Source: Candidatus Accumulibacter cognatus (GTDB lineage: Bacteria > Pseudomonadota > Gammaproteobacteria > Burkholderiales > Rhodocyclaceae). Taken from it: DNA of 64,000 nt. Made by a program: the position numbers and the translations under genes. The notes beneath the pieces are model-generated. The model saw only the letters and a program-made list of their open reading frames with translations. It was not told the origin of the DNA and did no database searches. The stretch spans positions 1,359,553 to 1,423,552 of the forward strand of contig CP058708.1 of NCBI GenBank assembly GCA_013414765.1. Reading direction: 5' to 3'. This document shows, piece after piece, positions 1 through 64,000 of this stretch. Position 1 is the stretch's first letter, and each line of letters starts with the position of its first letter.

Positions 1-54
1 TCTTGCGGTGAGGCATTCTATCAGGGCGTCAAGGACCGGATGCGTCATCGACAT
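1..54 (-). CDS. N-terminus of a divergent gene, partial (unidentified)
   Basis: On the minus strand an ATG at 54 opens a frame that stays open to the window edge. It gives 18 residues beginning MSMTHPVLDALIE, then leaves the window. The composition looks protein-like and the orientation is divergent from the hsp20-lon pair, so a shared intergenic region of about 185 bases would carry both promoters. Eighteen residues are too few to name a family. A second in-frame ATG at 48 could be the real start. This may also be a chance open frame. Confidence 0.3.
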   Translation of the reverse strand, partial: MSMTHPVLDALIECLTAR

Positions 55-239
55 CCAACCGAATGCATTGCCCGTCCAAACGCCGTTTCTGGGTTAGAAT
101 CAGGGCCGGCTGGCTGAAACGAGCGGCACCCCATGGATCGATTCTGGAAAAGCCTCGATCACCCGACAACGGCGGATGCACGAAGATGGACGGCTGCGTC
201 TACGTCAATCCGGATTTCATTTGTTCAAGGATGTCACCA

Positions 240-659
240 ATGAGAGCCGATGATCGAAGGTTATGGATGTGGGCGGAGGCGCTCGATCTGCTGCAGGGCG
301 GCGAGCGATGGCAGCACCGGGTACTTGCCTGCGAGAACCTGCAGTCGGTGCCCTGCTGGGAACCGTCGGTCGATCTGTACGAAAACAGCGACGAGTTGAG
401 ACTGCTGGTGGCCTTGCCGGGCGTCGATTCCCGGCAGATTGAAGTCGTTCTCGATGAAGCTGGCCTGGTCGTCCGGGGCCGGCGACCGATACCCCAGGCC
501 TTGCGTCGGGCAACGATCCACCGTCTGGAGATCCCCTACGGGCCATTTGAGCGCTGGATAGCGCTGCCGCCAGGAAACTACCGACTGCATGAGCAGTTCC
601 TGGAGGATGGCTGCCTGGTGCTGGTGCTGCGCCACCTGCGAGACGACCATGCGATCTGA
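240..659 (+). CDS. Hsp20/alpha-crystallin-like small protein
   Basis: Encodes about 139 residues. I chose the ATG at 240 because an AAGGA motif (227-231) lies 8 bases upstream; longer in-frame starts at 186 and 63 lack such a site. Residues from about 40 (WEPSVDLYENSDELRLLVALPGV) match the beginning of an alpha-crystallin domain, followed by the usual VVRGRRPIP and IPYGPFERWIALP elements, which lie in the Hsp20 core. Members of this family are ATP-independent holdases that bind unfolding proteins in the cytoplasm. The C-terminal IxI tail motif is not obvious. The 3' end overlaps the lon start by 11 bases, so the two are likely translationally coupled, pairing a holdase with a protease. Confidence 0.8.
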   Translation: MRADDRRLWMWAEALDLLQGGERWQHRVLACENLQSVPCWEPSVDLYENSDELRLLVALPGVDSRQIEVVLDEAGLVVRGRRPIPQALRRATIHRLEIPYGPFERWIALPPGNYRLHEQFLEDGCLVLVLRHLRDDHAI

Positions 660-3021
660 CCGGACAGACGCGAGTCGCAACACGATCGCGGCTGGCTCCG
701 GCATTCTGCTGATCCCCGACGACGCGATGGTCATCGTTCCGGTTCGCAACGTACTGCTCTTTCCCGGCATGATCCTGCCGCTCACCATCAGCCGCGAACA
801 GTCGAAGCTGGCAGCGCAGCAGGCAGTCAAGACCGAGCGCCCGGTCGGTGTTCTCCTGCAACGGGATGCCGAGATCGAAGTGCCGGGGCCGGATGATCTT
901 TGCCTGGTCGGTACGGTGGCCAACATCCTGCGTTACGTGACCCTGCCGGATAACACGCATGTCATCGTCTGCCAGGGGCTGCAGCGATTCCGCATCGTCG
1001 AGTACCTGCCGGGTTATCCTTTCCCGGTGGCGCGTATCGGGCGGATCGATGAACCCGAAACGACAGACAGCCAGATCGAGGCGCGCATGATTCAGCTCAG
1101 GGAGCATGCGCTCGAAGTCCTGCAGTTTATGCCGCAGGTCTCACAGGAACTGGTCGGTGCGGTCAAGAGCATTACCCAGGCGGGGGCTCTGGCCGACCTG
1201 GTGGCGAGTGTTACAGAACTGAAAATTACCGATCGGCAGCGGGTCCTGGAAAGCATTGACCTGCAGCGACGGCTCGACATCGTTCTCGATTGCCTGCTCG
1301 CACGCCTCGAGGTGTTGCGACTTTCACGCGAACTCGACGAGCGTACCAAGGCGAACATCGATCAGCGTCAGCGCGAATTCCTGCTGCGCGAGCAGTTGAA
1401 ATCGATCCAGAAGGAACTCGGCGAGGGGGATACCGGCAACAGCGTCGAGATCGAGGCGCTGCGCAAGAATATCGCCGAAGCCCAGATGCCCGAGGAGGTG
1501 GCGAACCAGGCGAACAAGGAGCTGCAGCGCCTGGCGCGCATGTCGGACGCTTCTGCAGAATACTCGATGGTGCGCGCCTATCTCGACTGGCTGGTCGAGT
1601 TGCCATGGCGGGCGCCCGAGCCCGACCGGATCGAGATTGCCGAAGCCCGCCAGATTCTCGATGCCGACCACTTCGGCCTCGACCAGGTCAAGAAACGGAT
1701 CATCGAATTTCTCGCGGTGCGCAAGCTCAACCCGGGCGGACATGGGCCCATTCTGTGCTTTGTCGGTCCGCCCGGAGTCGGCAAGACCTCGCTCGGCCAG
1801 TCGATCGCCAGGGCACTGGGGCGCAAGTTCGTGCGCGCATCGCTCGGCGGCGTCCACGATGAAGCCGAAATCCGCGGCCACCGGCGTACCTATATTGGCG
1901 CCCTGCCCGGCAACATCATTCAGGCAATCCGCAAGGCCGGATCACGGGGCTGTGTGATGATGCTCGACGAGATTGATAAGCTCGGTGCCGGCATTCAGGG
2001 GGACCCCTCGGCCGCACTGCTCGAAGTGCTCGATCCTGAGCAGAACAATACCTTCCGCGACAACTATCTGGCCTTGCCGTTCGACCTGTCCCGGATGCTG
2101 TTCATCACCACCGCGAATGTGCTGGACAATATTCCGGGGCCACTGCGCGACCGCATGGAGATCATCCAGTTGCCCGGCTACACGCAGGAGGAAAAACGGG
2201 AGATTGCCCAGCGTTATCTGGTCGGGCGTCAGATTGCCCAGAATGGACTGAAGGAAGGTCAGATCGAGTTCTCGGAGCAGGCAATCGTGGCGATCATCCG
2301 TAATTACACGCGCGAAGCCGGCGTACGCTCGCTGGAGCGGGAAATTGGCGCAGTCTGCCGACGCGCGGCGGTGAACATTGCCGAGGGCAGGATGTCGTCC
2401 ATGCAGGTCGATGAGGATGATCTCGCCGGCATACTCGGACCCATCAAGTACGATAACGAAGTTGCCTTGCGCACCGGTCTTGCCGGAGTGGCCACCGGAC
2501 TGGCGTGGACGCCGGTCGGTGGCGACATTCTGTTCATCGAAGCCAGCCGCACGGCAGGTGACGGCAAATTGATCCTGACCGGACAACTTGGCGAGGTGAT
2601 GAAGGAATCCGCGCAGGCAGCGCTGACCCTGGTGAAAACGCGCGCCACGGACCTCGGCATCGACGCCGGCAGCCTCGAGAGAAGCAACGTACATGTGCAT
2701 GTGCCGGCTGGGGCAATCCCCAAGGACGGTCCGAGCGCGGGTGTGGCGATGTTCATCGCGCTGGCCTCGCTGTTCGTCAACCACCCGGTGCGTAACGATA
2801 GCGCGATGACGGGCGAGATCAGCCTGCGCGGACTCGTTCTGCCGGTGGGGGGAATCAAGGACAAGGTACTTGCCGCCATGCGCGCCGGAATTCAGCGGGT
2901 GCTGTTGCCGGCAAGAAACCGCAGGGACCTTGAGGAAGTCCCGCCGGAGGCGAAGGAGCGCATCGAATTCATCTTCCTGGACAATGTGGACGATGCGATC
3001 CGTCACGCCATGCGGCAATGA
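649..3021 (+). CDS. lon: ATP-dependent Lon protease
   Basis: A 790-residue Lon (LonA) protease, the hexameric cytoplasmic AAA+ protease that degrades misfolded and regulatory proteins. Visible in order: the N-terminal substrate-binding domain (from IVPVRNVLLFPGMILPLTI, about residue 25), a coiled helical region with LLREQLKSIQKELGE, the AAA+ module with Walker A GPPGVGKT at residues 373-380, a Walker B ending in MMLDEIDK, and the C-terminal protease domain. The catalytic dyad is Ser696 in DGPSAG and Lys739 in GGIKDK, 43 residues apart as in E. coli Lon. The ATG at 649 gives the family-typical length; an upstream in-frame start at 589 would lie deep inside the hsp20 gene. No terminator was recognised after the stop. 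Confidence 0.97.
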   Translation: MRSDRTDASRNTIAAGSGILLIPDDAMVIVPVRNVLLFPGMILPLTISREQSKLAAQQAVKTERPVGVLLQRDAEIEVPGPDDLCLVGTVANILRYVTLPDNTHVIVCQGLQRFRIVEYLPGYPFPVARIGRIDEPETTDSQIEARMIQLREHALEVLQFMPQVSQELVGAVKSITQAGALADLVASVTELKITDRQRVLESIDLQRRLDIVLDCLLARLEVLRLSRELDERTKANIDQRQREFLLREQLKSIQKELGEGDTGNSVEIEALRKNIAEAQMPEEVANQANKELQRLARMSDASAEYSMVRAYLDWLVELPWRAPEPDRIEIAEARQILDADHFGLDQVKKRIIEFLAVRKLNPGGHGPILCFVGPPGVGKTSLGQSIARALGRKFVRASLGGVHDEAEIRGHRRTYIGALPGNIIQAIRKAGSRGCVMMLDEIDKLGAGIQGDPSAALLEVLDPEQNNTFRDNYLALPFDLSRMLFITTANVLDNIPGPLRDRMEIIQLPGYTQEEKREIAQRYLVGRQIAQNGLKEGQIEFSEQAIVAIIRNYTREAGVRSLEREIGAVCRRAAVNIAEGRMSSMQVDEDDLAGILGPIKYDNEVALRTGLAGVATGLAWTPVGGDILFIEASRTAGDGKLILTGQLGEVMKESAQAALTLVKTRATDLGIDAGSLERSNVHVHVPAGAIPKDGPSAGVAMFIALASLFVNHPVRNDSAMTGEISLRGLVLPVGGIKDKVLAAMRAGIQRVLLPARNRRDLEEVPPEAKERIEFIFLDNVDDAIRHAMRQ

Positions 3022-3553
3022 GTCGACGGGATGTGCCTTACCCCGACAAGGTTGATATTTGTTATCTGAACCCACCTTTTGCCATCAGCTATGCCGCTTC
3101 CTCGACGAACAGACGCTGCCACTCGACGCGCTTGCGTGCCGGACTCCACTTGAGCACTGCCAGGCAGGCGTCGAGTATTTGCGCGCGCCACGTTCGCCGA
3201 CAAGCCTGATCCATGCACCGCTTCAGAGCTTCTCCCCCCACTCATTGCTGGTGGAGTGGCGCGTCGTAATGCCTGCCTTCAGTTCTTTTCAATTCTTGTT
3301 TCTCGTTCATCGGCAAGCTCCAATCGAGCGAGCGACGGGTTTCACCGTCGTCGACAGCGGCGATCACGCCTTCCCGCGATTGACCGCAGTTGTTGGGTGG
3401 ACATATACTCATCCGGGCAGCAGGAGACTGCGGCAAGCGGCCATCTGACTAGCACTGCGCAGATCCCACGGCTCCGCCGATACCGCCTGCGGCAGAGTGT
3501 GGCGCATCAATGATCATTTTAATTTCGACTCATTGCAACGAGGAACTTTCGGA
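3022..3553. other. 532-base region without a convincing gene
   Basis: Lies between lon and the tubulin-like gene. All frames longer than 60 codons here look like chance frames. On the minus strand a frame roughly 3090-3440 is open apart from one stop and reads like degraded coding sequence (for example MNEKQELKRTEG and, past the stop, LKWSPARKRVEWQRLFVEEA), but I cannot assign a family. The last 60 bases before 3554 are AT-rich (around 3510-3530) and probably hold the promoter of the tubulin-like operon; no clear -35/-10 pair was found. Confidence 0.45.
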
Positions 3554-6500
3554 ATGAATCACCTCGTCATCGGGCTGGGCGGTACCGGAGGGAAAATCAT
3601 CCGGGCCCTGCGAAAGAGCCTGTACCAGGAGTTGCGTGGCGGCAAACTGGCCGACATCGGCATCGGCTACCTGTACGTCGACTCGTCCAGCGAAATGATG
3701 TCGATCGACGACCCCGGCTGGAAGACGCTGGGCACCTCGGTCCAGTTGCCCAAGGCCAGCCAGTTGCTGATTACCGATGCCAACCTCAGCTCGCGGCTCG
3801 ACAATCTCGACAGCTATCCAGGACTCAAGCACTGGCTGGGCAGCCCGCAGGAGTGGCGCGACATTCTCAACAGCATTGTCGGCGCCACGCTCGGTGGCCA
3901 GAAGCGCCGGCTGGGCCGCTTCCTGTTTGCCTGCAAGGCCGACAAATATCGCGAACAGGTACAATCGCAGGTCAAGCTGCTGCAGCAGAACGGCCAGACA
4001 GAAGTCACCTTCCATGTCGTGCTCGGCCTGGCCGGTGGCACCGGCAGCGGCAGCGTGATCGACGCGGTGGCACAACTGCGGGATCTGTATCCCGATTCCA
4101 AGCGTTTCCGGGTCTTGATCTACGCGCTGCTGCCCGATGCCTACCCGAACCCCAACTGGGATACCGGCAACTACCACGCCAACGGATTTGCCGCCCTGAC
4201 CGAACTCAATGCCATGTCGGTGGGTGTTTATCAGCCCTACGACGTGACCGGCGTGAAGGAACGGCTCACGCTGAGCGACCCGTTCAATGGCTGCTTCGTG
4301 TTTGGCAACGAGAACGAGAACGGCCTGACGGTGGATGTGGACCGGGACGTGCCCGGCATCGTCGCTGACTTCCTGTATCAAAAGATCGTGACCGCAAGGA
4401 ACATCAACTGGGCCTCGCTCGACCGCATGGAGAATGCGGAAAACGGCGACGGCTCGCCGGAAACCGCAGCGCAGGGGCGCATTCCAGAGCGCTCCAAGCG
4501 TTTCCTGACATTCGGCATCAAGCGGCTGTCCATTCCGGAAGAAGAGATCAGCGAGTACCTGACCTACAGCTTTGCCCGACAGGCGGCGCTGCAGTTGCGC
4601 TTCAATCACTGGCAGGAGGCGTCCGGCTTCATCGAGGAGCCGCGCAAGCAGGATTTTCACGAGTTTGTGCAGCAAAAAGAGACGCAGCTCCGCTGGCTGC
4701 TGTCCGACGACCATCTGACGCTGGCGCTGGGCATCCTGCCGGAAGATGCCGCGAACAAGCGCTGGAAGTCGTTCACTGGCGAGTGGGAAGCCGTCATCCC
4801 CAACTTCAAGTCGCTGGTGCGCGAGCGCGAGCGCGCCACCTGGCTGGACGAACTCACCAAGTTGTGTGAAAAGCGTTACCAGGATGATTACCGCTCACTG
4901 GGCGTCCCCGGTTTCTATCGCACCAAGCTGAAAGCGCGCAAGGACATGGCGCGCGAGATCCGGGTGCGGATCGAGCAGGAACTGGTCAATGAATGGAAGG
5001 TCGGCGCCAAGTCCGCCTGGGATGTCTCCCGCCTGCTGATCGCGCTGAGCGAAAAACTGGACGAACGTCTGAAGGCCTGCGACGAACACATTGCGCGTGC
5101 GCGCCACGCAGAGGAAGAAGCGCAATCGCGCGTCCTGGGCAATGCACACAAATGGTCCAGCATGAGCCTGTTCTCCAAGCACCTGCTGGGAACGCCGGAC
5201 AGCCTGCTGGACGCGCATGGTGTACATTTGCAGGAGATGTATGTGTACCGTACCCGCGCCGAAGGCTGGGGCTTTGCCAAAGCGCTGCTGATCGAGGTGA
5301 TCGCCGAAATCACCGATCTCAAAGGCGAAGTGGACCGGGCGGCCAACACCTTGCAGCAGGCTTTGAAGAAGTTCGATGTCAATCTCCAGGCGCGCCTCTC
5401 CGATGCCGGTGCAGGCGACTTGCGTCAGCACCTGATCCGCTTTTATGACCCCGTCCAGGTCAAGCAGATCAGCCGCCGGCTGGTGGTGGACGAAGCCGAA
5501 CAGAAAACGCAGACCAGCCGGGTACGGGCCGCCCTGGTCGAAAAGATTGGGCAGGATTCGAGTTTTGCCCTGTTCAACCAGCGGGTGACGGAATCGACCT
5601 TTCTCGATGTGCTGGAAACGGTGTGCGAGGACAACGCGCGTATCGCCCACCAGAACCTGGTACAGAACCCCAAGGAACGGCTGCTCGGCGTGTCGATCAT
5701 CGACAAGTTGCGCGACCGCTACGGCGCCGATCCGCAGGAGTTGAAAAGCTACGTGAGTGAGCTGGTCAGCCGGGCAGGCAACTTCATCACCCTCGAGCCG
5801 CTGGAAATCCACCGGGCAGCGCCCGGCATTCCCGTGGGGGTACCCACGGCGGTCAGCAAATTCACCGTGATCCTGCCGAGGGCGCCTGAACAGACCGAGT
5901 TCGCCCTGGGACTGAAGAATGCTCTGCGCGAAGCCAAAACCGGCGATGTGGAGATCATTGACTCGGATGGCCGACGTAACGAAATCACACTGGTCTCGAT
6001 CACCAACCTGTTCCCGCTGCGCTACCTCAAGCCGCTCAAATTCCTGGAAGAAAAATACCGCCGCCGCATCGAGACCGGTGGCGCGCGCGCGCGGCTCGAA
6101 CTGCACACCGAGGGCGACGGCAATGCCTGGCCGCGGCTGTTCGTGGCCTCCAGCGCCGAAGTCAAGCAGCAGGCCCTGCCCTACGTGCTGCTGGCCAAGG
6201 CTTTGGGATTCATCCATGAAAGCAGGAATCCGGCTACGGGTGCGGAGGAAGTGCTGCTGCTCACCAAGGATGCCGACGGCTTAGACAATGACCCGGTCCT
6301 CCTGGGCAAGAGCTTCATGGCCAGCGCCGACAGCATCAACCTGGAGAATCTGCACGCCATCCGGTCGGTCTGCGACGCAACGCTGACCAGTGCCAGCTAC
6401 CTGCACCAGGACCGCCGCAGCGAGGTGCAGCGGGCCATCCTGGCCGAGGTCGAAGCCATCAAGGCCGCACGCGGCGGCAATATCCAGGATGAAACCTACC

Positions 6501-6559
6501 GCCGCTTTCTGGAGGCCGGCCGGCGTGCACTGGCCATCCTCAAGCGCGAAGTCGCCTGA
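3554..6559 (+). CDS. Large tubulin/FtsZ-like GTPase-domain protein
   Basis: Encodes 1001 residues from the ATG at 3554, which has a GAGGA Shine-Dalgarno site (3540-3544) 9 bases upstream; an in-frame start at 3497 is less likely. The N-terminus (GLGGTGGKIIRALRK, residues 7-21) is a nucleotide-binding glycine loop, and AGGTGSGS at residues 160-167 is the tubulin/FtsZ signature loop. This arrangement fits the bacterial 'tubulin-like' family (Pfam Tubulin_2). The remaining roughly 600 residues are mainly helical, with no membrane segment or signal peptide. It is likely a cytoplasmic filament-forming or regulatory GTPase; its substrate is unknown. It is the first gene of an operon with a zinc-ribbon membrane protein and a TAXI binding protein, an uncommon partnership. 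Identification of the fold is fairly sure; the function is not known. Confidence 0.8.
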   Translation: MNHLVIGLGGTGGKIIRALRKSLYQELRGGKLADIGIGYLYVDSSSEMMSIDDPGWKTLGTSVQLPKASQLLITDANLSSRLDNLDSYPGLKHWLGSPQEWRDILNSIVGATLGGQKRRLGRFLFACKADKYREQVQSQVKLLQQNGQTEVTFHVVLGLAGGTGSGSVIDAVAQLRDLYPDSKRFRVLIYALLPDAYPNPNWDTGNYHANGFAALTELNAMSVGVYQPYDVTGVKERLTLSDPFNGCFVFGNENENGLTVDVDRDVPGIVADFLYQKIVTARNINWASLDRMENAENGDGSPETAAQGRIPERSKRFLTFGIKRLSIPEEEISEYLTYSFARQAALQLRFNHWQEASGFIEEPRKQDFHEFVQQKETQLRWLLSDDHLTLALGILPEDAANKRWKSFTGEWEAVIPNFKSLVRERERATWLDELTKLCEKRYQDDYRSLGVPGFYRTKLKARKDMAREIRVRIEQELVNEWKVGAKSAWDVSRLLIALSEKLDERLKACDEHIARARHAEEEAQSRVLGNAHKWSSMSLFSKHLLGTPDSLLDAHGVHLQEMYVYRTRAEGWGFAKALLIEVIAEITDLKGEVDRAANTLQQALKKFDVNLQARLSDAGAGDLRQHLIRFYDPVQVKQISRRLVVDEAEQKTQTSRVRAALVEKIGQDSSFALFNQRVTESTFLDVLETVCEDNARIAHQNLVQNPKERLLGVSIIDKLRDRYGADPQELKSYVSELVSRAGNFITLEPLEIHRAAPGIPVGVPTAVSKFTVILPRAPEQTEFALGLKNALREAKTGDVEIIDSDGRRNEITLVSITNLFPLRYLKPLKFLEEKYRRRIETGGARARLELHTEGDGNAWPRLFVASSAEVKQQALPYVLLAKALGFIHESRNPATGAEEVLLLTKDADGLDNDPVLLGKSFMASADSINLENLHAIRSVCDATLTSASYLHQDRRSEVQRAILAEVEAIKAARGGNIQDETYRRFLEAGRRALAILKREVA

Positions 6560-6634
6560 TGCGCCTTGGTTGAAGCCGACAATCCATTCGCCGGCTTCTT
6601 CGACTTCTCAGAAAAACCAGGAGGAACTCCCCCG

Positions 6635-7054
6635 ATGGCCAGCATGAAATCCAAATCCGGCAAATGCTCGAACTTTGGCAATTGCGCCACGGCCGACGCC
6701 CGCGCAACCGTCGAAGTTCCGGGCGGTCGGGACTTCGTCTGCAATGAATGCGGCAAGCCCCTTCTGCTCATCGACGCCGGTCCCCAGGGCGGCGGCTCAA
6801 AGACGCTGCTCGTGCTGGGACTGTTGCTGGCCGCGCTGCTGGTCGCTGGGGGCGCCGCATGGTTCTTGCTGGCCGACACCGCCGCGCCCACTCCTCCGCC
6901 AGTCATGCCGGCACCCGAGACGCCGGCGGTGATCGCACCAGCGCCACCCGCACCAGCAGCTCCGCCACCCCAGACCGAAGCACCCACCCGGCCGGCCCAT
7001 GGCCATTGCTCTCCCGCCGACGAGCGCGCCGGTCTGTGCCGCACGACCCCCTGA
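6635..7054 (+). CDS. Membrane-anchored zinc-ribbon protein with Pro/Ala-rich tail
   Basis: Encodes 139 residues. I chose the ATG at 6635 because AGGAGGA lies at 6619-6625; a TTG at 6566 would be the alternative. Residues about 1-50 carry two cysteine pairs (CSNFGNC and CNECGK) forming a probable zinc ribbon. A single hydrophobic segment follows (LLVLGLLLAALLVAGGAAWFLL), then about 45 residues rich in proline and alanine. The protein ends with the motif CSPADERAGLCR, which recurs as CSPQDRFSGLCK at the end of the next gene. The topology suggests a cytoplasmic zinc ribbon and a periplasmic Pro-rich arm. It may link the upstream cytoplasmic tubulin-like protein to the downstream periplasmic TAXI protein; this is inference. 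No family name can be given. Confidence 0.75.
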   Translation: MASMKSKSGKCSNFGNCATADARATVEVPGGRDFVCNECGKPLLLIDAGPQGGGSKTLLVLGLLLAALLVAGGAAWFLLADTAAPTPPPVMPAPETPAVIAPAPPAPAAPPPQTEAPTRPAHGHCSPADERAGLCRTTP

Positions 7055-7083
7055 CCCTGTTTTTTTATTTCCCGGCATCCGCC

Positions 7084-8205
7084 ATGAAAAAATCACTTGA
7101 CTCACGGCTCGCTGGCATCAAGTCCCTGCTCGTCGGAATTTCGGCGGCCGTGCTGTCGATGACCGCCCCGGCCGAAAGCATCGTCACCGGTGGCAAGACA
7201 GGCACCTATTACGCCATCGGCACCAACTTGCGGGATTTTGTCAATCCAGCCCTGGAAGTGAAGGACTCCAAAGGTTCCTGGGCCAATGTGGAAGACATGA
7301 GCCAGACCCGAGGCGTCACCCTGGCGATCGTCCAGTCGGATGTATACTCCGCCTTCGTGCGGATGCGTGACGCAAGCGATGTCCCGCAGGCAACGCGCCG
7401 TGAATACGCACAACTGCTGGCCAACTTGCGGGTGTTCATGCCCTTGTATCAGGAAGAAATCCATTTCCTGGTTCGCAAGGACGAGCCTATCGAATTCATC
7501 CATCAGATCAGGGGGAAACCCATCTGGATGGACATGGAGAAAAGTGGTACCTACCTCACCGCCCTGAACGTGTACAGCAAACTGTTCCAGGAGCGGCCCA
7601 ATGTCGTGCAACCCTTCATCAACGCCACCGCCACGGGCGATGACGAAGGTACCAAACGACGCCGCTCGGCCTTGATGGCATTGAGCGATCCGGCTTATTA
7701 CCAGGCCTATCCGAAGATTGACGTGATGGTGCTGGTGGGAGGGCAACCGCTCGGCCTGCTTGAGAAAAATGTCCCGGCCAACCTCAAGCTGCTGAAATTC
7801 GACCCGACACAGGCCAATTCGGACAAAATCCTGCAGGAATACCGGAAAGCTGATATCAGGAAATCCAGCTACCCCCAGCTGAACATTGCTGGCAACGATT
7901 CACCCTCGCTGGCCGTCGATTCCTATCTGATCACGGCCAATTTTGCAGACCCTCAGAGGAATCAGTTCATCAAGGATTTCGCTGGCCAGTTCTGCGAGAA
8001 ATTCGCGGTTTTACGGGACCGCGGGCACGCCAAATGGCGGTCACTGACCTGGCAACCGGGCTCCGCGCTGCCGCCTCTGGCCGCAGGCTGGCAGTACTCC
8101 GACAAAGTCAAGGAGCGCCTGGCCAGCTGCTCATCCGGCTCCGCCGCCAAACCCGGCCCCGGCACCTGTAGTCCACAGGACCGCTTTTCCGGCCTTTGCA
8201 AGTAA
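7084..8205 (+). CDS. TAXI-family TRAP-type solute-binding protein
   Basis: Encodes 373 residues, with an N-terminal signal peptide (Lys-rich start, hydrophobic core SLLVGISAAVLSM, cleavage after a PA-A-type site near residue 27). The mature start SIVTGGKTGTYYAIG is the hallmark of TAXI (NMT1-like) periplasmic binding proteins; GVTLAIVQSDVY fits the second conserved block. Known TAXI proteins bind small organic acids and hand them to TRAP permeases, but no permease gene is in this window. The protein has an extra C-terminal stretch ending in CSPQDRFSGLCK, shared with the neighbour upstream. It starts 29 bases after that gene, with no clear Shine-Dalgarno site, so it probably depends on operon readthrough. 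The role with the tubulin-like protein is unknown; sensing rather than transport is possible. Confidence 0.82.
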   Translation: MKKSLDSRLAGIKSLLVGISAAVLSMTAPAESIVTGGKTGTYYAIGTNLRDFVNPALEVKDSKGSWANVEDMSQTRGVTLAIVQSDVYSAFVRMRDASDVPQATRREYAQLLANLRVFMPLYQEEIHFLVRKDEPIEFIHQIRGKPIWMDMEKSGTYLTALNVYSKLFQERPNVVQPFINATATGDDEGTKRRRSALMALSDPAYYQAYPKIDVMVLVGGQPLGLLEKNVPANLKLLKFDPTQANSDKILQEYRKADIRKSSYPQLNIAGNDSPSLAVDSYLITANFADPQRNQFIKDFAGQFCEKFAVLRDRGHAKWRSLTWQPGSALPPLAAGWQYSDKVKERLASCSSGSAAKPGPGTCSPQDRFSGLCK

Positions 8206-8210
8206 AGTTA

Positions 8211-8331
8211 ATGTGAAAGTCGCGTCAGCGACTCACGAATCGCCCCTCCCCGCTTGTTGGAGAGAGATTGGTGAAGAAGGAAACGGTCATGGCTTTCATG
8301 ACCAGGGGTGTCTTGCCAAGTCATGACCGTT
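8211..8331. repeat. 121-bp multi-hairpin dispersed repeat, copy A
   Basis: Aligns over its whole length with 58063-58183 (copy B), same length and mostly identical. It contains a hairpin GTCGC-GTCA-GCGAC near its left end, a C-rich/purine-rich middle, and an imperfect 15-bp inverted repeat at the right end (AACGGTCATGGCTTT against the terminal AGTCATGACCGTT). It sits between the convergent ends of the TAXI gene and the glycosyltransferase-like gene. It could act as a bidirectional transcription stop, a REP/MITE-like element or a structured RNA. Confidence 0.8.
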
Positions 8332-8423
8332 GGCGGCTGTTAATTTTTCACTCCCGCAGCATGTTCTGCACGATATCCTAACGGGGAGCAGGAGTGGAGA
8401 TCTTGCTCGGGAATCTGTTACCG

Positions 8424-9512
8424 TTAGTCCGTCAGCCACGGCAGCAGCGCGGCAGCCGCTTCTTCAGCACCTGAAGGCCAGGGCAGCGCTGGAGCAGCTT
8501 GCTGCCACAAACACGCCAGCGCCTCCCGGAGATGGCCGGCCAGCAGGTCCGCCGCACTGATTTCCCGGCACCGGGCATGCCTGTGCAGCCAGTCGATCAG
8601 GCAATCCTGTTCGGGCCAGTCGTGCCTGCGCACATAAAGGATCGGTGTGCCGTTGCAGGCAGCTTCGGTGAATGTGCCGTAACCAGGTTTGGCGACCACC
8701 GCGTCGACCGCGCACAGGAGGTCGGTCATTGGTCGGTCGAGCGGCTCGAAGTTGCTGGCGTTCGGGTGTGTCACCTGCCAGTCTTGCGGAATCAGCCAGC
8801 GCACGCCGGCGATGCGCGGCCAGTTGGCGATCGGTAGTTGTTGACTAACACCGCCGAAAGCGATCAGGACCAGTCGCTCGTCACTGGCACAGCGTAGTTG
8901 CGCCCGCACGGCCTGGCGGCAGTCCTTGCCGAGATCGGCGACCGGACCAATGGGGCATACCCGTGACAATTCGGTCATGGCCATGCCGGGAGTCAGCCGC
9001 AGGAAGCATTCGGCGCCGTGGTACGCGGCCATCATCTGCTCAAGAATCGGCGCTGCCCAGGGCTCATTGGCAAAGAAATGAGCAAACAGTCCGGCCCAGT
9101 TGAGGGAACACATTGCCAGCGCGGGGATGCCGGCGCGTTCGGCGCCAGCCAGCGGCAGGTAGGCGACATCGCTGAACACCAGTCGGGCTTGCAGTTCGTC
9201 GAGCAGGCGCGCTTCACGGTCCACACGAGCTTCCCAGTCGGCATGTTGGGTACGGTAGGCACGAGCCGTTGCCTCGAGGTCGACGCGCATCGCGTCGTAC
9301 ATCACATAGCCGAAATCACTGCTTTCCGCCAGATGCCTGAAAGGAGTGACAAGGCGGGTTTGCAGCCGAGAGGTGGGCAGCGCACTGCGAAGGGTGATGC
9401 GCAGCTCCGGCAATTGCCGCGCCAGGCGGTTGAGCACCGGCGCCGCTTGCGCCAGGTGGCCGAAGCCGTGTGCCGAGATGTCGACAAAGAGGTGGGGGGG
9501 GCCGGGCATCAT
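8424..9512 (-). CDS. Glycosyltransferase-like protein (GT-B fold, MurG/arabinokinase-N-terminus type)
   Basis: Encodes about 362 residues from the ATG at 9512; the next codon is also ATG (9509). The N-terminus LFVDISAHGFGHLAQAAPVLNRL resembles nucleotide-sugar glycosyltransferases of the MurG-like type, where a GxGH loop lies near the acceptor site. The C-terminal half has LIAFGGVSQQLP and CAVDAVVAKPGYGTFTEAACNGTPILYV, matching the sugar-nucleotide-binding half with the conserved PGYGT loop. No signal peptide or membrane segment is seen. The start lies only 7 bases after the stop of trhP on the same strand, so both are probably one operon. Substrate is unknown; a hexosyl or uronosyl transfer is possible. 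Confidence 0.7.
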   Translation of the reverse strand: MMPGPPHLFVDISAHGFGHLAQAAPVLNRLARQLPELRITLRSALPTSRLQTRLVTPFRHLAESSDFGYVMYDAMRVDLEATARAYRTQHADWEARVDREARLLDELQARLVFSDVAYLPLAGAERAGIPALAMCSLNWAGLFAHFFANEPWAAPILEQMMAAYHGAECFLRLTPGMAMTELSRVCPIGPVADLGKDCRQAVRAQLRCASDERLVLIAFGGVSQQLPIANWPRIAGVRWLIPQDWQVTHPNASNFEPLDRPMTDLLCAVDAVVAKPGYGTFTEAACNGTPILYVRRHDWPEQDCLIDWLHRHARCREISAADLLAGHLREALACLWQQAAPALPWPSGAEEAAAALLPWLTD

Positions 9513-9519
9513 GGCTGAT

Positions 9520-10845
9520 TCAGACGAAGCGTGCCAGCAACGCTCCGGGCAATTCGGCCGGCAGTGGAATCCAAACACGATGGCCATTGCCGGGGGCAAC
9601 GCGAATTTCGGCGCCATCGATATGCTGCATCCGCTCCAGAGCCAGCTGGCGGTTGCCCGTGGGATGGATGATCTCGAGGCGGTCGCCCACCGCAAAGCGA
9701 TTCTTGACCTCGATCAGCGCCAACTGGCGCGCTGCGTCCCACGCCAGTACGTCGCCGACATAGAGACTGCGTCCCGATTCGGAATGACCGCGCAGGTAAT
9801 TCTGTCTCTCATGTTCGTGGTGGCGCTGATAAAAACCGTCGGTGTAGCCGCGATTGGCCAGCCCTTCAAGTTCGCCGAGCAGTCCGGGGTCGAACGGTCG
9901 CCCGGCGACGGCATCATCGATGGCACGACGATAGACCTGCGCGGTGCGCGCCACATAGTAGGGCGACTTGGTACGCCCCTCGATCTTCAGCGAGTCGACA
10001 CCGATCTCGGTCAGGCGCTGGACATGCTCGACGGCCCGCAGATCCTTCGAGTTCATGATATAGGTACCGTGCTCATCCTCGTCGACCGGCATCAGTTCGC
10101 CACGCCGCGCCTTCTCCTCGAGCAGCCAGACGCGATCCCCTGATCGTGCATCGGGTGAATTGGGTGGCTGGGGAGAACTGGCGGCATGGACATCGCCAGC
10201 CGCATCCACTTCACCTGCCTGAAGCCGATAATCCCAGCGACACGAGTTGGTACAGGTACCCTGATTGGGGTCACGATGGTTGAAGTATCCGGACAGCAGG
10301 CAGCGCCCTGAATAGGCGACGCAGAGCGCGCCGTGGACGAAGACTTCGAGTTCGATGTCGGGACATTGCTGACGAATCTCGGCGACTTCGTCGAGCGACA
10401 GTTCGCGTGAAAGGATGACCCGCCTGATGCCGAGCTTCTGCCAGAAACGCACCGCCGCAAAGTTGACGGTATTGGCCTGTACCGAGAGATGTACCGGCAT
10501 CTGCGGCCATGTCTCGCACACCAGGTCGATCAGACCGGGGTCGGCCATGATCAGGGCGTCAGGCCGAAGTGCGACGACAGGCGCCATGTCGGACAGGTAG
10601 CTGTGGACCTTGCGATTGTGCGGCAGGACGTTGCTGACCACATAGAGTTTGCTGCCGGCGGCGTGTGCCTCGCCGATGGCGGTGCCGAGTGTGGCGAGGT
10701 CTCCGAAGTCGTTGTTGCGCACCCGCAGGCTGTAGCGCGGCTGGCCGGCATAGACCGCGTCGGCACCGAAAGCCAGGGCGGCGCGCAGCATCGCCAGCGA
10801 CCCCGCGGGTGCGAGCAATTCGGGGGCGGTCAGGACTGCGGGCAT
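9520..10845 (-). CDS. trhP: tRNA uridine-34 hydroxylation protein TrhP (peptidase U32 family, YegQ)
   Basis: Encodes 441 residues from the ATG at 10845; a start at 10887 would add 14 residues before the conserved beginning (APELLAPAGSLAML). The sequence follows E. coli YegQ closely: GADAVYAGQPRYSLRVRNN, PDALIMADPGLI, PVHLSVQANTVN, RVILSRELSLDE, and the cysteine cluster HGALCVAYSGRCLLSGYF followed by GTCTNSCRWDY, probably an Fe-S site. TrhP works with prephenate-derived chemistry to make ho5U34 in tRNA. An insertion-like stretch near residues 225-255 (SPQPPNSPDARSG) replaces the usual short loop. It is divergent from rng, whose start lies 83 bases away. Confidence 0.9.
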   Translation of the reverse strand: MPAVLTAPELLAPAGSLAMLRAALAFGADAVYAGQPRYSLRVRNNDFGDLATLGTAIGEAHAAGSKLYVVSNVLPHNRKVHSYLSDMAPVVALRPDALIMADPGLIDLVCETWPQMPVHLSVQANTVNFAAVRFWQKLGIRRVILSRELSLDEVAEIRQQCPDIELEVFVHGALCVAYSGRCLLSGYFNHRDPNQGTCTNSCRWDYRLQAGEVDAAGDVHAASSPQPPNSPDARSGDRVWLLEEKARRGELMPVDEDEHGTYIMNSKDLRAVEHVQRLTEIGVDSLKIEGRTKSPYYVARTAQVYRRAIDDAVAGRPFDPGLLGELEGLANRGYTDGFYQRHHEHERQNYLRGHSESGRSLYVGDVLAWDAARQLALIEVKNRFAVGDRLEIIHPTGNRQLALERMQHIDGAEIRVAPGNGHRVWIPLPAELPGALLARFV

Positions 10846-10928
10846 CCGGGAGAGCTTCGGCACGGGTAGAATGTGGCAAACCGCCATGTTACTCCCATTT
10901 CCACTCCCATTCTCCAGATTGCCCCGCC

Positions 10929-12383
10929 ATGTCCGAAGAGATCCTGATCAACTTTACCCCGCAGGAAACGCGCGTCGCCGTCATGCATCAGGGCGTCGTG
11001 CAGGAACTGCACATCGAACGCAGCGCCAGTCGTGGCTTCGTTGGCAATATCTACGTGGGACGCATTGTTCGCATCCTGCCAGGTATGCAATCGGCGTTCA
11101 TCGACATCGGCCTCGGCCGTACCGCGTTTCTGCATGTTGCCGACATTCGCGAGCCGCGTCCGAGCGACGAACCGCTGCGACCGATCGAGCGCCTGTTGTT
11201 CGAAGGACAAAGCATTCTGGTGCAGGTGATCAAGGACCCGATGGGCAGCAAGGGCGCACGCCTGTCTACGCAGGTGTCGATCGCCGGACGGATGCTGGTC
11301 TACCTGCCGCAGGACAAGCACATCGGGATCTCACAGCGCATCGAGCGAGAGTCCGAACGTGAAGCGCTGCGCGAGAAACTGGGTCGCCTGGTACCCGGCG
11401 ACGAGGTCGGTGGCTTCATCGTCCGCACCATGGCCGAGAGCGCGAGCGAGGCCGAGCTCGCCAAGGACATCGAGTACTTGCGCAAACTCTGGCGCGACAT
11501 CCTGACGCAATCGACCACCGCCGCCCCCCCTTCCCTGCTCTACCAGGAGTTGTCGCTGGCACAGCGGGTACTGCGCGATTTCGTCAACCCCGAGACGGCA
11601 CGTATCGTCATCGACTCGCGCGAAAACTTCCAGAGGCTCACCAATTTTGCCGCCGAGTACACGCCGACGGTCGCACCCTTGCTGGAACACTATGTCGGCG
11701 AACGGCCGCTTTTCGACCTGCATGGCGTGGAAGACGAACTGCAGAAGGCCCTCGCCCGCCGCGTCGATCTGAAATCCGGGGGGTACCTGATCATCGATCA
11801 AACCGAGGCGATGACCACCATCGACGTCAATACCGGTGGCTTCGTCGGCGTACGCAACTTCGACGACACCATTTTCAAGACCAATCTCGAAGCCGCACAG
11901 ACGATCGCGCGCCAACTGCGCCTGCGCAACCTGGGCGGCATCATCATCATCGACTTCATCGACATGGAAAACGAAGAGCACCGCACGGCGGTCCTCAGCG
12001 AGTTCAACAAGGCCCTGGCGCGTGACCATACGCGTCTGACGGTCAATGGCTTCACCGCACTTGGACTGGTCGAGATGACCCGCAAGCGGACGCGCGAGTC
12101 GCTTGCACATGTGTTGTGTGAGGAATGCCCGACCTGTGGCGGGCGTGGCGAGGTCAAGACGGCGCGCACCGTGTGTTACGAAATCCTGCGCGAACTGCTG
12201 CGTGAAGCCCGCCAATTCAACGCGCGCGAATATCGCGTGCTCGGCAACCAGGCGGTGATCGACCGCTTTCTCGACGAAGAGTCGCAGGGTCTGGCCATGC
12301 TCTCCGACTTCATCGGCAAACCAATTTCACTTCAGGCGGAGCCCAGCTACTCGCAGGAGCAATACGACATCGTGCTGATGTGA
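10929..12383 (+). CDS. rng: Ribonuclease G
   Basis: Encodes 484 residues from the ATG at 10929. RNase G matures the 5' end of 16S rRNA and turns over some mRNAs in the cytoplasm. The N-terminal S1 domain is visible (GNIYVGRIVRILPGMQSAFIDIGLGRTAFLH), then the RNase E/G catalytic core with Asp299 in DVNTGG and Asp342 in DFIDM, spaced 43 residues apart as in RNase E Asp303/Asp346. The zinc-link cysteines are at 400 and 403 (CPTC). The length is RNase G-like: no long C-terminal scaffold as in RNase E. It marks the left edge of the defence island. An in-frame extension upstream to 10665 is antisense to trhP and is rejected. Confidence 0.96.
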   Translation: MSEEILINFTPQETRVAVMHQGVVQELHIERSASRGFVGNIYVGRIVRILPGMQSAFIDIGLGRTAFLHVADIREPRPSDEPLRPIERLLFEGQSILVQVIKDPMGSKGARLSTQVSIAGRMLVYLPQDKHIGISQRIERESEREALREKLGRLVPGDEVGGFIVRTMAESASEAELAKDIEYLRKLWRDILTQSTTAAPPSLLYQELSLAQRVLRDFVNPETARIVIDSRENFQRLTNFAAEYTPTVAPLLEHYVGERPLFDLHGVEDELQKALARRVDLKSGGYLIIDQTEAMTTIDVNTGGFVGVRNFDDTIFKTNLEAAQTIARQLRLRNLGGIIIIDFIDMENEEHRTAVLSEFNKALARDHTRLTVNGFTALGLVEMTRKRTRESLAHVLCEECPTCGGRGEVKTARTVCYEILRELLREARQFNAREYRVLGNQAVIDRFLDEESQGLAMLSDFIGKPISLQAEPSYSQEQYDIVLM

Positions 12384-12512
12384 GATTGCGGGGCGGCCCG
12401 CTACGTCTCACCTGCTCAATGCCCGCATGGAGTGAACCCAAGTACAGAGGATGGTCGCACGAGGTCATGCTCCAATGCGCCTACGGCGTGACAAGAAGCA
12501 GGGAGGCTAGAT
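12384..12512. other. Left boundary of the defence island
   Basis: 129 bases between rng and the helicase gene. No tRNA, attachment-site repeat or terminator hairpin was recognised. A GGGAGG Shine-Dalgarno motif sits at 12501-12506, 6 bases before the TTG start of the helicase gene. No matching direct repeat was found at the right edge of the island. Confidence 0.5.
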
Positions 12513-15500
12513 TTGAACGTCTTCGATTTCCGCCAGCACATCGTCAACGAGTACTCGGAGTTCACCCGCAGCTTTACGCGCATCAAGGCCGAGGACATAC
12601 AGTCGTACGTCACCAAGGCATACGACTCGCAGAAGTACTGGCCCGAGCCGCTCATCCAGGTTAACCCGAATTTCAAACCCGGAGGAACCGTTCAACAGCT
12701 CGTGCAAGCTGGGCAGTTACACCCTACGTGCGCGGAGATTTTCCGCCTGGGCAAGAACGAGTCATCCGTCGGGGTTCCGCTGCCCCTGCACACCCACCAG
12801 CAAGAGGCCATCCGCTTCGCCGCAGCGGGTGAGAGCTATGTGATGACCACCGGCACTGGCTCCGGCAAGTCTCTTGCGTATTTCATTCCCATCGTCGACG
12901 CTTGTTTGAAGGCGAGGCTGGCCGCGTCGGAGCGGCGGACCCGAGCCATTGTCATCTATCCGATGAACGCGTTGGCGAACAGCCAGTTGGAGGAATTGAA
13001 GAAGTTCCTCGGCAGCGAGCCCGGCCGGCGGCCGGTCACCTTCGGCCGTTACACCGGCCAGGAGGATGACGCAGAACGCCAAGCGATGGCGGCCAATCCG
13101 CCGGACATCCTGCTGACCAACTTCATGATGCTCGAATTGCTCATGACGCGGCAGAACGAGCACGACCGCGTGGTGATGCGCAATGCCAAAGGGCTGCGCT
13201 TCCTCGTTCTGGACGAACTGCATACGTATCGCGGGCGCCAGGGAGCCGATGTGGCCCTGCTGGTTCGCCGTGTTCGCGAGGCCCTCGGGGATAAACTGGT
13301 GTGCATCGGCACCTCTGCGACGATGGCGACCGATGGCACGGAGAGGGAGCACAACACTGCGGTGGCCAGAGTGGCCACGCGGCTATTTGGCACCGCCATT
13401 CCCAGCCACAACATCGTCACGGAAACCCTGCAACGCGTGACACCAGCAACGGAAACACTGAAGACGGTTGCTCCAGTGTTGGCCGCTGCGATCGATGCAG
13501 GTGTACCGAATATCTCCTTCGACGAGTTGGCCACACATCCCATGTCGGTCTGGGTCGAACTGACGCTTGGCCTGGACTATGAAAGTGGCAAGCCGAGGCG
13601 GGCGCGTCCCAAGACGCTGAAGCAAGCGGCGATTCTCCTGGCCGAGGCATCGGGGCGACCTGAGGATGTATGCCGGAGATACCTAGAGCAGTTCCTGCTG
13701 CGCGCCTACGGTGTGATGGATGACGCCGGCAAGCCGCTATTCGCATTCAAACTGCACCAGTTCATCTCTGGTGGCGGCAAGGTCTATTCAACCCTCGAGG
13801 CCCCTGGGAAACGCGAGATCACACTCGATGGTCAGCAGTTCGTAGCCGGCGACCGGAGTCGCCACCTCTACAACCTCCATTTCTGCCGTGACTGCGGCCA
13901 GGAGTACGTGCCCGTTTGGGATGTCGACGGGCCGGAGGGGCGAGCCTTCGAGCGACGGAGCATTGACGAACGCCAACACGAGGATGACGGCGTGAAGTTC
14001 GGCTTTCTAATGCCGGACGCCGCAGGCATCTGGAACGACGCTGACATTGAGCGCTACCCGGAAACTTGGGTCGAGGAGCGCGCCGACGGCGAGTGGCGCA
14101 TCAAGTCGAGCTACCGCAAGTACGTACCACAAGCGGCAAAGGTGCGGCCGGATGGAGTCACGACAACTGAAGGCGGGCTGCGTGCTTGGTTTATTCCGGG
14201 GAGCTTCCGCTTCTGCCTCGGGTGTGGCACGACCCACTCAACCTCGGGGAAGGACTCGTTGCGATTGACGTCGCTATCCGGCGAGGGTCGAAGCTCGGCA
14301 ACGACGATGCTGACTTTGGCATCGCTGCGCTACCTGTACGAGCAGGACGAACACCTCGGTGCCGAGGCCAAGAAGGTCTTGGGCTTCTCAGACAACCGCC
14401 AAGACGCCGCGCTTCAGGCAGGCCATTTCAATGACTTCGTGCAAGTCCTGCTAACGCGAGCTGCGCTGCTCGCAGCCTTCACCAAGGACGACGGTCGGGC
14501 CTTGTCCGAGAAGGAGGTGGCCAATGCCGTGTTCGAGGCACTCGGCTTCGACCGCGACGACCCGGGCGCTCGTGCAGAGTACATGCAGCAACCGGATGTC
14601 AAAGGCAATACACGGCGCCAGGTGCAGGATGCCATGCGGGCAATCCTGGGCTATCGGAGTTTCTTCGACCTGCGCCGCGGCTGGCGCTTCAACAACCCCA
14701 ACCTCGAACAACTTGGGCTCGTCCGCATCAACTATCAGGATATTGACGACCTCGCGGCAGACGCCGACCAATGGGTCAATGCTCCCCAGGTGCTTCGGGC
14801 CGCCAATGCGCAAGAGCGCGCCGCAGTCTTGCGCGTTCTTTTCGAGACCATGCGCCAGGGCTTGTGCATTGCCACCCGTTACCTCGATCGGACTGAGCTC
14901 GACCAATTACGCACGCAGAGCTATGCCAACCTCCGCGAGCCCTGGGGATTCACTGAGGATGAGCGCCCCGTTCCAGCACGCTGGTTTGTCACACGCAGGC
15001 CGAAAGACCACGTAGGTCATCGTGGTCGGAAGCTCAATCTCGACGATTTCCTGGTCATTGGTTCAAGTCGTTCGCGGATCGGGCGCGAACTAAAGAAATC
15101 CAGCACATGGGGTGGAGGCAACCCGTATGTGACCCAGATCAAGGACGACACTTACCCGGAAGTCATCGCCGCACTACTGAAGGCGGCTGAGAGCTACGGC
15201 CTCGTCCGACAAGAGGAGACAGACATAGGAGTTACGGGTTGGCAACTGAATGGCGCTGCTCTGCTCTGGACTCCGGGTGAGGGGACCAGTCCGAAGCAAT
15301 CAAATGACAATCGGTTCTTCCGCAACCTGTACCGAAACATTGCGGGGATGCTTGCCAACCCAGAGCACGAGCTCTTCGATTTCGAGGCGAGGGAGCACAC
15401 GGCGCAAGTCGAGCAAGACGACCGCCTCGAGCGCGAGGCGCGTTTCCGCTTCACCGACAAGGACCGCAAGGAGTGGCGCGACAAGAAAGGTAGCGAGCTC

Positions 15501-17834
15501 GAATGGCTGCCCGTTCTGTTTTGCTCGCCGACCATGGAGCTGGGGGTCGACATCTCGTCGCTCAACACCGTCTACATGCGCAACGTGCCACCCACACCCG
15601 CCAACTATGCCCAGCGCAGCGGCCGAGCCGGGCGAGCAGGTCAGCCGGCGCTGGCGATTACCTACTGTGCGGCGCAAAGCCCGCACGACCAGTACTACTT
15701 CCGTGACCCGGTGCGAATGGTCCATGGGCAGGTCAATCCGCCGACTCTGGACCTCGCCAACCGCGAACTCGTGCAGAGCCATATGCATGCCATCTGGTTG
15801 GCCGAGACCGGCAAGAAGCTCGACAGCAGCATTCGTGGCCTGCTCGACATGAGTCACCCGGCGGCCCTGCCCATCCTGGAGGAGCTGGCTGCCGACCTGG
15901 ACAGGCCCGAGGCCAAGAGGCGCGCCCATCAGCGTGGGCTGGCCGTCCTGGATATGCTCAAGGACGAGCTCACCCCGCAGCGCGCACCCTGGTTCACCGA
16001 GACATGGCCGGAGACCGCTTTCCAGTGCGCATACAAGGAGCTCGACGAAGCCCTGAAGCGCTGGCGCGATTTGTATCGCGCCACGGCGCGACAGATCGAG
16101 CTGAATTTCAAGATCGAGAACAACCCGGCGGCCAGCGAGCGCGAACGTCGAGAGGCGCAGCAGCGTCACAACGAAGCACGCAAGCAGCGCGACCTGCTGC
16201 TCGCCGGCGAGAGTGCCTTCAACTCGGACTTCTACACCTACCGCTACCTGGCGAGTCAGGGCTTCCTGCCCGGCTACAACTTCCCTCGCCTCCCTCTGCT
16301 GGCCTACATCCCCGCGCGCCGAGGCAACATCGGCCGCGAGAGCTTCCTCTCCCGTCCGCGCTTCCTGGCGCTGGGTGAGTTTGGTCCGTACAGCCTGATC
16401 TATCACGAAGGCAGCCAGTACCGGGTCACCAAAGCGCTACTCACCATCACCAGCCAGGACCAGGTCACCGAGGGCGCCCGCCTGGCCACAGAGGTGGCAC
16501 GTCTGTGTCCGTCCTGCGGCTATGGTCACTTCCGTTCGCAACGCGATGCCGACCGCTGCTTCTCTTGTGGTGCCTCGTTGGCGGCTGCCGAGGAGGTCAA
16601 GCACCTGTATCGCATCGAGAACGTGTCCACCAAGCGCGCGGAGCGCATCACCGCCAACGAGGAAGAGCGGGTGCGCCAAGGCTACGAGATGCAGACCACC
16701 CTGCAATTCGCCGAGGCGGACGAGCGGTTGCAGAAGCTCACTACCGAGGTACTGGATTCCCAGGGTCCGCTGCTGGAGCTTCAGTACGGCCCGGCGGCCA
16801 CCGTCTGGCGCATGAACTTTGGTTGGCGCCGCCGCAAGGACACGAAAGTGCTGGGGTTCATGATGAACTCGATTACCGGCCACTGGGTCGGCGGCGTCGA
16901 TGATGCCGGAGAAGAGAGCGGAGACGACGTGCCGCCGGACAAGACGCCGCCGCAGCGCATCGTTCCCTACGTCGAGGATCGCCGCAACATCCTCATCATA
17001 CGGCCTCACCACGGTCTGGGCGAACTGTCGGCGTCCACGTTGGCCACGCTGCAGTACGCACTCAAGCGCGGCATCGAGTCCGTGTACCAGCTCGAAGAGA
17101 GCGAGCTGATGGCCGAGCCCTTGCCGACGCGTGACAACCGGCAATCCCTCCTGTTCTATGAAGCCGCCGAGGGCGGTGCCGGCGTCCTGACCCGCCTCGC
17201 GACCGAGTCCAGCGCACTGGCGGCCGTGGCTGCCGAGGCGCTGGAAATCATGCACTTCAAGCGCCCGGCCGGAGGGCAGCCGTGGGTCAAGGCTGCGCTC
17301 GACGAGGAGCTGGGCGACGACGGCCAGCCTATCTGTGAGGCCGGCTGCTACAAATGCCTGCTGTCCTACTATAACCAGCCTGACCACCCGCTCATCGACC
17401 GCCAGGACAAGGAGACCGGTGGCTTGGTTCTCGAAATGCTGTGCCGCCTTACGCAGTCCGAAGCCAAGCTTGGTACTCATGGGCGGGCACCCGAGCAACA
17501 CAGCGCCGAGTTGGCTCGTACCGCAGGCAGTTCGCTGGAGCATGCCTGGCTGGCATATGTCGAGCAGCATGGCCACCGCAAGCCCGACCGTGGGCAGCAC
17601 ATTATCGCCTTGGCGCAGACCTGCGCCGATTTCTTCTACGACGACTACCAGCTGGCGGTTTTCATCGACGGCCCCCACCATGAAGCCGAGGTTCAGCAAA
17701 CCCAGGACGAGGCCATCACCCGGCGCCTGGAGGAGCAAGGCTACCTGGTCGTTCGCTTCTCGCGGATCACCAGCGAATGGCCCACTGTCTTCGCCGCCCA
17801 TGCCGACCTGTTCGGTGCCAGCAAGAACCAATAA
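12513..17834 (+). CDS. YprA-family DEAD/DEAH helicase with DUF1998 and C-terminal nuclease-like domain
   Basis: Encodes 1773 residues from a TTG at 12513 that has a GGGAGG site 6 bases upstream. Helicase motifs: Walker A TTGTGSGKS (residues 112-120), DELH box (234-237), GTSAT motif III, and QRSGRAGR motif VI (1034-1041). Several cysteine pairs occur, including CPSCG and CFSCG. The DUF1998 zinc site is CEAGCYKC (Cys1608, 1612, 1615). The last about 100 residues look like a DUF559/Vsr-type nuclease: Asp1706, then FIDGPHH with Asp1719, then VVRFSR. This fits DruE of Druantia and other YprA/MrfA-type helicases more than the split DrmA/DrmB of DISARM. It likely translocates on DNA and may cut it. 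It is followed 10 bases later by a DrmD-like helicase. The defence role is inferred from family and context. Confidence 0.9.
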   Translation: MNVFDFRQHIVNEYSEFTRSFTRIKAEDIQSYVTKAYDSQKYWPEPLIQVNPNFKPGGTVQQLVQAGQLHPTCAEIFRLGKNESSVGVPLPLHTHQQEAIRFAAAGESYVMTTGTGSGKSLAYFIPIVDACLKARLAASERRTRAIVIYPMNALANSQLEELKKFLGSEPGRRPVTFGRYTGQEDDAERQAMAANPPDILLTNFMMLELLMTRQNEHDRVVMRNAKGLRFLVLDELHTYRGRQGADVALLVRRVREALGDKLVCIGTSATMATDGTEREHNTAVARVATRLFGTAIPSHNIVTETLQRVTPATETLKTVAPVLAAAIDAGVPNISFDELATHPMSVWVELTLGLDYESGKPRRARPKTLKQAAILLAEASGRPEDVCRRYLEQFLLRAYGVMDDAGKPLFAFKLHQFISGGGKVYSTLEAPGKREITLDGQQFVAGDRSRHLYNLHFCRDCGQEYVPVWDVDGPEGRAFERRSIDERQHEDDGVKFGFLMPDAAGIWNDADIERYPETWVEERADGEWRIKSSYRKYVPQAAKVRPDGVTTTEGGLRAWFIPGSFRFCLGCGTTHSTSGKDSLRLTSLSGEGRSSATTMLTLASLRYLYEQDEHLGAEAKKVLGFSDNRQDAALQAGHFNDFVQVLLTRAALLAAFTKDDGRALSEKEVANAVFEALGFDRDDPGARAEYMQQPDVKGNTRRQVQDAMRAILGYRSFFDLRRGWRFNNPNLEQLGLVRINYQDIDDLAADADQWVNAPQVLRAANAQERAAVLRVLFETMRQGLCIATRYLDRTELDQLRTQSYANLREPWGFTEDERPVPARWFVTRRPKDHVGHRGRKLNLDDFLVIGSSRSRIGRELKKSSTWGGGNPYVTQIKDDTYPEVIAALLKAAESYGLVRQEETDIGVTGWQLNGAALLWTPGEGTSPKQSNDNRFFRNLYRNIAGMLANPEHELFDFEAREHTAQVEQDDRLEREARFRFTDKDRKEWRDKKGSELEWLPVLFCSPTMELGVDISSLNTVYMRNVPPTPANYAQRSGRAGRAGQPALAITYCAAQSPHDQYYFRDPVRMVHGQVNPPTLDLANRELVQSHMHAIWLAETGKKLDSSIRGLLDMSHPAALPILEELAADLDRPEAKRRAHQRGLAVLDMLKDELTPQRAPWFTETWPETAFQCAYKELDEALKRWRDLYRATARQIELNFKIENNPAASERERREAQQRHNEARKQRDLLLAGESAFNSDFYTYRYLASQGFLPGYNFPRLPLLAYIPARRGNIGRESFLSRPRFLALGEFGPYSLIYHEGSQYRVTKALLTITSQDQVTEGARLATEVARLCPSCGYGHFRSQRDADRCFSCGASLAAAEEVKHLYRIENVSTKRAERITANEEERVRQGYEMQTTLQFAEADERLQKLTTEVLDSQGPLLELQYGPAATVWRMNFGWRRRKDTKVLGFMMNSITGHWVGGVDDAGEESGDDVPPDKTPPQRIVPYVEDRRNILIIRPHHGLGELSASTLATLQYALKRGIESVYQLEESELMAEPLPTRDNRQSLLFYEAAEGGAGVLTRLATESSALAAVAAEALEIMHFKRPAGGQPWVKAALDEELGDDGQPICEAGCYKCLLSYYNQPDHPLIDRQDKETGGLVLEMLCRLTQSEAKLGTHGRAPEQHSAELARTAGSSLEHAWLAYVEQHGHRKPDRGQHIIALAQTCADFFYDDYQLAVFIDGPHHEAEVQQTQDEAITRRLEEQGYLVVRFSRITSEWPTVFAAHADLFGASKNQ

Positions 17835-17844
17835 AGAATAAGCG

Positions 17845-20790
17845 ATGAATTCACCGACCCCCGAGTTCCATCCCGGCAGCCTGGTCTCGGCCCGCGGCCG
17901 TGAATGGATTGTCCTTCCCGAGTCCGACATGGACACCCTGCGCTTGCGTCCACTGGGTGGCGGCGAGAAGGACGAATCACTCCTCTACCTGCCGCTCGAG
18001 CGACAGCCTGTCCGGCCCGCCACCTTTCCTTGGCCGCGTGTCGACCAGGCGAGCAATCATTCGGCCAGCCAGCTCCTGCTCGATGCGTTGCAGCTCAAGC
18101 TGCGCAATGGGGCAGGACCGTTTCGCAGCTTCGGCAATATCGCGGTCGAGCCGCGCGCCTACCAGCTCGTGCCGCTGCTGATGGCGCTCAAGCAGGCAAC
18201 GATCCGCCTCTTGATTGCCGACGACGTAGGCATCGGCAAGACCATCGAGGCAGCCCTGATCGCGCGGGAAATGCTGGACCGGGGAGAAGTCCAGCGCCTG
18301 ACGGTGCTCTGCCCGCCGCACCTGTGCGAGCAGTGGCAGCGCGAGCTCGCCGAGCGCTTCCACATCCATGCGCCGGTGGTCCGCACGGCCACCGCCGCCC
18401 GGCTGGAGAAGGATTTGCCTCCGGGCGCATCGCTTTTCGACGCCCACCCGTTCACCGTCGTCAGCCTAGACTACATCAAGTCCGAGCGGCGTCGCGAAGC
18501 CTTCCAGCGCTTCTGTCCGGAATTCGTCATCGTCGACGAGGCCCACACGTGTACCCACGGTGGGCAAGGGCGCCAGCAGCGTTACCAACTGCTCAAGGGA
18601 CTGGCCGAAAATGCGGACCGTCACCTGGTGCTGCTGACGGCGACGCCCCACAGCGGCGACGAGAACGCGTTCTACAACCTGCTGGGCCTGCTGCGGTCGG
18701 AATTCACCGCCCTCAAGGATCTGCCCGCAGGCAGCAGGACTGACCTGCGCGACGAGTTGTCCCGTCATTTCGTGCAGCGCCGCCGGCCGGACATCGCCGA
18801 GTGGCAGGACAGCTCGATGTTCCCGGAGCGCAAGACCAGCGAAGTCACCTACCGGCTCACGGGAGCCTGGGGCCAGCTCTTCAACGACGTGCTGACCTAT
18901 GCCCGGGAGCTGGTGGAGCGCGCCGAGGGACGCGCCTTGCAGGAGCAACGGATGAACTGGTGGGCGGCCCTGGCGCTGCTGCGCTGCATCTCGTCATCGC
19001 CAGCCGCCGCTGTCAACGCCCTGCGCACGCGCTTGAACGGCGCCATCGCACCGGGTGACGACCGCGAACTGACGCTGGAAGGGTCGCGTTCAAGCGACCG
19101 TTTGCGATTGGAGGACATCGACCAGCAAGGGGAGGAACGTGTGCTCGACGGCCGCGAAGATGCGCTGTCTACCGACGACATCGAACCCGCCGCCCAGACT
19201 GAGGAGACCGCCCGCCTGCAAGAACTCATCGCCGCCGCCGAACGGCTGGCGGCCCCCGGCAACGACCCCAAGCTCGAGCAGCTGCAGGCCCATCTCCAAG
19301 GCTTGCTCAAAGACGGGTTCCTGCCGGTCGTCTTCTGCCGCTACATCGCCACCGCCCATTACCTCGCCGATTTTCTGCGCGCCAAGTTCAAGGACGTCAC
19401 CATCAAGGCCGTCACCGGCGAATTCACGCCCGGCGAACGCGAGGCGGCCGTCGAGGAGCTGGGGGAAAGCGACAGGCGCTTCCTGGTGGCGACCGATTGC
19501 CTGTCCGAGGGCATCAACCTCCAGAACCTGTTCACCGCCGTCGTGCACTACGACCTCTCCTGGAATCCGACCCGTCACGAACAGCGGGAGGGCCGCGTCG
19601 ACCGCTTCGGGCAGAAGGCCCGCGAGGTGCGCAGCACGATGCTCTACGGCGAGGACAACCCGGTCGACGGCGCGGTGCTGCAGGTCATCCTGCGCAAGGC
19701 CGAGAGCATCCGCAAGGAGCTGGGCGTGCTGGTGCCCATGCCCGATGACGAAGGCAAGCTCACCCAGGCGCTGCTCAACGCCGTGCTGTTGCGCAAGACC
19801 AACCCCGTCGGCAAGGTTGCGCAGGCCAGCTTCGACTTCGGCGAGCCGGCCAGGGAAATCGAAGCCGCGTGGCAAAGCGCCCGCGAGAAGGCGGCCCGGA
19901 ACCGTTCCATCTTTGCCCAGCGCCGCCTGAAGCCCGAGGACGTTCTGCCGGAATGGCGCAAATCGGCTGCCGTGCTGGGCGGCGAGGACGATGTCGCCCG
20001 TTTCGTCGCCCGCGCGGTGGCCAAGCTCGGCGTGCCCCTGGAAGAGTGCCGACGGCTCCCAGGGCTGGGCTCGGCCCAGCCCGCCCCGCAAGGGAGTCAG
20101 GAAAACTTGGGACGGCCCGGCGTTTTCCTGGGAGCCCACCACAAGCTGAATATCGACCAACTGCCGCTGACGGTGCGCGAACGCCTCGCCGCCGACGGCT
20201 TCATCGGCACCTTACGCGTCAGCTTCCACCAGCCGCCGGCCGCGGGTTCGCTCTTCATCCACCGCACCCATCCCATCGTTGCCGCGCTCGCCGACACGCT
20301 GCTCGAGCGCGCCCTCGAAGAGACCGCCGACGCCAGCGACGCCGATGCCGTGGCGCGCGCCGGCGCCGCCTTCGTTGGCCATGTCGGCCTGAGGACGACC
20401 GTGCTGCTCTTGCGCCTGCGCCATCAGCTTTCCGTGACCCGTGGCGCCGCGACGCGCCTGATGCTGTGCGAAGAAACCATTGCCGTGTCCGTCGCCGGTT
20501 CCGGGCATCCGGCAGTGTTGGCGCCCGACGCAGCCCGATCGTTGCTCGGTGCCGAGGCGGTTCGGAACATGCCGCCGCCGATCCGGGATCGACACCTGCG
20601 GCAAGCGCTCGACATGCTCCCCGCCTGGACGCCGCAATTGGCAGCAATGGCCAAGGAACGCGCGCAGGCCTTGCTCCAGGACCATCGACGCGTGCGTGAG
20701 GCGGCCGAGGCCAAGGGCGCCTACCAGGTCACCGCCAGCCTGCCGGTGGATGTCATGGGGCTGTACGTGCTTGTCCCTTCGTTGGGTTGA
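17845..20790 (+). CDS. DrmD-like SNF2 helicase
   Basis: Encodes 981 residues. It is an SF2/SNF2 ATPase with Walker A DDVGIGKT (residues 126-133), DEAH box (231-234), LLTATPHSGDENAF (motif III region), and the helicase C motif NPTRHEQREGRVDRFGQ beginning at 574. The long C-terminal part resembles DrmD of class 1 DISARM, which is of similar length. It starts 10 bases after the YprA-like helicase stop, with only a weak Shine-Dalgarno site, so it is probably translationally coupled. About residues 737-764 are encoded by an in-frame 83-bp palindromic element (20054-20136) that gives a Gly/Pro-rich insertion. In DISARM, DrmD is thought to act with the methylase and the helicase in discriminating incoming DNA. 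The name is by similarity of architecture; a search should confirm DrmD rather than another RapA-like helicase. Confidence 0.82.
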   Translation: MNSPTPEFHPGSLVSARGREWIVLPESDMDTLRLRPLGGGEKDESLLYLPLERQPVRPATFPWPRVDQASNHSASQLLLDALQLKLRNGAGPFRSFGNIAVEPRAYQLVPLLMALKQATIRLLIADDVGIGKTIEAALIAREMLDRGEVQRLTVLCPPHLCEQWQRELAERFHIHAPVVRTATAARLEKDLPPGASLFDAHPFTVVSLDYIKSERRREAFQRFCPEFVIVDEAHTCTHGGQGRQQRYQLLKGLAENADRHLVLLTATPHSGDENAFYNLLGLLRSEFTALKDLPAGSRTDLRDELSRHFVQRRRPDIAEWQDSSMFPERKTSEVTYRLTGAWGQLFNDVLTYARELVERAEGRALQEQRMNWWAALALLRCISSSPAAAVNALRTRLNGAIAPGDDRELTLEGSRSSDRLRLEDIDQQGEERVLDGREDALSTDDIEPAAQTEETARLQELIAAAERLAAPGNDPKLEQLQAHLQGLLKDGFLPVVFCRYIATAHYLADFLRAKFKDVTIKAVTGEFTPGEREAAVEELGESDRRFLVATDCLSEGINLQNLFTAVVHYDLSWNPTRHEQREGRVDRFGQKAREVRSTMLYGEDNPVDGAVLQVILRKAESIRKELGVLVPMPDDEGKLTQALLNAVLLRKTNPVGKVAQASFDFGEPAREIEAAWQSAREKAARNRSIFAQRRLKPEDVLPEWRKSAAVLGGEDDVARFVARAVAKLGVPLEECRRLPGLGSAQPAPQGSQENLGRPGVFLGAHHKLNIDQLPLTVRERLAADGFIGTLRVSFHQPPAAGSLFIHRTHPIVAALADTLLERALEETADASDADAVARAGAAFVGHVGLRTTVLLLRLRHQLSVTRGAATRLMLCEETIAVSVAGSGHPAVLAPDAARSLLGAEAVRNMPPPIRDRHLRQALDMLPAWTPQLAAMAKERAQALLQDHRRVREAAEAKGAYQVTASLPVDVMGLYVLVPSLG
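20054..20136. repeat. 83-bp palindromic element inserted in frame in the DrmD-like gene
   Basis: The outer arms GGCTCCCAGG (20054-20063) and CCTGGGAGCC (20127-20136) are exact inverted repeats. Inside are two more perfect hairpins: GGGCTGGGC/GCCCAGCCC (20062-20070, 20074-20082) and CAGGAAAAC/GTTTTCCTG (20098-20106, 20122-20130). The reading frame continues through it. This resembles small palindromic repeat elements that can insert within coding regions. Confidence 0.7.
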
Positions 20791-20813
20791 ACGACGCCCG
20801 AGCGCTGTATAAC
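20787..20813 (+). promoter_or_regulatory. Possible sigma70-type promoter of the vapBC-like pair
   Basis: TTGAAC at 20787-20792 and TATAAC at 20808-20813 with a 15-base spacer, overlapping the stop codon of the DrmD-like gene. The spacer is short, so strength is uncertain. A strong Shine-Dalgarno run AAGGAGGT (20829-20836) follows before the antitoxin start. Confidence 0.4.
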
Positions 20814-20840
20814 ATATAGACATGTGATAAGGAGGTGGCT

Positions 20841-21077
20841 ATGCATTTCAACATCTATCTGGACGACGAAACCGGAAAGCGGCTCACTGAGGCCGCGCAG
20901 CAAGCCGGCGAGAACCGCAATGCCGTCATCCGGCGCGCAGTTCAGGAGTGGCTTGCCCGTCGCGTCGAGCCGCAATGGCCGGAGACAGTGCTCTCTTTTA
21001 CCGGAGAGCCGGACATGCCGGCATTTGAAGCCAATCGGGAGCACTTGGGATCCGCCAAGGCAGATCCGCTGGCATGA
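20841..21077 (+). CDS. Ribbon-helix-helix antitoxin (VapB-like)
   Basis: Encodes 78 residues from the ATG at 20841, with AAGGAGGT 4-5 bases upstream. The N-terminal 45 residues (FNIYLDDETGKRLTEAAQQAGENRNAVIRRAVQEWL) form a beta strand and two helices typical of a ribbon-helix-helix DNA-binding domain. The C-terminal tail would wrap the toxin. Its stop overlaps the toxin start by 4 bases (ATGA), the usual antitoxin-first arrangement. Such antitoxins repress their own promoter as a complex with the toxin. Its place between the DrmD-like helicase and the methyltransferase suggests it stabilises or guards the island. Confidence 0.82.
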   Translation: MHFNIYLDDETGKRLTEAAQQAGENRNAVIRRAVQEWLARRVEPQWPETVLSFTGEPDMPAFEANREHLGSAKADPLA

Positions 21078-21478
21078 AGTATCTGCTCGATACCTGCACG
21101 GTTAGCGACTTCGTTAAAGGCGAGCCCAGTGTCCTGTCCACGCTCAAGAGCACTGCCCCTGCCCAGATCGCCATTTCCACCGTGACCCGCATGGAGATCG
21201 AATACGGGCTCCTCCTCAACCCCCTGCGCGCCCGGAAGCTGGCGCCGGTCCTGGACGCCCTCCTGTCCGCCATGGCGATCTTGCCCTTCGACGAAGCCGA
21301 CGCGAAAGCCGCCGCTGCGATCCGCGCGGCGCTGCGCCGGGAAGGACGCCCCATCGGTCCCTACGATTGCCAGATTGCGGGCTGCGGCTTGGCGCGCGGT
21401 TTGGTGGTCGTGACCGCGAACGAAGCGGAGTTTCGGCGCATCGGCGGGCTGCGCATCGAGAACTGGCGGGAGGCATGA
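21074..21478 (+). CDS. PIN-domain toxin (VapC-like ribonuclease)
   Basis: Encodes 134 residues, the usual VapC length. PIN motifs: Asp6 in LLDTCTVSDF, the conserved acidic residue in RMEIEYGLL near 40, and the third acidic site in PYDCQIAG, followed by VTANEAEF near the C-terminus where an Asn takes the usual position. VapC toxins are Mg-dependent endoribonucleases that cut tRNA or rRNA when the antitoxin is lost. It overlaps the antitoxin by 4 bases and appears intact. The following 144 bases up to 21623 contain no gene. Confidence 0.85.
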   Translation: MKYLLDTCTVSDFVKGEPSVLSTLKSTAPAQIAISTVTRMEIEYGLLLNPLRARKLAPVLDALLSAMAILPFDEADAKAAAAIRAALRREGRPIGPYDCQIAGCGLARGLVVVTANEAEFRRIGGLRIENWREA

Positions 21479-21622
21479 GCGTACAGCGAAGTGGCATGGC
21501 ATGCAGGCCGTTGGCAGGCGAACGATCAGGATGGAAATGTTCGCGCGCGCATTCCTTGGCGACCTTGTTTCGCACATGCCGCAGCGCCTGTAATGGCTAC
21601 TTGACCTCTGTATCCTGACTCC

Positions 21623-21828
21623 ATGCCCCGCCGCACCACTGACCAACTCGCCTATGCGGCGATCCGCATCGAAGGCGGCCTCATCCCCGCCGACGAACTG
21701 TCACGCCTGACCACGCTCGCCGACGCGGACAGGACCGAGCAGTCCGAAAGCCACTACCGCATCCCCAAGGGCCTGAAACTGCGCGACGAGATTGCGCGCT
21801 ACTGGAAGATCGCGCTCAACCTCTGGCT
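21623..21828 (+). pseudogene. 5' fragment of the DISARM/PglX-like adenine methyltransferase gene
   Basis: Starts at the ATG at 21623 and encodes 68 residues (MPRRTTDQLAYAAIRIEGG at the start, ARYWKIALNLW at the end) before the IS begins at 21829. The frame runs into the element and stops at 21913. Removing the IS and one copy of the 5-bp target duplication joins this fragment in frame with 24261-28491: ...NLW-LDFQRLRSR..., giving a 1478-residue protein. It is the original N-terminus of the methyltransferase, severed from the catalytic part. Confidence 0.92.
21824..21828. repeat. Target site duplication TGGCT, left copy
   Basis: TGGCT directly before the left inverted repeat. The identical TGGCT is at 24256-24260 after the right inverted repeat. 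A 5-bp duplication marks insertion by a DDE transposase. Confidence 0.9.
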
Positions 21829-21844
21829 CAGACAACCTGATCTC
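21829..21844. repeat. Left terminal inverted repeat of the IS
   Basis: 16 bases, an exact inverted match to 24240-24255. The transposase stop codon (21843-21845) overlaps its inner edge. Confidence 0.93.
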
Positions 21845-24059
21845 ACGGATTTTGCGACGTACCGAGTTGCAGAATCAGGCGGAGGTTGGAGCGTGGGAAG
21901 AGCGTCTTGGTAGAGTTCAACTCGTCACAGAGTTTGCGGACGGCGCGGTCCGACACGCCATTGGCCATGTGGTGGAGGCGTACGGTCAGGGTGCCGGCGT
22001 TAGGATCGGGCAGCAAGTCCGCTTCGGTCGTGTAGATCGCGCGCAGCAAGCTGCGTGCCTCGTCCGGGCGCGAGAGAAGCGGTGCCAGGACGTTGGCCAT
22101 GGCCGTTTCCGCGCGATAGGCAATCATCTTGAGCGTGTCGAGTAGCTGCTTGCTGTGGGTGCTCAGCCGGCGGAACTGCTGTTCTTCCGGCAAATCCTTG
22201 AGGGCGAGATGGGAGGGGGTTTCTTTACGTTGTTCCTTCAGGGCCTTGAGTTCGTCCTGCAGATGTTCGATCTCGTCGTGGGCAGCGGCTTTTTTCGCGA
22301 CAAAGGCCTCGACTTTCGCTGGTTCAATCGTCTCGTTGAGGTTAAGCGCGCCGAATTGGGCGAGCCTGCGGCTGAGCTTGCTGGTCAGCGCGCGAACCTG
22401 GCCGTCGAGGGTTCGGCGAGCTGGGTTGACAACGCGTGCGGTATCAGGAATTTCTTCCATCTGATAATCCACCAGGCGGTCCAGGGCAAAGTGTTCACGC
22501 GCATACTTGAAGAAGTTTTCCTGAGACCACCTGGCGAACAGGGTGGCCGCCAGGCGCCCTATGCCAGATTGGTAATCCGTGCTGATCAGGGCGACCTGGC
22601 GACCGGTGTCACAGACCTTGCGTATCTCGCGTACCCACACCACGCCGCCGAGCAGCGTTCCCCGTTCGGCGAGTCGCATGCGTACCTGCTGGCCACGGCG
22701 AAGTTCGATCGTGGCGTCGACGAATTCCTCGGGCGACCAATCGTCGCCGGCGTACTTGCGATAGGAGAGGCAGGCAACGCGACGCGCCTTCAGACGCTTG
22801 AACAACTCTGGGCTATAGCCTTCGCGATCGAAGACCAGGGTGAAGCGATGGCGCAGCGGGTCGGCCGCGAGCGCTTCGGCGCTCGGCTGGCCCGGGATGT
22901 CCCGTTCCAGCCGAGGCAGGATCTCGCCTTCAAGAACCTTGATCAGGCCCGGGTCGACGGATTGCGTGACCCGGAAGAAGGGCTGCCCGTCGATCGCGTT
23001 GACCCAGTAATCGGCGGTCGCACGCTGGCACAGCCGCTGCCGCGCGATGTAGTGGCGCGGCAATTGGGTCTGCTCGCCGTAATACACCCGCACATGCGCG
23101 TCGACGTAGAGGATGCCCGCTTGTTCCGGCGCCGCCGCCATCCAGCGCCGACACAGGTCGGCACTCCATTTCTCGGCATGATCGCCCTGGCTCAGGAGCC
23201 CTATCTTCTCGCGCAGGGTGCGCACTTCGGGAATCCGATCGAGACCCAGTAACTTGCCCCACTCGCCTGGCGCACACGAGCGCAGAGACTCGACCGATTC
23301 CAGTCGCGCCAGGGCCATGAAGGCAATCAACATCAACAGACTGTCGATCCCGTAGTAACCCGCTGGCAGCGGAAGACCCTCCGACCCGTCGAGCAATCCG
23401 ACCGCCAATAAGGCAGGCAGCGCGAACAGCACCCCGCCACGCGGTACATCAACGGCCGCCTGGAACTGCGGAGCAACGGCATTCAGCCCGCCCACGCTGG
23501 CCGCCACCCGGGCAACCACGTTGCTCGCCCCAACCCCCATCGGGGCCGCGCTGTCGAGTGCGCTCCGCTCGCTCTTGGTGCTCGAGACGACCGCGCAGAC
23601 CCCTTTCCCCACCGGAACATGCAGCCGTCCGGCACGCACCGCCTTCGACAGGGTGTCGCTCTTGATCCCCAGTTCTGTCGCAACGCTCGGGACCGTCTGT
23701 CCGCCGTCGAACAGGGCCTGCGCCTGCTGCAACACCTCTGCCGTCAGCACCGCCGGACCCCGGCGCCGCGGCGGAACGTAGAACCCTTTCGGCCCCTCTT
23801 GCCGATAGCGCTTCAACGCTCGCTTGACACTCAACGCCGGCACCCCGAAGGCGCGCGACACGTCCACCACCCGAAGATGACCCTGCGCGATAAACTGCGC
23901 CGTAATCATCCGGAAGGTCGCCAAATCCTCTTCCCCATGACTAAACACCGGCAGGACGCCGTGGAAATACACGACTCGCCCGTCCTGCTTCCCGACAGAC
24001 AGCAGGTCCTTGATCGGCGTCACGGCATCCGGAAAGATCGGCAACAGCAGTTGGGGCAT
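21843..24059 (-). CDS. IS transposase, 738 aa, DDE type
   Basis: I chose the ATG at 24059 (MPQLLLPIFPDAV) because GGGAGA lies about 7 bases upstream; an alternative start at 24095 adds 12 residues. The N-terminus has two helix-turn-helix-like regions (VVDVSRAFGVPALSVKRALKR and TVPSVATELGIKSDTLSKA) that would bind the IS ends. Likely catalytic acidic residues are in LYVDAHVRVY, LVFDREGYS and WSQENFFKYA, the last resembling the DDE glutamate region. The C-terminal part has a coiled-coil segment around DEIEHLQDELKALKEQ. The gene fills nearly the whole element. It runs opposite to the interrupted methyltransferase gene. The frame is intact, so the IS may still be mobile. Confidence 0.9.
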   Translation of the reverse strand: MPQLLLPIFPDAVTPIKDLLSVGKQDGRVVYFHGVLPVFSHGEEDLATFRMITAQFIAQGHLRVVDVSRAFGVPALSVKRALKRYRQEGPKGFYVPPRRRGPAVLTAEVLQQAQALFDGGQTVPSVATELGIKSDTLSKAVRAGRLHVPVGKGVCAVVSSTKSERSALDSAAPMGVGASNVVARVAASVGGLNAVAPQFQAAVDVPRGGVLFALPALLAVGLLDGSEGLPLPAGYYGIDSLLMLIAFMALARLESVESLRSCAPGEWGKLLGLDRIPEVRTLREKIGLLSQGDHAEKWSADLCRRWMAAAPEQAGILYVDAHVRVYYGEQTQLPRHYIARQRLCQRATADYWVNAIDGQPFFRVTQSVDPGLIKVLEGEILPRLERDIPGQPSAEALAADPLRHRFTLVFDREGYSPELFKRLKARRVACLSYRKYAGDDWSPEEFVDATIELRRGQQVRMRLAERGTLLGGVVWVREIRKVCDTGRQVALISTDYQSGIGRLAATLFARWSQENFFKYAREHFALDRLVDYQMEEIPDTARVVNPARRTLDGQVRALTSKLSRRLAQFGALNLNETIEPAKVEAFVAKKAAAHDEIEHLQDELKALKEQRKETPSHLALKDLPEEQQFRRLSTHSKQLLDTLKMIAYRAETAMANVLAPLLSRPDEARSLLRAIYTTEADLLPDPNAGTLTVRLHHMANGVSDRAVRKLCDELNSTKTLFPRSNLRLILQLGTSQNP

Positions 24060-24231
24060 CCGATTCTCCCGCAAGATCGGCGTGGCGCCGGCCAAAAAAC
24101 CGGACTATCGCCAATTTTCGGTATCTTCGCAATATCTGCCACGCCCCTCGCCATAAACCCGCGCCAGTGCTTTGTCAGCGCGCTAACCGTATGAACTACT
24201 GCGGATTCGTGATGCCACTCGTGCAAACGTC

Positions 24232-27200
24232 ATGGCGCCGAGATCAGGTTGTCTGTGGCTGGATTTCCAGCGCCTGCGCAGCCGCCAGGACGTCGACGCG
24301 CAGGCGGTGACGGCGCGCGAGTTCATCGTCCCGCTGCTGCGCGACGTGCTGGGCTTCGCCGACCTGGACCGGGCGCCCGCCATCGAGCAGGCAGGCCACC
24401 GCTATCCAATCGGTCACGCGGCCCTCGGCGGTCGGGTGCCGCTGGTTTTCGCCGCCCACGATCAGCCGCTCGATACGCCGGCGGAGCGCTTCGGTGATCC
24501 CAATCCCGATACGGGCAAGGTCCGTCGGCGCAGTCCCTTCATGCTGGCGCAGGAAGCGCTGAACGCATCCGATACCAGTCTCTGGGCCGTCGTCACCAAC
24601 GGTTTGCGGTTGCGCATCCTGCGCGACAACCCCAGCCTGACCCGCCCCGCCTATCTCGAGGTCGATCTGGAGGCCGTGTTCAGCGAAGAGCGGTATGCGG
24701 ACTTCACTGCCTTCTGGCTGCTCACCCACGCCAGCCGCTTCGGCGCCGCGCAGGGTGAGAAACCCGGCGGGCCCGAAGATTGCCCCTGGGAGCGTTGGCG
24801 CGTCGCCGGGCAGGAAGCCGGCGTCGCCATCCGCCGCAACTTGCGCTACCAGGTGACGGAAGCGTTGCGGGCGCTGGGCACCGGCTTTCTCTCCCATCCG
24901 GACAACGCCGGGCTGCGCGAATCCATCCAAACCGAAGGGGAAGCGGGCAAGCAAGCCTTCTTCGAGGAACTGCTGCGCCTGGTCTACCGCTTCATTTTTC
25001 TGGCCACCGTCGAAGACCGCTTAGACCCGGCGACGGGCGTCAAGCTGGTGTTCGCGCCGGCAACGCCAGCGGCCATCCAGCAGCGCTATCTGGCTGGCTA
25101 TTCGTTGACCTGGCTACGCGAACGTGCGGCACGGCGCAGCCAACACGACCGGCACGGCGATCTCTGGCAGGCGCTGGGCATCACCTTTGCTGCGCTCGCC
25201 CGCGGCGAGCCTGCTTTGGGACTGCCGGCCCTGGGCGGCTTGTTCGACGCCGACCAGTGCCCACGGCTCGACGGCGCGCAACTGGAGAACCGTTGGCTGT
25301 TGGCCGCCATTTTCCAGTTGGGATACTTCCGCGACACCACCGGCCTCTCCCGCGTCAACTACCGGGACATGAAGTTCGAGGAGCTTGGCAGCGTATACGA
25401 AAGCCTGCTGGAGCTGGTACCGGCCCTCCAGGGGCTGGCCCACCCCGCGCATGCCCGGCTGGCCTTCGTGGGCGATGACAGCGACAGCGACGCCAACAAC
25501 CGCGGCAACACCCGCAAGCTGACCGGCTCCTACTACACGCCGGACAGCCTGGTGCAGGAACTCATCAGATCGGTGCTCGAGCCAGTGATCGCCAATACCG
25601 TCAAAGCCAATCCCGAGCGTCCGGTCGAGGCACTGCTCGAACTCACCATCTGCGACCCAGCCTGCGGCAGCGGTCACTTCCTGGTCGCCGCCGCACTGCG
25701 CCTGGGCGACGAGATCGCCTTGCAGCGCGCCGCCGTCGAGCGCGATGGCGGCGTCCCCACACCGCTCGACCTCCGGCACGCACGGCGCGATGTCGTCAGC
25801 CGTTGCCTCTTCGGCATCGACAAGAACCCCATGGCGATCCAGCTCGCCAAGACCGCCCTGTGGCTCGAAGCCTACACACCGGACCTGCCGCTCTCGTTTA
25901 TCGACCACCACCTGCGGGTGGGCGATGCGCTGCTCGGCGTGCTCGACCCCAAGGTGCTGGAGAACGGGATTCCCGACGAGGCCTATGGCGCGCTCTCCGG
26001 CGACGACAAGGCAGTCGCCTCGCTGCTCAAAAAACAGAACAAGGCGGACCTCAAGAGCTGGCAGGCCATCGCCACGGGTGACTTGTTTACCCGAGCCGGT
26101 CTTGCCGCGCAGGCCGTGACGGTGGACAGGCTTGCCGACGACACGGCCGGGCACGTTGCTGCCAAGCGCGCTGCCTGGCAGCAGGCGCAAGGCACGGCGC
26201 AACGCTCGATACTGGCGCGGCTGGCCGACGCCTATGTGGCCGCTTTCCTGGCGCCCAAGCTGACTGGTGCGGACGCAATCGTGCCGCTCTCGGGTTACCT
26301 GTGGGGTGTGCTCAGTGGCCAGCCGACCAACGATGAGGTGGAGGACACCGCCCACGCCCTGTGCCGCAAATACGGCGTCTTCCACTGGTGGCTGGCCTTT
26401 CCACAGGTCGCGGCCAAGGGCGGATTTTCGGTGATGCTCGGCAATCCGCCATGGGAACAACTACAGCTAAGCGAAGAGGAGTTCTTTGCGTCGCGCGCGC
26501 CGTCGATTGCGGCACTTGCTGGCGACAAGCGCAAACAAGCTATCACAAGCCTTGAGACCGATGCCCCTTGGCTTTGGAGTGCCTTCCAAAACGCTAAGCG
26601 ACAGTACGATGCGGCAAACCAATTCTTACGTGCGGGAGGACGCTTTCCGCTTACCGCGGTCGGCAAGCTGAATACCTATGCGCTGTTTGCAGAGGTCTTC
26701 CTACAAGCAACGAGGGGCAACGGGCGCGCGGGCTTCATCGTCCCCACCGGCATTGCGACCGACGACTCCACCAAAGCCTATTTCGGCCACATTGCGGCGG
26801 GTGGTCGGCTGGCGAGCCTGTACGACTTTGAAAATCGTGAGGCGGTTTTCCCGGCCATCGACAGCCGGATCAAGTTCTCGCTGCTGACCCTCGGCGCGGC
26901 GCCAGAAGCTGCATTCATCTGCTTTGCGACCCGAGCCAGCCAACTGGCAGACCCACGCCGTCGCTTTACACTGACGCCGGACGAGTTCTCGCTGATCAAC
27001 CCGAACACCCGCACCTGCCCCGTGTTCCGCAGCGAGCGCGACGCCGAGTTGACCAAGAAGCTCTACCGAGCCGCGCCGGTGCTCATCGAAGAAGAAGTCA
27101 GGGGCGCCGACGGCCAGATGCTTAAGCCCGAACTCAATCCCTGGGGCCTCACGTTCTCCCAAGGCCTGTTCAACATGACCAGCGACAGCAGTCTGTTCCA

Positions 27201-28491
27201 CGGCGAGCCGGGGTCGCCCGGTGTGCCCCGGCGCCTGCCCTTGTACGAGGCGAAGATGATTCACCATTTCGACCACCGCTGGGCAACCTACGTCGATGCC
27301 GACGGCAAACCGGGCGAGGTCGAAACCACCGACGTGACCCTGGTGCAAAAGACCGACCCGGACTTCACCGTGCGCCCGCGCTATTGGGTGGACGAGCGCG
27401 AGGTGCTCGCCCGCATCGCCCGCGCGCCTGCGCGCGTGGCCAAGGCCTGGCTGGCCCTGCACGCCGCCACGCCGCGTACCATCGACGACGCCTTGTCCGA
27501 CCTGCTGCTGACCCTGGCCGCGTGGGTGGCCGGCGAACTCTTCAGCCGCGCCGCCGGCGAATCCAGCACCGACGACGGCTGGACGCCGCAGCGCGGCTTG
27601 CCGTACATCGCGCCCACCGAGGCGCAGCTCAAGGCCCGCTACGCCCCGCTGTCGCAGGCGCTGCTGGGAAGCGGGCTGACGACCAGGAAGGCGCTGGTCG
27701 AGTTCCCGAAATGGGCCGCGCAGAACCGGGACGTGCGCCTGTCCGACGCGGAACTGGCCGAGCTCGAGACCGCCCTGCAGACCGCCAATCTGGCGCCGGT
27801 GCTGCTGAGCCTGCTCGATACCTGGATGGACGCCCGCAGCCCGCGCTGGCTGATGGGCTGGCGGGATATTACGAATGCGACCAATGAACGGACCGTCATC
27901 GCATCGGTGGTGCCGCGGGTGGGCACTGGCGACACCCTGCTCCTGATGTTTCCGGACCCTGCGCTTGGCGCGCGGCTGGCAGCTCTGCTTGCCGACCAAT
28001 GCAGCCTGGTGCACGACTTCGTCGCGCGCCAAAAGGTTGGGGGCACTCATCTCAAGTATCACGTCAAGAAACAACTCGTTCACCTACCGCCTGAACGCTA
28101 CACGGCGCAAGCCCTCGACTTCATCGTCCCCCGCGTCCTCGAACTCACCTACACCGCCCACGACCTCTCCGCCTGGGCCGCAGACCTGGCGGAATACGAC
28201 CCGCGCAGGGGCGCGGGGCGCGGCCAGCCCTTCCCCTGGAGTGATGGCAAAAGCGCCGAACGCCGCGCCCGACTGCGCGCCGAGCTCGACGCCTGTTATG
28301 CCCGCCTCTACGGCCTGAACCGCGACGAGCTGCGCTATATCCTCGACCCCGCCGACGTGATGGGTACCGACTACCCCTCCGAGACCTTCCGTGTGCTCAA
28401 GGAAGGCGAATTCCGCGCCTATGGCGAGTACCACACGCGGCGGCTGGTGCTCGAGGCGTGGGACCGCATGGCAACTGGAGATTTTCACTGA
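24232..28491 (+). CDS. N-terminally truncated PglX/DrmMI-like adenine-specific DNA methyltransferase
   Basis: The open frame begins with an ATG at 24232 that belongs to the right end of the IS; native sequence resumes at 24256. It encodes 1419 residues. Methylase motif I is CDPACGSGHF (residues 474-483) and motif IV is NPPWE beginning at residue 738, typical of Eco57I/PglX-type N6-adenine methylases. The N-terminal part (FIVPLLRDVLGFADLD, REALNAS, VTNGLRLRILRDN) resembles the domain before the methylase core in PglX/DrmMI. About 68 native residues are lost. No Shine-Dalgarno site precedes the new ATG, so expression from the IS is uncertain. No brxC or pglZ is nearby, so BREX is unlikely. In DISARM the methylase marks host DNA as self. 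Its stop overlaps the start of the next gene (TGATG). Confidence 0.88.
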   Translation: MAPRSGCLWLDFQRLRSRQDVDAQAVTAREFIVPLLRDVLGFADLDRAPAIEQAGHRYPIGHAALGGRVPLVFAAHDQPLDTPAERFGDPNPDTGKVRRRSPFMLAQEALNASDTSLWAVVTNGLRLRILRDNPSLTRPAYLEVDLEAVFSEERYADFTAFWLLTHASRFGAAQGEKPGGPEDCPWERWRVAGQEAGVAIRRNLRYQVTEALRALGTGFLSHPDNAGLRESIQTEGEAGKQAFFEELLRLVYRFIFLATVEDRLDPATGVKLVFAPATPAAIQQRYLAGYSLTWLRERAARRSQHDRHGDLWQALGITFAALARGEPALGLPALGGLFDADQCPRLDGAQLENRWLLAAIFQLGYFRDTTGLSRVNYRDMKFEELGSVYESLLELVPALQGLAHPAHARLAFVGDDSDSDANNRGNTRKLTGSYYTPDSLVQELIRSVLEPVIANTVKANPERPVEALLELTICDPACGSGHFLVAAALRLGDEIALQRAAVERDGGVPTPLDLRHARRDVVSRCLFGIDKNPMAIQLAKTALWLEAYTPDLPLSFIDHHLRVGDALLGVLDPKVLENGIPDEAYGALSGDDKAVASLLKKQNKADLKSWQAIATGDLFTRAGLAAQAVTVDRLADDTAGHVAAKRAAWQQAQGTAQRSILARLADAYVAAFLAPKLTGADAIVPLSGYLWGVLSGQPTNDEVEDTAHALCRKYGVFHWWLAFPQVAAKGGFSVMLGNPPWEQLQLSEEEFFASRAPSIAALAGDKRKQAITSLETDAPWLWSAFQNAKRQYDAANQFLRAGGRFPLTAVGKLNTYALFAEVFLQATRGNGRAGFIVPTGIATDDSTKAYFGHIAAGGRLASLYDFENREAVFPAIDSRIKFSLLTLGAAPEAAFICFATRASQLADPRRRFTLTPDEFSLINPNTRTCPVFRSERDAELTKKLYRAAPVLIEEEVRGADGQMLKPELNPWGLTFSQGLFNMTSDSSLFHGEPGSPGVPRRLPLYEAKMIHHFDHRWATYVDADGKPGEVETTDVTLVQKTDPDFTVRPRYWVDEREVLARIARAPARVAKAWLALHAATPRTIDDALSDLLLTLAAWVAGELFSRAAGESSTDDGWTPQRGLPYIAPTEAQLKARYAPLSQALLGSGLTTRKALVEFPKWAAQNRDVRLSDAELAELETALQTANLAPVLLSLLDTWMDARSPRWLMGWRDITNATNERTVIASVVPRVGTGDTLLLMFPDPALGARLAALLADQCSLVHDFVARQKVGGTHLKYHVKKQLVHLPPERYTAQALDFIVPRVLELTYTAHDLSAWAADLAEYDPRRGAGRGQPFPWSDGKSAERRARLRAELDACYARLYGLNRDELRYILDPADVMGTDYPSETFRVLKEGEFRAYGEYHTRRLVLEAWDRMATGDFH
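24240..24255. repeat. Right terminal inverted repeat of the IS
   Basis: Exact reverse complement of 21829-21844. It overlaps the first codons of the truncated methyltransferase frame. Confidence 0.93.
24256..24260. repeat. Target site duplication TGGCT, right copy
   Basis: Matches 21824-21828. TGG encodes the Trp at the restored junction NLW-LDF. Confidence 0.9.
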
Positions 28492-29892
28492 TGCACTTCC
28501 GCTTCGAAAACCTGGGCCTGCTCGATCAGGCCGATCTGGAATTGGCCGAACTCACGCTAATCTGTGGCGAAAACAACACCGGCAAAACCTACGCTACCTA
28601 TGCGGTGTATGGTTTCTTGCGCAGTTGGCGGCAGATTCTCCGTTTCCTTTTAGAACACGAAATCGACACGCTGCTCAAGGACGCCAGCCAGTACCGCATC
28701 GATCTGGCAGCCATGTTCGACGGCAAGGTGGACGACTACCTCGCACGCATGGGCAAGGAATACGTAGGGGTGTTGCCGCGCGCCTTTGCCACTGAAAGCA
28801 ATGTATTCGAGCACACGGTGTGTGCGCCGCGCACCTGCCAAACAACGGACTTCCTGACCCAGCCCTACCAGCGCCGGGTGCAGGCGGGCCCCAGCGGCAA
28901 GGTGCTGGCCACGCTCAACAAGGAAGCAGACAGTGCCGTGCTAGAAGTGCTGGTGGCTGATGCCGAAGTGCTACAACGCCCATTCGGCGGCCTGACCGAT
29001 TTCATCGCCGATGCCATAGCCGACATCGTGTTTGCCCAGCACCTGCCGCGCGTGCACATTGCCAGCGCCGAACGCACGGGGGCGGCCATTTTCCGCAAGG
29101 AACTGGACATGGCCCGTACACGCATGATCAAGGCCATCAATGAAATCGACTCCAGGGAACTCAAACGTAACCCGTTCAAGATCTTGCAACAGATCGACGC
29201 CGACTACGCCTGGCCGGTGGAAGACAACGTGGACTTTGTGCGCCAGCTCGAAGACATCGACAAGCGCACTGGTGAGCTGGCCGCAGCCCACGCCGACTTG
29301 CTGGAGGATTTCGACGCCATCATCGGCGGCAGCTACAAGGTGGTGAAGCAGCAGCTGGTGTTCCAGGCCAAAGGGGCGGGCAAGCAGCGCTTCACCATGA
29401 ACGAGGCGTCCAGCTGCATCCGCGCCTTGCTCGACGTGGGCTTTTACCTGCGCTGCCGCGCGCGCGGGTGACCTCTTCATCATCGACGAACCCGAACTGA
29501 ACCTGCACCCCAAGAACCAGCGCGCCTTTGCCCGTCTGGTGGCGCGGATGGTGAACGCGGGCATCAAGGTGTTCATCACCACCCACAGCGACTATCTGGT
29601 CAAGGAGATCAACACCCTGATCATGCTGAACCAAGGCACCGTGCACACCCGTTCGGTGCAGCTGCAGCATGGCTATGCCGACGCCGAATTACTCGACCCG
29701 GCCAAAGTACGGCTCTACATGACCGGTATGGCCACCAAACCCACGGCCGGTACAGGACGGCGCGGCAAGATCAGGACGTTGAAGCTTGCCAAGATTTACC
29801 CGGATCGGGGCATCGAAGTGGAAACCTTCGATGACACCATCGAGATCATGAACACCATCCAGGGCGAAATCCTGTACGGGGGCGATCTCTGA
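28491..29892 (+). pseudogene. AAA/ABC-type ATPase broken by a frameshift at a (CG)5 tract
   Basis: Starts at the ATG at 28491, overlapping the methyltransferase stop. Walker A is GENNTGKT (residues 26-33) in an N-terminus typical of SMC/ABC-like defence ATPases (FENLGLLDQADLELAELTLICG). The frame stops at 29469-29471 after CRARG. The next frame then continues without a break as DLFIIDEPELNLHP (Walker B) and THSDYLVKEIN (the switch histidine region), ending at 29892. Adding two bases in the CG tract at 29457-29466 would give a 467-residue protein reading CRARAGDLFIIDEP. As given, the product lacks Walker B and should be inactive. It overlaps the next gene by TGATG. A sequencing error or slippage-based phase variation are both possible. 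It is not recognisably a known named system. Confidence 0.85.
29457..29466. repeat. (CG)5 tract at the frameshift point
   Basis: Five CG dinucleotides lie exactly where the reading frame changes. Gain of one CG unit would restore the ATPase. Short dinucleotide tracts are prone to slippage and to read errors. Confidence 0.6.
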
Positions 29893-30464
29893 TGGCCTTG
29901 AGTGCGGAACTGGAGACATTACATGCGTCGCTGTCATGCTGCACCTACCGCGGTGACCAACACACCCATGTGCTGATCGAAGAGCCTGACCGGCACGCCA
30001 TACTGAAGAAGGTCACTATCAAGGCGCCGATCGACGACTGGTTCAGCTTCGACCCCGACAAGGGGCGCGGCAAGCAAGCCATGATGTCGCCCCTGCTGGC
30101 GACCGGCAAGGCGCATGATCATCACCGCGCCTGCGACTGTGTGCTACTCATCCGGCGCGAGGGTGTATTGGCGGCGCTCTACATCGATCTGAAGTCCGGC
30201 AACCCCAGCGGTTACTCAGGCCAATTCAAGAGCACACGGCAGTTCGTGCGCTACGCCCTGGGCTTGTTGGCTGAATTTCATGGTCAGTCGCTCGCCTTGG
30301 CCGAAGAACGTTATGTGCTGCTTTACGGTGGCAAGCCCCCGCTGATCAACAAAACGCCCACCGTGCCCAAGACGAAAACAATCGGCAAGACGCAGCCTGA
30401 CAAACCGTATAAGCGCGAGGTGTCCAACCCGTGCAGCTTGTATCTTAAGGAACTGCTGGCGTGA
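29892..30464 (+). CDS. Unknown protein with a possible PD-(D/E)xK nuclease core
   Basis: Encodes 190 residues, overlapping the ATPase frame (TGATG) and the next gene (GTGATG). Residues 82 and 99-101 (CDCVLLI, then ALYIDLKSG) form Asp-x16-Asp-x-Lys, which fits the PD-(D/E)xK pattern: a beta strand with Asp, then a strand with D/E-x-K, followed by a helix (FKSTRQFVRYALGLL). No signal or membrane segment is present. Translational coupling to an ATPase fits a two-component defence module in which the ATPase controls an effector. The family is not recognised and the nuclease call is inference from motif spacing only; a non-nuclease sensor is possible. Confidence 0.6.
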   Translation: MALSAELETLHASLSCCTYRGDQHTHVLIEEPDRHAILKKVTIKAPIDDWFSFDPDKGRGKQAMMSPLLATGKAHDHHRACDCVLLIRREGVLAALYIDLKSGNPSGYSGQFKSTRQFVRYALGLLAEFHGQSLALAEERYVLLYGGKPPLINKTPTVPKTKTIGKTQPDKPYKREVSNPCSLYLKELLA

Positions 30465-31150
30465 TGACCAACTTCTTCCGCTTCCCCCACACCCCGCACC
30501 TCGCCTGGCTGGGTGAGGGCGATCCGCGCGACGACAAGGTGTTGTCACACGCCGAGGCAAGGGCGCTGCTGGGCGCCGATGTGGTGGTAGAGGAAAAACT
30601 CGATGGTGCCAACCTGGGACTATCGGTTGGGGTCGACGGCCGCCTGCGGGCACAGAACCGGGGGCAGTACCTGCAGCCACCGTTCGGCGGCCAGTTCGCC
30701 AGCTTGGGGCCATGGCTAGCCGCGCATGAGGATGCTCTGTTCGACGCTCTGGATACCCATCTGATCGCGTTTGGCGAGTGGTGCGCGGCGAAGCATTCGC
30801 TGGACTATACGGCGCTACCCGACTGGTGGCTGGTGTTCGATGTTTACGACCGGCGCGAGGGCCGCTTCTGGAGTACACGCCGCCGAGATGATTGGGCACG
30901 CAACCTGGGCCTGGCTGCGGTCCCCGAATTGTCGCGCGGCCGGACCGATCTGGCGGGTTTGAAGGGCCTGCTGAATCAGCATCGCAGCCGGTATCGCAAC
31001 GGACCCACGGAGGGTGTGGTGATCAGGTCGGAGGACGATCGCTGGCTGCGCCAGCGCGCCAAGTTGGTCCGGGCCGAGTTTACACAGCAAATCGAGAGAC
31101 ACTGGCGCAACCGCGCCCTGATTTGGAATCGCCTTGAACCGAAGGCATAA
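30464..31150 (+). CDS. RNA-ligase-like nucleotidyltransferase (Rnl2/RNA_ligase family)
   Basis: Encodes 228 residues from the ATG at 30464; a GTG at 30461 adds one residue. Motif I of covalent nucleotidyltransferases is EKLDGAN, with Lys45 the predicted AMP-bound residue. Other blocks: RAQNRGQY (motif Ia-like), HLIAFGEWCAAKH (motif III), TEGVVIR (motif IV) and AKLVRAEF (motif V). The length fits a minimal ligase domain without a large C-terminal extension. The family seals RNA or nicked nucleic acids using ATP, often in RNA repair. In this setting, next to a defence ATPase and a possible nuclease, it may repair RNA broken during phage response; this is inference. It overlaps the upstream gene, so it belongs to the same transcript. 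Confidence 0.85.
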   Translation: MTNFFRFPHTPHLAWLGEGDPRDDKVLSHAEARALLGADVVVEEKLDGANLGLSVGVDGRLRAQNRGQYLQPPFGGQFASLGPWLAAHEDALFDALDTHLIAFGEWCAAKHSLDYTALPDWWLVFDVYDRREGRFWSTRRRDDWARNLGLAAVPELSRGRTDLAGLKGLLNQHRSRYRNGPTEGVVIRSEDDRWLRQRAKLVRAEFTQQIERHWRNRALIWNRLEPKA

Positions 31151-31196
31151 GTACCATCGACGGCATGACACCGCTTGAGCTTAAGGAAACATCATC

Positions 31197-32786
31197 ATGG
31201 ATGAAATCACGGGGCCGAAGGCGGATGCCCTGATCGCCAAACTGGTGTCGCTGCCGGAGTCCGTCGACCTGGAATCCAAGCGCGTCTCGGGCAAGATGGT
31301 GGGCAAGGCGCTGGAAACCCTCTGCGCCTTTGCCAACACCCGCGGCGGCACCTTGGTGCTGGGCCTGGAAGACCGCGCCAAGGCGCAAGGCATGGAAAGA
31401 CTCCATGGCCTCGCCGAAAACCCGGAGGCCGTGGACGAACTGCGCCGCAAGACCTTGACCCACCTGCTCCCGGCGGTGGAGGGGCTACGCTGGCTGCGCG
31501 TGGCCTGTCGCTTGCGTAATGGCACCGACGATCACATTCTGCTGCTGATCGTGCCGCAAAGCCCCAAGGTGCATTCCATCCTCGACGATGGTACCTGGAC
31601 TCGGCTGGATGCCAGCAATCGGGAAATGACCTCGAGCGAGATTACCGAACTCTCTTACCAGCGCGGCGTCATCAGCGCCGAGTCCGAGCCGGTAGCGGTG
31701 CCCTTTGACCTGCTGGAGACCGATACCTGGCGCCGCTTTGCCGCCAGCCGGGGCTTTCTTTCCGGCGATATTGCCGACCGCCTTTACCGAATTGGCCTTG
31801 CCAAGCGCATAGGCGGCGAACTGCAGCCGGTGCGTGCGGCAGTGCTGCTGTTCGCGGACGAGCCGGGCGGCTTGCTGGCTGCCCAGCAGACGCGGGCGGA
31901 CGTGCGGATTTTCCACTACCGGAGCCACCGCATCGAGCCGGGCGCGATCCCCAACCTGCTCAAGCCGCCGAAAACCATTTCAGGGCCTGTCCCTTTGCAA
32001 ATCGCACACGCGAGCGCCTATGTCCTCGACGAACTGGCTACGGGCCTCACGCTCGCGGCATCCGGCTTCAAGACGGTCCACCGCTACCCGGAGCGAGTCA
32101 TCAAGGAAGCCATGACCAATGCCCTCATCCACCGGGACTATCGGTTGAACCGCGATATCCAGATCCGCATTTTCGACAACCGCATCGAAATCGAAAGCCC
32201 AGGCCTGTTTCCTGGAACCATCACCCCGGCCAACATCGGCAAGGCGGGCTCGTTTGCGCGCAATCCGCTGATCGCCCGCAACCTGCGCGAGTTCCCCGAG
32301 CCGCCCAACGTGGATGCCGGCGAAGGAGTGCGCATGATGTTCGCGGAGATGCGCGCCGCCGACTTGTTCCCGCCCTTCTTCAATGAAAGGCGGGAAGCCC
32401 AGCCGTCGGTGATCGTGATTCTGCACAACGAGGAACGCCCGCCGGTCTGGGAGCAGGTCAGAGACTGGATCGACCGTAACGGCCCCCTGGCCAATAGCGA
32501 TCTGTGCCGGATCACCGAGGTGGACACACTCAAGGCGTCGAAAATGCTGAAGCGCTGGGTCGAACAGGGGGTGCCGCTGAAGGACGATTCGGGCGGCAAG
32601 CGCAACACGGTCTATCTGAAGCCAACCCTGGCCCAGCCTGCCCTGGATTGGGATGGTTCATTATCTTCCGATCCGGAAAATGAATCGGGTCAATCACAAC
32701 AAACACTAACAAAACAACGCATTGCGTACATTTTCATTATCCGCCCTGGCGGCAGTGGTCGGCTTGCGGGTCTTCTTGGGATCTGA
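31197..32786 (+). CDS. AlbA_2/Schlafen-type ATP-binding transcriptional or defence protein
   Basis: Encodes 529 residues from the ATG at 31197, with AAGGAAA about 8-14 bases upstream. The N-terminal AlbA_2 (Slfn) domain is visible as ESVDLESKRVSG and LCAFANTRGGTLVLGLED. A middle part contains VIKEAMTNALIHRDYRLN and DNRIEIESPGLFPG, as in the ATPase-like C-terminal domain (HATPase_c_4) of the so-called RecG-like regulators. A winged-helix-like tail follows (DWIDRNGPLANSDLCRITEVDTLKASKMLKRW). These proteins occur often in defence islands, but function is mostly unknown. The last about 30 residues after 500 look unlike the family and may come from a fusion at the end of the gene. It lies 46 bases after the ligase gene. 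Confidence 0.85.
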   Translation: MDEITGPKADALIAKLVSLPESVDLESKRVSGKMVGKALETLCAFANTRGGTLVLGLEDRAKAQGMERLHGLAENPEAVDELRRKTLTHLLPAVEGLRWLRVACRLRNGTDDHILLLIVPQSPKVHSILDDGTWTRLDASNREMTSSEITELSYQRGVISAESEPVAVPFDLLETDTWRRFAASRGFLSGDIADRLYRIGLAKRIGGELQPVRAAVLLFADEPGGLLAAQQTRADVRIFHYRSHRIEPGAIPNLLKPPKTISGPVPLQIAHASAYVLDELATGLTLAASGFKTVHRYPERVIKEAMTNALIHRDYRLNRDIQIRIFDNRIEIESPGLFPGTITPANIGKAGSFARNPLIARNLREFPEPPNVDAGEGVRMMFAEMRAADLFPPFFNERREAQPSVIVILHNEERPPVWEQVRDWIDRNGPLANSDLCRITEVDTLKASKMLKRWVEQGVPLKDDSGGKRNTVYLKPTLAQPALDWDGSLSSDPENESGQSQQTLTKQRIAYIFIIRPGGSGRLAGLLGI

Positions 32787-32791
32787 ACGAC

Positions 32792-32968
32792 ATGAGCAGC
32801 ATCAACGGCATGACTCCACTGGACCGCACCCGCATCGAGCAAGCCGCCGCCAACTGCGGCTTCGATCTTACGCCAGAGCTGCAGGAAAGCTGCCTGCTCC
32901 TTCGGTCTCGTGGTTCAACGTGTGGGGCAGGATCTGGTTTCCATCGCGCCGAAGTGTTCAGGCAGTGA
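32792..32968 (+). pseudogene. Truncated N-terminal fragment of an unidentified island gene
   Basis: A 58-codon frame starting MSSINGMTPLDRTRIEQAAA. The first about 38 residues look like genuine protein (helix, then FDLTPELQESCLLLRS), but the rest appears to be out of register and stops early. A nearly matching stretch (TIDGMTPLEL) occurs at 31154-31187, just before the AlbA_2 gene. Both may be leftovers of the same gene family, broken by deletion or insertion. I cannot name the family with confidence. Confidence 0.45.
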
Positions 32969-33032
32969 GGGCTCGATGAAGAAGGACACAACAGAGGCGC
33001 GTGATTGATCGGCAGGTTGTTTTTTAACGTTC

Positions 33033-35240
33033 CTAAGCCGCCTGCAGCGTTGCCAGTGCGCGGTTAACGGCGCGATCGAAGATCGGTTCGACGGCCAGAA
33101 TGGTCGCTTCGCCACGCTCAATCTTCAGTGCCAGTGCGTCTGGCGACACCGACATCGCCCGTGGCGACTGGGGATTGGTCAACAGCAGGATGCCTCGCTG
33201 CGGACTGATCCAGGACAGTCGATAACGCACCGGGCCGCTCTCAGGGTTCGCGAACTCAAGCCAATCGCCGCGCCGCAGCCCTGCCACCAGGGACTGCGCG
33301 TGGTCGCTCTGCTCCGAGCGCGGCGGCGCTGAACCAGGGGAAAGGAAAATCCGATCCAGCTGGGTTTCGCCGCAATCGATACGTTCGCTGGAGATCTGCG
33401 CCGCAACCGCTTCCGCGGCCGGGAGAATCGGCCGCGCGCTTGCCGCTGGCGCCGCACCGCGCAGCACTGCCGCATGAAGAGTGAACAATTGGTCGGTGAG
33501 GGCGAGACGCCGATCGTCAGTCACCTGCAGCTTGTCCAGACCCTCACAGATTCTTCGAACCAGGGTTGGCAGCCGAGTCGCGAGACGTTTCCGGCTCTGC
33601 GCATCTGGTTGGGGCTGCACGCTCGCTACCAACTCCCCGACGGTACTCATGGCCACCCCCCAGGCGACGTCGTCTCCGCTCAGATGGTGCCGAATCAGCA
33701 GCTTGCGCCATTCATGATTCAGCAGATCAGTCACGGCGGCAGGCAGTGGCATGGCCAGCCAGCTCGTGAGAACCTGATCCGCTGCCAGGGCAGCCAGTTC
33801 GTGCTGCTCCTGTTCCGCGACGAGTGGAACCGCCTGGACTGCACGGTCATCGGCGGCGGTTTCCTGTCCTTCGAGGAAGGCATCCAGTTCAACACAAAGC
33901 AGATCGAACAGACTGGTATCTTTAATGAATTCATTTTGCAGACGCTCGACGATTTCTGCGATGCGCGCGTAAAGCGGGTCATCGTGGCCCGCGCCCGGAC
34001 CACAACGCACGGCCGCCCGCGAAATTCCATCCAGCAGACGTCTGGCCGGATGAGCCTTGCTGGAAAAGAATGTCCTGTCCAGCATCGCCACCTTCAACAC
34101 GGGAATCTGCAAGCGCCCGACCAGAGCCTTGATCGGATCGGCAACGGAAGTATCGTCGAAAATGAAGTCGAACAGGGTGGCGATGATATCCACCGTCACC
34201 GCTTGCAGATAGTCAAGACTCTGGCCAGTATCACTGGTGCGAAAATCCCGCAACACGCTAGAAGTCAATGCGGCGTCGGTGGTCGCCGGGGGCAAGACCG
34301 CCCCTTGCAGGGCATTCAGTGAAGCCATGACCTGTTCCATCGCCACGGTCATCTGGCCAGAAGCGCCCCCTGGCAGAGACATGCCGGGGGGTGCAGCACC
34401 GCCCGCCAGGCTAGCCGGCATGGGCAAACCCACGGGAGCAGCCCCCCCATTCGCGAGCGGCGGCACCACCAGTTTTTGCAGCAGAGAAAAGATATCGGCA
34501 GCTTCAGGAACGTTCTCGGTGTCACTCGACGGCTTCTTGCTAGCAGCCGACGGGGAGTAACTGCGGCGTAGCGTTGGCAGTACGCCACGGCCTACCAAAA
34601 AGGCGTTCAGTTCTTGGATCGTTGGACCAAAGGCGTCGACTGCATGACTCTCCATGGCATGCAGGAGCTCAATCTGAGCCGCCCCGACCACCCCGGTCTC
34701 AATGAATGTCTGGTTTAGCGCCTGGGCGATGAGATCCTCGATGAGCCATAGGCTTTCCGTCTGCCCGCAGAGCGCAGCCAGACGATGGCCTGCGGCAAAG
34801 AGTTCCTCGTCGCAACCACTGCGTAAGCGAGACGCAATGGCCTTGACTGCCAGGTCCTGCTCCATGGCATCCAGATCGAGCAACTGCAATTCCACCGGAA
34901 CCTTGCTGACATGGGCCGCCCTGGCTTGTTCACCAAGCTCGAACTTTTTTTCGCACAGAGTCAACCATGCGGTTGACAAACCGCTCTGAAGATGCTGTGC
35001 CTTCTCATGGATCACGTCCCTGGTGCGGTAATAAAGCTCCCGCTGCACGCGTCCAGTCGAGGCGTCGCCTCGGGCGAGGAAATTTTCCTCGATTCTGGGC
35101 AGCAGGGAACCAAGAGCTTCACCAAGCTTCTGAGCCATGAAGTCCCGTGCCTTGGCAAGGGTCTGGGAACGATCAAGTTCGGTGGTCGCCCCGCGGGCTC
35201 CTTCAGGGAATCTGATCACGTTGTCAACTGGAACAGCCAT
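33033..35240 (-). CDS. DUF1631 family protein
   Basis: Encodes 735 residues from the ATG at 35240, with an AAGGTGA site upstream on the minus strand. The overall pattern fits DUF1631 (Pfam PF07793), large proteins common in beta- and gammaproteobacteria: an N-terminal helical region (FMAQKLGEALGSLLPRIEENFLAR), a flexible Ala/Gly/Pro-rich linker around residues 240-300, SLDYLQAVTVDIIATLFDFIFDD in the middle, and a C-terminal beta-rich end (GDWLEFANPESGPVRYRLSWISPQRGILLL) that resembles a PilZ-like barrel. The function is not established; a role in c-di-GMP or surface regulation has been suggested by the barrel, which is inference. It marks the right flank of the defence island. Confidence 0.85.
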   Translation of the reverse strand: MAVPVDNVIRFPEGARGATTELDRSQTLAKARDFMAQKLGEALGSLLPRIEENFLARGDASTGRVQRELYYRTRDVIHEKAQHLQSGLSTAWLTLCEKKFELGEQARAAHVSKVPVELQLLDLDAMEQDLAVKAIASRLRSGCDEELFAAGHRLAALCGQTESLWLIEDLIAQALNQTFIETGVVGAAQIELLHAMESHAVDAFGPTIQELNAFLVGRGVLPTLRRSYSPSAASKKPSSDTENVPEAADIFSLLQKLVVPPLANGGAAPVGLPMPASLAGGAAPPGMSLPGGASGQMTVAMEQVMASLNALQGAVLPPATTDAALTSSVLRDFRTSDTGQSLDYLQAVTVDIIATLFDFIFDDTSVADPIKALVGRLQIPVLKVAMLDRTFFSSKAHPARRLLDGISRAAVRCGPGAGHDDPLYARIAEIVERLQNEFIKDTSLFDLLCVELDAFLEGQETAADDRAVQAVPLVAEQEQHELAALAADQVLTSWLAMPLPAAVTDLLNHEWRKLLIRHHLSGDDVAWGVAMSTVGELVASVQPQPDAQSRKRLATRLPTLVRRICEGLDKLQVTDDRRLALTDQLFTLHAAVLRGAAPAASARPILPAAEAVAAQISSERIDCGETQLDRIFLSPGSAPPRSEQSDHAQSLVAGLRRGDWLEFANPESGPVRYRLSWISPQRGILLLTNPQSPRAMSVSPDALALKIERGEATILAVEPIFDRAVNRALATLQAA

Positions 35241-35720
35241 TGCCGATTCACCTTGCCGCTAGCGCCAAAGCGCTTTGCCAAATCTGCTGGGCCATGGTGC
35301 AAAGCATTCACGAAGCAGTAACAAACCACTTGGGGTAGCGGCAGGTCCACCTCAGAGCGTTCATTCGTAAGGGAGAATCGTGTATTCGGAGGCGCCTGCT
35401 TCAGTCAGCCTGGCGGTCGCACCCTCATTGGATACGGAATGCTTCCGCTTCCCCTGGATCGGTGACTTTGCGCTTCCGTCATTCGACCGGTTTGCTTTTT
35501 CCCGCTCTTGGTTCGTCAAGAAATCACTGAAAAAACTCTTGCAGTGCCAGTATGATCGAATTCTCGGTCCGACACTGGATAACACGCCTGCAATCTATAG
35601 CAAGTGCATTGATAAGGCAAGGCCATTGCCAGTGCTTTCATGACCACGACGAATTGTGGTCATGGCAATGGTAATCGGCCAGATACCCGCGCAGGGCGGG
35701 CATTCTGAGCGGTGGGCGGA
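35241..35720. other. 480-base region without a well-supported gene
   Basis: Lies between the DUF1631 start and the rhlE stop, both minus strand. An 87-codon plus-strand frame (GTG at 35380) has AAGGGAG only 4 bases upstream, and a 74-codon minus-strand frame (35361-35585) overlaps it. Neither has recognisable domains. A large hairpin lies at 35623-35671. The promoter of the DUF1631 gene should be in the first part, but I see no clear motif. Confidence 0.45.
35623..35671. terminator. Bulged hairpin downstream of rhlE, possible terminator
   Basis: The outer arms CCATTGCC (35623-35630) and GGCAATGG (35664-35671) and inner arms CATGACCAC (35639-35647) and GTGGTCATG (35656-35664) are complementary, with an 8-base bulge on one side. 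No T-run follows on either strand, so a rho-independent stop is not certain. Confidence 0.4.
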
Positions 35721-37142
35721 TCAGCGATCGCCGTAGCTGCGGTGGCTACCTCTGGCGCTGCCACCGGGTTTGACGGCGTCATGGAATGAGGGGCGTGCTG
35801 GGCCATCTCGTCTTGACGTGGACGGCTTGCTGAAGCGGCTGTCGGTTTGCCCCGCGGGTTGACCAAAGCTGCGCTTCTCAGTCCCCTTCCAGGCTGGCTT
35901 GCCGGCCGGACGCGGACTTGCCGAAGGGGCGCGACGCGTCGGCTCGTGGCCGACCACGACCTCGACCGGGATCATCTGCTTGGTGAAGCGCTCGATCTTT
36001 CTGACATTGAAATGCTCGGCGTGATGGACCAGCGAAATCGCCAGGCCGCTGCGGCCGGCACGGCCGGTTCGGCCGATACGATGCACATAGTCTTCGGCGG
36101 CCTTGGGCAGATCGTAATTGAAGACATGCGTGATCGTTGGGACGTCGATACCACGAGCAGCGACATCGGTGGCAACGAGGATTCGCAGCTGGCCGCGACG
36201 CATTGCGGTGAGGGTACGGTTGCGCGCGCCCTGATGCATGTCTCCATGCAACGCTGCGGCATTGAGTCCGGCGATGTTGAGGCGATCGCAGAGGGTATCG
36301 GCGTCACGCTTGGTGGCGGTGAATACGAGCGCCTGGTCGATCGACGCATCACGCAGCAGGTGGTCGAGAAGGCGGTTTTTGTGCGCCAGGTCGTCGACGA
36401 AATGCATCCTTTGTTCGATGTGGTCGTTCCGCGCCGAAACCGCATCGACCTGGATACTTAGCGCTGAGCGCGTCATGCGTTGTGCCATGTCGCCAACGGT
36501 CCCGTCAAGCGTTGCCGAGAACAGCAGCGTCTGGCGCGCGCTCGGCGTCGCCGCAACGATCCGTTCGATGTCTTCGATGAAACCCATGTCCAGCATGCGG
36601 TCGGCTTCGTCAAGAACCAGAATCTGCAACTGCGAGAAATCGATCTTGCCGGAGCTCATATGGTCGATCAGACGACCCGGCGTGGCTACCAGGATCTCGG
36701 GGTTTCGGCCGAGGAGTTCCATCTGTTTCGGGTACGGCATGCCGCCGAGGATGGCCACTGCCCGCACCTGGTGGAGCTGGCGGCCATACTTTTCAGTGGC
36801 CGCGGTGACCTGCAGCGCGAGTTCGCGGGTGGGTGTCAGCACCAGCATGAGCGGCTGCGCCGGCTGGAAGCGAAAGCGATCATGGCCGCGGGAAGGCCCT
36901 GAGCGGCGCGCCGGAGCGTTGGCGCGTGCGGTCGCCGGGCGTTCCCGCGTGGCGAAGAGATGCAGTGCCGGCAGCATGAAGGCAGCAGTCTTGCCGGATC
37001 CGGTCTGTGACGAAACCATCAGATCGCGACCAGCAAGGGCCGCAGGAATGGCTTGTTGCTGAACTGCGGTCGGTTGGCTGTAGCCGGAATCGGTAAGTGC
37101 TTTGAGGATGGCCGGGTGGAGGCCGATTTCTGCAAAATTCAT
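35721..37142 (-). CDS. rhlE: DEAD-box RNA helicase RhlE
   Basis: Encodes 473 residues from the ATG at 37142 (MNFAEIGLHP), preceded by a GAGAGA site; a longer frame to 37241 has no family support. Motifs in order: Q motif (GYSQPTAVQ), SQTGSGKT (residues 45-52), PTRELALQV, TPGRLIDH, DEADRMLD, SATLDGT, ATDVAARGID and HRIGRTGRAG. The C-terminal tail is basic and rich in Pro, Ser and Arg, as in RhlE. These helicases remodel rRNA and mRNA, helping ribosome assembly and cold adaptation. A long leader of about 250 bases lies upstream, with a consensus -10 box at 37402-37407, as seen in cold-responsive helicase genes. Confidence 0.93.
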   Translation of the reverse strand: MNFAEIGLHPAILKALTDSGYSQPTAVQQQAIPAALAGRDLMVSSQTGSGKTAAFMLPALHLFATRERPATARANAPARRSGPSRGHDRFRFQPAQPLMLVLTPTRELALQVTAATEKYGRQLHQVRAVAILGGMPYPKQMELLGRNPEILVATPGRLIDHMSSGKIDFSQLQILVLDEADRMLDMGFIEDIERIVAATPSARQTLLFSATLDGTVGDMAQRMTRSALSIQVDAVSARNDHIEQRMHFVDDLAHKNRLLDHLLRDASIDQALVFTATKRDADTLCDRLNIAGLNAAALHGDMHQGARNRTLTAMRRGQLRILVATDVAARGIDVPTITHVFNYDLPKAAEDYVHRIGRTGRAGRSGLAISLVHHAEHFNVRKIERFTKQMIPVEVVVGHEPTRRAPSASPRPAGKPAWKGTEKRSFGQPAGQTDSRFSKPSTSRRDGPARPSFHDAVKPGGSARGSHRSYGDR

Positions 37143-37474
37143 GTTTCTCTCTCGTGTGGATGCGCTGCGCGCTGCCGTAACGGCATAGCGCGCTGCTAAA
37201 GAAAAAAGGCAACGCCAACCAACGAAGAAGCTGAGAGACAAACTCTGTGCGATGCACAGGAGTCAGCACCCATCAGCACAAAAGCTTTGTGCCAGAACGG
37301 CGCTGAATGAATCGACACCAGAAGGCAGGGGGGCTTGAGATTTACAGCCAGGTTCGCGATGCTCGTTGCACGCTGCAGGAGGGATGCTTCGTGCGGCGCG
37401 CATTATAGCACTCGGCGGCGTGCCGTCCAGTTTTCTTTATCGTTCTGACGATCGATGCGCCTGGCCGCTTTCGC
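37143..37474. other. 332-base leader and intergenic region upstream of rhlE
   Basis: Lies between the cca stop (37475) and the rhlE start, both on the minus strand. It contains a -10 box (37402-37407) and the hairpin GCACAAA-AGC-TTTGTGC (37276-37292) inside the predicted leader. No gene was found. A long structured leader is compatible with post-transcriptional or cold-shock control. Confidence 0.5.
37402..37407 (-). promoter_or_regulatory. Consensus -10 box (TATAAT) for rhlE
   Basis: On the minus strand the hexamer reads exactly TATAAT. The region 17 bases upstream (CTGGAC) is a poor -35. Transcription starting just downstream would give a leader of about 250 bases. Confidence 0.5.
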
Positions 37475-38698
37475 TCAGGCGGACGGAATGGACAGGGTCT
37501 GCCTGACTGCCGCGACACGCGCTGCGTGCAGGCGTGCGGCAATCTGCGTGCGCTCGGGACAGGCATTCGCAATTGCCGCCGCGTTCACACTACGCACCGC
37601 CACCAGCGCCTGTCGGAAGATCGCCGGGGCAGGGTAAGAGCGGTCCTGCCATCCGAGGCGGCCATGAAAATCGCAGGTGCAGGCTTCGAGCAGTTGCTCG
37701 AAGCGGCCTGGCCGGCGCAGGGCATCTGCCTGTTCCAGAACCCTGACGATCGTTGCCGACGTCATCTCGTGAGCACGGTGTACCTTGCCATGGCAGCGCG
37801 CTACCAGTAATGCCAGATCACGACAGTCCACCGGCACCCTGAGGCGGGCACAAACTTCGCCAGCCAGTTCGACGCTGCGTTCTTCATGACCGGGATGACG
37901 CGGCAAATCGGTCTCGGGGGTGGTACCCTTGCCCAGATCGTGCAGCAGCGCCGCCCAGCGGACCGGCAGGGCGAAACCACGCTGCGCCGACTGGTCGACC
38001 ACCATCAGCACATGCACGCCGGTATCGACTTCCGGATGATAATCGGCGCGTTGCGCGACGCCGAAAAGACGGTCGAGTTCGGGCAACAGGCGGACCAGTG
38101 CGCCGCCGGCACGCAGGACTTCGAACATGCGCGACGGGCGGACTTCCATCAGTCCCTTGGCGAGTTCCTGCCAGACGCGTTCGGCAACCAGATGGTCGAG
38201 TTCGCCGCCGACGACCATGCTGCGTACCATCGCCAGGGTTTCCGGGGCGACCGTAAACTCGGGAAAACGCGCGGCAAAACGTGCCAGGCGGAGAACACGT
38301 ACCGGGTCTTCGGCAAAAGCCGGGCCGACATGACGCAGGACGCGTGCAGCGAGGTCGTCAACACCGTGGTAGGGATCGATCAGAGAACCGTCGGCAGCGC
38401 GCGCGATAGCGTTGATGGTCAGATCGCGGCGCGCCAGGTCCTCGCTCAGGGTAACCGCGGGTGCCGTATCAAAAGCAAAGCTATGGTAGCCATGACCGGT
38501 CTTGCGCTCGGTGCGCGCCAGCGCATATTCTGCATGCGAATGCGGGTGCAGGAAAACCGGAAAATCCTTGCCCACCGGCTTGAAACCACGTGCCAGCATC
38601 TCCTCGGCGGTGGCGCCGACGACCACGTAATCGCGATCCTGGATCGGCAAACCCAGCAGCTCATCGCGAATCGCACCGCCAACAGTGAAGATCTGCAT
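37475..38698 (-). CDS. cca: CCA-adding tRNA nucleotidyltransferase
   Basis: Encodes 407 residues from the ATG at 38698. The enzyme adds or repairs the 3' CCA end of tRNAs. The class II nucleotidyltransferase signature GGAIRDELLG (residues 7-16) and metal ligands Asp21 and Asp23 in DRDYVVVG are present, followed by RRDLTINAIA, EDPVRVLRLARFAARF, and a C-terminal HD domain (WAALLHDLGKG), which in E. coli-type enzymes gives phosphatase/phosphodiesterase activity. It sits 31 bases after the NDUFA9-like gene on the same strand, so they may be co-transcribed. Confidence 0.96.
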   Translation of the reverse strand: MQIFTVGGAIRDELLGLPIQDRDYVVVGATAEEMLARGFKPVGKDFPVFLHPHSHAEYALARTERKTGHGYHSFAFDTAPAVTLSEDLARRDLTINAIARAADGSLIDPYHGVDDLAARVLRHVGPAFAEDPVRVLRLARFAARFPEFTVAPETLAMVRSMVVGGELDHLVAERVWQELAKGLMEVRPSRMFEVLRAGGALVRLLPELDRLFGVAQRADYHPEVDTGVHVLMVVDQSAQRGFALPVRWAALLHDLGKGTTPETDLPRHPGHEERSVELAGEVCARLRVPVDCRDLALLVARCHGKVHRAHEMTSATIVRVLEQADALRRPGRFEQLLEACTCDFHGRLGWQDRSYPAPAIFRQALVAVRSVNAAAIANACPERTQIAARLHAARVAAVRQTLSIPSA

Positions 38699-38729
38699 GC
38701 TCGCCGGGGCTCGTGCCTAGATCGTGGGC

Positions 38730-39695
38730 TCAGCGACCAGCACGATAGCGAAAGCGGTCGAGGCGGAGCTGGACAATTTCGTTGGGCGAGAGATAGCCGG
38801 GCGCCACGGCTTCGAGGGCTTCCGGATGCCAGCCGGGATAGTCGTGCGTGCCATCGCTGACGCTATCGACCTCCATCGAGCGCAGGTTGTCGGGCGACAG
38901 CGGCGGATTCGGCAGCAGCCACATCAGGCCAGCCTGCAAGTACGCCCAGCCACCGCTCCCGAGGTCGATGATCTTCGGTGATTTGCAGACCAGTTGGGCG
39001 GTGTACTCGACCAGCTCGCGCAGGCTGTAGGCCTTTGGCCCGCAGAGTTCGTAGGTCTTGCCGAAAGTCGCGCCATTGCCCAGACAATCGCTGAAAACGC
39101 TCGCCACGTCGCCGATATAGACCGGCTGGAAGCGCGCCTCGCCAGCGCCAAGCGGCAGGATCGGGAACAGCTTTATGAGCTTGGCGAACATGTTGAGAAA
39201 GACGTCATCCGGTCCGAAGATGACCGATGGACGGAACACCGTGATGTCCAGCTCCGGCATGGCGGCGTGGACGATCGCTTCGCCCTCGCCTTTCGAACGG
39301 AGATACTCCGATGGTGCGTTGGTGGCCGCCTTGAGCGCGCTCATGTGGACCAGGCGGCGAACGCCGCTTTGCCGCATGGCGGTGACGATCTTTCCCGGCA
39401 GGTCGACATGCGCAGCAGCAAAACCCTTGCCATACGGCAGGCGCGAATCACGGTCGTGGAGAATGCCGACGAGGTTGATGACCGCATCCTGACCGCGCAT
39501 CAACTGGACGAGCTCCTGCGGGTCGTGCACATTGGCCTCGACCATGCTGATCATCGGCAGCATGGTCAGCTTCTTGGTGTGGTCGCGATGGCGGGTCGGT
39601 ATGGTCACCCGGATACCACGTTCCGAAAGGCGGCTGGCAATCCAACCGCCGACAAAACCACTCCCGCCGATCAACAACACGTTTTCGAGTTCCAT
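38730..39695 (-). CDS. NAD(P)-binding protein of the complex I NDUFA9 family
   Basis: Encodes 321 residues. The N-terminal Rossmann motif GGSGFVGGWIASRL is an extended-SDR GxxGxxG loop. Further blocks: NLVGILHDRDSRL, VRRLVHMSALKA, FRPSVIFGPDDVFLN and FQPVYIGDVA. These match the atypical SDRs of the NDUFA9 group, common in betaproteobacteria next to cca and slt. The YxxxK catalytic pair is replaced by YLRSK (a Tyr-x3-Lys is still visible). The precise substrate is not known; a role in quinone or membrane-associated redox assembly is inferred. Confidence 0.85.
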   Translation of the reverse strand: MELENVLLIGGSGFVGGWIASRLSERGIRVTIPTRHRDHTKKLTMLPMISMVEANVHDPQELVQLMRGQDAVINLVGILHDRDSRLPYGKGFAAAHVDLPGKIVTAMRQSGVRRLVHMSALKAATNAPSEYLRSKGEGEAIVHAAMPELDITVFRPSVIFGPDDVFLNMFAKLIKLFPILPLGAGEARFQPVYIGDVASVFSDCLGNGATFGKTYELCGPKAYSLRELVEYTAQLVCKSPKIIDLGSGGWAYLQAGLMWLLPNPPLSPDNLRSMEVDSVSDGTHDYPGWHPEALEAVAPGYLSPNEIVQLRLDRFRYRAGR

Positions 39696-39741
39696 AGTTT
39701 CCTACCGGTAATATTAATTTGAATGTCGGAAAACCGTCATT

Positions 39742-41685
39742 TTAGGGCAAATCGTCTATCCTCGCCTCGCCACCGGTGCGTGGCGCAATCACACCGAGCC
39801 GGTTCTTGAGGGTTTGGGGTTTGCCATCGAAGAGGGCCGCGTAGTAGATGGAATTGCTCATCACTTTCTTGACGTAATCGCGGGTTTCGTTGAAGGGAAT
39901 GGTTTCGGCATAGATGGCGCCTTCCAGCGGACGCTCGGCACGCCATCTGCGCGCCCGGCCAGGGCCGGCGTTATAGGCGGCCGAGGCGAGCACCGGGTGA
40001 TTGTCGAGGCTTTCGAGAACCAGGCGCATGTAGGTGGTACCGAGCAACACGTTGGTTTCGGCATCGTTGACCCTGGCCTGCTGGAAATCCTTCAGACCGA
40101 TCTTGTTGGCCACCCATTTGGCGGTCGCCGGCATCAGTTGCATCAGCCCGGAAGCGCCGACGTTCGATCTGGCGCTGCTGATGAAACGGCTTTCCTGGCG
40201 CATCAGGCCATACACCCAGGCGTCATCCAGCGCCTGATTTCGCGCAGCCGGACGGACCTGGTCGCCGTAGGGCGCCAAATAGCGCAGCGAGTAGTCGTGT
40301 TCATTGCGGGTGCGGTCAGCGGCGGCAATCGCACGGTCGTAATTGCCCGAGCGCACGGCGATTTCGGAGGCAGCCAGTAGTTCCCGGTCACTCATGCTGC
40401 GCAGAGCCCAGCTCCATTCCTTGCTGCCCTCACTGCGCAGGTTGAGGCGAAAGAAGGTCTGCGCACGCCGCACGCCGGGAATGGCACTGACCTGCGCCAG
40501 CTCTTCCCGGCTCGGGGGTGGTGCCTTGGGTGGGGTCATGGTGTGGCGGCCGAGTTCATCATTGGCCAGACTGCCGTAGAAGTCGGGTTGTCCGGCGATC
40601 TTCGCAAACAACGTGTTGGCATCTTCCATGCGTCCGCCGGCGCGGTACGCACGACCCAGCCAGTACACCCAGGCGGGTTGCGCGGCCAGCTCCGGAGGCA
40701 TCCTTTCGATGCTGGCGCGAACGCTGCCCCAGTCCTGCACGCGTAGCGCAGCGCGCACCTTCCACTCGGCGGCCTCGTCCGAAAGGGGTGCGTCGCCGGC
40801 CTGCCGGTACCACTCCATGGCTTCCGGCAGATGCCGTTGTGCCGCCTGCAAGCCGATCTGACTCCATGCCCAGGCCTTTTCACCAGACTTCATCGACCCC
40901 CCGATTTTCTCGAGTTGATCGGCGGCCATCCGCGGATCATTGCGGGCAAGGCGCTGGATCGCCAGTGCCGCCAGCTCGCGCTGCGCGCGATTACCCGAGA
41001 AGTCGCTCGGCAATCGCCCCAGCCAGGGGAGTGGCGTGTCGACGACCGTCTGTGCCAGTTTCTTTTCCGGCATCTGGCTGGAGGGCAAGTAATTCATCGA
41101 GTACAGGGCGGCTGCGATCTTGTTGGCTTCAAACTGGCGGCGAATGCGTGCCCACACCGCATCGGCCAGCACTCGCTTGTCGATGATCAGCGCTTCGAGA
41201 ACCGGGTAGCAGGGTTCGGGGGGTTCGAGCAGGGTCAGCCAGAGCGGCAGCGCATCGTCGAGGACGCGCGGGTCGCCCTGCGCGCGCCGACTCTGCAGCG
41301 CCTGGCAGGCGAGCTCCTGGTTGGCTTGCGCCAAGCGCGGATACTCGCTGTCAAAAAGCGACCATTGCTGCTTTCTGGCGAGCTGGCGGAGCCAGTCAGT
41401 GCGCAGTTTCTCGGCAATGTAGCTGTTTTCGTGGCGACTGAGGAAAGCCTGCACAGTCGCCGGATCGCTGTCCTTGAGGTCCGGGAGGAGCTGCCAGTAT
41501 TCGACGTAGGCTTCGAGTTCATGGCCCTGCAGAAAAGGCGCCAGACGTTCCAGCTTGGCCCGGTCGCCGGTGCGTGCAGCGTCGCGCGCGGCCAGAAACT
41601 GCTCGTCGGGCGTCAGCGCAAAGGCCAGGGTGGGTGCCAGAAACAGGGGGATGAGGACGCGCAGGATCGGCTGACGAAACTTCAT
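39742..41685 (-). CDS. slt: Soluble lytic murein transglycosylase (Slt70-like)
   Basis: Encodes 647 residues from the ATG at 41685 (MKFRQPILRVLIPLFLAPTLAFA), which gives a clear signal peptide; an upstream start at 41724 would spoil it. A long helical superhelix (U domain) covers residues about 30-430. The C-terminal SLT domain has QESRFISSARSNVGASGLMQLMPATA, with the catalytic Glu in QESRF, then NVLLGTTYMRLVLE and AAYNAGPGRARRW. It cleaves peptidoglycan glycan strands in the periplasm with 1,6-anhydro-ring formation. It is divergent from the 5-formyl-THF cyclo-ligase gene with only 44 bases between starts, so the promoters must overlap. Confidence 0.94.
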   Translation of the reverse strand: MKFRQPILRVLIPLFLAPTLAFALTPDEQFLAARDAARTGDRAKLERLAPFLQGHELEAYVEYWQLLPDLKDSDPATVQAFLSRHENSYIAEKLRTDWLRQLARKQQWSLFDSEYPRLAQANQELACQALQSRRAQGDPRVLDDALPLWLTLLEPPEPCYPVLEALIIDKRVLADAVWARIRRQFEANKIAAALYSMNYLPSSQMPEKKLAQTVVDTPLPWLGRLPSDFSGNRAQRELAALAIQRLARNDPRMAADQLEKIGGSMKSGEKAWAWSQIGLQAAQRHLPEAMEWYRQAGDAPLSDEAAEWKVRAALRVQDWGSVRASIERMPPELAAQPAWVYWLGRAYRAGGRMEDANTLFAKIAGQPDFYGSLANDELGRHTMTPPKAPPPSREELAQVSAIPGVRRAQTFFRLNLRSEGSKEWSWALRSMSDRELLAASEIAVRSGNYDRAIAAADRTRNEHDYSLRYLAPYGDQVRPAARNQALDDAWVYGLMRQESRFISSARSNVGASGLMQLMPATAKWVANKIGLKDFQQARVNDAETNVLLGTTYMRLVLESLDNHPVLASAAYNAGPGRARRWRAERPLEGAIYAETIPFNETRDYVKKVMSNSIYYAALFDGKPQTLKNRLGVIAPRTGGEARIDDLP

Positions 41686-41729
41686 GATAAGCTGGGTTTC
41701 TCGAAACACACTGCATTTGAGCATATCAC

Positions 41730-42389
41730 ATGGCTGCCGGGTTGATGCCGGGAATCATTGTCGACCGGCGTGCGCTGCGCAAGACGCTGATCGAGCGTCG
41801 GCTGGCCTTGCCGGCTGACGCATGGGATGGTCATTGCCGGCGCATCTGCGCGCTCCTGCAGGCCAGTTTTCCACAGCTCTCGGGAATGCGCGTCGGTTTC
41901 TGCTGGCCGTTCAGAAAGGAGCCCGACCTCAGGCCGCTGATCACAAGCTGGGCCGGCGAGGGTCGGCCAGGCTTCGTGGCGCTGCTGCCGGTGGTGATCG
42001 GTGAAAACCGGGTGCTGGCTTTTCGCGCCTGGTCGCCAGGCACGGTGATGGTCATCGACCAGCATGGCATCCCGGCGCCGGCGGCAGGTGATTTCCTGAT
42101 CCCGCAAGCCTTGCTGATCCCGGTGAATGGCTTCGATGCCGCCGGCCATCGCATCGGTTACGGCGGCGGCTACTTCGATCGCACGCTGGCGTCGCTCTCG
42201 CCACGTCCGCTTGCGGTTGGCGTCGGTTTTGAACTGGCCCGGATGGACTCGATCCACCCCGAACCGCATGATCAGAGACTTGATGCGATGGTTACCGAGG
42301 ACGGGGTCTTTTTCCCGCCGCCAAGTGCCGCAATGGCTCGACCAGCAGCAGGTAGCGTGGCCTCGGGAACGGCGGACGGCGATGAATGA
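41730..42389 (+). CDS. 5-formyltetrahydrofolate cyclo-ligase
   Basis: Encodes 219 residues from the ATG at 41730; an ATG at 41745 is the alternative. It catalyses ATP-dependent conversion of 5-formyl-THF to 5,10-methenyl-THF in one-carbon metabolism. Signature elements: RRALRKTLIERRLALP (substrate-binding helix near the start), FCWPFRKEPDLRPL, FLIPQALLIPVNGFDAAGHRIGYGGGYFDRTLA (the conserved GxGGGYYDR-type ATP-binding loop) and VGFELARM. The C-terminal 20 residues after FFPPPSAAM look variable and are probably disordered. Confidence 0.93.
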   Translation: MAAGLMPGIIVDRRALRKTLIERRLALPADAWDGHCRRICALLQASFPQLSGMRVGFCWPFRKEPDLRPLITSWAGEGRPGFVALLPVVIGENRVLAFRAWSPGTVMVIDQHGIPAPAAGDFLIPQALLIPVNGFDAAGHRIGYGGGYFDRTLASLSPRPLAVGVGFELARMDSIHPEPHDQRLDAMVTEDGVFFPPPSAAMARPAAGSVASGTADGDE

Positions 42390-42395
42390 CTTCGT

Positions 42396-43238
42396 TCATT
42401 TGAATAGTTTGCTCAGGTCTTCTCGCAAATCGCTGTACTCGTCATCTTGCAACCCGAGATGGCCGAGTACGCGAGAGTCGATCGTTTCCCCACGGTAGTT
42501 GGTACGCGTGAGGAAGTATTCGTCATGAAAATATTCAGCTATGGCATTGATGGCAATCAGGGTCATTGCCTGCGGGTTGAAGCTGTCCTTATCGTCAAAG
42601 ACCGAGGGATCATGATGGTAGAAAATGCCGTTGCAGATCGCTTCCGGCAGGAACCAGCACTTGGCCACCAAGTAGCCGATGGTCGCATGATCGGTCGCGT
42701 ACCGTTCATTTTCCACGGCAGTGGATGGCTGAGTGTCGTCCTTTTCCGCCAGCGCCAACGTTTGCCGGTAATCGGGAAACCTCTGCATCAGGATCGGGAT
42801 GCCGACGTCGTGGAACAGTCCGAAGCAATAGGCGTCGTCGAGAGGCCCTCTTGGAATCGTCGAGGCGATGTAGTAGGCAATACCGGCGACCTTTTCGGCA
42901 CGCTCCCAGAAACGTTCCAGTGACGGCGTCTTGCCACCCACGGCGGCCTTCAGCACCAGGCCAGTAACGATCTGCCCGGCGGCCTTGATGCCTAGCAGGC
43001 TCATCGCCTGAGCGACCGAGCTGATCTTCCTGGAGAGGCCAAAAAAAGGAGAATTCACCGTTTTGAGCATGGCCGCCGAGAGGCCGACGTCGCCACTGAC
43101 CAGACGCACGATGACCCGCGGGTCCGGATCGCTTTTCCCGAGTTCATTCTGGAGATTGAGCAGCACCTGCGGTCTGGCGGGGATCGTGATTCCCTTCAGG
43201 GTTTTCTCGATCACCTCCGCAAGTATCAGCTTCGCCAT
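42396..43238 (-). CDS. HDOD-domain signalling protein
   Basis: Encodes 280 residues from the ATG at 43238 (MAKLILAEVIEK), with GGAGAAGA upstream. The HDOD hallmark is present: IPARPQVLLNLQNELGKSDPD, VSGDVGLSAAMLKTVNSPFFGL, AMSLLGIKAAGQIVTGLVL. FGLFHDVGIPILMQRFPDY keeps an HD-like pair, while the full metal site is degenerate, as is usual for HDOD. HATIGYLVAKCWFLPEAICNGIFYHHD follows. Such proteins act in c-di-GMP or stress signalling without hydrolysing phosphates. It is convergent with the cyclo-ligase gene (7 bases apart). Confidence 0.9.
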   Translation of the reverse strand: MAKLILAEVIEKTLKGITIPARPQVLLNLQNELGKSDPDPRVIVRLVSGDVGLSAAMLKTVNSPFFGLSRKISSVAQAMSLLGIKAAGQIVTGLVLKAAVGGKTPSLERFWERAEKVAGIAYYIASTIPRGPLDDAYCFGLFHDVGIPILMQRFPDYRQTLALAEKDDTQPSTAVENERYATDHATIGYLVAKCWFLPEAICNGIFYHHDPSVFDDKDSFNPQAMTLIAINAIAEYFHDEYFLTRTNYRGETIDSRVLGHLGLQDDEYSDLREDLSKLFK

Positions 43239-43417
43239 TTTTTCTTCTCCGAAACGGTGTATTTCTGATAGAACAACAAGGTACTCCACTCCGTCGCGGT
43301 CAGCAATGCCATATCCGGAGGCCGCCCGGGCAGCCGCCCTTTTAACGCTGCAAGCAAACCGAGGTCAGCGCAACGCGCCCGCTATAATCACGGCTGCCTT
43401 GCCAGGAAACCTTCCTC

Positions 43418-45607
43418 ATGTCCGACCTGCTCGCCCATCTCAATGCGCCACAGCTTGCTGCCGTCACGCTGCCAGCGCAACATGCCCTGATACTTGCCGG
43501 TGCCGGCAGCGGCAAGACGCGCGTCCTGACCACGCGGATCGCCTGGCTGATCTCGACCGGGCAGGTCGGGCCGCAGGGCATCCTGGCGGTGACTTTCACC
43601 AACAAGGCGGCAAAGGAAATGCAGTCGCGACTCGCTGCCATGCTGCCGATCAACTCTCGCGGCATGTGGATCGGCACCTTTCACGGTCTCTGCAACCGCC
43701 TCCTGCGCGCGCACTGCCACGAGGCCGGGCTGCCCGCACAATTCCAGATTCTCGATGCGGCGGACCAGTTGGCAACGATCAAACGCCTGCTGAAGAATCT
43801 CAATGTCGACGACCAGAAGTTTCCGCCACGCGAGCTGATGCATTTCATCAACGCGCACAAGGAACAGGGCCTGCGCGCTGCCCAGGCCGAAGCCTATGAT
43901 GCATTTACCAGCCGCCGGGTCGAGCTGTATACCGAATATGAGGCGCAATGTCGGCGCGAAGGGGTGGTCGACTTCGCCGAACTATTGCTGCGCTCGTACG
44001 AACTGCTGCAACGTAACGAGCCGCTCTGCCAGCATTATCAGGCGCGTTTTCGTCATATCCTGGTCGATGAATTCCAGGATACCAACCGCCTCCAGTATGC
44101 CTGGCTGAAACTGCTCGCCGGACGGGGCAGCGTCATTCCGGAAAGCAGTGCGGCCTGTCTCTTCGCAGTCGGCGACGACGACCAGTCGATCTACGCCTTC
44201 CGCGGTGCCGAGATCGGCAATATGCGCGACCTGCAGCGCGAGTTCGCGTTGCCGAACGTGATTCGACTCGAACAGAACTACCGCTCGCATGGCAATATCC
44301 TCGATGCCGCCAATGCCCTGATCCAGCAGAATCGTGGTCGACTGGGCAAGAAACTATGGACCGAAGCCGGAGCTGGCGAGCCGATCCGTGTTTTCGAGGC
44401 GTATTCGGATGTCGACGAAGCGCGTTTGATCATCGAAGAGCTGTCCGAACTCGTTCGTGCAGGTGTTGGACGCCATCAGATCGCCCTGCTGTACCGCTCC
44501 AACGCGCAGTCACGCGTCCTCGAGCACCACTTGTTCACGCAGGGAATACCCTATCGCGTGCATGGCGGCCTGCGCTTCTTCGACCGACAGGAGATCAAGC
44601 ATGCGCTGGCTTACCTACGCCTGATCGCCAACCCCGATGACGATACGGCTTTTACACGGGTGGTCAACTTTCCGACACGCGGGATCGGCAGTCGCAGCAT
44701 CGAAGCGTTACAGGAAGCTGCACAGCAGACGAATTCCAGCCTCTACAACGCGGCTGCGAGTCTCGCCGGCAAGGCCGGGAGCGCAGTCACCCGATTCGTC
44801 CGCCTGATCGAGATAATGCGCAGCGAAACCCGAGATCTTCCCCTTCCGGCAGTGATCGATCGGTTGATCGAGAAGAGCGGCCTGCGCCAGCATTACTTGG
44901 CCGAAAAGGAAGGCCAGGACCGACTCGAGAACCTCGACGAACTGATCAACGCCGCAACGGCTTTCCTGCGCGAGGAGAATGGCTCTCCCAGCGATTCAGC
45001 GAGTGACGGCGAAGCGGTGCCGGATGGTGGTCCACTTGCCTCCTTTCTCGCGCACGCCTCGTTGGAGGCCGGCGAGCATCAAGCCGGCGAAGGCGAAGAG
45101 GCCGTCCAGTTGATGACCGTGCATGCCGCCAAGGGACTCGAATTCGATGTGGTCTTCATCTCCGGCCTCGAACAGGGTCTTTTTCCGCACGAGAACGCTG
45201 CGCAAGAGCGCGACGGCCTGGAGGAGGAAAGGCGGCTGATGTACGTTGCCCTGACGCGTGCCCGCCGCCGCCTCTATCTGAGCCACGCGCAGACGCGCCT
45301 GCTGCACGGGCAGACGCGCTACTGCCTGCCTTCGTCCTTTCTCGAAGAACTGCCGGCAACGCTGTTGCGCAGGATCAACCGCTGCGGCAGCCAGGTGTCT
45401 GCCCGCCCGACCAGCAGCCCCGGCGGGCAGGTGCCGACCGCAGTCGGCGGTTTGCGCATCGGCCAGAACGTGCGCCATGCCCGGTTCGGTGCCGGGGTCA
45501 TCGTGGCCACCGAAGGGTCGGGATCCGAAGCACGCGTGCAGGTCAATTTTGGTGCCGCCGGCATGAAGTGGCTGGCGCTTGGGTACGCCCGGCTGACGCC
45601 GGCCTGA
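43418..45607 (+). CDS. uvrD: UvrD/Rep-type superfamily 1 DNA helicase
   Basis: Encodes 729 residues. 3'-5' DNA helicase of nucleotide excision and mismatch repair. Walker A is GAGSGKT (residues 28-34), followed by VTFTNKAAKEM (Ia), GTFHGLCNRLLR (Ib), ILVDEFQDTN (II), VGDDDQSIYAFRGA (III), LEQNYRSH (IV), VQLMTVHAAKGLEFDVVF (V) and EEERRLMYVALTRAR (VI). The C-terminal VRHARFGAGVIVATEGSGSEARVQVNFG is the Tudor-like RNA-polymerase-binding tail of UvrD/PcrA. The family's average length is about 720. UvrD rather than Rep is preferred because of this tail. Confidence 0.94.
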   Translation: MSDLLAHLNAPQLAAVTLPAQHALILAGAGSGKTRVLTTRIAWLISTGQVGPQGILAVTFTNKAAKEMQSRLAAMLPINSRGMWIGTFHGLCNRLLRAHCHEAGLPAQFQILDAADQLATIKRLLKNLNVDDQKFPPRELMHFINAHKEQGLRAAQAEAYDAFTSRRVELYTEYEAQCRREGVVDFAELLLRSYELLQRNEPLCQHYQARFRHILVDEFQDTNRLQYAWLKLLAGRGSVIPESSAACLFAVGDDDQSIYAFRGAEIGNMRDLQREFALPNVIRLEQNYRSHGNILDAANALIQQNRGRLGKKLWTEAGAGEPIRVFEAYSDVDEARLIIEELSELVRAGVGRHQIALLYRSNAQSRVLEHHLFTQGIPYRVHGGLRFFDRQEIKHALAYLRLIANPDDDTAFTRVVNFPTRGIGSRSIEALQEAAQQTNSSLYNAAASLAGKAGSAVTRFVRLIEIMRSETRDLPLPAVIDRLIEKSGLRQHYLAEKEGQDRLENLDELINAATAFLREENGSPSDSASDGEAVPDGGPLASFLAHASLEAGEHQAGEGEEAVQLMTVHAAKGLEFDVVFISGLEQGLFPHENAAQERDGLEEERRLMYVALTRARRRLYLSHAQTRLLHGQTRYCLPSSFLEELPATLLRRINRCGSQVSARPTSSPGGQVPTAVGGLRIGQNVRHARFGAGVIVATEGSGSEARVQVNFGAAGMKWLALGYARLTPA

Positions 45608-45870
45608 CGGGCACCGGGGGCACATTGACAAGCAAGGAATCGTCACCACGACTTTCAACTTTCATCAATCGGGGTGGTGCTCCTTGCCATGAGCGTTGTT
45701 GAAAAAAAACGGTGGATATCTGCCCTCTTTGCCCACCAAGTGTGTGGATAAGTCTGTGGACCACCGGTCACTTAGGGGGTTAAATGGCAGAGCACAAGGG
45801 CTTTTTTGCGCTTGCCTAAGAAGCGGGCGCCACACTAGACTGTCGCGTTACGTCAAATGAGGAGATCACC
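45608..45870. other. Intergenic region with a consensus DnaA box
   Basis: 263 bases between uvrD and the quinone-oxidoreductase gene. It contains one perfect DnaA box (TTATCCACA on the minus strand, 45743-45751) and two looser look-alikes nearby (around 45713-45721 and 45755-45763). An AT-rich stretch lies at 45702-45712. There is no gene. A CACAAGGGCTTTTTT-type run near 45800 might terminate transcription but has no good hairpin. ATG 45871 is preceded by GAGGAGA at 45858-45864. Confidence 0.5.
45743..45751 (-). promoter_or_regulatory. Perfect DnaA box
   Basis: TGTGGATAA on the plus strand, equal to TTATCCACA on the minus strand. One perfect box plus weaker neighbours may bind DnaA for transcription control or titration; too few for an origin. 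Confidence 0.45.
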
Positions 45871-46845
45871 ATGCCATTTGCCATTCGTATGCACCGCACC
45901 GGTGGCCCAGAGGTCATGTGTTGGGAAGAGCTTGCAGTCGCCGATCCGGCGCCTGGAGAGGCGCGCGTGCGCCACCACGCCGTCGGCCTCAACTACATTG
46001 ACATCTATCATCGCAGCGGTCTTTACCCGCTGCAGTTGCCGAACGGTCTTGGCCTGGAAGCTGCGGGCGTCGTCGAAGCGGTCGGTGCCGGGGTCAGCGA
46101 GCTGCGCCCGGGCGATCGCGTCGCTTACGCCGGGGGTCCGGTCGGCGCTTATAGCCAGATCCGCTGCCTGCCCGCTAACCGTTTGCTGAAGTTGCCGGAC
46201 GCGATCGATTTTCGCACCGCAGCGGCGATGATGTTGCAGGGTCTGACCAGTGCCTATCTGCTGCGCCGTACCTATCGCGTCCAGGCTGGCGACAGCGTGC
46301 TGATTCATGCGGCAGCCGGCGGCGTCGGTCTGATCGCTTGCCAGTGGGCCAAGGCGCTCGGTGCTACGGTAATCGGCACGGTATCCACTGCGGCCAAGGC
46401 GGCGCTGGCCGCCGCGCACGGCTGCGACCATGTGATCGACTATACGCGCGAGGACTTTGCCCGCCGGGTTCGTGAAATCACCGTCGGCGAGGGCGTGGCC
46501 GTGGTCTATGACGGGGTCGGCAAGGATACCTTTGCCGGTTCGCTCGACAGCCTGCGCACCTGTGGGATGCTGGTCAGCTTCGGCAATGCCTCCGGTCCGG
46601 TGCCGCCCTTCGACCCGCTGTTGCTGTCGCAGAAGGGTTCGCTGTTTCTGACCCGGCCGACACTGATGCATTACACCGCCAAGCGCGAGGATCTACTCGC
46701 GCTTGGCGCCCAACTGTTCGACGTGGTCGGTAGCGGGCAAGTGAAAATCGAGGTCAACCAGACTTACCCCCTGGCAGAAGTGGCGCAGGCGCATCGTGAC
46801 CTCGAAGGGCGCAAACATAGCGGATCGACCATCCTGCTGCCCTGA
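45871..46845 (+). CDS. NADPH:quinone oxidoreductase, zinc-free MDR family
   Basis: Encodes 324 residues. Medium-chain dehydrogenase/reductase without zinc-ligand cysteines. The N-terminal GroES-like domain (HAVGLNYIDIYHRSGLYPLQLPNGLGLEAAGVVEAVG) is typical of QOR (quinone oxidoreductase, E. coli QorA); the NADPH loop is AAAGGVGLIACQWAKALGATVIGTV. It reduces quinones with NADPH. The stop overlaps the start of the next gene (TGATG), so it is the first gene of an operon with a TAXI-type protein and a ParA-like ATPase. Confidence 0.92.
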   Translation: MPFAIRMHRTGGPEVMCWEELAVADPAPGEARVRHHAVGLNYIDIYHRSGLYPLQLPNGLGLEAAGVVEAVGAGVSELRPGDRVAYAGGPVGAYSQIRCLPANRLLKLPDAIDFRTAAAMMLQGLTSAYLLRRTYRVQAGDSVLIHAAAGGVGLIACQWAKALGATVIGTVSTAAKAALAAAHGCDHVIDYTREDFARRVREITVGEGVAVVYDGVGKDTFAGSLDSLRTCGMLVSFGNASGPVPPFDPLLLSQKGSLFLTRPTLMHYTAKREDLLALGAQLFDVVGSGQVKIEVNQTYPLAEVAQAHRDLEGRKHSGSTILLP

Positions 46846-48179
46846 TGCAGCATTTGCGCGCCCGGCTGGTTGCCCTCCGCTACCTGCTGGCGACGGCCTG
46901 GCCGATCGTCCTGATCACGGCGATTGGTCTGGCAGTCGCCTACCAGTTTGTCTCGCCCGAGCCGCCCCGACGCATCACCATCACCACCGGCAGCGACTCC
47001 GGTGCCTATTATGCCTACGCCCAACGCTACGCCGTTCAGCTGGCGACCAAGGGCGTCACGCTCGATATCCTGACCTCTGCGGGTTCGCACCAGAACCTCG
47101 AACGTATCGAAAATCGTGAAGCCGACATCGCTTTCGTGCAGGGCGGCATTGTTCCACCAGCCGTTGGCGAGGACGACGGCGAAGGTTCGCTGCGTTCGCT
47201 GGGCAGCGTATCCTACGAGCCGGTGTGGGTGTTCTACCGCGGAGCACAACGCGTCGACAAGCTGCATCAACTGGCGGGTCAGCGGATCGCCGTTGGCGAG
47301 GACGGCAGCGGTATCCGCGGGCTCGCACTGAGCCTGCTGGAGGCCAATGAGATCCCGGCCAACAGCCCGAACCTTTTGCCGATTGCCGGCCTTACCGCCG
47401 CCGAAGCCCTGCAGCAAGGACAGATTGATGCCGCTTTCATCGTTGCCGCCCAGGAAGCGCCGGTCGTGCAGGTGATGCTGCGTTCACCGGGCCTGCGGGT
47501 AGTCAGCCTGAGCCAGGCCGAGGCCTATCTGCGCCGTTTCCCGTTCCTCTCAAAGATCGTGCTGCCACGCGGAGTCGTCGATCTGGTGCGCGATCTGCCG
47601 CCACGCGATACCCTGCTGCTGGCGACCACGGCCAATATCATCGTTCGCGACGATCTGCATCCGGCGCTGGCGAGCCTGCTGTTGCAGGCGATGACCGAAG
47701 TCAACGGCAAGAGCGGCTTTTTCCAGCGTGCCGGTGAATTCCCGGCCTACAAGGACCACAGCTTTCCGCTGTCGAAAGATGCCGAGCACTACTACAAGTC
47801 GGGGCCGCCGTTTCTCCAGGTTTATCTGCCTTTCTGGCTGGCGGTGCTGGTCGAGCGCCTGTTCGTGATGATTCTGCCACTGCTGATGTTGTCTCTGCCG
47901 CTGTTGAAATTCGCGCCGGCGATCTATAGCTGGCGTGTGCGCTCGAAAATCTTTCGCTATTACGGTGATCTGAAGTTCCTCGAAAACGATCTGCGTCATC
48001 ACTATGACCCGGCTCGCCACCAGCAGTACGTGGACCATCTCGATCATATCGACGAGGGGGCCAGCGTGCTCAATATTCCACTGGCCTTCAGCGATCTGCT
48101 TTACACTCTGCGCGAGCACATCAATCTGGTGCGTGCAGAGCTTCGCCGGCTCGCTACGAACCATGACAAGGACAATTGA
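46845..48179 (+). CDS. Membrane-anchored TAXI-family solute-binding protein
   Basis: Encodes 444 residues. It begins with a hydrophobic segment (YLLATAWPIVLITAIGLAVAYQFV) that acts as an uncleaved anchor or signal. The TAXI core follows: RITITTGSDSGAYYAYAQRYA, then ADIAFVQGG and YEPVWVFYRGA. A second hydrophobic stretch lies near residues 325-360 (LPFWLAVLVERLFVMILPLLMLSLPLLKFAP), unlike ordinary soluble TAXI proteins, followed by a cytoplasmic helical tail. This is a distinct TAXI form with a C-terminal transmembrane anchor. It does not share the CSPxD C-terminal motif of the protein at 7084. No TRAP permease genes adjoin, so it may have a sensing role. It is coupled to qor and to a ParA-like gene. 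Confidence 0.85.
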   Translation: MQHLRARLVALRYLLATAWPIVLITAIGLAVAYQFVSPEPPRRITITTGSDSGAYYAYAQRYAVQLATKGVTLDILTSAGSHQNLERIENREADIAFVQGGIVPPAVGEDDGEGSLRSLGSVSYEPVWVFYRGAQRVDKLHQLAGQRIAVGEDGSGIRGLALSLLEANEIPANSPNLLPIAGLTAAEALQQGQIDAAFIVAAQEAPVVQVMLRSPGLRVVSLSQAEAYLRRFPFLSKIVLPRGVVDLVRDLPPRDTLLLATTANIIVRDDLHPALASLLLQAMTEVNGKSGFFQRAGEFPAYKDHSFPLSKDAEHYYKSGPPFLQVYLPFWLAVLVERLFVMILPLLMLSLPLLKFAPAIYSWRVRSKIFRYYGDLKFLENDLRHHYDPARHQQYVDHLDHIDEGASVLNIPLAFSDLLYTLREHINLVRAELRRLATNHDKDN

Positions 48180-48181
48180 TA

Positions 48182-48805
48182 ATGAAATCCTTCCTGATTG
48201 CGAATCCCAAGGGCGGGTCGGGGAAATCGACACTGGCCATCAATCTGGCCGGCCATCTCGCGCGCAGTGGCCAGCGCGTGATGCTCGGCGACGTCGATCG
48301 TCAGCAGTCGTCGCGGGAATGGCTGCGTTTGCGGCCATCGATCCTGCCACCGATTCGTAGCTGGGAAATCGAGCCCGGAAAAACTGCCAAACCACCGAAG
48401 GGCACCACGCATGTGGTTCTCGACACGCCCGCTGGCTTGCACGGCAAAGCGCTCGACACCGTCGTCAAACAGGTCAATCGGGTCATTGTTCCGCTGCAGC
48501 CCTCGCTATTCGATATTCTGGCAACAGGCCATTTCCTGGAGACGCTGCTGGCCGAGAAAGCGATCCGCAACGAACAGGCTTTCGTTGCCGTAGTCGGCAT
48601 GCGCGTCGACCCGCGTACCCGCTCAGCCGCCGAGCTGGAGCGCTTTCTCGCGAAGTACGATCTGCCGGTCCTTACCCATCTGCGCAGTACGCAGCTCTAC
48701 GTGCAGACAACGATGCACGGAATGACCATGTTCGACCTTTCGGCATCGCGTGCGGCGAAAGATCTGGAGCAATGGCAGGCGATCATCGACTGGGTGAACA
48801 GTTAG
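48182..48805 (+). CDS. ParA/MinD-like ATPase
   Basis: Encodes 207 residues from the ATG at 48182, with AAGGA about 10 bases upstream. Deviant Walker A is KGGSGKSTL (near residue 10), Walker A' is DVDRQQSS (with a Gln rather than a Thr), and Walker B-like LDTPAG occurs at about residue 80. It is short (207 residues) and without an N-terminal HTH, as in orphan ParA-like proteins that position cargo. It starts three bases after the TAXI stop, so is likely co-transcribed. The cargo is unknown. It is not accompanied by a parB gene here. Confidence 0.9.
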   Translation: MKSFLIANPKGGSGKSTLAINLAGHLARSGQRVMLGDVDRQQSSREWLRLRPSILPPIRSWEIEPGKTAKPPKGTTHVVLDTPAGLHGKALDTVVKQVNRVIVPLQPSLFDILATGHFLETLLAEKAIRNEQAFVAVVGMRVDPRTRSAAELERFLAKYDLPVLTHLRSTQLYVQTTMHGMTMFDLSASRAAKDLEQWQAIIDWVNS

Positions 48806-48900
48806 GCGCTTTTTCCGCAAGGCGATCCCAAAAACAGGGCCTTCGACAGGCGCAGGTCGGGCGGTGAACGGGCAATCACTTGACCCGCAGAAAGCCTCGT

Positions 48901-49920
48901 CTAGGCGCCCGTCAAGGGCCAGCGCGGCCGCACAGCGAATGCACCGGGCAGCTTGCCAGCTCCCCCTGCCTGAAGACGCAAGGCCCCGGCCAGCGCGATC
49001 ATCGCGCCGTTGTCGGTACAGAACTCGAGCTCGGGGTAAAAAACGGCGATCCTTGCCGCAAGAGCGTGTGCATCGAGTTGGCGACGCAGTTCACGGTTGG
49101 CGCCGACGCCACCAGCCACCACCAGTTGCTGCAGGCCGCAGACTTTCACCGCGCGCAGTGACTTGCTGACCAGCACTTCGACAATCGCATCCTGAAATCC
49201 GCGTGCAATGTCCGCCCGCTGCTGATCGCTGATCGTCGCCAACTCGCGTACCTTCACCAGCACCGCGGTTTTCAGACCGCTGAAACTGAAGTCGAGATCA
49301 GGGGTTTGCAGCATCGGGCGTGGCAGTTTGACCTGACCGGGCCGACCCGTATCGGCCAGAGCGGCCAGTGCCGGGCCGCCGGGGTAGCCGAGACCGAGCA
49401 GTTTGGCGGTCTTGTCGAAAGCTTCACCGGCGGCGTCATCAAGGGTTTCGCCCAGCAACTCGTATTCGCCGACGCCGGTCACCCGCATCAACTGGCTATG
49501 GCCCCCCGAAACGAGCAGGGCAACAAAGGGAAAACGCGGCGGCTTGCTTGACAACAACGGCGACAGCAGGTGGCCTTCGAGGTGATGCACCGGCACGGTC
49601 GGGACTCCGAGCGCTGTCGCCAGCGCTTCGGCAAAAGCCGCGCCCACCAGCAGGGCGCCCGCCAAGCCCGGCCCCTGCGTGTAGGCAATGGCATCGAGAT
49701 CCGTCACTGAACATGCGCTATTGGCCAGCACCTGGCGCAGGAGTGGTACGAGTCGTCGGATATGATCGCGCGAAGCGAGTTCGGGGACTACCCCGCCGAA
49801 GTCGGCGTGCATGCACACCTGCGAGTGCAGGGCGTGCGCGAGCAAGGCGCCGCCAGCGTCGGTGCTGTACAGCGCCATACCCGTTTCATCGCAGGAGGAT
49901 TCGATGCCAAGAACCCGCAT
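48901..49920 (-). CDS. tsaD: tRNA threonylcarbamoyladenosine synthase subunit TsaD
   Basis: Encodes 339 residues from the ATG at 49920 ([14 protein letters not shown]); an ATG at 49929 adds three residues. TsaD transfers the threonylcarbamoyl group to A37 of ANN-decoding tRNAs with TsaB and TsaE. The ASKHA fold is visible: [23 protein letters not shown], the metal-binding HxxxH in [44 protein letters not shown] and [13 protein letters not shown]. It is an essential core gene. It is divergent from the molybdopterin oxidoreductase, with about 65 bases between starts. Confidence 0.96.
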
Positions 49921-49985
49921 TGGCCTCATTCTACTCCAGTCGGTGTGCTATCTTCTCGCCATCGACACCCGCCCGGAAACACTCC

Positions 49986-52067
49986 ATGGCCCACCACCCC
50001 GCTTCAGCGCCAGCAGCCACCCACACGGTGCGCGGCGCCTGCCCACATGACTGCCCGGATACCTGCGCGCTCGACGTCACTGTCAGCAGTGGCCGCGTCG
50101 TCAAGGTCGCCGGTGCGGCCGATCATCCACCGACGGCCGGAGTGCTGTGTACCAAGGTCGCTTTCTACCCGGAGCGCATCTACCACTCCGAGCGCCTGCT
50201 GTACCCGGCACGCCGAACCACGTCCAAAGGTCCGGGGGCGAAATTCGAGCGTATCTCCTGGGATGATGCCCTGGCTACGATTGCCGATCGTTTCCGCCAC
50301 ATTACCGCTACAGATGGCGCTGAAGCGATTGTTCCCTACAGCTATGCTGGCAACTCCGGCATGCTCGGTTACGGTTCAATGGACCGTCGCTTCTTCCACC
50401 GTCTCGGTGCCTCGCAACTCGACCGGACGATCTGCGCCAGTGCCGGCGCGTTGGGTTACCGTGCCACGATCGGCGCCAGCGTCGGGTTCGACGCCGAAAA
50501 CGTTGTCGATGCGCGCCTGATCATTCTCTGGGGAACCAACAGCGTGGTCTCCAACCTGCACTTCTGGCGTCTGGTGCAGGAGGCGAAGCGGCGCGGTGCG
50601 CGCCTGATTGCCATCGACCCCTGCCGCACCACCACCGCCGACAAGTGCGACCAGCACATCGCGCTGCTGCCGGGAACCGACAGCGCACTGGCACTCGGAC
50701 TGATGAACGTACTGATTCGCGACGATCTGCTCGACCACGACTACATCGCTCGCCATACGCTCGGCTTCGACGCCCTAAGGCAACGCGTGCTGGAATACCC
50801 GCCGGAGCGGGTCGCGGCGATCTGCGGCATCCGCGCCCAGGAGATTGAACACCTCGCGCACGCGTACGGCAGCACCCGACCAGCAGCGATTCGGACCAAT
50901 TACGGCATCAACCGCACCGCCGGCGGCGGTATGGCGTTGCGCAGCGTCGCCTGCCTGCCGGCGCTCACCGGTGCCTGGCGAGATGCAGCGGGTGGCGTGC
51001 TGCTGTCCAGCTCCGGCAATTATCCGGTCGGTACCGCGGCCCTCGAACGACCGGACCTGATGCCGACGCCAGCGCCGCGAACGATCAACATGAGCACCAT
51101 CGGTCACGCGCTGCTGCGCGCACAACCGCCGATCAAGGCACTGTTCGTGTACAACAGCAATCCGCTCGCAATTGCCCCACAGTCGGCCGAGGTGGAACGC
51201 GGCCTGGCCCGCGACGACCTGTTCACCGTCGTTCATGACCTTTTCCAGACCGACACCGCCGACTACGCCGACATCCTGCTGCCGGCCACCAGCCACATGG
51301 AACAGCTCGACATCCACAAGTCTTACGGGCATCTACACCTGCAGGTCAACCAGCCGGCGATCGCCCCGCTCGGTGAAGCGCTGCCGAACACCGAGCTGTT
51401 CCGCCGCCTGGCCCGACAGATGGGCTTCAGTGAAACCTGCTTCGCCGATAGCGATGAAGATTTGTGTCACCAGGCTTTCGACTGGAGCGATCCCCGCCTC
51501 GCCGGCCTGTCCTGGGAAAGACTCAAGGCCGAGGGTCACGCCCGCCTCAATCTGCCACCTGGCGAAGCGCCTTTCGCAGAGGGCGGTTTTCCGACCCCTT
51601 CAGGGAAATGCGAGTTTTTCAGCGAGATGCTTGCCGGTGCAGGACTCGACCCGCTGCCGACTTTCATCGAACCGCACGAATGGCGGCAAAGTCCGCTGGC
51701 AGCACAATTCCCTCTGGCGCTGATCACGCCACCGGCGCGCAACTTCCTGAACACCAGCTTTGCCAACTCGCCACGCTTTCTGGCGCAGGAAAAGTCGCCC
51801 GCGCTCCACATCCATCCGGTCGATGCCGCGGCACGCGGCATTGCCAATGACAGCCCGCTGCGCATCCATAACCATCGTGGCGAATTCCGCGCCCGCGCCG
51901 TCGTCAGCGACCGCATCCGTCCAGGCGTGGCCATGGCCACCTCCATCTGGTGGCGAAAGCTCTCGCCCGACGGACGCAACTGTAATCAAGTCACCAGCCA
52001 GGCGCTGACCGAGATGGGCGGCGGAGCGACGTTCTACGACTGCCTGGTCGAAGTCGAACTGGGATAG
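49986..52067 (+). CDS. Molybdopterin oxidoreductase (bis-MGD, DMSO-reductase superfamily)
   Basis: Encodes 693 residues from the ATG at 49986; the in-frame extension upstream to 49368 is antisense to tsaD and is rejected. The N-terminal [4Fe-4S] motif is Cys19-x3-Cys23-x3-Cys27-x27-Cys55. The Mo-bisMGD binding regions follow: GNSGMLGYGSMDRRF, DRTICASAGALGY, IILWGTNSVVSN, FVYNSNPLAIAP and TADYADILLPATSHMEQLD. The C-terminal molybdopterin-dinucleotide domain contains HPVDAAARGIANDSPLRIHN and CNQVTSQALTEMGGGATFYDCLVEV. No Tat signal is visible, so it is probably cytoplasmic. The substrate cannot be told from the sequence. Related catalytic subunits without partner subunits are common in betaproteobacteria. 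Confidence 0.9.
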   Translation: MAHHPASAPAATHTVRGACPHDCPDTCALDVTVSSGRVVKVAGAADHPPTAGVLCTKVAFYPERIYHSERLLYPARRTTSKGPGAKFERISWDDALATIADRFRHITATDGAEAIVPYSYAGNSGMLGYGSMDRRFFHRLGASQLDRTICASAGALGYRATIGASVGFDAENVVDARLIILWGTNSVVSNLHFWRLVQEAKRRGARLIAIDPCRTTTADKCDQHIALLPGTDSALALGLMNVLIRDDLLDHDYIARHTLGFDALRQRVLEYPPERVAAICGIRAQEIEHLAHAYGSTRPAAIRTNYGINRTAGGGMALRSVACLPALTGAWRDAAGGVLLSSSGNYPVGTAALERPDLMPTPAPRTINMSTIGHALLRAQPPIKALFVYNSNPLAIAPQSAEVERGLARDDLFTVVHDLFQTDTADYADILLPATSHMEQLDIHKSYGHLHLQVNQPAIAPLGEALPNTELFRRLARQMGFSETCFADSDEDLCHQAFDWSDPRLAGLSWERLKAEGHARLNLPPGEAPFAEGGFPTPSGKCEFFSEMLAGAGLDPLPTFIEPHEWRQSPLAAQFPLALITPPARNFLNTSFANSPRFLAQEKSPALHIHPVDAAARGIANDSPLRIHNHRGEFRARAVVSDRIRPGVAMATSIWWRKLSPDGRNCNQVTSQALTEMGGGATFYDCLVEVELG

Positions 52068-52231
52068 CTGCACAAGTCGACCGGAATGATTGACGGCCAC
52101 CACTCTGCTCGGACAAACTCTCGGAAGTCTCCTCTCCTCCTCTCGCCGAAACGCGTTGTCAAGGTCGTGGAGTTCATGGCAATAGGTCAGCAAAACCCTG
52201 GCGCTACGGCGTCGGATACCGGAGGTGCAAC

Positions 52232-53245
52232 ATGCGCGTATTTCAGATTCAGGATGATTGGGGGATGGCCAACCTCAAACTGGCCGATCGCCCGCAACCC
52301 CAGCCAGGAGCGGGACAGGTACTGCTGCGGATGCTCGCCTCGTCGCTGAATTTCCGCGACTTGGTCGTTCCCGAGCGTGGATATGGCAGCTTTACCGGAA
52401 AACTGCCGCTGATCCCGCTGTCCGACGGCGTCGGCGAGGTTGTTGCGGTGGGCCCAGGGGTCACCCGCGTGGCGGTCGGCGACCGCGTCTGCCCGACCTT
52501 TTTCCAGGGCTGGATTGCCGGCGAACCGGATCTCTCTCGCATGACTGGGTCGCTCGGTGGCCCGATCGATGGCACCATGGCGGAGTTCATGTGCCTGTCT
52601 GAACAGGGCGTGGTCAAGGTGCCCGCCTATCTCAGCGATGTCGAAGCCGCGACGCTACCCTGCGCTGCCTTGACTGCCTGGAGCGCTCTAGCCACGCACG
52701 GCGCGGTCAAACCCGGCGAACAGGTACTGATCCAGGGCTCCGGCGGCGTGGCGCTGTTCGCGCTGGCGTTTGCCAGGATCGCCGGCGCACGGGTCACCGT
52801 GATCTCGTCGAGCGACGAGAAGATCGAGCGGCTCAGGGCACTCGGTGCCGACGCGACGATCAACTACCGGACGACTCCCGAATGGTCGAAACCGGCACGT
52901 GCGCTCACCGATGGTCGAGGCTTCGACCATATCGTCGAGCTTGGCGGCGAGAAAACCCTGCCGCAGTCGCTGCGCTGCATTCGCCCCGGCGGCACCCTGT
53001 CGATGATCGGTGTGCTCTCGGGCTCCTCATTGGCAACACCGCTTGGCCTGATCATCACCCGGCAGGTGCGGCTGCAGGGCATCACCGTCGGCCATCGCGA
53101 CGGCTTCGAGGCGATGCTGCGGGCGCTAGAGCAGCACCGCATGCCGGTGATCGTCGACCGGGTTTTCGAATTTCCGGCGCTCAAGGAAGCGCTGGCGTAC
53201 CTGAAGAGCGGCTCACAGTTCGGCAAGATCTGCATCCGCCATTGA
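52232..53245 (+). CDS. Zinc-independent alcohol-dehydrogenase-like oxidoreductase (MDR family)
   Basis: Encodes 337 residues from the ATG at 52232, with GGAGG about 6 bases upstream. The GroES-like domain (SLNFRDLVVPERGYGS, PLSDGVGEVVAVG) and the NAD(P) loop (LIQGSGGVALFALAFARIAGARVTVISSS) are clear. Zinc-binding cysteines of classical alcohol dehydrogenases are absent, which fits NAD(P)-dependent MDR oxidoreductases of the YhdH/quinone-reductase type. The substrate is unknown. Downstream, a ketopantoate-reductase-like gene lies 91 bases away on the same strand. Confidence 0.88.
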   Translation: MRVFQIQDDWGMANLKLADRPQPQPGAGQVLLRMLASSLNFRDLVVPERGYGSFTGKLPLIPLSDGVGEVVAVGPGVTRVAVGDRVCPTFFQGWIAGEPDLSRMTGSLGGPIDGTMAEFMCLSEQGVVKVPAYLSDVEAATLPCAALTAWSALATHGAVKPGEQVLIQGSGGVALFALAFARIAGARVTVISSSDEKIERLRALGADATINYRTTPEWSKPARALTDGRGFDHIVELGGEKTLPQSLRCIRPGGTLSMIGVLSGSSLATPLGLIITRQVRLQGITVGHRDGFEAMLRALEQHRMPVIVDRVFEFPALKEALAYLKSGSQFGKICIRH

Positions 53246-53336
53246 GCGACCGACCTACAGCGCTATACTCTCGCCAGAGGGGCTGGATTTCCCTCCTCTT
53301 TTTTGTGCTGCGGCGTCCAACATCGAAGGAGCCATC

Positions 53337-54263
53337 GTGAAGATACTGTTTCTTGGTGCCGGCGGCGTCGGCGGCTATTTCGGAGCCCGGCTCGTCGAAG
53401 CGGGTGCAGACGTGACATTTCTGGTGCGACCGGCACGCGCCGAACGTCTTCGATCCGAAGGTCTGCAGGTACACAGCCCTTCCGGCGATTTCGTAGTCCC
53501 GGTGAAATGCGTCACCCGGGATCAGCCAGAGGACAACTACGACCTCGTCGTGCTGACAGCAAAGGCCTTCGACCTCGAGGATGCGATCGAATCCGTTGCC
53601 GCTTTCATCACACCTGCGACCTTCATCCTGCCGCTGCTCAACGGTTTCTCGCACATGCAAGTGCTGGACCGTCGCTTTGGCGCTGAGCACATCCTCGGCG
53701 GCATTGCCCAGGTGGCGGCCATGCTGGAAGCGGACGGCACGGTACGACAACTCGCCCCGATGCATTCCCTGACCGTTGGCGGCCGAACGGCGGAAACCCA
53801 GGCAATTGCCGCCCGCTTCGTCGAAGTGTGCCAGGCCGCAAAATTCAACGCCCGCCTGTCCCCGGACATCGTCCTGAGCCTTTGGGAGAAATGGGTCTTC
53901 ATTGCCACCCTGGCCGGTATCACCACCCTGATGCGGGGCAGTGTCGGTCAGATCATGGCAACTGCCAACGGCGAAGCACTGATTCGGCAACTGTACGCGG
54001 AATGTCTGGCGGTGGCCACGACCTGCGGCATCGACATGGCACCGGTGGCCCGCGACGCAGCCTTGAAAACACTCACCCAGCGCGGTTCGGCACTGACCTC
54101 CTCGATGCTTCGTGATCTGCAGGCGGGCCTGCGCACCGAGCACCGCCACGTGCTCGGCGATCTGCTGGACAAATCGCTGGCAAAGGGGCTGAGTTCGCCG
54201 ATACTGGCACTGGCCTTCAGCCAGATGGAAATCCGGGAATCGGAGTCCGCCGTCCGTAGTTGA
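53337..54263 (+). CDS. 2-dehydropantoate 2-reductase-like protein (ketopantoate reductase family)
   Basis: Encodes 308 residues from a GTG at 53337 with AAGGAG (53326-53331) 5 bases upstream. The N-terminal Rossmann loop GAGGVGGYFGARL, then TFLVRPARAERL, LTAKAFDLEDAI, and LPLLNGFSHM agree with ApbA/PanE, in which the enzyme reduces ketopantoate with NADPH in pantothenate synthesis. The C-terminal domain has LWEKWVFIATLAGITTLMRG (conserved Lys in the family) and SSMLRDLQAGLRTE. Paralogues are common, so panE itself is not certain. Confidence 0.88.
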   Translation: MKILFLGAGGVGGYFGARLVEAGADVTFLVRPARAERLRSEGLQVHSPSGDFVVPVKCVTRDQPEDNYDLVVLTAKAFDLEDAIESVAAFITPATFILPLLNGFSHMQVLDRRFGAEHILGGIAQVAAMLEADGTVRQLAPMHSLTVGGRTAETQAIAARFVEVCQAAKFNARLSPDIVLSLWEKWVFIATLAGITTLMRGSVGQIMATANGEALIRQLYAECLAVATTCGIDMAPVARDAALKTLTQRGSALTSSMLRDLQAGLRTEHRHVLGDLLDKSLAKGLSSPILALAFSQMEIRESESAVRS

Positions 54264-54327
54264 ACGCCTGTCGGAAGGATCAAGGCGCCGATCGAACACA
54301 GCCAGCGAGCGCCTGCATGAACACCTG

Positions 54328-55509
54328 TCAGGTTCTGGTAGTCGGAGTCAGGCCACGGCTTCCCCTGCATGCGAGCCGCATCCGTTCGAGCGCAGCGTCG
54401 AGCGTCGTCTGTGGACAACCGAAATTGAGCCGTACCCAACCCGGCAGACCGAAATCGACGCCACTCGACAGACCGACCCCTGCGGCCTCGAAAAATGCGG
54501 CGGGATCGTCGACCCCGAGACCGCGCGCGTCGATCCACGCCAGGTAGGTCGCTTCGACATGGCTCACGGCCAGGCCGGGCATGCCGGCAAGGTCGGTTTC
54601 GACACGATCGCGATTGCTGCGTAGCGCCTGCAGCAGGGCGCTGCGCCAGTCCTCGCAGTCGCGGTATGCCGCTTCGGTTGCCGCAAGGCCGAGGACATTG
54701 ACGTCCGGTACGATGCCGCGCGCGGCAGCGACAAAGCGCCGGCGCAAGGCAGCGTCGGGAATCACCGCAAAAGCAGCGCCCAGACCGGGAATGTTGTAGG
54801 TTTTCGACGGCGCCATCAGGGTGATGCTGCGCTTGGCCAGGTTGGTATCGAGCATCGCCAGGGGCAGATGCTGCCGGTGCTCGTCGAGGATCAGGCCGCA
54901 GTGGATTTCATCGGAGCAGACGAGCAGGTCATGGCGCTGGCAGAAGGCGGCGATGGCCTCGAGTTCCGCGCGCTCCCAGGCCCGGCCAACCGGGTTGTGC
55001 GGATGGCAAAGCAGCAACAGGCGGCTGCTGGGCGTCAGCGCGGCTTCCAGCGCCGCGAAATCCCAGCCCCAGCGGCCATCGCTCTGACACAGCGCGGCGC
55101 TCGCCAGCCGCCGGCCGGACAAGCGCGGCGCGGAGAGAAATGGCGGATAGACGGGCGTCGCCGTCAGGACATCGCCGTCGACGCTCCGGCAGGCGACGTT
55201 GAGGCCGCAGACCAGACCGGGCAACCACAACAGCCAGTCGGCCTCGACCCGCCAACCGTACGCGCTCCACAAGTACCCGAGAACGGCATCGTAGAGCGCC
55301 GGCGATGGCACGGCGTAGCCGAAACAGCCTTGCGCGACACGCTTTTCGATGGCCGCGACGATCGCCGGCGGCGCGGCAAAATCCATGTCCGCAACCCATA
55401 ACGGCAGCACGTCGCGACCGGCGTATTTGTTCCACTTGAGCGAATCTCCGCCGCGGCGGTCGATGACATGAGCAAAGTCGAAACCGTTCACCGGCAAGCC
55501 CAGGGTCAA
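54328..55509 (-). CDS. PatB/MalY-type PLP-dependent C-S lyase (cystathionine beta-lyase-like)
   Basis: Encodes 393 residues. A fold-type I aminotransferase with PLDVWVADMDF-type N-terminus (here LPLWVADMDFAAPPAI), HNPVGRAW, CSDEIHCGLIL and SKTYNIPGLG with the PLP Lys. These match MalY/PatB, which cleaves cystathionine or cysteine conjugates. It begins 4 bases from the cysK stop, so it is most likely in the same minus-strand operon (ilvA-cysK-patB). That neighbourhood fits a sulfur-amino-acid role. The mal-regulon function of MalY is not supported here. Confidence 0.88.
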   Translation of the reverse strand: MTLGLPVNGFDFAHVIDRRGGDSLKWNKYAGRDVLPLWVADMDFAAPPAIVAAIEKRVAQGCFGYAVPSPALYDAVLGYLWSAYGWRVEADWLLWLPGLVCGLNVACRSVDGDVLTATPVYPPFLSAPRLSGRRLASAALCQSDGRWGWDFAALEAALTPSSRLLLLCHPHNPVGRAWERAELEAIAAFCQRHDLLVCSDEIHCGLILDEHRQHLPLAMLDTNLAKRSITLMAPSKTYNIPGLGAAFAVIPDAALRRRFVAAARGIVPDVNVLGLAATEAAYRDCEDWRSALLQALRSNRDRVETDLAGMPGLAVSHVEATYLAWIDARGLGVDDPAAFFEAAGVGLSSGVDFGLPGWVRLNFGCPQTTLDAALERMRLACRGSRGLTPTTRT

Positions 55510-55513
55510 GATG

Positions 55514-56452
55514 TCAGACTTCGAGGTGGGCGTAGAGTGCAGTCGACAGGTAGCGTTCGCCGAACGAGGGAATGATCACCACACTCAGCTTGCCGGCATT
55601 TTCCGGCCGCCGCGCGACTTCGAGGGCGGCCCAGACAGCCGCGCCCGAGGAAATTCCCACCAACAGCCCTTCTTCACTCGCCATCCGGCGAGCGATGTCA
55701 AAAGCGTCGTCGGCCTTGACACGCAGCACTTCGTCGTAGATCGCAGTGTTCAGGACCTTGGGAACGAAACCGGCGCCGATCCCCTGAATCGGATGCGGTC
55801 CCTTGACCCCGCCCGAGAGCACCGGCGACGCGTCGGGTTCGACGGCGATGACCTGCACGCCAGGTCTTCTGGCCTTGAGCACTTCGCCGACGCCGGTAAT
55901 GGTGCCACCGGTACCGACGCCGGAGACGAAGATGTCGACCTGTCCGTCGGTATCACGCCAGATCTCTTCCGCCGTCGTTGCGCGGTGGATCGCCGGATTG
56001 GCCGGGTTCTCGAATTGCTGCGGAATGAAATAACGGGCATCGGCGGCAGCGAGTTCCTCGGCGCGGCGGATCGCGCCACTCATACCCTCGGGCCCAGGGG
56101 TCAGCACCAGCTCGGCACCATAGGCCTTGAGCAGCAGGCGGCGTTCGCGGCTCATGGTTTCCGGCATCACGAAGCAGCATCGGATTCCGCGCGCCGCACA
56201 GACCATCGCCAGGCCGATACCGGTATTTCCCGAAGTCGGCTCGAGAACGATCGTTTCCGCGCTGATCTTGCCGGCAGCCTGCGCTGCATCAATCATCGCT
56301 GCTGCGATACGGTCCTTGACGCTGTGCGCGGGACTGTAAAATTCGAGTTTGACGACGACGGTACCGTCAATACCGGCACCGAGACGGTTGAGTCTGACCA
56401 ATGGCGTGTTGCCGATCAGGTCGGTGACATTGTCGGCGATGTGCATGGGCAT
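55514..56452 (-). CDS. cysK: Cysteine synthase A (O-acetylserine sulfhydrylase)
   Basis: Encodes 312 residues from the ATG at 56452, with an AGGAG site 8 bases upstream. It makes cysteine from O-acetylserine and sulfide with PLP. Seen: the substrate loop [13 protein letters not shown] Lys46 in [34 protein letters not shown] and [15 protein letters not shown]. The length fits CysK. It lies between ilvA (upstream, 23 bases) and the patB-like gene (downstream, 4 bases). Confidence 0.95.
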
Positions 56453-56475
56453 GGCGAAATCTCCTCTGAAAGTGA

Positions 56476-57987
56476 CTAGGCGAGAAACAGTTTGTATGCC
56501 GGATTATGGCTTTCGTTCCAGTATGCGTAGCCGAGTTTCGCCAGAAAATCCTCGAAGTCACCCATCTCGCACGGCGGCACCTGCATGCCGACCAGCACGC
56601 GACCGTAGTCGGCGCCATGGTTGCGATAATGAAAAAGGCTGATGTTCCAGCCGGCGCTCATGCGGTTGAGAAAGTTCATCAGCGCGCCAGGACGCTCGGG
56701 AAACTCGAAACGGTAGAGGATCTCGTGCTGGATTTGTGGCGAGTGCCCGCCGACCAGATGACGGATGTGACCCTTGGCCATTTCGTCATCGGTCAGGTCG
56801 AGCGTCGGATAGTCGTGCTTCCGCAGATGTTCGAGCAGCCGCACCGATTCGGCGCGCGATGCGACCTGTATACCGACAAAGACATGTGCATCACGCTGGT
56901 CGTTATAACGGTAATTGAACTCGGTGATGTTGCGAGAACCGATCAATGCAACGAAGCGCTTGTAGGCGCCAGGCTTCTCCGGTAGGGTCACGGCAAAGAC
57001 GGCTTCGCGCTGCTCACCGATCTCGGCACGCTCGGCGACAAAACGAAGACGGTCGAAGTTCATGTTGGCGCCGGATGCCGTCGCGATCAGCGTTCTGTCC
57101 TTCAGTTTGTGCGCCTTGGCATAGGCCTTGGCACCGGCAACTGCCAGTGCGCCGGCCGGCTCGAGGACGGCACGGGTATCTTCGAAAACGTCCTTGATCG
57201 CCGCGCAAATCGCGTCGGTATCCACCAGCACCATGTCGTCGACGTACATCTGACAGAGGCGGAAAGTTTCCTCGCCGACATACTTGACCGCCGCGCCATC
57301 GGCGAACAGGCCGACGTGATCCAGCCGGACGCGCTTGCCGGCTTTCAGCGAGCGTGTCATGGCATCGGCGTCGACGGCTTCGACCCCGATGATCCGGGTT
57401 TCCGGCCTGACCCGCTTGATGTAGGCCGCGACGCCAGAAATCAGACCTCCACCACCGATGCAGCAAAATACGGCATGGATCGGTTTGGCATGTTGGCGCA
57501 GGATCTCCATGCCGATCGTGCCCTGCCCGGCGATCACTTCGGGGTCGTCGAAAGGGTGTACGAAGCTTAGCCTCTCGCTTTTCTCGAGTTCCAGAGCGTG
57601 GGTGTAGGCGTCATCATAGCCCTCACCAGCAAGCACCACTTCCGCACCTCTCGCCTGCACCGCCTGTACCTTGATCTGCGGCGTCGTCGTCGGCATCACG
57701 ATCACCGCCCGACAGCCGAGTTTGGCCGCCGCCAGCGCCACCCCCTGGGCATGGTTGCCGGCAGAGGCGCAGATCACGCCGCGCTTGAGCCGCTCTGCCG
57801 AGAGATGGGCGATCTTGTTGTAAGCGCCGCGCAACTTGAAGGAAAAAACCGGCTGTAGGTCTTCGCGCTTCAACAGAATCCGATTGCCCAGACGGGCCGA
57901 CAGGCTGGGTGCGAGGTCAAGTGGGGTTTCAATCGCAACGTCGTAGACCTGCGCGTTGAGAATTCTTTCGAGGTAATCGGTAGGCAT
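56476..57987 (-). CDS. ilvA: Threonine ammonia-lyase, biosynthetic
   Basis: Encodes 503 residues from the ATG at 57987 ([24 protein letters not shown]), the usual start; a longer frame to 58176 runs through the repeat element and is rejected. It deaminates threonine to 2-oxobutyrate for isoleucine synthesis. The PLP domain has [15 protein letters not shown] (PLP Lys in FKLRGAYNK), [15 protein letters not shown] and [14 protein letters not shown]. Two ACT-like regulatory repeats follow residue 330 ([40 protein letters not shown]), which bind isoleucine for feedback inhibition. Confidence 0.95.
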
Positions 57988-58062
57988 GGCAGCAGAGAAG
58001 AGATCCTTGGGCTGAGCGCCCGATTCTAGCAGCAGAAACGGTGTTTGATGGGCAAACAGTTC

Positions 58063-58183
58063 ATGTGAAGGTCGCGTCAGCGACTCACGAGCCTCCCCTC
58101 CCCACATGTGAGGGAGGGGTCGGGGGAAAGGGAAACGGTCATGACTTTCATGATCAGGGATGTCTTGCAAAGTCATGACCGTT
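58063..58183. repeat. 121-bp multi-hairpin dispersed repeat, copy B
   Basis: Same length as copy A (8211-8331) and closely similar. Three hairpins: GTCGC/GCGAC near 58072-58085, CCCCTCCC/GGGAGGGG around 58095-58119, and a perfect 15-bp inverted repeat AACGGTCATGACTTT (58134-58148) with its complement (58169-58183). It lies between the divergent ilvA and FAD/Fe-S oxidoreductase genes, in their shared promoter region. Confidence 0.85.
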
Positions 58184-58212
58184 AGAATGTGCTCTTTGGT
58201 GGCGAAGTACCC

Positions 58213-61200
58213 ATGAACGCACGTCTGCGCGAAATCCCCTACAACTACACCTCGTTCTCCGACCGCGAGATCGTCATTCGCCTGCTCGGGCCGGAAAACT
58301 GGGCACTGCTTGACGAATTGCGTACCGAACGTGTTACTGGCCGCTCGGCACGGATGCTCTATGAGGTACTCGGCGACATCTGGGTGGTGCAGCGCAACCC
58401 CTACCTGGAAGACGATTTACTCGCCAGCCGCGAGCGTCGCAGCGCCTTGATCGAAGCGCTACGCCACCGCCTGCGCGAAATCGGCAAGCGACGGCAGGGC
58501 AATGCCAAGGTGCTGCAGTTGATCCTTGCGGCCGAGGAGGCGGTCAATCGTTTTGCACAGCATTTCGATGATACCGCCCGACTGCGGACACGGGTCCGGA
58601 GAGTGCTGAGCCGGCATACGCGCCGCGACAACATCGCCTTCGACGGTCTGGCTCGCGTCTCGCACGTGACCGACGCGACCGACTGGCGGATTGAGTACCC
58701 ATTCGTCGTCCTCTACCCGGATAGCGAGGAGGAGATGGCTCCGCTGGTACGTGGTTGCATCGAACTCGGGTTGACGATCATCCCACGCGGTGGCGGCACC
58801 GGTTATACCGGTGGCGCCATCCCGTTGACAGCGCTGTCGGTGGTGATCAACACCGAGAAACTGATTGACATCAGCGCCGTCGAAGAGCGGCTGCTGCCAG
58901 GCAGTGAGCGCCCTGTGGCAACCATCCGTACCGGCGCCGGCGTCGTCACCGCCCGCGTTTCTGAGGCCGCAGCAGCAGCCGGGAGCGTTTTTGCCGTCGA
59001 CCCGACATCGGCCGAAGCTTCGTGCATCGGTGGCAACATCGCGATGAATGCCGGCGGTAAAAAAGCCGTGCTCTGGGGAACTGCCCTCGACAACCTGGCG
59101 TGGTGGAGAATGGTCGACCCGAGCGGGCACGTACTGGAAGTGACGCGCATGCATCACAACTTCGGCAAGATTCACGAACAGGAACTGGCGCGCTTCGAGA
59201 TCAAACGCTTTCGCAAGGACGGCAGGACACTCTACGGAACACCGGAAATCCTGGAAATCCCGGGCGCCCGTTTTCGCAAAGCCGGCCTCGGCAAGGATGT
59301 AACCGACAAGTTTCTGGCCGGCCTGCCGGGCGTCCAGAAAGAAGGGACCGATGGCCTGATTGTCGCCGCCCGCTGGATCCTGCATCGGATGCCTGCGCAC
59401 ACGCGTACCATCTGCCTGGAATTCTTCGGGCAGGTGCGCGAGGCAGTACCGGCGATTGTCGATATCACCGATTACTTCAAGCCAGGCGGCCCCGGCAGGT
59501 CGGCTGGGGTGCTGCTTGCCGGCCTCGAACACCTCGACGAGCGCTACCTGCGGGCCGTCGGCTACGCCACCAAGGCCAAGCGCAAGGGAGAAACCGCAGG
59601 CCGTCCGAAAATGGTTTTGATCGGCGACATCGTCGGTGACGACGAGACGGCGGTGATGACGGCCGCATCGGACATGGTGCGTCTGTGCAATCTGCGTGGT
59701 GCCGAGGGTTTCATCGCCGTCGATGCCGAGACGCGCAAGAAATTCTGGCTCGATCGCTCGCGCACCGCAGCCATTTCGCGCCATACCAACGCCTTCAAGT
59801 TGAACGAAGACGTGGTGATTCCACTGCCGCGCATGGGCGAGTACTGCGATGGAGTCGAGCGCATCAATATCGAGTTGTCGATAAAGAACAAGCTGTCGCT
59901 ATGTGCAGCGCTGGCGGAATTCCTGCGTGGCGACCTGCCCCTGCATCGTGGCGACGCCGACCTCGACAGGGAATTGCTGATCGGCGATCGGCGAACCGTA
60001 GCGCTGGACGCTGTCGCCAGCGTGCAGACACGCTGGCAATGGCTGCTCGAAAATCTCGATCAACCCCTGCCGCAAGCCGAGGCGCAGTTTGCCGCCCTGG
60101 GCATCCACGTCGATGCGCTGAGAAACCGTACCGCCATGCCGACGCTCTTCCATCGCCTGCAGGATTACTCGCTGCGCGTCTCGTGGAAAAGAGAACTCAA
60201 GCCGCAGCTCGAAGCGATTTTCGATGGCCTTGTCTATCGACCGGTACGCGAACGCATCGTCGCCATCCACCAGGGGGTTCTGCGCAGCCGCCTGTTTGTC
60301 GCGTTGCACATGCACGCCGGTGACGGCAACGTGCATACCAACATCCCGGTCAACTCCGACCATTACGAAATGCTACAGGCGGCTTATGCGGTGGTCGCGC
60401 GCATCATGGCGCTAGCACGGGCACTCGACGGTGTCGTCTCGGGCGAACATGGAATCGGCATCACCAAACTCGAGTTCCTGAGTGAGGACGAGATCCGGCC
60501 GTACCGCAATTACAAAGCGAGGATCGACCCGGACGGCCGTTTCAACCAGGGCAAGTTGCTCGCCGGTGCCGATCTGGCGAAGGCCTACACACCCTCGTTC
60601 TCGCTGCTCGGCACCGAGTCGCTGATCATGGAGCAATCGGAGATCGGCAACATCTCGACGATGGTCAAGGACTGCCTGCGCTGTGGCAAGTGCAAACCGG
60701 TCTGTTCAACGCATGTGCCGCGTGCCAATCTGCTCTATTCGCCACGCAACAAGATCCTGGCCACTTCGCTGCTGATCGAGGCCTTCCTCTACGAGGAGCA
60801 GACTCGCCGCGGTGTCTCGCTCAGGCATTTCGACGAGTTCAACGACGTCGCCGATCACTGCACGATCTGCCACAAGTGCCTCACCCCCTGCCCGGTCGAC
60901 ATCGATTTCGGCAATGTTTCGATCAGGATGCGCAATCTGCTGCGTGAACAGGGCAAGAAGAAGTTCGTTCCGGCAAAAGCCGCAGCGATGGCTTTCCTGA
61001 CGATCAAGGACCCGGCGACGATCAAGCTGGTCCGCAAGCTGATGATCGACTGGGGCTACCGAGCGCAGCGCCTGGCCTACCAACTGGCGAGGTCCTTGCA
61101 CCTGCTTCAGAGCCAGACCCGGCGACCGCCCGCGACGCTGGGTTCGCCAACGCTCAGATCGCAGATCATCCACTTCATCAACAAACCCATGCCGGGCGGA

Positions 61201-62088
61201 CTTCCCAGACGGACTGCCCGCGCTCTGCTCGATATCGAAGACGACAAGGTCGTGCCGATCATTCGCGACCCCATCAAGGTCAGCGCACCCGATTACGATG
61301 GCGACGCGGTATTCTACTTTCCGGGTTGCGGCTCGGAGCGTCTGTTCTCGCAGGTCGCCCTGGCCACCCAGGCGATCCTTTACGATATCGGCGCGCAAAC
61401 GGTTCTGCCACCAGGCTACCTGTGCTGCGGCTATCCCCAGACGGCCGCCGGCGAGGCCGACCAGGGGCAGCGGATCACCACCGATAACCGGGTGCTTTTC
61501 CACCGTGTCGCCAACACGCTCAACTATCTCGACATCCGGACGGTCATCGTCTCCTGTGGCACCTGCATGGACCAGCTCGAAAAATACCACTTCGAGCAGA
61601 TCTTTCCCGGCTGCCGCCTGCTGGACATCCACGAATATTTACTGGAGAAGGGAGTCCGGGTCGATGGGATCAGCGGTACCCGCTATATGTACCACGACCC
61701 CTGCCACGCACCGATGCGAACAATACCGGGCATCAAGGTGGTCAACAGTCTGATGGGACAGCCGGTCGATCTCTCCGAGCGCTGCTGCGGCGAATCGGGA
61801 ACGCTGGCGGTGACGCGCCCCGACGTGTCTACGCAGGTGCGCTTCCGCAAGCAGGAGGAGATCGAAAAAGGCGCTCGCCGACTACGTTCGGATCAGTTCA
61901 CGGGCGAGGTCAAGGTACTGACTTCCTGCCCATCGTGCCTGCAGGGCCTGTCCCGCTACCACGACGACACCGGCACTCATGCTGACTACATTGTTGTCGA
62001 GATGGTCAAGCGGCTGCTCGGCGAGGACTGGATGGCGCTATACGTCCACAAGGCCAACAACGGCGGTATCGAGCGCGTTCTTCTGTAG
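58213..62088 (+). CDS. Giant FAD-linked oxidase/Fe-S protein (DUF3683, D-lactate-dehydrogenase-like)
   Basis: Encodes 1291 residues from the ATG at 58213; an upstream frame start at 58189 is less likely. N-terminal about 150 residues match DUF3683-like sequence ([21 protein letters not shown]). The FAD_binding_4 domain follows ([43 protein letters not shown]), then an FAD-oxidase C domain ([30 protein letters not shown]). Two ferredoxin-type clusters are [11 protein letters not shown] and [11 protein letters not shown]. The C-terminal part has CCG domains ([35 protein letters not shown]). It probably oxidises a 2-hydroxy acid such as D-lactate and passes electrons to quinone; the substrate is inferred. 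Confidence 0.93.
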
Positions 62089-62287
62089 ATCCAAGACTCA
62101 AGGGGAAAGGAATGTAGTGACAGGCAAGTCGCACGATTCCCCTTTCAGCCTCGCCGATCTGGATATCCTTGTACCTTGATCACATGCCTCCTTCCGTGAC
62201 CTAGTTCCTCTCGCTTACCGCACTGGTGGCTTATCGTTGAATCCTGGATGGTGCATCAGCGCCCTGAAATCTGCAAGGAGTCAGCAA

Positions 62288-62719
62288 GTGTGCGAGTACG
62301 ATGTTGAGGATTGCGAACTATGCGAATCGCCGGGAGGCGAAGTGGTATGGGAAAGCGACCTGTGTCGGGTCGTCATGGTTGGTGACCCGGATTACCCCGG
62401 CTTCTGCCGCATCATTCTGCACCGGCACATGCGTGAGATGACTGACTTGCCTCCAAAGGAAAGGATGCAGTTCATGAGCGTCCTATTTGCCGTGGAAAGT
62501 GCTGTCCGGACCTTATACCAGCCGGACAAGATCAATCTCGCGAGCCTTGGCAATATGACGCCGCATGTTCATTGGCACCTGATCCCTCGCTGGCGGGACG
62601 ACAGGCATTTTCCCAACTCTGTCTGGACGAAACCGCAGCGGCAGAATAGCCCATGTCGCCCCTTCGTTGACGGGCAGCAACTGGGTAACCAGATCATCGC
62701 CGCCATGCGTACCAGATAG
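62288..62719 (+). CDS. HIT-family protein
   Basis: Encodes 143 residues from a GTG at 62288 with AAGGAG (62275-62280) 7 bases upstream. The histidine triad HVHWH is at residues 93-97 (HVHWHLIPRW), and the N-terminal CELC pair may bind zinc. HIT proteins are nucleotide hydrolases or transferases acting on dinucleotide polyphosphates or AMP derivatives. The region 62089-62287 before it has no gene. The in-frame extension to 62237 is not supported by a ribosome-binding site. Confidence 0.92.
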   Translation: MCEYDVEDCELCESPGGEVVWESDLCRVVMVGDPDYPGFCRIILHRHMREMTDLPPKERMQFMSVLFAVESAVRTLYQPDKINLASLGNMTPHVHWHLIPRWRDDRHFPNSVWTKPQRQNSPCRPFVDGQQLGNQIIAAMRTR

Positions 62720-62744
62720 CCTGATAGAACCGACGGTGAATACC

Positions 62745-64000
62745 ATGAATGCAGTCCTCCCCAATATCCCGGCGACCATGAAGATTCCCGACCTGCATAC
62801 CGGTTTCCAGATGCTCTCGCGGCTTCCTTTGGCCAATTCAAGACAGGCTGCGCTCGACATCAACCTCTTTCTCGATAGTCTGTTGAGAACGCCACCTCAA
62901 GGCGAGGTCTATCTGCAGCTGCTCGAACAGACGCGGATTTCACTCTGTTTCATCGAGGAAGAGCTCGCCCGAAGCTACATCAACAAGGCATTACCACTGG
63001 GAGAAGTCGAGGCAAGTGCCTTCTGCCAGGTCATTGCCACCTGGCAGAAGGCAGCCCGCGCCTACGCGCATTGTGCACAGCTTCTGGACGGCCACGACAA
63101 CAGCAACGTCCATGCCGAACGACTGGCCCTGATCCTGCACCGCTGCATTTACTACACGGGAATGGTGATCATCGAGCACCATCGCGCCCGTCAGGCCCTG
63201 CCGGCAGGAGTGTGGCTGAACCTGCACGGATATTACGCGAGTGCCGAAGAATGGGGAATTGCGAATCTCCCCGTGCCGGACTCGCTCGATCCCCTTGGAC
63301 GCAGCAGCCATTGTACCGCCGCTTTCGTCAGCCTCCTCCTCGCTGAATTGGCGAGTCCCTACAGCCTGTCTATGGGTGACATCAGCCTAGTACTTCGCTG
63401 GGCAAGCAATTGGTCTCCTCTGGTGGCAATGCACCCGGCCGTCGAGAATGAGCCCTTACCTCCGTTCGTCGTCGACCTGATGCAGGATTGTGGTCTGCGG
63501 GCGTCGAATGAGTGCCGGCATCGCGAACATCTGCGTCGACTCGACACCACTCGCCTGGTGAGCCAGCTCAATCAATTGAGAAGGCAGTTGCAACAACGAA
63601 TCTCGCCCGCACAGCTCGGCCTCGGTGAAGATTGTACAGCTGCACAGTGTTATCGACTGGTCAATCGTCTCTATAAGCCATGGAGCATGTTGCGTGCCGC
63701 ACGCAAGTTCCGCCGACACAATGCATCGGGAATTTCCAAGGTATCCACCGGTTTTTCGGCAATGCACTACCATATCTCCGGAAAGGAGTTCCAGCAGCCG
63801 GAGATGACCAGCATCTATTCGCGCCAGGAATTCGAAAGCATGTTTGCCTTCCGACACATGCTTGACCCGACGCAGATGCTGGAAGTCCGCCAGGTACAGC
63901 TTGGCTTTGACTTCGATACCTGGGAAGTGCTTGACCAGTGCGCGAATGGTTTTCGCCTGCTGCGCTCGGTAGTTGGCAAGAAAATCGCGCCGGGGCAGTT
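62745..64000 (+). CDS. Unidentified protein, partial (no stop in window), possible PilZ-like C-terminus
   Basis: The ATG at 62745 starts a frame that is open for 418 codons to the window edge, so the stop is outside. It reads as genuine protein throughout, mostly helical, with several His/Cys residues (HAERLALILHRCIYYTG, IIEHHRARQALPAGVWLNLHGYYA). The end (QVQLGFDFDTWEVLDQCANGFRLLRSVVGKKIAPGQ) resembles the start of a PilZ-like beta-barrel used by c-di-GMP receptors. That hint is weak. The 25-base gap to the HIT gene and shared strand suggest co-transcription. Confidence 0.7.
   Translation, partial: MNAVLPNIPATMKIPDLHTGFQMLSRLPLANSRQAALDINLFLDSLLRTPPQGEVYLQLLEQTRISLCFIEEELARSYINKALPLGEVEASAFCQVIATWQKAARAYAHCAQLLDGHDNSNVHAERLALILHRCIYYTGMVIIEHHRARQALPAGVWLNLHGYYASAEEWGIANLPVPDSLDPLGRSSHCTAAFVSLLLAELASPYSLSMGDISLVLRWASNWSPLVAMHPAVENEPLPPFVVDLMQDCGLRASNECRHREHLRRLDTTRLVSQLNQLRRQLQQRISPAQLGLGEDCTAAQCYRLVNRLYKPWSMLRAARKFRRHNASGISKVSTGFSAMHYHISGKEFQQPEMTSIYSRQEFESMFAFRHMLDPTQMLEVRQVQLGFDFDTWEVLDQCANGFRLLRSVVGKKIAPGQ

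Follow-up and report, generated by a model that had tools for sequence, protein, structure and literature searches.

ARMADA was first described only in 2025 (Bell et al. 2025, PMC12458937). As presented there, Type I operons have the gene order C-A-B, and anti-phage activity is reported for Type II. In the E. coli Type II system, the loss of any one of the four genes, including armB, abolished protection; the product of the fourth gene (ArmD) is a GajB-like helicase with a RelE-like domain. Druantia III relies on DruE, a helicase-nuclease described as acting on ssDNA-containing intermediates (PMC13192584), and its nuclease is given as PLD-type (PMC12458937). A toxin-type gene within a defence operon is exemplified by PrrC, which is embedded in the EcoprrI Type IC restriction locus (PMC12707154).

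The window analysed here is the whole stretch of 64,000 nucleotides of Candidatus Accumulibacter cognatus DNA (contig CP058708.1). We consider it quite probable that it carries an ARMADA Type I anti-phage operon, borne by an island between the RNase G gene (rng) and the DUF1631 gene, the methyltransferase of which was recently lost to an insertion sequence. A sequence-only reading of this DNA had proposed a defence array of a YprA-family helicase, a DrmD-like helicase and a PglX-like methyltransferase, and had mentioned the name ARMADA for such systems. The name is right: the armC-armA-armB set matches ARMADA Type I of PMC12458937. The classification and the three genes also stand; the array is not complete, armB being split by the insertion sequence.

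Table 1. Features of the island and of the ARMADA locus in the window.
Feature	Position	Strand	Basis
Island: all DNA between rng and the DUF1631 gene	12382..33032		Absent at this junction in two same-genus genomes
armC: YprA-family helicase with C-terminal DUF559/Vsr-like nuclease domain	12513..17834	+	1773 aa, TTG start; Pfam, PADLOC, tree
armA: BrxHII/DrmD/RapA-like SNF2 helicase	17845..20790	+	981 aa; Pfam SNF2-rel_dom and Helicase_C
RHH antitoxin-like gene, armA/armB slot	20835..21077	+	PF01402 3.8e-8 (scanned as 20841-21074)
PIN-domain (VapC-like) toxin gene, armA/armB slot	21074..21478	+	PF01850 9.9e-16
armB, N-terminal piece	21623..21828	+	About 69 codons; tblastn to relatives: 78% L003 (Aromatoleum toluvorans Td21, operon intact), 81% L007
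Insertion sequence	21829..24255		2427 bp, 16-bp perfect inverted ends
Transposase of the insertion sequence	21843-24095	-	PF21804 1.2e-180
armB, C-terminal piece: PglX/DrmMI-like adenine methyltransferase with SAM and NPPW motifs	24256..28491	+	PF07669 6.7e-15; DrmMI 198.4 bits (PADLOC)
PD-T4-4 A-subunit gene, first part (outside ARMADA)	28491..29471	+	PADLOC PD-T4-4_A 446 bits, profile 1-324 of 460 (scanned from 28458)
PD-T4-4 A-subunit gene, last part, other frame	29539..29892	+	PD-T4-4_A 150 bits, profile 350-458
PD-T4-4 B subunit	29892..30464	+	PD-T4-4_B 319.8 bits, 1-189 of 190
RNA-ligase-family protein, island cargo	30461..31150	+	PF09414 2e-33
Schlafen AlbA_2/HATPase_c_4 protein, island cargo	31197..32786	+	PF04326 and PF13749

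The three arm genes and their island

The long helicase frame with DUF1998 and a C-terminal DUF559 domain, as reported in the earlier reading, was recovered by Pfam. The armC product contains DEAD (PF00270, 1e-25), Helicase_C and MZB/DUF1998 (PF09369, 1.2e-9) domains. At its C-terminus, residues 1700–1750 align with positions 41–89 of the 109-position DUF559 profile (PF04480; 23.4 bits, cut-off 20.6), and this partial match probably represents the Vsr-type nuclease domain that Type I helicases carry at this end. The protein aligns with its relatives over the full length, end to end. In an alignment of 57 rows, 409 positions are conserved in at least 93% of them, including GTGSGKS near residue 110 and C-x3-C-x2-C at 1608–1615; near-invariance is also seen for the cysteine pairs 458/461, 568/571, 1332/1335 and 1349/1352. 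Three phage records matched armC, none of them covering 80% of it. The armA product gave 677 bits over residues 9–979 with the PADLOC model PDLC02853, and Pfam and PADLOC bear out its description as a DrmD-like SNF2 helicase. All three genes are located on the forward strand, as was claimed earlier.

Conservation of the three genes side by side in further genomes had been named as a test of the array. A total of 62 stretches were collected, of which L087 was left out because it duplicates L012 (100% match), and all three genes were found in 52 of the remaining 61 loci, co-directional and in the order C-A-B in every one of the 52. Six of the other nine loci run into a contig end (L020, L035, L121, L131, L135, L138), and three have no partners (L124, L137, L139), L137 and L139 containing a short armC only. 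In the first relative set alone, 33 of 35 loci are complete. Since the loci were found via armC, losses of armC itself are under-counted in these figures.

In two genomes of the same genus the island is absent from this junction: the matches to the flanking genes are 88 bp apart in G027 (L081; 16512 and 16601) and abut in G006 (L083). In three further same-genus stretches (L082, L084 and L085), the DUF1631 gene was matched alone, and they are thus uninformative on the junction. No tRNA was found in the window, and the scanned genes of the island include no integrase. The island was presumably acquired horizontally.

By analogy with the Type II experiments and with DruE, the ArmC protein of an intact system would probably load on DNA with exposed single strands and unwind it, and its C-terminal Vsr-type nuclease would then cut the unwound DNA. 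ArmA may serve as a second translocase and ArmB may provide SAM-dependent recognition or modification; together, the three proteins would destroy the invading phage DNA, and the cell would survive.

Accessory genes between armA and armB

The armA/armB junction of the window is occupied by a small RHH_1 gene followed by an overlapping PIN toxin gene, an arrangement that suggests a VapBC-type module. PADLOC gave no match for either protein. This pair, the transposase gene and the interruption of armB had been passed over in the sequence-only reading.

Extra DNA is present at this junction in 14 of 53 loci (the 52 complete loci and the window, on which both the slot tree and the count are based); it is of seven kinds and implies at least nine changes on the helicase tree. 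Macromonas bipunctata DSM 12705 and Niveibacterium sp. 24ML are among the relatives with an occupied slot. In L018, the gap of about 1 kb contains no recognisable gene. Gaps of 142–330 bp (L095, L123, L133, L134) were scored as empty, because a divergent armB start or armC end was probably undetected there.

There is about an even chance that the RHH/PIN pair is a random hitchhiking toxin-antitoxin module unlinked to ARMADA. The pair has no match in the relatives' loci compared by tblastn, AAA_14/DUF4143 slot genes have kin of up to 81% identity in family genomes without a strong armC match, no arm genes were found in the flanks (about 1.5 kb) of ten slot-gene homologues, and the slot is occupied in a minority of loci. 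However, the same junction has been filled several times over the tree, and by genes lying on the operon strand. Two ATPase families recur in the slots of distant lineages (L014 with L022/L037 at 76%; L019 with L033 at 70%), and a PIN toxin is also present in the slot of L127, where it is paired with an antitoxin of another type; this PIN protein is 30% identical to that of the window.

It is possible, if doubtful, that the armA/armB junction permanently serves as a slot for guardian modules (VapBC, Phd-PIN, HigBA, HipA-HIRAN, and ATPases of the AAA_14-DUF4143 and ATPase_2-DUF234 kinds) and that the armC/armA junction is another such slot (ImmA/IrrE-like metallopeptidase). Such modules would detect a blocked or failing ARMADA system and respond by arresting the cell or killing it, as the RelE-bearing fourth subunit of Type II may do; in the window, the toxin module would persist next to a silenced system. 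A PrrC-like guardian role for the RHH/PIN pair is plausible by analogy: both are toxin-type genes within a defence operon, whereas PrrC is described as an anticodon nuclease activated on EcoPrrI inhibition and the window pair is a putative PIN toxin module. Word searches of the main text of PMC12458937 gave no mention of accessory genes at the Type I armA/armB junction; at least some uses of 'toxin' there concern ArmD of Type II and mobile elements. Type I is without the fourth Type II subunit, and the recurrent accessory slots offer concrete candidate partner genes for it.

Interruption of armB

The methyltransferase is indeed PglX/DrmMI-like, as had been proposed; however, the frame taken for the entire gene (24232-28491, 1419 aa) is not. 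Its ATG at 24232 lies within the right end of the insertion sequence, which supplies the first 8 codons, and the gene's N-terminal piece is found upstream. The genome contains seven full copies of this insertion sequence, 100% identical, each with a 5-bp target duplication (TGGCT for the window copy). A genome-wide search revealed no second armB.

The detached N-terminal piece shows 53–81% identity in 32 of the 35 loci that make up the first relative set. It precedes the C-terminal piece on one strand, 3–63 bp apart, in all 47 loci where both were found. In 26 of the 29 loci with a C-terminal piece at least 55% identical, the N-terminal piece is the better conserved one (mean 71 vs 63%); over all loci this holds for 30 of 47 and not for the other 17, which are mostly distant. 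The motifs GSYYTPD, DPACGSGHFL and GNPPWE of the C-terminal piece are near-invariant (44 rows).

The reading frames of armC and armA are open in the window, and ArmB is deprived of its native start and of the ~70 conserved residues at its N-terminus. To judge from these frames, the system is probably disabled and, given this loss, most likely silent. It is rather unlikely that the operon still works with a slightly shortened ArmB, the end of the insertion sequence providing ATG 24232 as a start and possibly driving transcription as well. The frame starting inside the insertion sequence does keep the SAM and NPPW motifs, and the length of the armB C-terminus varies among relatives, so some changes are tolerated. 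On the other hand, no sigma-70-like promoter was found in 21500–24500 (mean of 0.5 in shuffles) by a search that covers the sigma-70 type only, and the missing segment is the better conserved part of the protein in the closer loci.

When its methylase is missing, a classical restriction enzyme kills the cell. The locus, disabled as we suppose, resembles a natural armB knock-out with open armC and armA genes. This argues that armC and armA, in contrast to such an enzyme, are non-lethal in the absence of the methyltransferase.

A mobile element occurs in armB in three of the 53 loci: that of the window; L031 (Dechloromonas sp. SSD3), the armB of which contains, close to the 3' end, another kind of transposase gene (PF01609); and D. 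radiodurans pMP1, where armB is in pieces and ISDra3 lies at its 3' end. Other armB splits (L122, L127, L128, L129, and partly L028) were attributed to divergence or to a two-gene layout rather than to damage by insertion sequences. In none of the 53 loci was armA found in separate ORFs; the alignments of L021 and L033 carry an internal-stop flag, and these flags, like that in L013, may reflect alignment overrun. By our own arithmetic, the chance of all three elements falling in armB, whose length is about 1.5 times that of armA, is ~0.2, and for this reason we make no claim that armB is a preferred target.

Comparison with known systems

The window armC and helicases of 29 of the 61 loci (including the partnerless L124 and the cut L135) were placed in a tree with 16 references, six of them scored by PADLOC. 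The window and the other 29, all found with the window armC, share one side of a branch (SH-aLRT 100), apart from the ARMADA II set (which holds the E. coli pLAO8 helicase), the Druantia II and III rows and the YprA-only rows, in a quick tree in which long branches are joined and the authors' Type I reference (WP_108720193.1) was left out. The rows are labelled Type I by this analysis because the same search found them.

DISARM Class 1 with a fused DrmAB helicase is a very improbable identity. ArmA and ArmB are homologous to DrmD (291 bits in PADLOC) and DrmMI (198 bits); however, the NCBIfam score of ArmA for DrmD, 325.9 bits, is below the cut-off of 610. DISARM Class 1 has DrmA with a separate DrmB, and the PLD protein DrmC, whereas the locus is without the DrmA/DrmB pair. 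The PADLOC scores of ArmC are 308.9 (DruE1) and 285.3 bits for DruE models, 89.6 for DpdJ and 45.7 for DrmA, in line with the earlier view that the helicase is more like DruE. DrmB was absent from the matches listed (for armC, the best 25 of 29 families), and no PLD nuclease gene was found among the genes scanned, in agreement with the earlier statement that DrmC is missing. A DrmA profile search for references matched in no genome, controls included.

A DNA-repair identity of the helicase (MrfA/YprA), with the neighbouring genes there by chance, has a negligible probability and is refuted by linkage and tree: ArmC does fall within the YprA family in the wide sense (6znp, a YprA entry of the PDB, matches at 5e-24), but the repair type is a short helicase that either has no conserved partners in an operon or has MrfB, the four YprA-only helicases (~810 aa) form a separate group to which the window protein does not belong, and armA and armB accompany armC.

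Druantia III resembles the locus in its helicase, DruE being the PADLOC family nearest to ArmC. DruH was absent beside armC from the PADLOC matches listed for the proteins at 10665-12380, 12513-20787 and 24232-32783 (at most the best 25 each for armC, armA and armB); a separate Druantia III locus with DruH is present in the same genome (L086).

ARMADA Type II, represented by the E. coli plasmid pLAO8 (L096), has homologous armA, armB and armC genes. Its order is A-B-C followed by a fourth helicase gene, whereas that of the window is C-A-B, and its helicase falls in a different group of the tree. No ArmD-like gene was found downstream of armB among the genes scanned.

The likeness is closest to ARMADA Type I, which has a YprA helicase, a BrxHII-like helicase and a PglX-like methyltransferase in the same order. 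As described in PMC12458937, its helicase has a C-terminal Vsr-type nuclease domain and is further defined by a BrxA-like domain, a beta-barrel zinc module and a MarR-like insert. The window differs from Type I in its armB, interrupted by an insertion sequence, and in the RHH/PIN pair between armA and armB.

Identity and spread of the three-gene array

The three ORFs of the sequence-only reading are present where it placed them. The name ARMADA that it puts forward proves right: the gene set and order fit Type I in the accessible text of PMC12458937, which generally comprises a YprA helicase bearing a Vsr-type nuclease, a BrxHII-like helicase, and a PglX-like methyltransferase, in sequence. 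The locus is an already known system, here as a broken copy.

Features of the array and its island (window positions)
Feature	Position	Description
armC	12513-17834	1773 aa, TTG start; DEAD, Helicase_C, MZB/DUF1998, partial DUF559 match at C-terminus
armA	17845-20790	981 aa; SNF2-type helicase
armB N-terminal piece	21623-21828	separated from the rest by the insertion sequence
Insertion sequence	21829-24255	2427 bp; 16-bp perfect inverted ends, 21829-21844 and 24240-24255
Its transposase		minus strand; family PF21804
Methyltransferase ORF (armB)	24232-28491	Eco57I-type and N6-methylase model matches
PD-T4-4 A subunit	28491-29471, 29539-29892	two frames
PD-T4-4 B subunit		whole, adjoining A
RNA-ligase-family protein, then AlbA_2 protein		3' of PD-T4-4

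The armC product matches the PADLOC models DruE1 (308.9 bits), DruE3 (285.3), DpdJ (89.6), and DrmA (45.7), and the armB product matches DrmMI (198 bits). For armA, DrmD is matched in PADLOC with 291 bits and in NCBIfam with 325.9 bits, below the latter model's cut-off of 610, and one PADLOC model named DpdE is matched with 677 bits over the full length. This model, PDLC02853, scores well over the other DpdE models among the matches listed and may have been derived from ARMADA proteins. The closest PDB sequences are the large helicases 9tu7 and 9wae, and YprA 6znp.

Relatives were drawn from 35 loci in GTDB genomes, plus plasmids and further genomes, giving a set of 61 loci after one duplicate was dropped. 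All three genes occur in 52 of the 61, always (52/52) on a single strand in the order armC-armA-armB; six loci run off contig ends and three have no partner genes. Counting the window's own genome, 9 of 369 genomes at class level and 14 of 398 at phylum level carry a strong armC match (E ≤ 1e-100), and 6 of the family's 150 genomes carry a near full-length one.

A quick maximum-likelihood tree covers 46 helicase rows and is read only for its broad grouping, given the program's long-branch warning. In it, a branch with support 100 sets off the window helicase together with 29 further helicases found alongside it. Four YprA-only rows, the Druantia II row L147, and four Druantia III-like rows (of which PADLOC scored L143 and L145) fall outside this group. 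The Type II helicase of an E. coli plasmid forms a separate group with five others, beside which the long-branched L148 sits. The case against a defence array named in the sequence-only reading, a helicase of the MrfA repair clade and no kept linkage, does not hold here: the YprA-only rows stand apart and the three genes are kept together. The E. coli plasmid, pLAO8 (mobilizable, IncY; L096), carries four array genes ordered as in ARMADA Type II, and a tyrosine integrase lies close by.

Interruption of armB and the surrounding island

The methyltransferase ORF of the sequence-only reading is real; its first codons, however, lie inside the insertion sequence, and it is not the whole armB. Seven full copies of the element, 100% identical, are present in the genome, and each is flanked by a 5-bp direct repeat (TGGCT at armB), so the burst is recent and an assembly error unlikely. 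A search of the genome for a second armB found none. The two armB pieces are 3-63 bp apart in the alignments of all 47 loci where both were found. The closest relative, Aromatoleum toluvorans (L003; armC 94% identical), has a single open armB, so intact copies exist.

The main rival explanation is that a shortened ArmB still works, and an open frame for the methyltransferase does begin inside the element. Of the 29 loci with 55% or more identity in the C-terminal piece, however, 26 are closer to the window in the missing N-terminal segment than in the rest (means 71 vs 63%; 30 of 47 among all loci), and no sigma-70-like promoter site was found around the element (21500-24500). Given the cut armB, the conservation of the lost segment, and this lack of a promoter-like site, the ARMADA of the window is most likely silent, as judged from its sequence.

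Other armB genes also vary. In Dechloromonas sp. SSD3 (L031, 18161-23544), a transposase gene of another family (PF01609, 377 aa) sits towards the 3' end of armB, flanked on either side by a short repeated stretch. On D. radiodurans plasmid pMP1 (L095, 19946-24975), the annotation divides armB of an ARMADA in the same gene order into two methyltransferase genes; ISDra3 lies at the 3' end, and genes for a HicA toxin and a McrB-family protein come next. In the related loci L127, L128, and L129, armB is in two or more pieces (two ORFs with a gap of about 0.5-0.6 kb in the latter two), perhaps a two-subunit methyltransferase.

The RNase G and DUF1631 genes are 20.65 kb apart in the window; their matches are 88 bp apart in one genome of the genus (G027) and abut in another (G006), where the DUF1631 gene is itself in two pieces, with some 39 kb between them on the contig. 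This junction is informative in two of five same-genus stretches, since the other three show only the DUF1631 gene. The G+C content is slightly higher over 16-28 kb, a stretch that includes the element (0.65-0.66 vs 0.59-0.64 elsewhere in the window). The frame break in PD-T4-4 A could be a sequencing error or a pseudogene; the element is less easily put down to sequencing error. The same genome holds a Druantia III locus (L086, C1:3418000-3437500, at 5782-15318) with DruH (380 bits), DruE, and a JetA gene (744 bits) in this order; its DruE has an apparent frame break, since it spans two ORFs of 807 and 1317 aa, which overlap and cover the profile one after the other.

Accessory genes at the operon junctions

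Contents of filled junctions
Junction	Content	Loci
armA/armB	RHH-PIN	window
armA/armB	Phd-PIN	L127
armA/armB	HigB-like toxin, HTH protein, HicB-like and weak MqsA-like matches	L036
armA/armB	HipA-like and HIRAN	L129 (8936-10622), L130, L136 (HipA in two ORFs)
armA/armB	AAA_14-DUF4143 ATPase	L014, L022, L037
armA/armB	ATPase_2-DUF234 ATPase	L019, L025, L033, L021 (scanned ORF: DUF234 only)
armA/armB	unnamed 223-aa ORF	L122
armC/armA	ImmA/IrrE-like (24.4 and 22.7, above Pfam cut-off 22.0; one at 21.9, below)	L012, L013, L017
armC/armA	unnamed 249-aa ORF	L089
armC/armA	no recognisable gene in Pfam scan	L018

The armA/armB junction holds 0.7-2.4 kb in 14 of 53 loci, window included, and the armC/armA junction is filled in five; these counts are raw occupancy, not set against the insertion rate at other operon junctions. 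None of the 53 loci has both filled. On a helicase tree of these 53 loci, the armA/armB slot requires at least 9 changes of occupancy and 11 of content. Slot genes above the Pfam cut-off lie on the operon strand; a small ORF of L036 on the opposite strand matches DUF1902 just under the cut-off. Where HipA and HIRAN occur, the kinase gene precedes the HIRAN-domain gene within the operon.

There is about an even chance that the window's RHH-PIN pair is a hitchhiker unrelated to ARMADA. Against a link between slot genes and ARMADA, 14 of 150 family genomes hold AAA_14 homologues (identity up to 81%), the best three in genomes without a strong armC match; ATPase_2 homologues (44-46%) occur in 3 of 150, and no arm genes were found in the ~1.5-kb flanks of ten slot-ATPase homologues. 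The ImmA-like gene is found in two of the 150 genomes: the query's own and one (37%) with a partial armC homologue on a separate contig. In favour of a link, two ATPase families return to the slot in branches far apart on the tree (76 and 70% identity). A bolder and rather doubtful reading, drawn by analogy, is that both junctions are standing slots for guardians which would sense inhibition or failure of ARMADA and arrest or kill the cell. The model is PrrC, which a review portrays as a guardian housed within a Type IC restriction locus and triggered by inhibition of restriction (accessible text of PMC12707154). The main text of PMC12458937 holds no mention of such slots that we could find; apparently, this recurrent accessory slot is undescribed and deserves a proper survey.

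Comparison with Type II ARMADA and Druantia

In E. coli, Type II protects without growth arrest and requires each of its four genes (accessible text of PMC12458937). The window's cell holds armC and armA but only an interrupted armB, which suggests that the ArmC nuclease alone is not lethal, in agreement with the Type II deletions of that source. ArmB would supply recognition or marking and ArmA would assist ArmC. ArmC itself would, like DruE (accessible text of PMC13192584), target DNA in which single strands are exposed.
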